Source: Heterotrichella gracilis | Taxonomy: Eukaryota; Sar; Xanthophyceae; Tribonematales; Xanthonemataceae | DNA length: 33,343 nucleotides | Reading direction: 5' to 3' | Assembly (NCBI GenBank): GCA_032358255.1 | Contig: JAULBX010027861.1 | Span: 1 to 33,343, forward strand | In this document: positions 1-33,343 of the stretch, piece by piece | How the letters are laid out: each line of letters starts with the position of its first letter | Numbering within the stretch: the first letter of the stretch is position 1 | Program-made: the position numbers and the translations under genes | The notes under the pieces: generated by a model | Told to the model about the DNA's origin: nothing | Seen by the model: only the letters and a program-made list of their open reading frames with translations | The model's database searches: none

Positions 1-525
1 TTTGGACCCCACTGGCCCCAGAAGCTGGAAAAGTAGTACAGGAACTGGAACAGGTGCACGTAGTCTGCAGGGGGGGGAAGCGGGGGTTATGAGGGTGACA
101 GGGGATGGAAGGGGGACAGCTTGCAAGAAAAGTAGTACAGGAACTGGAACAGGTGCACGTAGCCTGCAGGGGGGGGAAGCGGGGGTTATGGGGGTGAAAG
201 GGGATGAAAGGGGGACAGATTGCAAGAAAAGTAGTACAGGAACTGGAACAGGTGCACGTAGCCTGCAGGGGGGGGAAGCGGGGGTTATGAGGGTGAAAGG
301 GGATGAAAGGGGGACAGCTTGCAAGAAAAGTAATACAGGAACTGGAACAGGTGCACGTAATCTGCAGGGGGAGAAGGAGTGGTGTGTGCAAGGGGGTGAA
401 AGGGAGGGCATGATAAGCAGTACAGGGAAAACTGAAACAGGTGGACATACTCTGCAGGGGGGGGGAAGGCGGGGAGCTTGCAAGAAGAATTGTACAGGAA
501 CTGAACGGGTGCAAGGGGGGGATCA
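1..525 (-). repeat. 99-bp tandem array of exon-9 edge copies in gene A
   Basis: The true exon (start at 64, reading leftwards) is preceded in its intron by copies of its own first ~36 nt, each with a CTGCAG acceptor. Equivalent exon starts lie at 163, 262, 361 and 451, with a decayed remnant near 513. The spacing is 99, 99, 99 and 90 bp. Between the exon-like parts lies a pyrimidine-rich (minus strand) spacer shared among units. Confidence 0.85.
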
Positions 526-3500
526 CAGGGTGGGTCAAAGGGGGATGAGAGGGTGAAATGACGGGGCGTGGGACCATACAGAGTAGATGACCCACCTTAA
601 CATATCACCCAACCACCAAGGCACGTGTTTCACTGGTTCCGCATGATTGTTACACCCTCCCGCATCCCCCTTCACCCACCCACCCACCTGGCGTGACGAG
701 GGTGTTGTACCAACTGCTCAACCCTAAACCTACAACCCTAAACCCTAATCAACAGCACCCCACCCACCCACCTGGTGTGACGAGGGTGTTGTACCAGATG
801 GCGCAGATGAGGAAGAGCACAAACATCCAGAAGAAGCCCATGTTCTGCATGCGGGTGCGCCCCATCCAGGGCTTGTCGATGGTGAATGCGGCAAAGTAGT
901 ACCCCACTAGGGCAACCCCGCTGTTGAGCAGCGTCCACAACATGGTGGTGAACAGGGTGGCGCCTGCAGAAAAGAGATATTTTGAATCAATACCATTTGT
1001 TTTCATTAACATATTACGTGTTGAGGGCTGTCCAAGCCATGGTGGTGAACAGGGTGGCGCCCGGAAACGGGGGGATCAACTGGGGTGGTGGTGGTGGTTT
1101 GGGGGGGAGAGGGGAGGTGCTGGGACAACCAAGAGGCCCAAATTCACCACCCACACACCCTCCCCTAGGGTTTGCATACCTCGAAAAACCCTACCCTAGG
1201 GCTTACCTGGGCCGCTCACAACCTTGATAATCTTGCTCTGGAAGAGCTTGTTTCCGTAGAACGCAAAGTCCCACACGAACCAGCACAGGGAGGTGCCCAC
1301 GATGCGGTGCCAGTAGTGGCGGGCTAGCAGCCTGACTTTGCGCCAGTCCACGTTGGTGGTGATGCCTGCAGGCAAGTGAGCACCGTTAGGGTTTAGGGTT
1401 TAGCTGCCAGGCTCGGCGGGAAAGCACATTCTGCTTGCGGGTGTCCACATTGGTGGTGATGCCTGCAGGTAAGTGAGCACTTTTCAGGGTTTAAAGTTTA
1501 GGATTTAGGTGCCAGTAGTGGCGGGCAAGCAGCCTGGCCTTGCACCAGTCGACCTTGGGAGTGACGCTTGCAGGCAAGTGAGTACTGGTTAGGGTTTAGG
1601 GTTTAAGAGGGTGATGCCTGCACGCGGTGGGGGAGTACCAAGGTGGGAAATGGGCACAATTGCGATGAAATTGATCATGTAAAAGTCCTCCTTGATGAAT
1701 CCACAAAGTAAAGCCTTTCCAGAAGGGCGAGGGAGACGGGACCAGCTGGTTTCAGAGTGTCCAAAATGCACAGAAGGGAAACAAGGGGACGCTCTAAGGC
1801 TCTAAGGCGGAGTAAGAGGGCCACTGCCACTGGCCCGGCAGCGCTGTGACAGTGGCACTTTCTTGCGCCCGGGAAACCGTTATTCACATCCTACCCTGCG
1901 AGGTGAACCTCAACATGCTCCTTCAAGTCCTTCCACTCCTCCCACCGCAGGACCAAAACCCTAAAACCCTGACCAGGTTGCACTCACCGTGCTTCTTGAG
2001 GTCCTTCCTCTCCTCGGACCACACCTTGCTCTCTTGCAGGAAGAAGAATCGGTAGATGAGGGTGCCGGTGAGGAGCACACAGCCAATGGCGTAGGAGAGG
2101 CGCCACACAAGGGTCAGGTCATCTGGGGCCACAGGGAAACGGGTGTCAGACATTAAACCCTAAACCCTAAGAGTGGTGAGCACGCAGCCAATGGCGCAGG
2201 GGATGCGCCACACAAGGGGGAAATCAGCTTGGGGCACAGAAAATGGGGTGTCGATGACAAACCCTAAACCCTAATCAGGGACAAGCACGCAGCCAACCGT
2301 GTCGAAAACAAACCCCAACTACCAGGAACAGGCAATCTTTTAATACAAAGGCACAGAATTACAAAAACAAAATGAATAAAATGGTGTACATGTGGGCCCA
2401 TTCACACTGGGTTGCTCAAGTCCTTATATGGTGGCTAAAGGCTTAGGGTGGAGGGCTTCCACTCACATTGGTTTTAATGTAAAACTTTTAAGCCTTTGCG
2501 TTGCTTCAAGGTTTTAATTCACAACTAGGGTTGCCGCTGCAAAGCTTCGCCACGTCCATTTCAGGCGGTTTAGGGTTTTGGGGCGAGGGTTTCCACTCAC
2601 GTTTGCTGTTGTAGCCCTTCTTGTTGGTCTGTCCAAAGGCGGCCAACAGGATGACCAGCACGAGGGTGTTGACCAGGTTGCCCCAACCCTACGGAGGAGT
2701 AAGACATGAAATCAGGAGGGGAGTACATAAAAGGGGGAAATAAGGTAATAGGATGACCAGCATCAGCGTATTGATGAGATTGCCCCAGTCCTGTGGAAGA
2801 GAATGGACCCAGGTCCAGTGCCCAGAGTGCCCAGTGCCCAGCACCAGGGTGTTGGCACTACCTAAACCCTACTATAGGGTTTCCCCCCCACCTGCATGGA
2901 GAACGTCTCCCCCCTCCAGTATCAAGCAGGGTGCGCAAAAGTAACCAACCCCTACCCTAGGGTTTGCCTCAAGCACTGGCACCAGGGTATTGGCACTACC
3001 TAAACCCTACTCTAGGGCACTTCCCCCAACATGCATGGAAAACGTGAGTACCACCGTCTCCTCCCTCCTATGCCTCAGGTGCTCACACCTAACCACAGCC
3101 TGCCCTAGGGTTTCCCCCTCACCTGCATGGAGAAGGTCAGCACCACCGTCTCCCCCCTCCTGCGCCGCAGGTGCTCACTCGACTCAGCCCTCTCGTTGGC
3201 TGAGGTTGAGGCGATGGGATACTCGCCACCCACACCAAACCCAAAGATGGCTTGCACGATGGTAAACATGGTGAAGAGGGCTGAGTCGGTGGGGCCCGCT
3301 GATGCGGTGATGAGGATGCCACCTGGACAAGGGGAAAAAGGGGGTTTAGGATTTTGTGAGAGGGTTGAGTCGGTGGGTGTTGGTGGAGGCTGTAGTGAGG
3401 ACGCCACCTGGACAAGGGGTGAGAAGTGGTTTAGGGTTCCCGGGAATTTTGGTTTAGGTTTTGTGAACAAGGATGAGTTGGTAGGGTTGGTGAGGCGGTG

Positions 3501-5174
3501 GTGAGGATGCCATCAGGACAAGGGAGGTATAAATAGTATGAAAAGGGGATGTCGCCTATGTCGCCTGTGTGGGAAAGCTTCTCAATAACAAATACCTTTC
3601 CACATGGCTAGCGCAGTGGGCACACAAAACCCTAAATTCTTACCTATCCACATGGCGAGGTCACATACTCTAAACCCTAACTACCCTACCCCGTACCTAT
3701 CCACATGGTGAGGGCGGTCAGCACAGACCCTATGCGGCGCCCAATCCGGTCAGCGAAAAACCCTAGGATGAGCATTCCTCCCATGATGCCTCCCACCTGC
3801 ACGCAAGCACAACGGTTACGGCATTGCGCTTGATAAGTGTGCTGAGTGTGGACTTTTATAGCAGTGGGTGCGTTGCTAGGGTTGCACGGCGCACGCCGGC
3901 ATTGGGCAGGGTTTGCATGTGTACTATGTGAGCCAACACATGGATGATTGGGCAATGCAATGCACCCCGGCATTCTCTGTGGCTGTGGTAGGGCTGCAGT
4001 AGTGGCGGTACAGGTAGGGTATTGTGCACACGTAAACAATGTGTGACCTTCTCATTCTTCTACTAAAAAAGAGTTTTTATTTATTGACCACCCGCACCTG
4101 TGTGTATGTGATGGAGTTGATGAGGCTCTTGGAGCAGGTGATGTGCTTGGCGTGGCACTCGGGGTAGTCCTCGTCCCACAGGGTGCCCAGGTTTCCCACG
4201 CTGAACACGAAGTAGGCTTCGCTAAACATGCCCAGCCCCGGCACGGCGAAGGCTAGGACGAACTGGAAGAACCTGGAGGGTGCAAACCGCCGGTTAGGGT
4301 AAGTAAGAATTTGCTTTCCAGCTTCGAAGCCAGGTTAGCATATCTGGGTATGCCTCACCCCAGTCCTAGAGCCAAAGCTTAACTGACACTGTTTCCAGTC
4401 TGGCAGATGGTGGCCAACCAGCCGGTTAGGTTGTTAGGGTTTACGGTTTAATAAGTGGGAGGACCTGGGCGGTTAGGAGGGTTCAAAACAATGTGTAGGG
4501 TTGATACTGAACTAAGGGTTTAGGGTTGCATTCTTTAGAATTAACCTGAACATGAAACCATGTGCCAGTCATCATCCGTGCTTTTGCCTGCACATGCCCA
4601 GCCCATGCACGGCAAAGTCGCCAACACATGCGATGCACCTTGTAAGTGGGTAAGCCCACTGCAATGGTCAGGGTTTAGGGTCTTTAATGGACTGCACGCA
4701 CAACAATGCAGGGCTTGCCACCTTCCCAGGGCTGGCTGAATTAACCTGTACAAGGGTGACTAATGACCCTCAAAGCTGACATAGCTACTTGCATAAAATT
4801 TTAAAAGGCGACCCAACTGGGTGGTGTCCAAAGAAACGAAATGCGCTGCAAGTTTGCCACATATTTGAACGAAAATACGAAGCAATTAAAGCAACGAAAT
4901 GCGCAGCCCACCCGTTGACTTGCATTTTCGTGTGTCCTATCAACCGTGACCGTATGATGCGCGTCGTCGATTTACTCGGACATTTGACAAGGGGTGTTGC
5001 TATAACTGTCGGCCCTAGCGATGGTTCCGCTAGCGCAGCAGACCATGGTGCCGCCAGGCCATGCCCAGGCCATGGCAGTGACAATGCACACAAGTACAGG
5101 TGATCCGGCGCATACCCATACCTTTTGATCGGGTTTGAGGACACCACGGCGGGGCTGCCGTCGTTGACCCCCAT
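1..5174 (-). CDS. MFS phosphate:H+ symporter-like transporter, gene A (3' end outside window)
   Basis: Multi-pass membrane transporter of the major facilitator superfamily, phosphate:H+ symporter type. Exons on the minus strand: 5174-5122, 4272-4098, 3796-3697, 3322-3123, 2688-2601, 2122-1988, 1365-1207, 963-772 and 64 to beyond base 1. All introns seen are GT-AG and all phases join, giving 388 residues so far. Visible motifs are a TM1 segment GLGMFSEAYFVF, the MFS loop 2-3 signature GFFADRIGRR, GVGGEYPIAST in TM4, CWFVWDFAFYGNKLFQ in TM7, and the start of TM10. The ATG at 5174 was chosen because it opens a 53-nt exon whose phase-2 donor completes an Arg codon with exon 2, just as in paralogue B. 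There is no counterpart of B's 357-nt exon: exon 6 splices directly to the TM7 exon in phase. The introns contain many degenerate copies of exon edges. Substrate is inferred from family resemblance; another phosphorylated or anionic substrate is possible. Confidence 0.85.
688..772 (-). repeat. Exon-8 3' edge and donor duplicated downstream, gene A
   Basis: The last ~26 nt of exon 8 and its GTGGGTGG donor recur 84 bp further along the transcript. The equivalent exon end is 688; the true end is 772. A CCCTAAA-type tract (721-750) lies between the two copies. Confidence 0.8.
964..1060 (-). repeat. Exon-8 5' edge copy, gene A
   Basis: A 97-bp unit upstream of exon 8. It has about 41 nt matching the exon start (to the codons LN) and then an AT-rich spacer ending in a CTTTTCTGCAG acceptor. 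The same unit occurs as a longer array in gene B at 13223-13512. Confidence 0.82.
1366..1625 (-). repeat. Exon-7 5' edge copies, gene A
   Basis: Equivalent exon starts lie at 1462 and 1567, 97 and 105 bp steps from the true start at 1365, with a shorter remnant near 1617. Acceptor-like CTGCAG or TTGCAG motifs are retained, and TTTAGGG-type heptamers separate the units. Confidence 0.8.
2123..2310 (-). repeat. Exon-6 5' half copies, gene A
   Basis: Segments at about 2168-2250 and 2270-2300 repeat the portion of exon 6 encoding the WRLSYAIG region with its upstream intron. They are degenerate, carry indels, and are separated by CCCTAAA tracts. Confidence 0.7.
2740..3060 (-). repeat. Mixed copies of exon-5 start and exon-4 end, gene A
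   Basis: Within intron 4, about 2748-2795 repeats the exon-5 start (NLVNTLV coding part). Near 3020-3060 and 2885-2925 are copies of the exon-4 end (TFSMQ plus donor). This single intron therefore holds duplications from both of its flanking exons. Confidence 0.7.
3323..3530 (-). repeat. Exon-4 5' edge copies, gene A
   Basis: The exon-4 start motif (GTGGCATCCTCA on the minus strand) recurs in degraded form, with equivalent starts at 3407 and about 3513. These are 85 and roughly 106 bp steps from the true start at 3322. Confidence 0.72.
4540..4660 (-). repeat. Relic of exon-2 start in intron 1, gene A
   Basis: The minus strand contains a decayed copy of the exon-2 segment encoding AFAVPGLGMF, inside the 849-nt intron 4273-5121. 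Nothing else recognisable is seen in that intron. Confidence 0.6.
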
Positions 5175-8170
5175 CCTGAAAGGCTTTGCGGCTGGTTGGT
5201 GGTGGAAACCCTGGGTGAGCCGACTTGAATTGCGCGCGCGCGACGCAAAACCTGCACGGCCCACGCAACACTTCAAGTTTGAACAGTCGAGGGCGCATCT
5301 GGTCAGGTAAATCGCCTCCAAAACCTGTGCAGCCGACTACGGCCTGCAGTACAGGTGCTTGTGAGAGTCGCCACGTTGAGCTAGGCACCCGTGCGTACAT
5401 GTGTGTCGGCGCAAAGCTCAGCGCTACTTTGGAAGCTAGTCCGCTAGGTGCCACGATGGTGCTTTGTGTATACCCACAACAACCTCACTTCTATCCTGGC
5501 GTACAAAAGACGGCTTTCGACCTAACTTGCTGCTTCTTGAAGCCTGCTAGTGGTCGACCAACGTTCTCTCAACGGTTTGAACAGGGCGTTTCCCGCGGAG
5601 CCGATGCTGCGCCGACGCCGTACACCAACGAAAGCAGCGCTACAACACTTCCACAACGCTAACACTCACAACGAGGAGTCGCCAATACAAGATTTTAGCA
5701 ACACAGGTTTACGTACTGCGATGGCAACCAAAGCCTGCTTCTACCTGCACTGGGTCGCTTGACCAGCAACCTCCCTTGTTGTCTATAGACCACGAAAGAA
5801 AAGGCCCCCCTTTTCATAGGCGAAGGCTTCGGCCGCCATGGCCATTTGGCAGGTTTCCGGTACATGCCATAATTGCCATAAACCTGCAAAAGATGCCCTG
5901 CAACAGGAATCTTTTGGCAGCACACGTTGTCGCCAGGACAGACCTGGGATAAACCACACAAGTCGACTCGCTGGCCGTGACGTGGATGTATTACGTCTGA
6001 TTACGTGGCAGATATTTCGCGGGGAACAAAAGAGTCTACCGTTTTTGAAAAGTTCAAAGTTCAAGGCGATTCACAGCCAGTTTCCAAACTGTTTTGACGA
6101 GTAACAAAAGTGGGGGATACACTGGGTCGTGCATGGGCGCTTGCTGCCACGCTTTCTGAGTGTATGAGTCCTCATCATGTGAGCAGGCATGCCCTCGAAA
6201 CATGCAGGGAATCAAGTGCTGGGTGGGTCTTCGGGTGGGTTTTGAGAAGCAAGCATAAGCCTTGCAGGCCACTGACATAAGTCTGGTCTTCATCCTTTGC
6301 GGTGTACTGTGCTATGCAGCCTGGGGACGACGTAACGTGCCACTGCAATTCAAACGAAAACATGCCATCCCACTGCAGCAATCGGCTACAGCCCACATAA
6401 TGGTTCGGCCCGGAACGATTTGGCCCAGAACGTTTTCCAGAGACGCGAAAATCAAATCAAGTTGCGCCTTTAAAAGAAGCGCCGAGTCGTTCAGCTTCGC
6501 AGATTTGGCCCACACTGCGATGTTGGATGTTGCAAAGCCCTTGCTATTTTTGTGTACTCGACCCTGTGACCGAGCGGTTGACTACTACAAGTACAACTAC
6601 CCAGGCTTTTGCCGCTTGTGTTCTAAAAGAAGATAGGGATGACACGCTTCGAAACGTGATTTGAAGTGTGGAAAGTCCAAATGCAACGGGCATGGTCTCC
6701 TGTCCCTGTGCAGGGACGGTGGCAGGTTCTCAGGTTCTCTTTCAGAGCACACTCGCGTATACAACAGTCTAGTGACTGATGGTGACCCACCACGCTTCTG
6801 AGACTGCAGTGCAGGCCTCTATCCTTATTAACGCCAACACTCAACATTGTAGTGCTGCACCTGTGGGACCCTAGGTGCAGCGAAGGGCATATTCTTCAGT
6901 AAAGGGTGGGGCAGTGTCACATGCATGCCCAGGGCAGTTCTGCGCAGTCTTTCCAATGGCTCCACGCCTCAAGTATGGTACGGCGGCCAAGGACCAACAC
7001 AGTCACTGTTACTTGACTGCCTACCCCGGTGTTTGCCACGGCATGCATTGGAAGGTACAACCATCTCCCTGCCGGTCGTGAACGTCTGTCGGAGTGCCGT
7101 TATGGTGGTCAGCCTCCGTATCTGTCGATGCCCAATGGTGTAAAAACTGCTAGCCGTGTGCAAGGGTGACATTCCTGCGTGGGATAGGGTGTGCAACCAT
7201 TGGTTGAGCAGTTTGGGTGGGGAACCTCTGACCAAAGCCAAGGCAAGCTTTTTCAGGCCTGGTGGCTGCGTTACAACGCATGTATCGAACCCCGGACTAT
7301 TTGTCTGGAGTTAAATCAAGGAAGCAGCAGGTGAGTTGCTTCAAAGACTTTGTATCCCTGGTTCCTTTGGGGAGCAATGCATACTGGTCTGGCTGTGTGT
7401 GACAGCCTTCAACGGGAAACGCCGTTTTACCTACTCGTTTAGCCAGTGGGTTGGGATGCATCAGGCACGCTTTGGGCTGCCGTGACTGGCTCACTGGCTT
7501 GTGTATTGGTCCCTGTTGATAAGCCCAGTGATGGTGTAGTAGCAGGATCCCAGGTGGGTGTCAGCACAAACCCACTTGGGAGGTCTTTGACTTGTTACCA
7601 GCACGTTGGAGCACTCCTGCTAGGCACAGCAAGACTTCACACTCAATGCCTATTTCGGGTCCAGCCATCTGCAACTGGCCTGCACATGGGTGTAGGGTCT
7701 AGGGTGTACATGTCACCCTCGTACGCCCTCTGAACCCAGCGCAGTGCTACTTTTTATACCTGTAGTATTTTGCCCTATGGATAGGCCCCACTCAGGTGTG
7801 CGGCGTGAAGGAGCACACGCACTCCCTGCATGTTGCTGTTGGTCCAACCTGACGCACACCCTTTAGGGTTTTCTGGCTCAGCTGGCAAGGGTTTTCCGTA
7901 AGGGTATCACGATGGTCACCAGGCGGTCTGACCAGGCTTGGCGCTTCCATCACTCTGTCTTGCAGTGTCATTTGTGCAGGTTGGCAGGGTATTCACTTTT
8001 AGGGTATCTGGCTCAGCTGCCAAAGGGTTTGACGGTCGCGCGCGCGTCCATCACCTGTCCTGCTACGTGGTGTGTGCAGGTTGCTGTCAGGGTAAGCAAG
8101 TCGCCACCACAGCAGCGTCCCCTCCCACGAAGCCTGTAGGCGTACCCACAAGGTTTTCAGCACAGCCAGG
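5175..8170. other. 3-kb spacer between head-to-head transporter start codons; possible bidirectional promoter
   Basis: No ORF here has recognisable motifs, and the open frames are short and overlapping. TTTAGGG heptamers, frequent in the introns, are almost absent between 5200 and 7860. Both start codons sit in a similar CAGGATGG context. Shared promoter function is inferred only from the divergent arrangement. Confidence 0.5.
7861..8110 (+). repeat. ~135-bp tandem duplication upstream of gene B
   Basis: Two degenerate copies start near 7873 and 8008. Shared landmarks are TCTGGCTCAGCTG, TCCATCACTCTGTC/TCCATCACCTGTCC and GTGCAGGTTG. The acceptor-like GTGCAG motifs suggest a 5' UTR exon edge behaving like the coding exons, but no UTR intron can be proven. 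Confidence 0.6.
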
Positions 8171-11100
8171 ATGGTGGCGTCCGGGGCGATGGATGTTGGC
8201 GAGTGGTCCCCCAACCCGGTCATCAGGTACGCAGAGTCCCTGGCTTCGCCCTAAACCCTAAACCTGCCATCAGGGACGCAGGGACCATTGCATCGCCCCG
8301 CTGAGCATGCACTATGTGTTTTGAGCGTGCGAGGTGGCAGGCGTTTCTTTGGCCCATGCATTGCCCCTGAGCTCGCACATCACCTCGGCGGGGAGCCTGC
8401 CTGCTGATACGACAACCTATTCCTGGACCGGAAATGTCCTCCAGACATTTGACGTAAACCCTAGACAGGGTTTTGTAACCTCCGGGGTGTGCCAATGGGG
8501 TATCACCTTTGCCAGGTCTGAGCAGGGCATGTTCGCAAAGCCTGTCTTTTATTCCTAGCCGAAACCCCAAACCCTAACCAGTGGTCTGAACCCTCCAGGT
8601 TCTTCCAATGGTTCATCAGCTTTGCCGTGCCGGGGCTGGGCATGTTCAGCGAAGCCTATTTCGTGTTCAGCGTGGGAAACTTGGGGGCGCTGTGGGACGA
8701 GGCCTACCCCGAGTGCCACAAGGAATACACCACATGCTCAAAGAGCCTCATCAATTCAGTGGAGTACACACAGGTGCGGGGGGGTTGGGGCATGCCCGTG
8801 GCTAACTAGGACTCTTGGGACTTGTTGGAATGAGCACAAGGTGGTGTCCTGGGCCTCCACCCCAAACCCAAAAACCCTGGGCTGTGGGACGAAGCGTACC
8901 CCAAATGCCACGTCAAAACACCACTTGCTCAAAGAACCCAGTAGAGTACACACAGGTGCGGGGTTTGGAGGATGCTGGTGGGATGCTTGGTTAACTAGGG
9001 TTTTTAGGGTTCAGGGTACTTAGCTGTAGCCCATGGCACACACCCCTTCCCAGACCCAACTCCCCTTCCAACGCCAAGGATAATAAGACGGTAACAGTCC
9101 TGTTATTATCGTATTTTCCTTGCCATTTCCCACTGACAGGTGTGTGCTGCTCTGGTTGCAGGTTGGGGGCATCATTCTGGGGATGATTGTGCTAGGGTTT
9201 TTCGCTGACCGGCTGGGGCGGCGGCTAGGGTCTGTGCTTACAGCCCTGGCCATGTGGATAGGTAAGGGTTTAGGGCTTTAGGGTTTGAGATCACCGCATC
9301 CTCGTCACCGCCTCCGCCACAGCATACGAGCATACTCGTACCTTTGACAAACCCCAATTTCAGAACATAAGGTCACTATTACGGTATCCCCCTTGTACAG
9401 GTGCCATCCTCATTGCTGCCTCCACCGGCCCCACCACTGAGGCCCTCTTCACAAAAAGCCTCTTTCCAAAAACCCTGAACCACTTCCCTCCCCTTGCCCA
9501 GGTGGCATCCTCATCACCGCCTCCACCGGCCCCACCACGGAAGCCCTTTTCACCATGTTCATGATTGTGCAAGCCATCTTTGGGTTTGGTGTGGGTGGCG
9601 AGTACCCCATCGCCTCAACCTCGGCCAGCGAGCGGGCTGAGTCGAGTGAATCGCTGAAGAAGAGGAGGGGGGAGACGGTGGTGCTCACCTTCTCCATGCA
9701 GGTGGGTGGAGAACCCTAGGGCAGGGTTTAGGTAGTAACGCTCACCTTCTCCATGCGGCTGGGGGAGAAACCCTAGGGGAGGGTTTAGGTAGTGCCAGCA
9801 CCCTGTGGTGGTGCCGGTGCGTTTGGGAGGCTTGCCCCTTCAACCCCTGTTGTTAGGGTTATAACCCCCAAAACCCCACTCATTCCATTTACAGTATTCC
9901 CCTTCCTGATCGCAAGTTTCACCTCCCCTCTGCAGGGTTGGTGCAACGTGGTCAACACCCTAGTGCTGGTCATCCTGCATTTGATATGCCGTAAGCTTGT
10001 TCCCCTTTTTGCTCACCTCCTGACATCGTGTTTCATCCCCCCTGCAGGGCTGGGGCAACCTGGTCAACACCCTAGTGCTGGTGCTGCTGCTGGGAGCACT
10101 GGGGCAGACAGCGGGGCCAGGCCAGAACGACCAAAGTGAGCGTTAGGGTCTAGGGCTTAGGGTCAAAGGCCAGCCTGAATGACCGAAATGCGACATTTGC
10201 TTTCGGACTTAGGGTCCAATTTGAATGGCCGATGTGAGTCGGTAGGGTTTAGGGTTCAGTGCCAGCCTGAATGACAATGACATTCTGTAAGCAGTCCAGA
10301 TGTTTGTAATGTACAGTGAATGCAGTCATGTACAGTTAAACCACCGCCACCCACATGCACCACATGCATGTTACGACACCATGTGACCATACTCCGCATG
10401 ATGTGCATCTACCAGGTGTGCAGGCCCTCGCATGGCGCTTCACCTAAGCGACTGGCCGCGTCCTAATAAGCTGCAGCACCACAAACCCTCCTCCACCACC
10501 ACCACCAACAACACGCACACATACACAATCGCACATGCCTCAAGACCCCCCCCCCCCCTTCCCCACCTCACCCACCCTGTTGCATCCCCTCAGGCGTGCT
10601 GGCCCTCGCGTGGCGCTCCTCCTACGCCATTGGCTGCATCTTCATCAGCTGCATGCTGTTCTACCGCTTCTTCTTCCTGGAGGAGAGCGAGGTGTGGTTG
10701 AAGAACAGGAAGGAAACGGCGCGGGCAGGTGGGTGCGGAGGGGTGTACATGGTGTCTGGTGTGATTGGGCAAGAGTAATAAGTTAATAGGAGTGCCAGGG
10801 AGTGCTAAGATATTACCGTATTACCCTTGGATTGGGGGGGCGGGTGTGTGGTGCGATTGAGAGGGTTGGAAGGGGGTCGCGATTGGCCTGGTCTCCGTGG
10901 CTGCATCACATCAGGAGGGGGACTGCACCAGGTGGGTGTGGATAGGGGTGGGGCCAGTGGATGGAGCACGTGGAGTGCTTGGACCCAACAGGACCCCTGG
11001 TGGAGGGCTGCATTATGGGACCCTGCGCCATGAATGCACGCATTTCGCCCATATCCAGCTGCTGGTGTGCTCCATTGCGCACCCTGTGCTGGGGCCTCAA

Positions 11101-14100
11101 CATCACCTAAAATTATTCGGCCCCTCACTGTCTCAAACCCTAAACCCTTCAGTTTAGGTCGCTGGCCTAAACACTAATATCCAGAAGTCCCAAACCCTAC
11201 ACCATATCGTGTGGGTCCTGGTCTACATGCCACCACTCCCCTTGCAGTGCTTACCCTAGGTCTAGGGTTACAAGCCAGACCCTAACACACGGCATTGCTT
11301 ATGTCTGGCAAGGTCGACAAACGCACCAACAATGCCCAGGGTAGAAGTAGTTGCTGCCTGCACGAGGATGACTACCCAAGCTGGCTGGATTACTGGGCGC
11401 GTGTAGTTTGCCAACTAGAAATTGCAGATCATATACTTTTGAAATGTAGTTTGTCAAATTAATGTAGCCATCATAAACTTTGGAAATTATGAAACTCCTA
11501 ATCGCAAAGTAGTGGATTTTGATTAACTAGTCCTGAATGTTTAAAGCCTGACTGATACACACTGTGAGAAGCCCACCAGTCACGTCCCACCGTGCAGCGC
11601 CGCCCTCTGTAGGGTTTTGGGTTCAATCCTACACCAGTCGGTGGTATTTGTGGTGTGTGTGTGGGTGCTGATGTGTCAGGTGGTTGTATGTGGTGGTGGG
11701 CGGGTGCCGTGTGGTACATGTTGCTGTGTGGGTGTGTGGTCCTTGGTATCTGTACAGTGTTGTGGCGGTTCGGTGGTATTTGGTGGTGCTTGTGGTGGTG
11801 TGTATGGGTGCAGTGCTGGCGTGTTTGTGTGTACATGTGTGACAAGTGGGTGTGTATGCGTGTGGGTGCGTGTGGGTGCGTGTGGCTGGGTTCATTGGTG
11901 TATTGGGGCACTGGGGAGGTTTCATATGTGCAGGGTTTCACCTCAGCGTACCATGTGTGCCTTGCAATGTCATGTGGGTGGGCGTGAATCGTTTGTTGGT
12001 GTTGTGTGTCAATATGTGGCGTTGGGTCGTTGACTTGTCATCAAAGTGCTGGTGGAGTTTGTCATCAATTTGCGGCGTCCGATCGGTCGGTTTGTCACCC
12101 AATGAGTGTGTTTTGAGTCATATACCTCCCCTGGCACAGAAATTGCCCCCCGCCTGGCGCACCCCCCTGCATTGACGCAACCTCCCTTGGGAATTGAGCT
12201 CACTGCACTGGACCCTGACCGGGACCCCAACATGTGGCGAGATGTGGCACCCCCACCCGCAGCCATTTACACCCCTTCTTTTAATCCAACGCATCCAGCC
12301 GCCCATGGCAATGGCTCCAGCCAGGGAACCATCTCCCAGCCAAGTGCACCCCCCCTTGCATCGCACCCGGATACCTTCCCTGCCCTCCCCGTCTCAAATG
12401 AAGAGATGCTCCCCTTGCTGGGGGAAATCCAAGCGGTTGGCAGTGATGTGGATCAGACAGTGGGTGGTGGGGTAAACCAATGGGGGGACATGGAAGGTAA
12501 AACGCGCACCGTTTACACCGTTCCTGCCTGCTTAGAGGGGCTAAACCAACGCTTTTGCAGATGGTTGTGCACTACAGGGTTATGAGTACATAAGTAATGG
12601 CGATCTGGGGGTCGTGGAGCAGCCCCCCCGTTCTCTGGGAGGCATGCAACAGCAACTGGTTACTTCATGTGCAGAAACTAGTTAGTCCATGCGCGCAGGG
12701 AATCATTCATTGCTATCAGGTGCACATACTACCCGTTCCTCACCATGTTTTACCCCCCCTCCTTGCCAGGCAAATCCAGTCGAAATGGACACCCCCGCCT
12801 TAATTTATTACTTTCTCATTTTGTCTGTAATCCTCCCCTCATTAAACTCCCTCCTCCCCCTCTTCACCAGGCAAATCCAGTCGGGTGGACACCCGCAAGC
12901 TCAAGGTCATGCTGCGCCACTACTGGCACCGTATCGTGGGCACCTCCCTGTGCTGGTTCGTGTGGGACTTTGCGTTCTACGGAAACAAGCTCTTCCAGAG
13001 CAAGATCATCAAGATCGTGAGCGGGCCAGGTATGACCTAGGGTAGGGTTTCTGGGTGCCTGAGAACCTGGGTAGGGTGTTGGGCTGGTGTCTGGAATCCT
13101 ACGATGGGGGATGCGGGATGTGAAATCCTAGGCTCTGTTACCTGTACCTGGTGGTGTCACCAGGGACTAGTATAGCAAGGTCCACACTCCAAAACCCTAA
13201 ACCCACCATTCCTTTTCTCCAGGCGCCACCCTGTTCACCACCATGCTGTGGACAGCCCTCAACATATAATATAAAATTAAATACACAAAATAAAACTATA
13301 AAATCTCCTTTTTCTCCAGGCGCCACCCTGTTCATCACCATGCTGTGGACAGCCCTCAACAGGAAATATGAAAATAATTACATAAAATATTATTCCAAAT
13401 ATCTCCTTTTCTCCAGGTGCCACCCTGTTCACCACCATGCTGTGGACAGCCCTCAACATATATATGTAAATAAACAAATAAAAGTGATATCAGAATTCCT
13501 CGTTTTGTCCAGGCGCCACCCTGTTCACCACCATGCTGTGGACAGCCCTCAACAGCGCCATTGCCCTGTCGGGATACTACTGTGCCGCATTCACCATCGA
13601 CAAGCCATGGATGGGGCGGACGCGCATGCAGGCCATGGGATTTGGCTGGATGTTCATTCTGTTCCTATCGTGTGCAATTTGGTACAACACCCTCGTCACG
13701 CCAGGTGGGTGGCTGGGGTGCTGCCTGTGTTGTTGTTTAGGGTGTAGGGTTTCAGGTGTAGGGTTCAGCAGCTGGTACAACACCTCATCTGTGCCATCTG
13801 GTACAACACCCTTGTCACGCCAGGTGGGTGAGAGGCTGGTGGGTGGGAGGGTGCTGTTTGTGTTTAGCATGGTTGTTTCAGGGGTTTGCGGAATGTCACG
13901 CCAAGGTGTGCGCCCCATGGTGGTGGTGGGGTTGTGCTGTCAGTGTGTGCGCTAGTGCAATCATTGGGGTCTCATGACAGATGGGGGATGTAGCCGGGAG
14001 GAACTCCCTCCATCTCATCCCCTGGCACCTCGTCCCCCCTTTCATCCCCCCTTCGCGGCTCCCCTGCAAAGTAAATCTACCTGTGCCAGTTCCTGTACTA

Positions 14101-17100
14101 CTTTCCATGCTCCCCCTTTCATCCCCTGTCACCCTTTCCCCCCCTGCAGAGTACGTGCACCTGTTCCAGTTCCTGTACTACTTCTCAAAAGCAACCCCCC
14201 TTTTCATCCCCTGTCACCCTCACCGCCCCCCTTCTCCCCCCTGCAGAGTACGTGCACCTGTTCCAGTTCCTGTACTACTTTTCCAGCTTCTGGGGCCAAT
14301 GGGGTCCAAACGCAACCACATGGCTGCTGCCGGGGGAGCTCTTCCCTACGGAGATGCGGGCCATGAGCCACGGAATCGCGGCGGCGACAGGTGCGCAGAT
14401 GCGGCCCGGTTAGAGGCTGTGACAGTGTTCGGGTATCAATCAGGGTGTTGATACTTTACGCCAGGAGTTTTGCACGCAGTTCTCTGGTTGCACCGTCGTT
14501 CAATTCAGCCCTGTGTGTTACGCTATTTCCAACAGAGATGCGGGCCATAAGCCAAGCATTGGGGGGGCAACAGGTGCGGATGTTTGCCTCTCGTTTAGGG
14601 GCCCTGGAACAGCCCAGTGCGAGGTGGGGTGAGGTCCGATCGTCCATAGCATGTTGGTGGCGTGTCCAACAAAGAATGTGAATACTCTTATTATAAAAGC
14701 CAGTTCAGCTGCAGAGGATATGGCAATGTGCGACGCTGCAGGTAGCTATCTTTTTCTATTTTTTTAATATTTTAATTCGACAATTTTTTTTTAAAAGGGC
14801 TTCCTCCAACGTTATTGGGAATTTCTGTCCTATTTTCCTCTGATGTGGGGATCCCGGCATTTTGTAAAGCCCAATGCCACTTCTATCCCTCCCAGGATCA
14901 GAATGTAGATATTTTTGTCAATTTTACTAAAACGTAAGTTTTTGTTAATAATATTCTGCTTAGAAAAGCAAAACTCTGCACAAAGCAATCATTGGGTCTA
15001 GTCAGTGCCATGTCACCGCAACCGAAATGATTGCTCCGCGCAGACATCTGATCCTGGGAGGGATAGTAGTGGCATCCCTCAAAGGGGCTGTATACTGCCA
15101 TGCCCTGCATCCAGCCATAATCACCCCCTTAGTAAATCCTGCCATGTCCCATCCCCCACAACCCCCGCGCCTTGATCCCCACCCATCCCTGTTCCCTGGT
15201 TCCTCACTGCTGTCCGCCTGTCTCTGGAATGAAAACCTGTGTGTGCAGTGACATCTCACCTCTTCCCGCCCTCTCCTCTCCCCTTTCCCAGGCAAGGGCG
15301 GCGCGCTTATTGCCGGTGTGGTGTTTGGCCTGGTGAGCAACCAAACCAAGTTCTACATCTCAGCATTCTGCGGCCTGGCGGGGATCATCCTCACATTCTT
15401 CTTCATACCAGGTGAGGGAGGGTGCAATTGCAATTGTGATCAAGTGTAATCAAGAGAAATTATTCATAGTCAATTGTGGGCTGGCGGGGATCCTTACATT
15501 CTTCTTCATAGGAGGTGAGGGAGGGAGGGGGGGGAACTGTGAGCACATAAAATGTGTTCAAATGTGATCAACTGTGATCAAATGCGGCCTTGCGGAATTC
15601 TCCCCCCTACACCTATATACTAACGGGTTTCTTGCAATCACACACACAAACAAGCACACAGTTACAAGTACTCTTCCAAACATCATCAATTCATCATCAC
15701 CCAATTACAACAAACAACAATTAATCCCCCCTTTATTCCTCCAGACATCGGCTCCCTGGATCTAAGCCAGGGAGACGTGCACTGGCTAACCCTACTGGGG
15801 GGCCTGGATTTGGTCCACACCCATCCAGCCTCATGCACATTTCTTTTACAATACTAGCTCTTAGAATACACATCCGATCATCCCAACCTACACCCCCACC
15901 CCACTCACATTACCACCTCTCCTCCCTCCAGACATCGGCTCCCTGGACTTGAGCCAAGGAGACGTGCGCTGGCTGACCCTTCTGGGGAATGCAGAGTACC
16001 GCGGCCCCGCAGTGAACCCCCGCAACCTGTCGGTGATTGAGCGCCTGCTGGGGTATGGCAAGCAGTACAGCCCAGACGAGCCAGGGGCGAGCGAGTTGGT
16101 GCCCTACGGGAGTGTGAGTGTGGGGGACAGCATGGACAGGTGGGTGTGTCAGTTGTGGGGTGCGCGCGCATGTGGGTGGGTGCTTTGCGGGATGTTGCAC
16201 CCGTTTTGGTAGCGTTTACACCCAGGGTGGGGCATGGTCATTCGCTGCTTGCTGGTTTCCTTGCAGATAATTCGTTATGATCTGCAGCTGTTTCTGTGTG
16301 GTGTGGTGTGATCCATGCGGCCTACAATTCAAAAACTATGCAGGCGGGGTGGGGCATGAGCACCCGCCCATCCTTGGCCTGCCCACGATGTTTGTCATTC
16401 CCAATTACGCCTTTTCCTGAGCTTTTTTCCTTTCTGTCACTCCCAAGTAACTGCCTCATCCGTCCCTGGGCTGTCCCCCCGTTTCCACTCCAAGCACTCA
16501 CCCCGCACTGCACTTGGGCTCCCTACATTAACTCCGAATGGAGCAACCCCTCCCCGTCTATTTCCACTCCAATCACGCCGCGCATCCCCGCTGCAGCTCC
16601 AAACCGGGTCCCAAAGGGGGAGACATCGACGAAAAGGGAGGGAGCGGAACCCTCTCCTGGGACTCCACCCCTGCTGGAGGAAGCCCCAATGCCTCCAACC
16701 TCCTCAACACACCACCCCCCGCCACGCTTGGCGGCCAGAGCGCACCACCCCCCGCCACAGCCGCAGCCACAGCCGCGCCACAAGTGGTGTATGGGGGCGG
16801 GAACGCATCCGGCGCCACCCCACCGGTGGCGCTTGCGCCGGCGGCGGCGGTGGATGCTGGTGCTGCTGCGGCTGGTGGTGGTGGTATGCGGATGCTAGCC
16901 AAGATGGGCAGTGGGCTGAGGCAGAGCTTTGCGCGGGGTGGTGGTGGTGGTGGTGGTGTGGGTACTGGTGCTGGTGCTGGTGTGGTGTTGGACCATATCC
17001 GGGATTCCGGGGAGGAGGCGATGCCCCCCCCTCCTGCGTATGGCTACGCTTCCTACCTTGGGGAGGCCACCCAGCAGGCACAGCGGGAGGCCTTGGAGGG

Positions 17101-17131
17101 TGCTGGTGGTAGCGGGAACCCCTTTGCGTGA
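8171..17131 (+). CDS. MFS phosphate:H+ symporter-like transporter, gene B (complete, 13 exons)
   Basis: Exons: 8171-8226, 8599-8773, 9162-9261, 9502-9701, 10048-10135, 10594-10728, 12140-12496, 12871-13029, 13513-13704, 14247-14390, 15292-15411, 15932-16139, 16597-17131. They sum to 2469 nt (822 residues plus TGA). All introns are GT-AG and phases match throughout. Twelve hydrophobic segments fit an MFS carrier. Landmarks are E37 in TM1, GFFADRLGRR at 89-98, GGEYP with E144 and Y145, Q177 in TM5, W399 and D403 in TM7, and GPNATTW with N509 in TM10. By family knowledge (fungal PiPT, plant PHT1, yeast Pho84), these positions match phosphate- and proton-binding residues, with Glu replacing Asp at two. 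Residues about 252-370 are a Pro-rich cytosolic insertion between TM6 and TM7. Residues about 577-822 form a long Gly/Ala/Pro-rich tail ending GGSGNPFA. An alternative in-frame ATG lies at 8189. Expected role is proton-coupled uptake of phosphate or a related anion across the plasma membrane. Confidence 0.88.
8450..8560 (+). repeat. Decayed exon-2 start copy, gene B intron 1
   Basis: This stretch parallels the acceptor and first ~80 nt of exon 2 (8599 onward), including the segments encoding SFAVPG, GMFS and FVF, with substitutions that break the frame. Confidence 0.65.
8840..8960 (+). repeat. Exon-2 3' end copy with donor, gene B intron 2
   Basis: It repeats the part encoding LWDEAYPECHK through SVEYTQ plus the GTGCGGGG donor. 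It has several small deletions and a stop, and lies downstream of the true exon end at 8773. Confidence 0.75.
9391..9465 (+). repeat. Exon-4 5' edge copy, gene B
   Basis: The equivalent exon start at 9401 follows a TGTACAG acceptor, 101 bp upstream of the true start at 9502. About 60 nt match the exon. Confidence 0.78.
9925..9992 (+). repeat. Exon-5 5' edge copy, gene B
   Basis: It has a CTGCAG acceptor and the coding start GWCNVVNTLVLV-like, with equivalent start 9936, 112 bp upstream of 10048. The copy diverges after about 45 nt. Confidence 0.75.
11630..11910 (+). repeat. GT-rich low-complexity tract in gene B intron 6
   Basis: The plus strand here is strongly G and T rich, with many GTGTG and GTGGGTGC words. 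It sits in the largest intron (10729-12139, 1411 nt), immediately before the B-specific exon. No coding meaning is assigned to the open frames across it. Confidence 0.75.
12761..12800 (+). repeat. Exon-8 5' edge copy, gene B
   Basis: A TTGCCAG acceptor is followed by about 30 nt nearly matching the start of exon 8. Equivalent start 12770 is 101 bp upstream of the true start at 12871. Confidence 0.78.
13203..13512 (+). repeat. 97-bp tandem array of exon-9 edge copies, gene B
   Basis: Three near-perfect copies of the first 41 nt of exon 9 have exon starts at 13223, 13320 and 13417, and the true exon starts at 13513. Steps are 97, 97 and 96 bp. Each copy has a TTCTCCAG acceptor and is followed by an AT-rich spacer of about 56 nt. 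Unit length is not a multiple of three, so use of an upstream acceptor would shift the frame. Confidence 0.92.
14050..14246 (+). repeat. Exon-10 edge copies, gene B
   Basis: Equivalent starts at 14070 and 14150 precede the true exon start at 14247 (80- and 97-bp steps). The intervening CT-rich spacer contains TTCATCCCC and GTCACCCT words. It is homologous to the gene A array at 1-525. Confidence 0.88.
15475..15520 (+). repeat. Exon-11 3' end copy with donor, gene B
   Basis: It repeats the segment encoding LAGI-LTFFFI and the GTGAGGGAGG donor, roughly 100 bp downstream of the true exon end at 15411. Confidence 0.78.
15735..15815 (+). repeat. Exon-12 5' edge copy, gene B
   Basis: A CTCCAG acceptor is followed by about 60 nt nearly identical to exon 12. 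Equivalent start 15745 is 187 bp upstream of the true start at 15932, roughly two of the usual steps. Confidence 0.82.
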
Positions 17132-20100
17132 CGGGAAACCCTAATCCATGAGGAGGGATGATGTCATTCGTGGGGAAGCCCTAAACTGTTAGGAGGGATG
17201 GCGCCATTGGCGGGAAAATCTCATGTGTGGGTGGTGCAGTGCTGTGCCGGTTAGGTTGTTGATTGAAACGCACGCACATGATTGGTTTAAATTTTCACGT
17301 GACCGGTATACCTCATTCTGGGGGAGTGCAGGCATGTGCACACTCATATTTCTATTTCTGCTCGTTGAGTGACAGTGCGTGCTTGTGTTGGGGTTTCTGC
17401 CCAAGAGAAGCATATTGTTACTTCCCCCGGGGCCAATTACTACTAATAGTTTATTGAATATCTTGTGAGGTGTATTCTCGCTGGCCGGTGCCAGAGAATA
17501 CAATGGCAGCTGAGAAGGGGCACTCAATTTTATCCATGGCTTGGCACTTAGTCTACCAGCTGCTTCTTACACTGAGAGTCTGACACCGTTGAGTTGTTGG
17601 TATTACAATGTGTACTGCTTGCTGAACAATGAAACCTAGTAGACCGTACTACCCAGCAGGACCTATTGCGATTCCCGCATGGCATGTACCCCAACACCAC
17701 ATCGGTGTTGCGCATGCTTTAGTGTTGCCTATTGTCACCACCGCTGGTCACGGTGGACCCCAAAGGGCTCAAGCTGTGAATTGAAGGGAAACAAAAAAAT
17801 AACTCTAGGATAACACACAGTGTCAAAAGCAGTGCTACGTGTCACGTGCGGGTACCTCAAGAGCGCCTGGGCTTCCTTGGGTAAAACAAAATTGCCTTGC
17901 TGTCAGTAGAAATACAGGGAAAAGTCCCTTGCTTTCTTTCCGCTGTACCTTGTGATTGTAAACACAGTAACTACTCTGTAAGAGTTTCCTTTCCTTTCGT
18001 TCTTCCCCTCATCCTGCACAATCTGTATTTTGATCTTGCTGCCAATCATGGGCCATTGGAGTCCAACACTAAGAACCCACAAGCTTGCTTCAATGGAAAA
18101 AAGTGTCTAATGGGTGACCTCACGCAGCCACAATGGCTTCATCTACAGTGGTCAGGGAACCGACTCCTGGGGACTACCCTAATAGGGTTACTGTAGCAGC
18201 CAATTGTTCTCGCATATGCTTCTTGCTGTTCTGTTTGCAAAGGCTGGGTCACTGTGGGGAGACTGCTGCAGCCCAGTTTGAGATAGCTGCCCACACTGGC
18301 CCAGCAACCTTGGCAGCAAAACATCTTCGTTTGCACTTGGTCGGTGGACGGAAGGTTATGAGACATTTGGGGAGGTGGCAGCCCTGCTTTTCCGTCTTGC
18401 TCCTCTGCTTGCTGAGCCAGTTGAGCAGCAGCTCTGCCTGTTCAATGTTTCCTTGCACCCCATGTGGAACATGAACTGCAGGCAAGACCTGAAGAGGGCA
18501 CTCCAGGACAGATCCTTGGTGACCAAAGTGCTGACGGTGTGCCTGATATGAGACTGGCTACGTATGGGTAGTAGTTGGTGGGTTAGGTGTCGTATTGTGT
18601 TGGTCATGATCTGTATTGGCCAGCCACCCAACATTGGGTCTTGCTGCTGATTGCGTCACCAGAAAAAACGCCTGTCCCGCCCTGTTGCAGAAAAGCACCA
18701 GCTCCTGTGTGCTTCTTGGCCTACTGATCTGCGTGCAGGCTGTAACTCAAAGCCCCGCCACTCTTGCATTTTGCGTTCTTGGCTGGTGGGGTCACTGGTG
18801 CAGCAGGTTATTGAAGTGACATGCTGCTTGGTTGTGGGGTTTGGCTGGGATCCCTGAGCCTATACCAGTGGCTTCCTGGGCTTCCAGCTGTGCAGGAAGT
18901 TCCCCATGTGTTCTCATATTGCCCCAGTGAGCAGGTCAGTGAGTGTGAATCCAGTGGCTTCCAGCTCCAGCTGCACATCAGAGCTGCTGAACGTGGGCTG
19001 CTGGATCTGGGACAGCTGTTGGGCGATCACCGACTGCTGGTGTTGATTGACCTGGAAGGCAACAGACAGCTGCGCAGTTTGGTGGTAATTGGCAGCCTGG
19101 AGCTGTTGGATCGCAGCGAACAGGCCTTGGTTGGCAGCGAGCAGCTCCTGGTTAACAGCTACCAAGCCTTCATTGGCAGCTTGGAGCTCGTGATTGGCAG
19201 ATTCCAGTGCCTGGTTCGCAGAAACCAATTGCTCGTTGGTCTCTTGCAACTCGGCCACCCGCCGTCTCAGCTGATGGACCTCGGCAAGGACTGCAGAGGC
19301 TGCGTCTTTGTCTTTGTGCACCCTCTTTGCTTCTTGCAGGCTAGCTGTCCAGGCTTTGACACTGCCATGGGTCTTGATGATGTTTTCTTTTGCTGCTTTG
19401 CTCTGCTTGCTGGGCCGGCCCATCGGAGTATTGCAAGGCCCGTTACGGCCGATGACAGCGATTCACCCTTTGGTCCACAGCCCACCAAGCCCACTAACGT
19501 TTGAGAAGCGTCTGAGTGTGGGGTTGCGGTTTTCAAACTGGCTGACAGGGTTTGGAAGTCGGTTTAATTTGCCTTCCTTTGTAGGCAGGACTTGGGTGAT
19601 GGCTGTTTTACAAACCTTGGAAGTGACCAACACTGAAGAGTTGACGCCAAACGTGAAGTGTCAACAAGGATGGAGCGTTGTAGAACAGCTTCAAATTTTC
19701 AAACAGCCCAGCGAACACGGTGGAACGATTACGTCAGCAGTTCAGTTGGCCATGTCAAGTAGGCAGAGCACCCCTAACTCAGACATAAGGTGCTTATCAA
19801 GCCAAATACTGTTGGAAACTTTGGCTCATTTATCTGCGTTTGTCTTCAGGGACGTTGCTGGGTGTGTGCACCATGTGTTGAAAGCAAGTGACAAACCTCC
19901 ACCACACGAAATACCAGACTGAAAGAAGGTGCAATCTATCCGTTCTTACTCGTACTTTACAGTTTTTTGAAGCTGTAATTTAGCACAAGTTGGGAGCTGG
20001 AGCATGTTTGGTCCAGGTGGGTGATTTAGGGGCGGTACCATGCTATATGCGAATGTGCATGCATGCATGTGCTGTTGACATCACCAAGCATTCTGAGCGA

Positions 20101-20348
20101 GCACCCTGCCACCACACTGCGTTCTGCAGCCACCAGTGCATATGTTTCTGTCCATATCCTATGAGGGTTACAGTACTAGCAGTGCAGTGGCAGGTCTGTG
20201 GTAGTACCTACTCTGAAGAGATTGTCCAGCACATGGGCCCAAGCTATGTCTATTTCTAGCGCTGGTTGTGTGAACCTTGGAATGCGTACAGCCTTGGATG
20301 TAGTATATCCTGCTATACCTTGCTGCATCAAGGTCCCTTGTTGACCTC
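17132..20348. other. Spacer between gene B and the DUF1295 gene
   Basis: Just after the gene B stop, a ~50-bp motif (GGGAAACCCTAA ... GAGGAGGGATG) is imperfectly repeated to about 17215. Apart from the coiled-coil ORF at 18914-19423, I see no coding region, RNA gene or mobile-element termini. Part of the gene B 3' UTR and the DUF1295 promoter must lie here. Confidence 0.5.
18914..19423 (-). CDS. Hypothetical small coiled-coil protein, intronless
   Basis: A single uninterrupted 169-codon ORF, unlike every other gene in the window. A basic N-terminus (MGRPSKQSKAAKENI) leads into a helical region. From about residue 66 there are seven consecutive Leu-led heptads with Asn usually at the fifth place (LVSANQA, LESANHE, LQAANEG, LVAVNQE, LLAANQG, LFAAIQQ, LQAANYH), typical of a parallel coiled coil or zipper. 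A Gln-rich stretch follows, and the C-terminus ends in LLTGAI. I do not recognise the family. The basic start followed by a zipper could suit a DNA-binding or transposon-encoded accessory protein, but no partner gene or terminal repeats were found. The opposite strand is also open over this stretch (18821-19504), which lowers certainty. The minus strand is preferred because its heptad pattern is regular. Confidence 0.42.
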   Translation of the reverse strand: MGRPSKQSKAAKENIIKTHGSVKAWTASLQEAKRVHKDKDAASAVLAEVHQLRRRVAELQETNEQLVSANQALESANHELQAANEGLVAVNQELLAANQGLFAAIQQLQAANYHQTAQLSVAFQVNQHQQSVIAQQLSQIQQPTFSSSDVQLELEATGFTLTDLLTGAI

Positions 20349-23300
20349 ATGCTGCATAGTGGTAACCTAGGGTTTCCTTGCCTTGGATCCCCAGGACCCT
20401 TCAAACCCCAGTCGCTGTTGCTCGGTGCCTCCTCTACCGCCCACCCTGCTACCCTCTCCCTGTGGCATAGCAAGGCAACCGCCCTTGCTGCACAGCTGAA
20501 AGCTGCCTCGAGGTAGGGTTCTAGGGGTTCAGGGTTTTACTTCGAGAGTTTTGCTAAGCATGTAGGGGTATATAAGGGTTGTCCGGCGCTGTACTTTATG
20601 CCTTCTGGGTTGGAAGCTCCCATGTGCTCCACAACCCCATCCTAGGTTTCCCCGCAAGGGGGTTAAGCCTCTATGTAGGCTAGCACCCTACAAAACCCTT
20701 TCCCAGGTTCTCAAGGGTGCCGTGCCCTTGATGTTTCTGTTCCCGTGCGTTCCAAAACCCTGAGCTAGGTTCTCATGCGCTCCCCATGCCCTATGGGTTC
20801 TCACGCACGCCGAAACTCCATTCTAGGATCTTGACCCGCCCCCGGCGACGCCCTACCCGCCCCCGTGCCCGCAAGCGCTTCAACCAGCCCCGGGCACTGG
20901 GTACGCCCTCCTCGTTTGAAGGAATGGAAACCAAAAATGCCACCCTGCTTGGGGCTCTCATCGTGGATTTGGCTATCCAGTGGGTACGTGCATACTCAGC
21001 CTAACCCTGAAGAGAGACGCTACAAACAACACAGTGCTGAAGCGTTGTGTTTGGTTCCTTCAGTAGGTATATGGGCACATGCACAATTGGATGCGTTCTA
21101 CATCCCTACCCAAAACCCTACTCCAGGGAGAAAACCCTATAAATGCCACCCTGCTTAGTGCGTACGCATATTATTTGCACAATACCGTACACAAACTGCG
21201 ATGCATGGCCAGTCGCAACATTGCTAACCTGACATGACCTCTATGCCTTTATTGTAAGAACAAGACTGGATTAATGATGTTGCTGTGTCTTTTTCGCATG
21301 TATACATGCAAGCTGTAGGGGGTCTGCATACCTGTGAGTGGCGGGGGCAGGGGTGCAGGCGTGGCAAGCGAGCGAGTGCAGTGACCGTAGCTCTATCCCT
21401 GTGAACCCTAAATCTTAAACCCTGAACTCTCGTAGGGCGGCTTTGTGCTCGCATACCTCTTCAAAACCGAAAAGTTCTTTGATTTCCTGGGCACTGGCGC
21501 GTTCTTTGCGCTTGCGATCGGATCCCTGACCTACGCTGCCATCTACACTGCTCGCCAGGTAGGGCCTAAACCCTAAGCAAACCCTAATTATGCAACCCTG
21601 CGCATGTCTGACTCGGCTGCCTGTACAAGGCACGCCAGATAGGCCAATCGCACATGAAAAGAAATGTTAAACCGTCAAAATTCACATCATGCCAGGTCAG
21701 TGCATGTGGCTCTGGTTGCGCTTGAACTCCTAATATTGCCCTAAATGATAAGTCATGATTGGGTCTTGACCTAGTGTTCCTGGGTCTGGAAACCCTACCA
21801 CAGTCCTTTACAACCCTAGCAAACCCTGGCCCAGCCCTGCAGATTGCGGCGACATCTCTTGTGGCATGCGCCACGCCCCGATCATGCTCTACACATTCTG
21901 GCGCCCAATCCCCGCCCAATCCCCTTACAAAACCCGGTTCCTACCCCGTAGATTGTGGCGACAACCCTCGTCGGCCTGTGGGCCCTGCGGTTGGGTGGCT
22001 ACCTGGTCCTCCGGGTGCTGAAGACTGGCAAGGATGCTCGATTCGACGAGATCAAGAACAACCTGCCCCTGTTCTTCTTCACCTGGACCATGCAGGCTGT
22101 GTGGGTGTGGGTGGTGAGCCTGCCGGTGGTCATACTGAATGCAAGCGTGGGGGGTCCTGGTGAGTGGCACTACGTTGGCAATTGATTTTTAGTTGCAAAT
22201 CTTGCAAAAATGGAATCAGAGGGCTTACAATGAGTACATTTGATGAGTTTGAAGAGTATAATCCCTGGTCTTCTTTACTTGGACCATGCAGGCTGTGTGG
22301 GTGTGGGTGGTAAGCCTGCCGGTGGTCATCCTGAATGCAAGCGTGGGGGGTCCTCGTGAGTGCGCTTTTTGGACGTAGCTGTTGCATATAGATGTCCTCA
22401 TGGCATTGCATATCTGTGCGTATATATGCATGTGTTCTCAACACCTTACAATGTGCCACACTCCTACCCACCATCCCCACACCCACCAAGGAGGGGCTTC
22501 AAACAGGACCTACACCCTTTCCCTTTGTACCGTACCAAACACCCCATGGCGCCCCACCCTGAATCCTGACAAAAGCCTGTACAAATCCTGTCGTAGGGTT
22601 TGGCCGCTGGAGCGACATCCTGGGCATCACCCTGTGGGGTATCGGCTGGCTCATCGAGGCCACCGCAGATGCGCAGAAATGGACATTTAGGCAGGACCCC
22701 GCCAACAAGGGGCGCTTCATCACCACCGGACTCTGGAAGTACAGCCGATACCCCAACTACTGCGGGGAGATGCTGCTGTGGTGGGGCATGTTTTCCCTGT
22801 GCAGCGCTGCGTTTGACGGGTGGGAGTGGGTGGCCATCGCCAGCCCCCTGACCACGATGGCCATCATCGCAGGTGGGGAGAACCCTAGAGAACCCTATAT
22901 TAGGGTTTGGGATGTGTGACAAATCCTCAGGGCAGTAAAGTTTGCAACGGTTTGAGTCTAGGGGCCTTGATATGTGTTGGGGTTGGGGCAAAGTCCCAGA
23001 TGATCATCAACAAATGCAGTTGCCTTGTATCGACCTGGGAAATCTTACGATGCATACTACCTTCATGATGGGCCCCTAGTCATCAGTTTCTGGACCACGG
23101 CCTTTAATCCCATTTTCTGGTGCCAGAAACGCTCCCACACACATACCACCATGGGCCGCTATATTTACACCTGTGGTAAACTTAGCAAACTGCACACGAA
23201 CTGAAACCCTTATGTAGGGTTGAGCGGCGTCCACACCCAGGAGCGCCAGGCCCAGGAGTCTGGCTGCATGCACTGAAAACCCTAGCCACAAACCCTAAGC

Positions 23301-23453
23301 AAACAAAACCCTTGCGTAGGGTTGAGCGGCATCCCCATCCAGGAGCGCCAGGCCCAGGAGCGGTGGGGTGGGGAGGCGGGATACCAGGAGTACAGGAGGA
23401 GGACAAACCTGCTGCTGCCGCTGCCATTTAGGCTACCAGGGGGCATACTTTGA
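20349..23453 (+). CDS. DUF1295 / steroid 5-alpha-reductase-like membrane protein, possibly plastid-targeted
   Basis: Exons: 20349-20512, 20827-20983, 21436-21558, 21952-22159, 22597-22872, 23320-23453; 1062 nt, 353 residues, GT-AG introns with matching phases. Several membrane helices lead into the diagnostic block at residues 256-275, which runs GRFITTGLWKYSRYPNYCGE and is followed by LLWWGM. This is the nucleotide-binding-like C-terminal signature of DUF1295 proteins, relatives of steroid 5-alpha reductases and isoprenylcysteine methyltransferases. Plant homologues are annotated only as 3-oxo-5-alpha-steroid 4-dehydrogenase-like, and I do not assign a substrate. The ATG at 20349 begins a Ser/Ala/Leu-rich, acid-poor leader followed by an Arg/Pro-rich stretch, which looks like a chloroplast transit peptide. 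Translation could instead begin at Met88 (20924), just before the first conserved helix. The first two exons are therefore less certain than the last four. Degenerate copies of edges of exons 2, 3, 4 and 6 lie in the neighbouring introns and 3' flank. Confidence 0.84.
20590..20826 (+). repeat. ~60-bp ladder of acceptor copies before exon 2 of the DUF1295 gene
   Basis: YAG-GKTTYTC-like junctions occur at 20646, 20707 and 20769, with the true exon start at 20827. Steps are 61, 62 and 58 bp. Shared words include CCAAAACCC/ACAACCCCAT before the AG and GTTCTCA after it. Confidence 0.6.
21600..21890 (+). repeat. Exon-3 end copy and exon-4 start copy, DUF1295 gene intron 3
   Basis: About 21607-21640 repeats the end of exon 3 (equivalent end 21638, 80 bp after 21558). 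About 21836-21885 repeats the start of exon 4 with a CTGCAG acceptor (equivalent start 21843, 109 bp before 21952). Confidence 0.7.
22262..22361 (+). repeat. Long, well-preserved copy of exon-4 3' end, DUF1295 gene
   Basis: Roughly 90 nt match the end of exon 4 plus its GTGAGTG donor with only a few differences. The copy ends at 22355, 196 bp after the true end at 22159. It still reads FFTWTMQAV and VVILNASV without a stop, so it appears recent or constrained. Confidence 0.85.
23205..23265 (+). repeat. Exon-6 5' edge copy, DUF1295 gene
   Basis: A GTAG acceptor is followed by about 45 nt nearly identical to the exon-6 start (encoding LSGV.TQERQAQE). Equivalent start 23218 is 102 bp upstream of 23320. 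Confidence 0.82.
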
Positions 23454-25460
23454 GTGCGCCTCTGGGGATGGCATGGTCGTATTGTTGGGGACAGCATACT
23501 GGGCCGCTGGGGATTGTGTGTGGCACCTGGGAGGCGGGAGAAAGGTCTACAGGACGAGGAGAAACCTGCTGCTGCTGCTAAACCCTAGGGCGTTGGGACC
23601 GCATACTTGGTAGCATGCTGGCTGTGCTGGGATGCGAGGGGGCACACAGGAGATGCTGGTCGCCTGTATTGTTTCATGGGCCGGTTTCCTTACTGGCCTG
23701 TCAAGTGGGCTATGTGGAGGTGCATTTCCGCCTCATTTGCGCGTCTAGCATTGTTTTGTCTGCCAGCGTTCTGCTGTGGTAGGGTGCCTGGCCATCAGTG
23801 CCTTGCACCGTTGCATTTGCCAGGTTGATTTTGCCAGGTGCAGGCTGTTAAGAGGAGTCAGCTTGGTGATTACCACAATGTGTATTTATTACAGATCAAT
23901 CAGTGTATGCTGTAACGGCTTTGCTGAGCTGTATCAACCTGAAAGATGTAAACACCTGACCAGGATAGCACGTTATTCACTCACACTACAGTCAAGCAAG
24001 ACTGTACATGTGCTGCGATCAGCACTGACGGCAAGTCAGACGCTGGAAATACAATGGCGACATTTGTGCAAACTCTTGGATACTACAGCGTTTATTTGCT
24101 GCACAAAGTTGCCAACAACTCAGGCTGCAGTTCACGTCAGACGCTTTCAAGCAAACAGAAAGGCAGGCTGGGGTACTGCCCGGCAATTGCTGTACCTCGC
24201 AAATGTGAGGGTAGCACACGGTTACTGTAGTCAAACTTTGGGCTGCACTTGCAACCCGTTGGTGACCAACTGTCCTACAGAAACTGCCTCGAAATTATTT
24301 ATTAGTATTATACAATTGTGTGGGACATCTCAAAACCACAATCGCTCACTCCCCACTCACTAGCCCGATATGAGCTGTCACATTGAGGAAAGATCTTCAC
24401 CTTGTAGCTTGGAGCCATCGTGCAAAGCTTCCTTCAGGCTCGTTGCCACTGTAGATAGATACATGCCATGGGTGGACCTATGCTGCCATGGCACTCCTCA
24501 GCAGCTTGCGCCTGCACGCCATTTGTTCAAGAGTCAAGTCCATGTACTCAAGCAACATAATGGCCACTGGCTCAGCAGGCACAAGTTGAACACCACGCCA
24601 CCTCTGCGTTTGGGTTGCTCACAATGCATTTTAGTTATCCCTAATGCGCATGTTGTTTGGCGTACAGCGCTATGTAATTTTGCTTGATGCCACATTATCT
24701 ATACAGCTGCTTAAAGTTTGCTGAAGGCACGCTTTGGAGTTTAGGGTTTACGGTGCAGGTAAAGAGAGCACTGGGTGTGGCATACTATGGACACAGTATG
24801 GATATAGGAATTAATGGGCAGTGCCAAGTCAACCCTATTATCTATGGCCCACAATGTGAGCGTACGCAGACATTGGATGGAAACCTCACTCCACTTATTT
24901 CCATTTATTTCTTTGACTAACAGCTACAACAGCATTCTTACTGAAGTGCACTCACCCGGCGTCACTGCTGCTGTCATGCGGGTTGCCCACGCCCTGCTCC
25001 CAGCCCAGGTGCTTGCCATTGCCTGCACCAGCAAAAAAACTAAATTCAATTAAACAGTTTATAGGTTTTGGGTTCAAAAGGTAAAGGGTTTTATGTCTTC
25101 AGGGTGCATGCCATTGCCTGCAACAACAGACCACACGCGTCAGCACACGCCAGGTTCGACCTGACGGAGTTTAGGGTTTAGGGTTTGGGCTTTTACGCCA
25201 GGGGCTGGGGAGAAATGGTTGAGAGGTCATTACAGCACCAATTGAAGGCATGCTCAAATATGACGCCAGCCAAACACAGGGAAATTGACAAAAAAGGAGT
25301 ACAGGCCACAGCACATAACAGGCCTGGATGCTACAAGGGACACAGAGGGTGTGATTTGGTTATCATGGTGCGGTTTTTACCGCATGTAAGGCACCAGCCA
25401 TCACCCACGTCATTGGGATGTTGGCATGCATGTTTTGACTGCCACAGAGATTGGCATGCG
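23454..25460. other. Spacer between convergent genes
   Basis: At 23525-23605 lies a degraded copy of the 3' part of the DUF1295 last exon, now in its 3' flank. The rest shows isolated TTTAGGG heptamers near 24738 and 25170 and no recognisable gene. A TGTAA word on the minus strand near 25234-25230 could serve as a poly(A) signal of the Ser-rich gene if the organism uses that green-algal signal. Confidence 0.45.
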
Positions 25461-28400
25461 CTAAACCCCACCTCCGTTGCTGTTGCCCTTGCCGCCGCCA
25501 TTGCTGTTGCCCTTGCCTCCCCCGTTGCTGTTCCCGTGGCCGCCCCCGTTGCTGTTCCCACTGGAGGAGCTCTTGCCCCCAGAAGAAGAGGAGCTCTTAC
25601 CACCAGAGCTGCTGCTGCTGCCGCTGCTCTTGCCACCGCTGGACGAGGTGGAGGAGCCAGAGGAGGAGGACTTGCCCCCAGAGCTGCTGCTGGTGCTACT
25701 GCTCTTGCCCCCCGAGGAGGAGGTGGATGACGTCCCAGAGGAGGAGCTCTTACCACCTGCGGCATGCATATGGAGGGTTTAGGGTTTAGGGCAATGCCCG
25801 GAAAAATGGAATATAATAAAATGCTTGGGTAGTCGTTACCCAACACATGTGGTTCAGGGTTTGGTGTGTTGGGTTTTAAGGTTTAGGGTTTAGGGTTTAG
25901 GGTAACGGATCGTAATGCCACAGTAGCAACAGTGAAAGACAAGCCTTTGCCCTTCGGACAGGGGTGAGGCAAAAATGCCGACCTGGATTCAATAGTGCTA
26001 GGATGCTGTCAACCTAGGAATCATTACATGTTCACACAGCTTTCCCTCAAGGACGCTTAGCTGGTACGAAATCCCATACCTCCATTACCGGTGTTACTAA
26101 ACAGGTACATGCTAAGGGACTGGGTGCGTAATAAGTAGGTGTCTGTGCAAGCACAAGGTACCCAACATTACCTACTGCTTTTTCAAAGGCGAAATAACCC
26201 CTAAGCCTAAGGCATATAAGCTCAGGCTTAATAGCCCCAAACCCGGCGCTAATCTCTATACTTGTTTGATGCTTAAAAACTGGGTAAATACGCGCAGCGT
26301 AACGCGCAGCGAAGGTTGGGCCTTGTAATTGGGCAAGGTCCGAGCAGAGAGTAGGGTTTAGGGTTTAGGGTTTAGGGTGTTCAGGGTTCAGGAGGGAACA
26401 TGTGACCTCGCACCTCAGCTAGGGAGGAGGTGCTTCCAGTGTTGCTGGTTTAAGGTTTAGGGTTTATGCTTAGGGTTAAGGGTTGCAGTCCCCACCTGAT
26501 GAGGAGGAGGTGCTCGAAGTTCCAGATGATGAGGTGCTCGAAGTGCCAGACGAGGAGCTCTTACCACCTGCACCAGGAATGGACAGTCACTGGGGGTATG
26601 TACTTATCACCCAAAACACGCAATGATTGTTCCCAAACTGTGCCGTTTGCCATGCATGGTCCCACTGGTGGCACTGCTATAGCTATTTATAGCAGTTGCC
26701 ATGGCATGAAATTTCATTTATATTGGTTGCCACGGCATGAAATGGTTCATTTATAGATGGTAACCCTGTAAACAAAGCTGATTTAACTACTAAATATGAT
26801 CATCAATGATTATACCAATCAGCAATGCGCGCATGAGTACGTTGTAGATTACGATATTGGCAGCAGCATAAAGCATGATAACTGTATGTGCGTGGGTATA
26901 CATCCGGTAAGTAATCATGCAACTTATTTCCACGGAGGTAGAATGGCTGTAATGACAAATACGCATGGCGAGGAGCACAGGTGATCAAATAAACCAATGC
27001 GTAACAATATAATAATTGCGCCTGGGAGGGCGGCCTAATACCCTAGGGTTACATGGGAGGGATGGGCTGCAACTCCCCACCTGAGGATGATGAGCTGCCG
27101 CTGGTGCTGCTGGTCCCCGAGGATGAGGAGCTGCCAGAGCTCTTGCCACCTGGCAAATGGAGAGTCCAGTTGATAAATGGATTGTATAGGTATACCACAA
27201 CACATGACATTGTATCATGGTGCATCAGCGTGCATATTCCAACGGTAGGCAAGGTCATATATAACCCTAGGTAACATGAGAAGACCCTAAACCCTAAAAC
27301 CTAAACCCTTAAAGGGTTGCAACTCTGTACCTGAGGATGATGAGCTCCCGCTGGTGCTGCTGGTCCCCGAAGAGGATGAGCTGCCAGAGCTCTTACCACC
27401 TGCGGGATGAACAGTCAGGTGATACCTATGCACCAGGACACGCATGACACTGTATCTTGGTGCATCAGCGTGCAAATTTTATCGGTATCAGGCATGACTA
27501 GCCCTGCCACATGCATGGTGATACGCTTTTACTCTGCCCTACTGGTTCCTACTACCCTCCAACTTGTCGTCTAGGTACCATTGAAAAAGGACCTGATTAC
27601 AGCCTCTGGCACAAATAATGAAGTGAAAATGAAAAGCTACAACTGCACATGGCAGGGCGGCGGCAGGGCTACAGTGACTAGGTAATTAGGCCGGGTTATA
27701 TGTAACCCAAGTTACAAGGATAGCCCTAAGCCGTGAACCTAAAAAGGTTCAAGTCTGTACCTGAGGATGATGAGCTCCCGCTGGTGCTGCTGGTCCCTGA
27801 AGATGAGGAGCTGCCAGAGCTCTTGCCACCTGCGGAATGGACAGTCCAATATTGATTATTACCCTCCGCACAACACATGACATCGCATCATGGTGCACCA
27901 CCAGGCATTCGTTATGGTATCGGGCATAACTAGGTCTGCCACACGCATGGTGACATGTATTTACCCCGCCCTATTGGTACCTACTACCCTCCAACTTGTC
28001 TGAGTACGATTGAAAAAGTGATTAGTTACAGCCCCTGGGCACAGGTAACGAAGTAAAAATGGATAACTAAGATTGCACATGGCAGCTCTAGGAAGCCAGA
28101 CCTAATTATATGTAACCAAGTTACAAAGGAACCCTAAACCCTAAACCCTAGACCCTCACAAGGGTGGCAACTCCCACCTGAGGAGGATGAGCTGCCGCTG
28201 GTGCTGCTGGATCCCGAAGTGGATGAGCTGCCACTCTTGCCACCTGGCAGTGTGGAATCGACAGTCAGTTGATAACGTTTTCTACCCAGGACACTGGACA
28301 TCCATATCATGGTGCACCACCAGGCATATTGTATCGGTATCAAGCATACCTAGCGGGGCCATGCTAGCTAGCTAGGCCGGGTTATGTCACCTGTGTTACA

Positions 28401-31218
28401 TAAAAACCCTACACCCTACACCCTAAGATTGCACCATGCTGCACCTTTTCACATGAGGGGGAGGAGCTTTCCCTGGAGCTGCTGTTTCAGTGTTTGGGGT
28501 CTAGGGTCTATGGTTTATAGTTTAGGGTTAAGGGTTGCGCAACTCTTTACCTGAGGAGGATGAGCTGCCGCTGGTGCTGCTGGATCCCGACGATGACGAG
28601 CTGCCACTCTTGCCACCTGCACAGGCACCGAGTTAACATCGATAACTAGAAGGATGGCAACTGCCTGTACACAGAACTGCTCATGGCTCAAAACCTTAAA
28701 AACCCTAAACCCTTAACTACGTTGCCACTGAACTGCACACGGCGCAACCCTAAACCCCAGACCCTAAACTACCTTGCCACTGGACTGCGAGTGGCAAGGG
28801 TCACAGGTACCGAGTTATTGGGGAAGCATTTTTTAAACTACGCATGGCTCCCCTTGGCTAACCCGGTTTCAATTATTTGTCTACCCACGTTTGACAACAT
28901 AAAACCACTTGTAAATGGCATGGCAAGGAGCAAGGGGCAAGGTGGCTACCCTATGCGTAGCTAGCCAGTAGGTAAGGGCTTGGATACCAGGGTGACCCTA
29001 ATTAGGGTATGTTTGTTTGTCAACTCCCCAGGCAAGGTGTCTACACATGTGTAGGTACCTAGTCAGTAGGTACGGGCTTGGATACCAGGGCGACTCTAAT
29101 AAGTGTATGCCGGTGATCCTAATTAGGGTATGTTTTTTCAACTCCACACCTGATGATGAGGAGCTACCGCTGGTTGATGACGATCCAGAGGATGAGGTGG
29201 AGGAGGAGGTGCCTCCAGAGCTAGTCAGGCCAAGGAGCTTCCTGGCAGCCAATGACCTGCGGTACAAACAATTATATATATAAGAAACGGTGCAAAACTT
29301 GCATTCTGCAGAGTGGCAGGTAGCCTTGACATGCCGCATAATGTTCAAAACCATACTGCACCGTGACTCACGGAGTGTTAGGTTTAGCCCTAACTCTAAA
29401 ACCCTGAACCCTGAACGATCCTTTAGCTGAATGCACAGCAACGCAGCAGACGTCAGGCTCAATACCTTGGGGGGTGCAGGGTTGCTGCTGCAAATGCAAA
29501 CACTCCTGCTCATCAAAAAGTGCATGCATCTTGGTTGGCTTAAACCCTAAACCCTAATGCCTGAACCCTTATGCCTAAACCCTAAACCAGCAAGTGCAAA
29601 TGCAAGCAAGCACTCGAGAAGTGTACGCATCTTGGTTGGCCTAACCCTACACCGTCAACACTAAACCCTTAACTCAACACTGCACTTACTTGAGCTCATC
29701 ATCGTCAGCGCTGATGTCCACCACACTGCAACAAGGAGGGAATCCGTGGTCAGCAGTGGTATACATTCTACATTGATAACATTGCAATTGTAGTGGAAAT
29801 GAGCTGATCACTTGAAATGAAAATGATCACTTCAGATTGATCCCCGAGTGCATGCTGACAGCATGGCGATAGACGCCACGTGGGTTTAAGAAATTTTAAC
29901 GTGGGTTTAAGGGTTTTAAGAGTTTTAAGGGTCTTAAGGGTCTTAAGGCTTTAGGGTTGAGCATAGGGTTTGGAAAGCAAGCGTGCAGCGGTGGGTAGCC
30001 TGCATGGATCACTAGACACCTAGCCAACTGCGCATGCAGCCAGCTGTTACCCATATTGTGGTCATTACAGCCCTACAGTAGGGTCTTCACACAAGTCCTA
30101 GTAGACACAGCACTACAAGGAAGCACAGCAATACTGCAGCAGCAGGGAATCGTGGGGACGAAATGCAATTGTGATGGAACATTGATCTAAGCTCACCGCT
30201 AACCGTGAAACCCTAAAGGGTGGAGGCTGAACAGGGCCCTGCAGGGCCCATTCCTGCAGGGCCCATTCCTACCTGACTGGCAAGCTGAAATCTAAACCCT
30301 AAACCCCTAAATCTAATAATAAAGGGTCCTACCTGAACTGGCAAGCCAGTGTACTCAACCCCAGGGCATGTTGGGACAAGTGCAATGCAAGGTTAACCCT
30401 ACACTTTTAAGCCCTAGACCCTTAACCTTGAAGTCGAGGGTGGAGATTCCTACCTGATAGGCAGGCCGGGGTGCAGACCCAGCAGCGCACGCTGGCTCTG
30501 GATCTCTCCCAGGGCCTCAACAAGATCCTGCATGAGAGCAACCAGCAGGGGTCAGCAAACAGGACATGAGCAGGGAATGGCCATATTAGGGTTTAGGGTT
30601 ACAACAGGGAATAGCCATTTGCAACCGTTGCACAATGCACCTTGCATGTTGAATTGCATCAGGGAAGTGAACCCGGCAGCAGGATGGGACTGTTCAGGGT
30701 TTGGGGTTTTAGGGTTCAGGGTTGAGGATTTAGGGACTGTTCAGCAACGTCAAGAGACGCCAGCAGCATGATGCTGGCGCCAAGTGGGAGGGCATGTGAC
30801 ATGGGCAACGTGGGTTTGGGGTTTAGGGTTTAGGGTTTAGAACTGGCGCCAAGGGGGAGGGCATGTGACATGGGCAGCGTGGGTTCAAGACCACTTGCCA
30901 ATACCTCATGGACAGCAATTGGCTGCCAAACCCCATGCAAAGGGCACAGCATGCACTGAAAGCATAGCAACTGTGCTCTGCCATTAGAGAGCTCACCGCA
31001 TGACAAAAAGTTTACAGAAACATCCAAGGGCCAATAAAAATGATGCGGCTAAAACAGTCTCACCACTGGTAGGTGGTGCACATGGTGCTTACCCTCCTGG
31101 ATGGGTTTAGGGTTTTAGAGCCTACCTTGCGCTCATGATCTACCTCCTGGATGATCTCTGCAGAGACCGCCAGGCACAGCAGCACCACCGCTGCCACAAA
31201 GAGCCACTTCCTAGCCAT
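25461..31218 (-). CDS. Secreted Ser/Gly/Lys-rich repeat protein with serially duplicated exons
   Basis: Exons on the minus strand: 31218-31126, 30527-30454, 29725-29690, 29256-29150, 28616-28551, 28243-28178, 27829-27761, 27399-27331, 27149-27081, 26567-26496, 25756-25461. They give 1017 nt, 338 residues plus TAG, with consistent phases and GT-AG introns. Residues 1-20 are a classic signal peptide (MARK, a hydrophobic core, then AVSA before EI). A short unique region containing SVVDISADDDEL follows. The remaining two thirds is Ser/Gly/Thr with regularly spaced Lys. Exons 5-11 each open with GGK(S), and exons 5-10 are symmetric phase 1-1 units of 66, 66, 69, 69, 69 and 72 nt. The last exon carries six GGKSS motifs and then four GNSNGGG heptads ending at the stop. 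No enzymatic domain is seen. A structural cell-wall, mucilage or extracellular-matrix role is an inference from composition and secretion. The small exons 2 and 3 rest on splice sites, phase and edge copies, so they are less sure. Confidence 0.76.
25881..25903 (+). repeat. Interstitial telomere-type repeat, three TTTAGGG units
   Basis: Perfect tandem heptamers in the last intron of the Ser-rich gene, preceded by a degenerate unit. Confidence 0.9.
26352..26378 (+). repeat. Interstitial telomere-type repeat, about four units
   Basis: Three perfect TTTAGGG units preceded by a partial one, in the same intron as the previous tract, ~120 bp upstream of the exon at 26496-26567. Confidence 0.9.
26395..26455 (-). 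repeat. Relic of a Ser-rich exon
   Basis: On the minus strand this reads like the Ser/Thr-coding part of the neighbouring exon 26567-26496 (GGAAGCACCTCCTCC words). It is disrupted and lacks a clean acceptor with GGK codons, so it is treated as a decayed exon copy. Confidence 0.55.
27000..28400 (-). repeat. Tandem intron-exon units of the Ser-rich gene
   Basis: Exons at 28243-28178, 27829-27761, 27399-27331 and 27149-27081 end 417, 430 and 250 bp apart. The intervening introns share blocks: CATGGTGCACCACCAGGCAT-like, CTACTACCCTCCAACTTGTC, TGAAAAAG with TTACAGCC, and TATGTAAC with AAGTTACA. The duplicated unit is therefore exon plus intron. Confidence 0.85.
29540..29650 (-). repeat. Intronic duplication in the Ser-rich gene
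   Basis: The word pair GCAAATGCAA ... GCATCTTGGTTGGC at about 29490-29540 recurs at about 29596-29640, with CCCTAAACCC tracts between the copies. Confidence 0.75.
30265..30460 (-). repeat. Donor-edge copies of exon 2, Ser-rich gene
   Basis: The plus-strand motif TCCTACCTGA..GGCA, which is the reverse of the exon-2 end and donor, occurs at the true end 30454 and again at equivalents 30333 and 30273. A 15-bp direct repeat (GCAGGGCCCATTCCT) at 30240-30270 is separate. Confidence 0.7.
30774..30884 (+). repeat. Direct repeat flanking a telomere-type tract
   Basis: Two nearly identical ~40-bp copies beginning TGGCGCCAAG lie at 30775 and 30844, 69 bp apart. Two perfect TTTAGGG units plus partial units (30812-30840) fill the space between them. 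Confidence 0.9.
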
Positions 31219-31530
31219 GGTGGGTGGGTTAGGGCTCAACACGCGTAGTCAGAGACACCAAGATGGGTCCTGCAGGTACAAGCACAGCTGCACTCAGTGT
31301 ACGGTCAGTGACACATGCGCTGGCAAGCGCCAGGTGCACTGGCTTTGCACTAACATGGTCAAATGCGTGGTCAGATTTGCCAAACTGCCCCAGCGTGGCT
31401 GTGCATGGTCAGGTGCCACTGACCGCACACAGCCTGAGAAAAAGCAGGTGCTGAACAGAGCTGAAGTACACCAGACTAGTGCAGCTGCAGGTTTCTGATG
31501 GCGCAAGCGACTCAGCCAGCCAGACGCTAG

Positions 31531-31625
31531 TCAGTCAGTGGCTCAAAGCATGCACTGATAAGTCTCGTGAGCATGCACTGATCAGTCAGTGGCTCAAAGC
31601 ATGCACTCATGAGTCTCGTGAGCAG
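31531..31625 (+). repeat. 51-bp tandem duplication
   Basis: TCAGTCAGTGGCTCAAAGCA and the following sequence through GTCTCGTGAGCA are present at 31531 and again at 31582. Confidence 0.9.
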
Positions 31626-32520
31626 GGTCATTGGGCATGGCCAACCCAGAATTGCACACCATGCCAAACGGCGTTGGCATGCACGCACAGCAACAAACAC
31701 GATGCAGCATGCAGCCAGCCAGCACCAGTTTGCCAAACTGTTAGTAACGGGCTGTTGGCAGATTTGGTCAACGAACCAACGGACGGTGCATGTGGACCTA
31801 AGTGGTCAACGATAGGTGTTGCGCAGTGCCTCGGGGAATGGTGCTTGCACAGCGGAGTTTAACGTAACAAAGGGTCGTAAGGTCTGCCCATGGCATCGTG
31901 AATGCAGCATGAACGAAAGAGCCTGACCTCCTAAAGAAGCTTTGAGGAGTACAGCTAGGGCTCGAGCCCACAAACCAGCCCAGTGGCTGGACCACACAGG
32001 CAGGGCGACAACGAGCCTGGTGCAACGTGAAGGGTGCGTGCATCGCGGTGCTTCAGGCTATTTCTCACCCTGCACAGTGTGCTAAGCTTGCCTTACCTTA
32101 CGAGCTGCACCGGCGAATAGCAGGGCTGTGGGCTCAGGGCAATGACCTTCGACTACCCGATCGTCTGGAGCTTATGCACTGCAGCAGCAACACACACAGC
32201 ACGGCACCTACACCAGCACAGGTGACTCCACGGAAAGCAAGCTGGAGGCTTTTATAGGCCCTGCGAGCTCACTGGCGGCGTGAAACCCAGCACTGCATGC
32301 ATGCATATGCGCACAGCTTTACGCAAGATTTGGAATGCAGGACGCTGGCTAGCTTGTCACCCTGCGAGCGGTGCCCCGCCCAACAATTGCAACGACCAGG
32401 AATTGCACGCGGAGTCGCCCAGGCTCGAGAGAATGCGCAGGGCAGCAGCCTGCATGCCCTTGCAACTGCGCATGCTGCATTCTCCCTGCGCAGCTTCAAA
32501 GCACCATTCATACCCCATGT

Positions 32521-32866
32521 CTGTTGAAATCGCGGTGCGTTCAAAGGCAGGGCCTTGACTTAGACCTGCATGCAGTGTTGCAAACACATCCACGTCCGTA
32601 CAGCGTACGCGGGTTTACCAGGGCCTGGGCCAGGTTCATTCCACTTTCGGGGTAAGCATGGGCATGCAAGCTTTGACACGACAAACCGTGTGCTTGTTGA
32701 AATCACGGTGTGTTTAAAGCCAGGGTCTTGACTTTGACCAGCATGCAGTGTTGCAACCTCCTCCACGTCGTACAGCGTACGACTGCTTACCCAGGTCTGG
32801 ACCAGGTTCATTCCACTTTCGGTTTAAGCATGGGCATGCAACCCTTTAACGAGGCACCGTGTGCGT
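32521..32866 (+). repeat. ~173-bp tandem duplication
   Basis: Copies start at GTTGAAATC (32523 and 32696). Shared blocks are CAGCATGCAGTGTTGCAA-like, GTACAGCGTACG and CCAGGTTCATTCCACTTTCG. Sequence identity is high with small indels. There is no exon here, so tandem duplication is not limited to genes. Confidence 0.88.
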
Positions 32867-33343
32867 CAGCAAGGCAGCGCTGTTTGAAATTTGAACAAAA
32901 CTTGGACATGCACGCAGGTAGAGCATGGGTGGCGTGCTAGTATGCACAACTAGTTTTTGTCAGTGACGCATTGGTCGATTCTTTCTCAGATGCCATCCAT
33001 TGGGCCCACGTGACCCGGTTGAGAGCCTCACAAACAGAAAACGGGAGCGGACACCTTCGCATGCTTGCAAGGCAGCAGGCGCAGCGCAGGTGTCAGCACT
33101 TTGTGTAAATTACTTTGCTTACACTGGGTGCCACGGAAACGAGAACGCTTTACTGGCAGTGAAACGGGGGGTGCAGTTGATGGCACTGCTGCGATGTAAA
33201 GCACCGCACATTCAGTGGCCTGTCGGTTAGGAACGACGACCTAACACCCAATCTTTGTTTCCATCATGGTCCCACTGCTTTCTGAGGTCAGCAGCAGTAA
33301 TAAGCCTTCTTGGCATGCGGTCAACATTTTGGGACAGCCAGCC

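Follow-up and report, generated by a model that had tools for sequence, protein, structure and literature searches.

Genes of the locus and copies of their exon edges

The window, a 33,343-nucleotide stretch of one contig of the xanthophyte Heterotrichella gracilis (GenBank assembly GCA_032358255.1, contig JAULBX010027861.1), holds four gene models:

1 to 5174, minus strand: G1, incomplete at the window start, paralog of G2; predicted exons 13–64, 772–963, 1207–1365, 1988–2122, 2601–2688, 3123–3322, 3697–3796, 4098–4272 and 5122–5174
8171 to 17099, plus strand: G2, paralog of G1; predicted exons include 8599–8773, 9162–9261, 9502–9701, 10048–10135, 10594–10728, 12871–13029, 13513–13704, 14247–14390, 15292–15411, 15932–16139 and 16597–17099
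12140 to 12466, plus strand: extra G2 exon with no counterpart in the G1 model
20827 to 23453, plus strand: G3, with a DUF1295 / steroid-reductase-like domain (PF06966, E 1e-29, exon 22599–22871)
24956 to 31210, minus strand: G4, with a low-complexity product and recurrent 66–69-nt exons

G1 and G2 are inverted paralogs in which seven exons of equal length follow in the same order (69–86% identical), which implies common introns; exons were paired by equal length, setting aside the truncated exon of G1, the additional one of G2 and the two first exons (53 and 56 nt). The product of G1 is presumably transporter-like, and Pfam returned no match for three G2 exons searched singly. The gene finder fused G2 and G3, which we split on paralogy and domain content. 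An initial sequence-only reading had called the four genes unrelated, a description that fails for G1 and G2. Exon edges in the window recur in the adjacent introns, as follows (steps in nt):

28 to 371: 99-bp tandem array of exon edge 64 and the first three of its copies, the units abutting
127 to 513, minus strand: five acceptor-side copies of edge 64 (steps 99, 198, 297, 387 and 455)
675 to 796, no strand: event at edge 772, two 38-bp copies (675–712 and 759–796) around a filler with a telomere-like run (720–748)
688 to 712, minus strand: donor-side copy of edge 772 (step 84), within that event
1019 to 1060, minus strand: acceptor-side copy of edge 963 (step 97)
1386 to 1403: telomeric run between exon edge 1365 and its first copy
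1435 to 1462 and 1508 to 1567, minus strand: two acceptor-side copies of edge 1365 (steps 97 and 202)
2178 to 2218, minus strand: acceptor-side copy of edge 2122 (step 105), with a telomeric run (2154–2170) between the copies
3359 to 3407 and 3463 to 3512, minus strand: two acceptor-side copies of edge 3322 (steps 85 and 191)
8881 to 8955, plus strand: donor-side copy of edge 8773 (step 182)
9401 to 9452, plus strand: acceptor-side copy of edge 9502 (step 101)
9936 to 9978, plus strand: acceptor-side copy of edge 10048 (step 112)
12770 to 12794, plus strand: acceptor-side copy of edge 12871 (step 101)
13223 to 13458, plus strand: three acceptor-side copies of edge 13513 (at 13223, 13320 and 13417)
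13790 to 13823, plus strand: donor-side copy of edge 13704 (step 119), with telomeric heptamers in the filler
14079 to 14104 and 14150 to 14186, plus strand: two acceptor-side copies of edge 14247 (steps 177 and 97)
15745 to 15800, plus strand: acceptor-side copy of edge 15932 (step 187)
22266 to 22354, plus strand: donor-side copy of edge 22159 (step 196), about 93 nt of exon
23218 to 23258, plus strand: acceptor-side copy of edge 23320 (step 102)
30774 to 30885, no strand: cleanest single event, a 43-bp duplication (30774–30816 and 30843–30885) with two mismatches

The copies of the last event lie 26 nt apart around a spacer of almost pure (TTTAGGG)n, and the nearest predicted exon is at least 240 nt away.

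Frequency, age and placement of the copies

All 12 copy pairs named in the sequence-only reading outscore the best of 300 two-base-block shuffles, at the step sizes claimed; eleven are clear (Smith–Waterman scores 23.5–55 against shuffle maxima of 10.5–13), and the pair 21843/21952 is weak (13.5 against 11.0). We extended the analysis beyond the window to 20 random 10-kb stretches (one all N) and 12 chaperonin (TCP1) loci chosen blind to repeats, using a gene finder whose training set was about 0.3 Mb of the genome. None of the 120 protein matches listed is identical; for CCT-epsilon the highest identity among them is 82%, to [Myrmecia] bisecta, and the two top scores belong to long Trichinella entries at 56–58%. 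On these matches we took the DNA to be green-algal and claim nothing narrower. The all-N stretch (L006) was omitted from gene finding, as was L001 (GC 35%, free of the telomere motif), a likely though unproven bacterial contaminant. Self-BLAST of the window and the 20 random stretches yields 142 direct-repeat pairs at most 2 kb apart, 59 of them in the window and one in L001, which was retained for this count, against none after three-base-block shuffling. Steps peak at 80–120. In a separate pairing analysis, which left out telomere-motif-rich and low-complexity pairs, the intron–intron pairs include copy–copy pairs within one family.

Copying is anchored at exon edges. With introns longer than 1500 or 2000 nt and low-scoring exons left out, a match inside the intron exists for 67 of 590 adjacent 40-nt exon edges, compared with 6 of 590 exon middles (Fisher p 7.5e-15). 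In these 295 introns the edge matches divide into 37 on the donor and 30 on the acceptor side; the corresponding figures are 4 and 2 for exon middles and 0 and 2 for far edges, and at most 0.7 would be expected from other introns. Exon edges searched as reverse complements have no match. Anchoring is present in every subset, the 12 chaperonin loci included, and the observation extends beyond the window. The claim of the sequence-only reading that most or nearly every exon is affected describes the window (20 of 31 introns have a copy) and overstates the rest of the sample (56 of 294), with loci ranging from 0/12 to 6/8; these intron counts are too low, about nine of 15 listed neighbouring-exon pairs being, by our reading, copies miscalled as exons. 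Its broader proposal is supported, namely a genome-wide process that makes short same-orientation duplications, mostly spaced at about 100 bp, across exon–intron borders, so that introns grow longer and decoy splice sites are left behind. Duplications of this kind are found away from exons as well. An assembly artefact is an unlikely source to judge from the sequences, in which 87 of 116 copies differ from their exon by at least 6% and arrays hold several diverged units.

The copies behave as neutral decoys that mostly retain their splice dinucleotide, GT in 31 of 41 border-aligned donor-side copies and AG in 27 of 38 acceptor-side ones. Differences between copy and exon fall 161:132:258 by codon position, and 33 of 44 indels involve a single base, the pattern to be expected when the copy drifts and the exon changes synonymously; coding or selected copies are rejected as a general rule, with 13223–13513 still an oddity. 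At 190 sites that differ between G1 and G2, copies carry the allele of their own gene in 138 cases, that of the other in 31 and a third in 21, so most copies postdate the gene duplication and arose separately in each gene. For most copies this rejects inheritance from before the G1/G2 split. At 13223–13513, the 42-nt exon parts differ from the exon at no more than one position, and the AT-rich fillers of 37–38 nt are weakly alignable and nearly saturated; simple neutral ageing fails to explain this combination.

Events are concentrated at exon borders. The border-to-interior ratio is 2.2–2.5 compared with 0.31–0.41 in a simulation of uniform insertion, an excess of 5–8-fold over a simple null whose lengths were our own choice. 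Passive erosion as the sole cause of border anchoring is insufficient in such a simulation and is contradicted by the unrelated intron sides of many copies.

Telomeric filler between duplicated exon edges

Near-identical copies fall into two groups by their intron side, which is unrelated in 12 of 25 and above the 95th percentile of controls in 13. Flanks at or below that percentile of unrelated introns accompany 8 of 14 donor-side and 4 of 11 acceptor-side copies. For the 14 donor-side copies, which match 25 exon nt at 92% identity or more, the intron averages an identity of 0.87 at nucleotides 1–5, 0.61 at 6–10 and 0.44 at 11–15, and 9 of 24 high-identity copies retain at least 39 nt of intron homology. 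Reading the copies as plain tandem duplications suits part of them, arrays included, and is insufficient as a full account given the unrelated intron sides in 12 of 25. Where the intron side is unrelated, the step includes a filler, often telomeric, that the sequence-only reading had missed.

TTTAGGG is the terminal repeat of the assembly, with arrays at most 10 nt from the start of six contigs; (TTTAGGG)2 has 5629 matches genome-wide, terminal arrays included, compared with 5 for the reversed motif. A sample of 304 kb contains 102 telomeric runs of at least 11 nt, 88 of them in predicted introns. Fillers were collected from duplications with a median length of 50 bp, after removal of telomere-motif-rich and low-complexity pairs and with a required gap of 8–150 nt, a set that is silent on the share of events without filler. 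A telomere heptamer is present in 38 of these 84 fillers and lacking in 46, against 347 of 2520 random intron windows (14%). For 53 copies with a step of at most 150, heptamers cover 23.5% of donor-side and 12.1% of acceptor-side fillers, compared with 5.6% and 1.9% at matched positions in introns that lack a copy on the side concerned (p 2e-4 for either side by permutation). The intron flank beyond the copy is also telomere-rich (12.7% donor, 5.4% acceptor), and the outer 40 nt are 4.4–5.6% telomeric against 10.2% in fillers.

The comparison was also made starting from the telomeric runs. Direct repeats flank 39 of 102 runs compared with 217 of 4000 control positions, and inverted repeats flank none of the 102. 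By cluster, 22 of 60 outside the window are flanked against 134 of 2500 controls (5%; p 8e-13), and 13 of 29 within it against 349 of 2500. Duplications also surround telomeric runs in introns away from exons, flanking 13 of 45 runs more than 60 nt from an exon against 7.7% of controls. Of 12 runs outside predicted introns and exons, 5 are flanked, 4 of them at most 85 nt from a predicted exon, and evidence for duplication-flanked runs in truly intergenic DNA is thin. The polarity expected of telomerase 3′-end extension is only weakly seen, in 26 of 41 cases (p 0.059), a comparison confounded by splicing constraints.

Break repair as a proposed source of the copies

We lean, with modest confidence, towards reading the copies as scars of break repair with fill-in and filler rather than as births of introns. 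Two nicks about 30–85 nt apart on opposite strands near an exon–intron border would leave a break with long overhangs, and fill-in of both ends would duplicate the overhang. About 25–130 nt of filler, often (TTTAGGG)n from telomerase or captured telomeric DNA, would be added before joining, giving exon edge and splice site, filler, then exon edge and splice site again. The copy adjoining the rest of the exon would remain in use while the other drifts neutrally as an intronic decoy; part of the events would proceed without filler, and some units would later be amplified by ordinary tandem duplication. The concentration of breaks or survivors at borders may reflect transcription, chromatin or selection removing exon-internal events. 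A bolder version, in which telomere-maintenance enzymes (telomerase with CST/Pol alpha fill-in) routinely repair intragenic breaks, preferentially at exon–intron borders and tied to transcription, splicing or chromatin, seems to us rather doubtful.

The strongest competitor, which we rate as unlikely yet worth serious weight, is that borders undergo plain tandem duplication of about 100 bp, by slippage or filler-free fill-in, and that the intronic half then turns over very quickly (low-complexity expansion, indels, local conversion of the exon part), leaving the exon half alone recognisable. True tandem arrays that include the filler (28–371, L013 7155–7357 and L007 1499–2258) speak for it, as do the 9 of 24 high-identity copies with long intron homology and the weak homology of two of three filler pairs at 13223–13513 (p 0.001 and 0.009; third 0.39) beside an unchanged exon part. 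It sits poorly with copies whose exon parts are 94–98% identical while their intron flanks are at background (L028 step 113, window steps 84 and 196, L013 step 109), scoring 6–7.5 against a control 95th percentile of 8.5. Nor does it account for fillers richer in telomere repeats than matched introns, or for duplications flanking 13 of 45 telomeric runs more than 60 nt from exons.

The remaining accounts are far less probable. In the Rogers/Hellsten model, by which introns arise when AGGT-containing exon segments are duplicated, the end of the upstream exon is copied to the 3′ end of the intron or the start of the downstream exon to its 5′ end. The side is wrong for this: just 4 of 116 copies reach the far intron end, all in L007 and L030, where the models are unreliable and copies were miscalled as exons, and the link to this model drawn in the sequence-only reading is not borne out. 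As G1 and G2 have seven equal-length exons in common and most copies arose after the gene duplication, the introns between those exons are older than the copies, and intron-interior events show the same anatomy. Although the copied blocks contain splice sites, a few copies are in frame, L030 1201–1254, L034 2645–2694 and L011 included, and could act as exons, and a border-crossing duplication in potato is reported to have made an intron (PMC4974935), we regard intron gain as highly improbable. Maintenance of the copies by selection as decoy or alternative splice sites is scarcely better placed, and we consider it very unlikely: it would suit the GT or AG in 58 of 79 border-aligned copies and the near-perfect exon parts next to scrambled fillers at 13223–13513, but the pattern by codon position and the frame-shifting indels agree with neutral drift, and the copies are mostly younger than the gene duplication, with a separate origin in each gene (own allele at 138 of 190 sites). 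Least credible is an introner-like mobile element as carrier of the filler. Duplication-flanked insertions common in the genes of an alga recall introners, which are known from algae, but introner duplications are reported to measure 3–9 bp (PMC9860276) against a median of 50 bp here. Among 325 introns of the 304-kb sample, no pair between loci matches over 60% of the shorter intron and 7 pairs have short stretches in common; 112 of 129 filler matches elsewhere are telomeric, and no filler or intron family emerges. An introner family is rejected for this sample, which lacks sequence common between loci.

The ingredients of break repair with filler are known, whereas the density, the long duplications and the border concentration appear new. 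Interstitial telomeric sequences inserted during double-strand break repair are described for primates and rodents by Nergadze et al. 2007 (PMC2246262). As there, the repeats reported here are internal and identical to the organism's own telomere (here TTTAGGG), some with other added sequence and some with target duplication. In that work 6 of 130 insertions in rodents and 4 of 25 in primates come with a duplication, compared with 22 of 60 clusters outside our window, and the 50-bp median length and the concentration at exon borders set our events apart from those insertions. Small tandem duplications by end joining of overhang breaks after fill-in by CST-guided Pol alpha-primase, as outlined in two reports (PMC8355091, PMC5730883), are likewise short, direct and in one orientation, both overhangs being filled before joining. 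Our duplications are short and direct, none inverted in 295 introns and at 102 telomeric runs, but unlike those they enclose unrelated, often telomeric filler in about half of near-identical pairs. Rogers and Bendich 2025 (PMC11782384) describe direct repeats close to intron splice sites and interpret them as traces of insertion and break repair. Their repeats span 4–30 bp and compare the two borders of one intron, whereas here blocks of 30–85 bp place a copy of one exon edge in the intron next to it. The potato duplication (PMC4974935) also crosses an intron–exon border but yields a new intron rather than decoys within existing ones. Among the papers listed by our literature searches, none describes long duplications at exon borders with telomeric filler between them.

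The origin of intron sequence and the shaping of genes by break repair are open questions usually studied through rare single cases. Here, about one-fifth of introns carry a recognisable scar, at all stages of decay and replicated in paralogs, a statistical record of how long the duplications are, where the filler comes from, where insertion falls relative to splice sites and how old the events are. Should the reading based on telomere-maintenance enzymes be true, telomeric repair would be a leading genome-wide source of intron sequence and decoy splice sites, with on the order of ten thousand recognisable events of differing ages by crude extrapolation, and new exons or introns could now and then arise from in-frame copies. 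These readings make testable predictions for telomerase and end-joining mutants in green algae. They also carry a warning for annotators, as in-frame copies were called exons by the gene finder here.

Duplicated exon edges in introns

To quantify the duplication of exon edges inside adjoining introns, we compared edge matches with internal controls across 295 introns flanked by well-scoring exons. A match within the intron was found for the terminal 40 nt of the upstream exon in 37/295 introns and for the initial 40 nt of the downstream exon in 30/295, compared with 4 (donor side) and 2 (acceptor side) matches for exon middles, 0 and 2 for far exon edges, and at most 0.7 expected from other introns. 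Reverse-complement exon-edge matches were absent from all 295 introns. The signal is maximal at the border (33/245 and 29/252 windows); on the exon side it fades out across 60-80 nt, and intron interiors give about 2%. The sequence-only reading had proposed tandem duplications of about 100 bp across exon-intron borders as a genome-wide process; all 12 copy pairs that it named were found at their steps, one of them weak, and edge matches exceed controls in every subset sampled, with 23 edge and 0 middle matches in the window (27 introns), 22 and 4 in the first random stretches (156 introns), 10 and 1 in later random stretches (46 introns), and 12 and 1 at chaperonin loci (66 introns).

With 90-nt queries, 76/325 introns carry at least one copy (20/31 in the window, 56/294 outside it). 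Rates differ strongly among genes, from 6/8 introns in the sampled stretch L036 to 0/12 in L012, L019 and L022. The gene finder took copies as extra exons in L030 (1201-1254), L034 (2645-2694 and 2764-2799) and L011 (7680-7763; all sense-strand coordinates), and also in L007, L012, L015 and L022. Copies called as exons may be annotation traps, or may give rise to new exons or introns.

Structure and fate of the copies

A catalogue of 84 block-filler-block pairs, with a required gap of 8-150 nt, has blocks of 33-86 bp (10th-90th percentile; median 50) and fillers of 25-130 nt (median 60). Some units are amplified, such as a 99-bp array at window 28-371. The cleanest event lies at least 240 nt from any predicted exon:

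30774-30885: two 43-bp copies with two mismatches, separated by a 26-nt spacer that consists almost entirely of telomere repeat

For the 14 donor-side copies whose exon part is at least 92% identical, intron-side similarity extends on average some 5 nt and is close to background past 10-15 nt. Beyond 6 nt, the intron flank does not exceed the 95th percentile of unrelated introns in 8/14 donor-side and 4/11 acceptor-side copies, and exceeds it in the other 13 near-identical copies. Because intron-side homology is short in some high-identity copies (≤25 nt in 15/24) and long in others (≥39 nt in 9/24, several of them arrays), the set combines two kinds of event, plain tandem duplications and insertions bounded by duplicated sequence. 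Among border-aligned copies, 31/41 on the donor side retain GT and 27/38 on the acceptor side retain AG.

Across 116 copies, differences from the exon fall at codon positions in the ratio 161:132:258, and 33/44 indels are of a single base. Copies thus drift neutrally, this pattern being the one expected of a free copy compared with an exon tolerating synonymous change only. The inverted paralogs G1 (1-5174, minus strand) and G2 (8171-17099, plus strand) have copies at many of the same borders. At 190 sites where their exons differ, the base in the copy is that of its own gene in 138 cases; most copies therefore arose independently in the two genes, once these had duplicated. At window 13223-13513, three intronic copies match the exon at 41-42/42 exon nt, while their 37-38-nt AT-rich fillers are nearly saturated and weakly alignable. 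This pattern fits the model poorly and could reflect constraint, fillers renewed independently of one another, or recurrent conversion from the exon.

Telomeric filler and concentration at borders

The terminal repeat of the assembly is TTTAGGG, with long arrays in telomere orientation starting ≤10 nt from the start of six contigs. Heptamers of this repeat make up 2.9% of intron sequence (permuted heptamers 0.6%), 1.1% of sequence outside predicted genes and 0.35% of exons. Between copy and exon, coverage reaches 23.5% on the donor side (22/28 fillers) and 12.1% on the acceptor side (10/25 fillers), versus 5.6% and 1.9% at matched positions in introns lacking a copy on the side in question. 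Coverage is likewise raised in the flank past the copy (12.7% donor, 5.4% acceptor), and Fisher odds ratios for copy versus telomere motif are 13.7 and 7.6. In the catalogue, 38/84 fillers contain such a heptamer, compared with 13.8% of length-matched random intron windows; the other 46/84 are non-telomeric and fit a telomeric-filler model poorly.

After masking of telomere-like sequence, flanking direct repeats were found at 39/102 telomeric runs of at least 11 nt, versus 217/4000 control positions. The flanked share is 20/43 for runs no more than 60 nt from an exon (control 9.3%), 13/45 deeper in introns (control 7.7%), 1/2 in exons and 5/12 outside predicted genes (control 1.6%), but 4 of the last 5 have a predicted exon no more than 85 nt away. 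With runs grouped into clusters, the counts are 22/60 versus 134/2500 outside the window and 13/29 versus 349/2500 within it. Introns of all analysed loci are also polar in composition, with GGG occurring 2105 times in 5′ halves versus 737 in 3′ halves and CCC 2535 times in 3′ halves versus 937 in 5′ halves; TTTAGGG and CCCTAAA follow the same trends, and the G-strand repeat is nearly missing directly upstream of acceptors.

Every ingredient of this pattern is already known individually. Small tandem duplications are known to arise when both ends of complementary-overhang breaks are filled in, at CRISPR-induced breaks through CST-guided Pol alpha-primase with end joining (PMC8355091; PMC5730883). 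Insertion of telomeric DNA at mammalian breaks, sometimes with target duplication, is likewise known (PMC2246262). Overhang fill-in combined with telomeric insertion at the break would account for block, filler, orientation and events away from borders, and the filler could be either telomerase-made or captured telomeric DNA. The polarity expected of 3′-end extension occurs in 26/41 cases (p 0.059). Plain tandem duplication also occurs, since about half of near-identical copies retain some intron-side homology. Searches of an open-access library, which lacks most subscription journals, listed no report of long duplications with telomeric filler at exon borders. What appears new is the combination of long duplications, telomeric filler and border concentration, detectable in about one-fifth of introns outside the window.

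The ratio of exon-border to intron-only pairs is 2.2-2.5, compared with 0.31-0.41 predicted by a uniform-insertion simulation in which intron-intron pairs decay twice as much; the excess factor is rough, as complexity and telomere filters on real pairs may hit intronic pairs harder. Independently of any duplication, 44% of 88 intronic telomeric runs lie within 40 nt of an exon, versus 18% of random intron positions (outside the window, 26/54 versus 353/2000). Selection presumably removes exon-internal events, and such selection does not account for the excess over intron interiors. Preferred breakage between nucleosomes, as argued for introner insertion (PMC9860276), is a possible cause.

Genome and gene models

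The assembly comprises 68.5 Mb in 903 contigs, the window being contig C534 (33,343 bases). Among the best 120 hits of a protein search, the predicted CCT-epsilon is 82% identical to that of [Myrmecia] bisecta and mostly 70-80% identical to those of other green algae and plants, which indicates a green algal genome. For the gene models, we wrote an exon-chaining gene finder. Its training set comprised the window, 25 random stretches of 10 kb from which L001 and L006 were removed, and 12 further stretches picked solely for encoding TCP1/Cpn60 chaperonins. It yields AG/GTGAG-like donors and TGCAG/G-like acceptors, a median exon length of 155 nt in the analysed loci and, for example, a 529-residue chaperonin. 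Paired by length, G1 and G2 share seven exons in the same order and of equal length (175, 100, 200, 88, 135, 159 and 192) at 69-86% identity; G2 has one additional predicted exon, and its fusion with the neighbouring G3 was split by homology.

In G4, repeated 66-69-nt exons together with their introns (window 27081-28616, minus strand) represent exon-level amplification. Contig C1 (894 kb) possibly comes from a contaminating or associated bacterium; its sampled stretch L001 has a GC content of 35% and no telomere heptamer, and no (TTTAGGG)2 match is listed for the contig. Past the last predicted gene, window 32522-32841 holds a 173-bp tandem repeat with about 85% identity.
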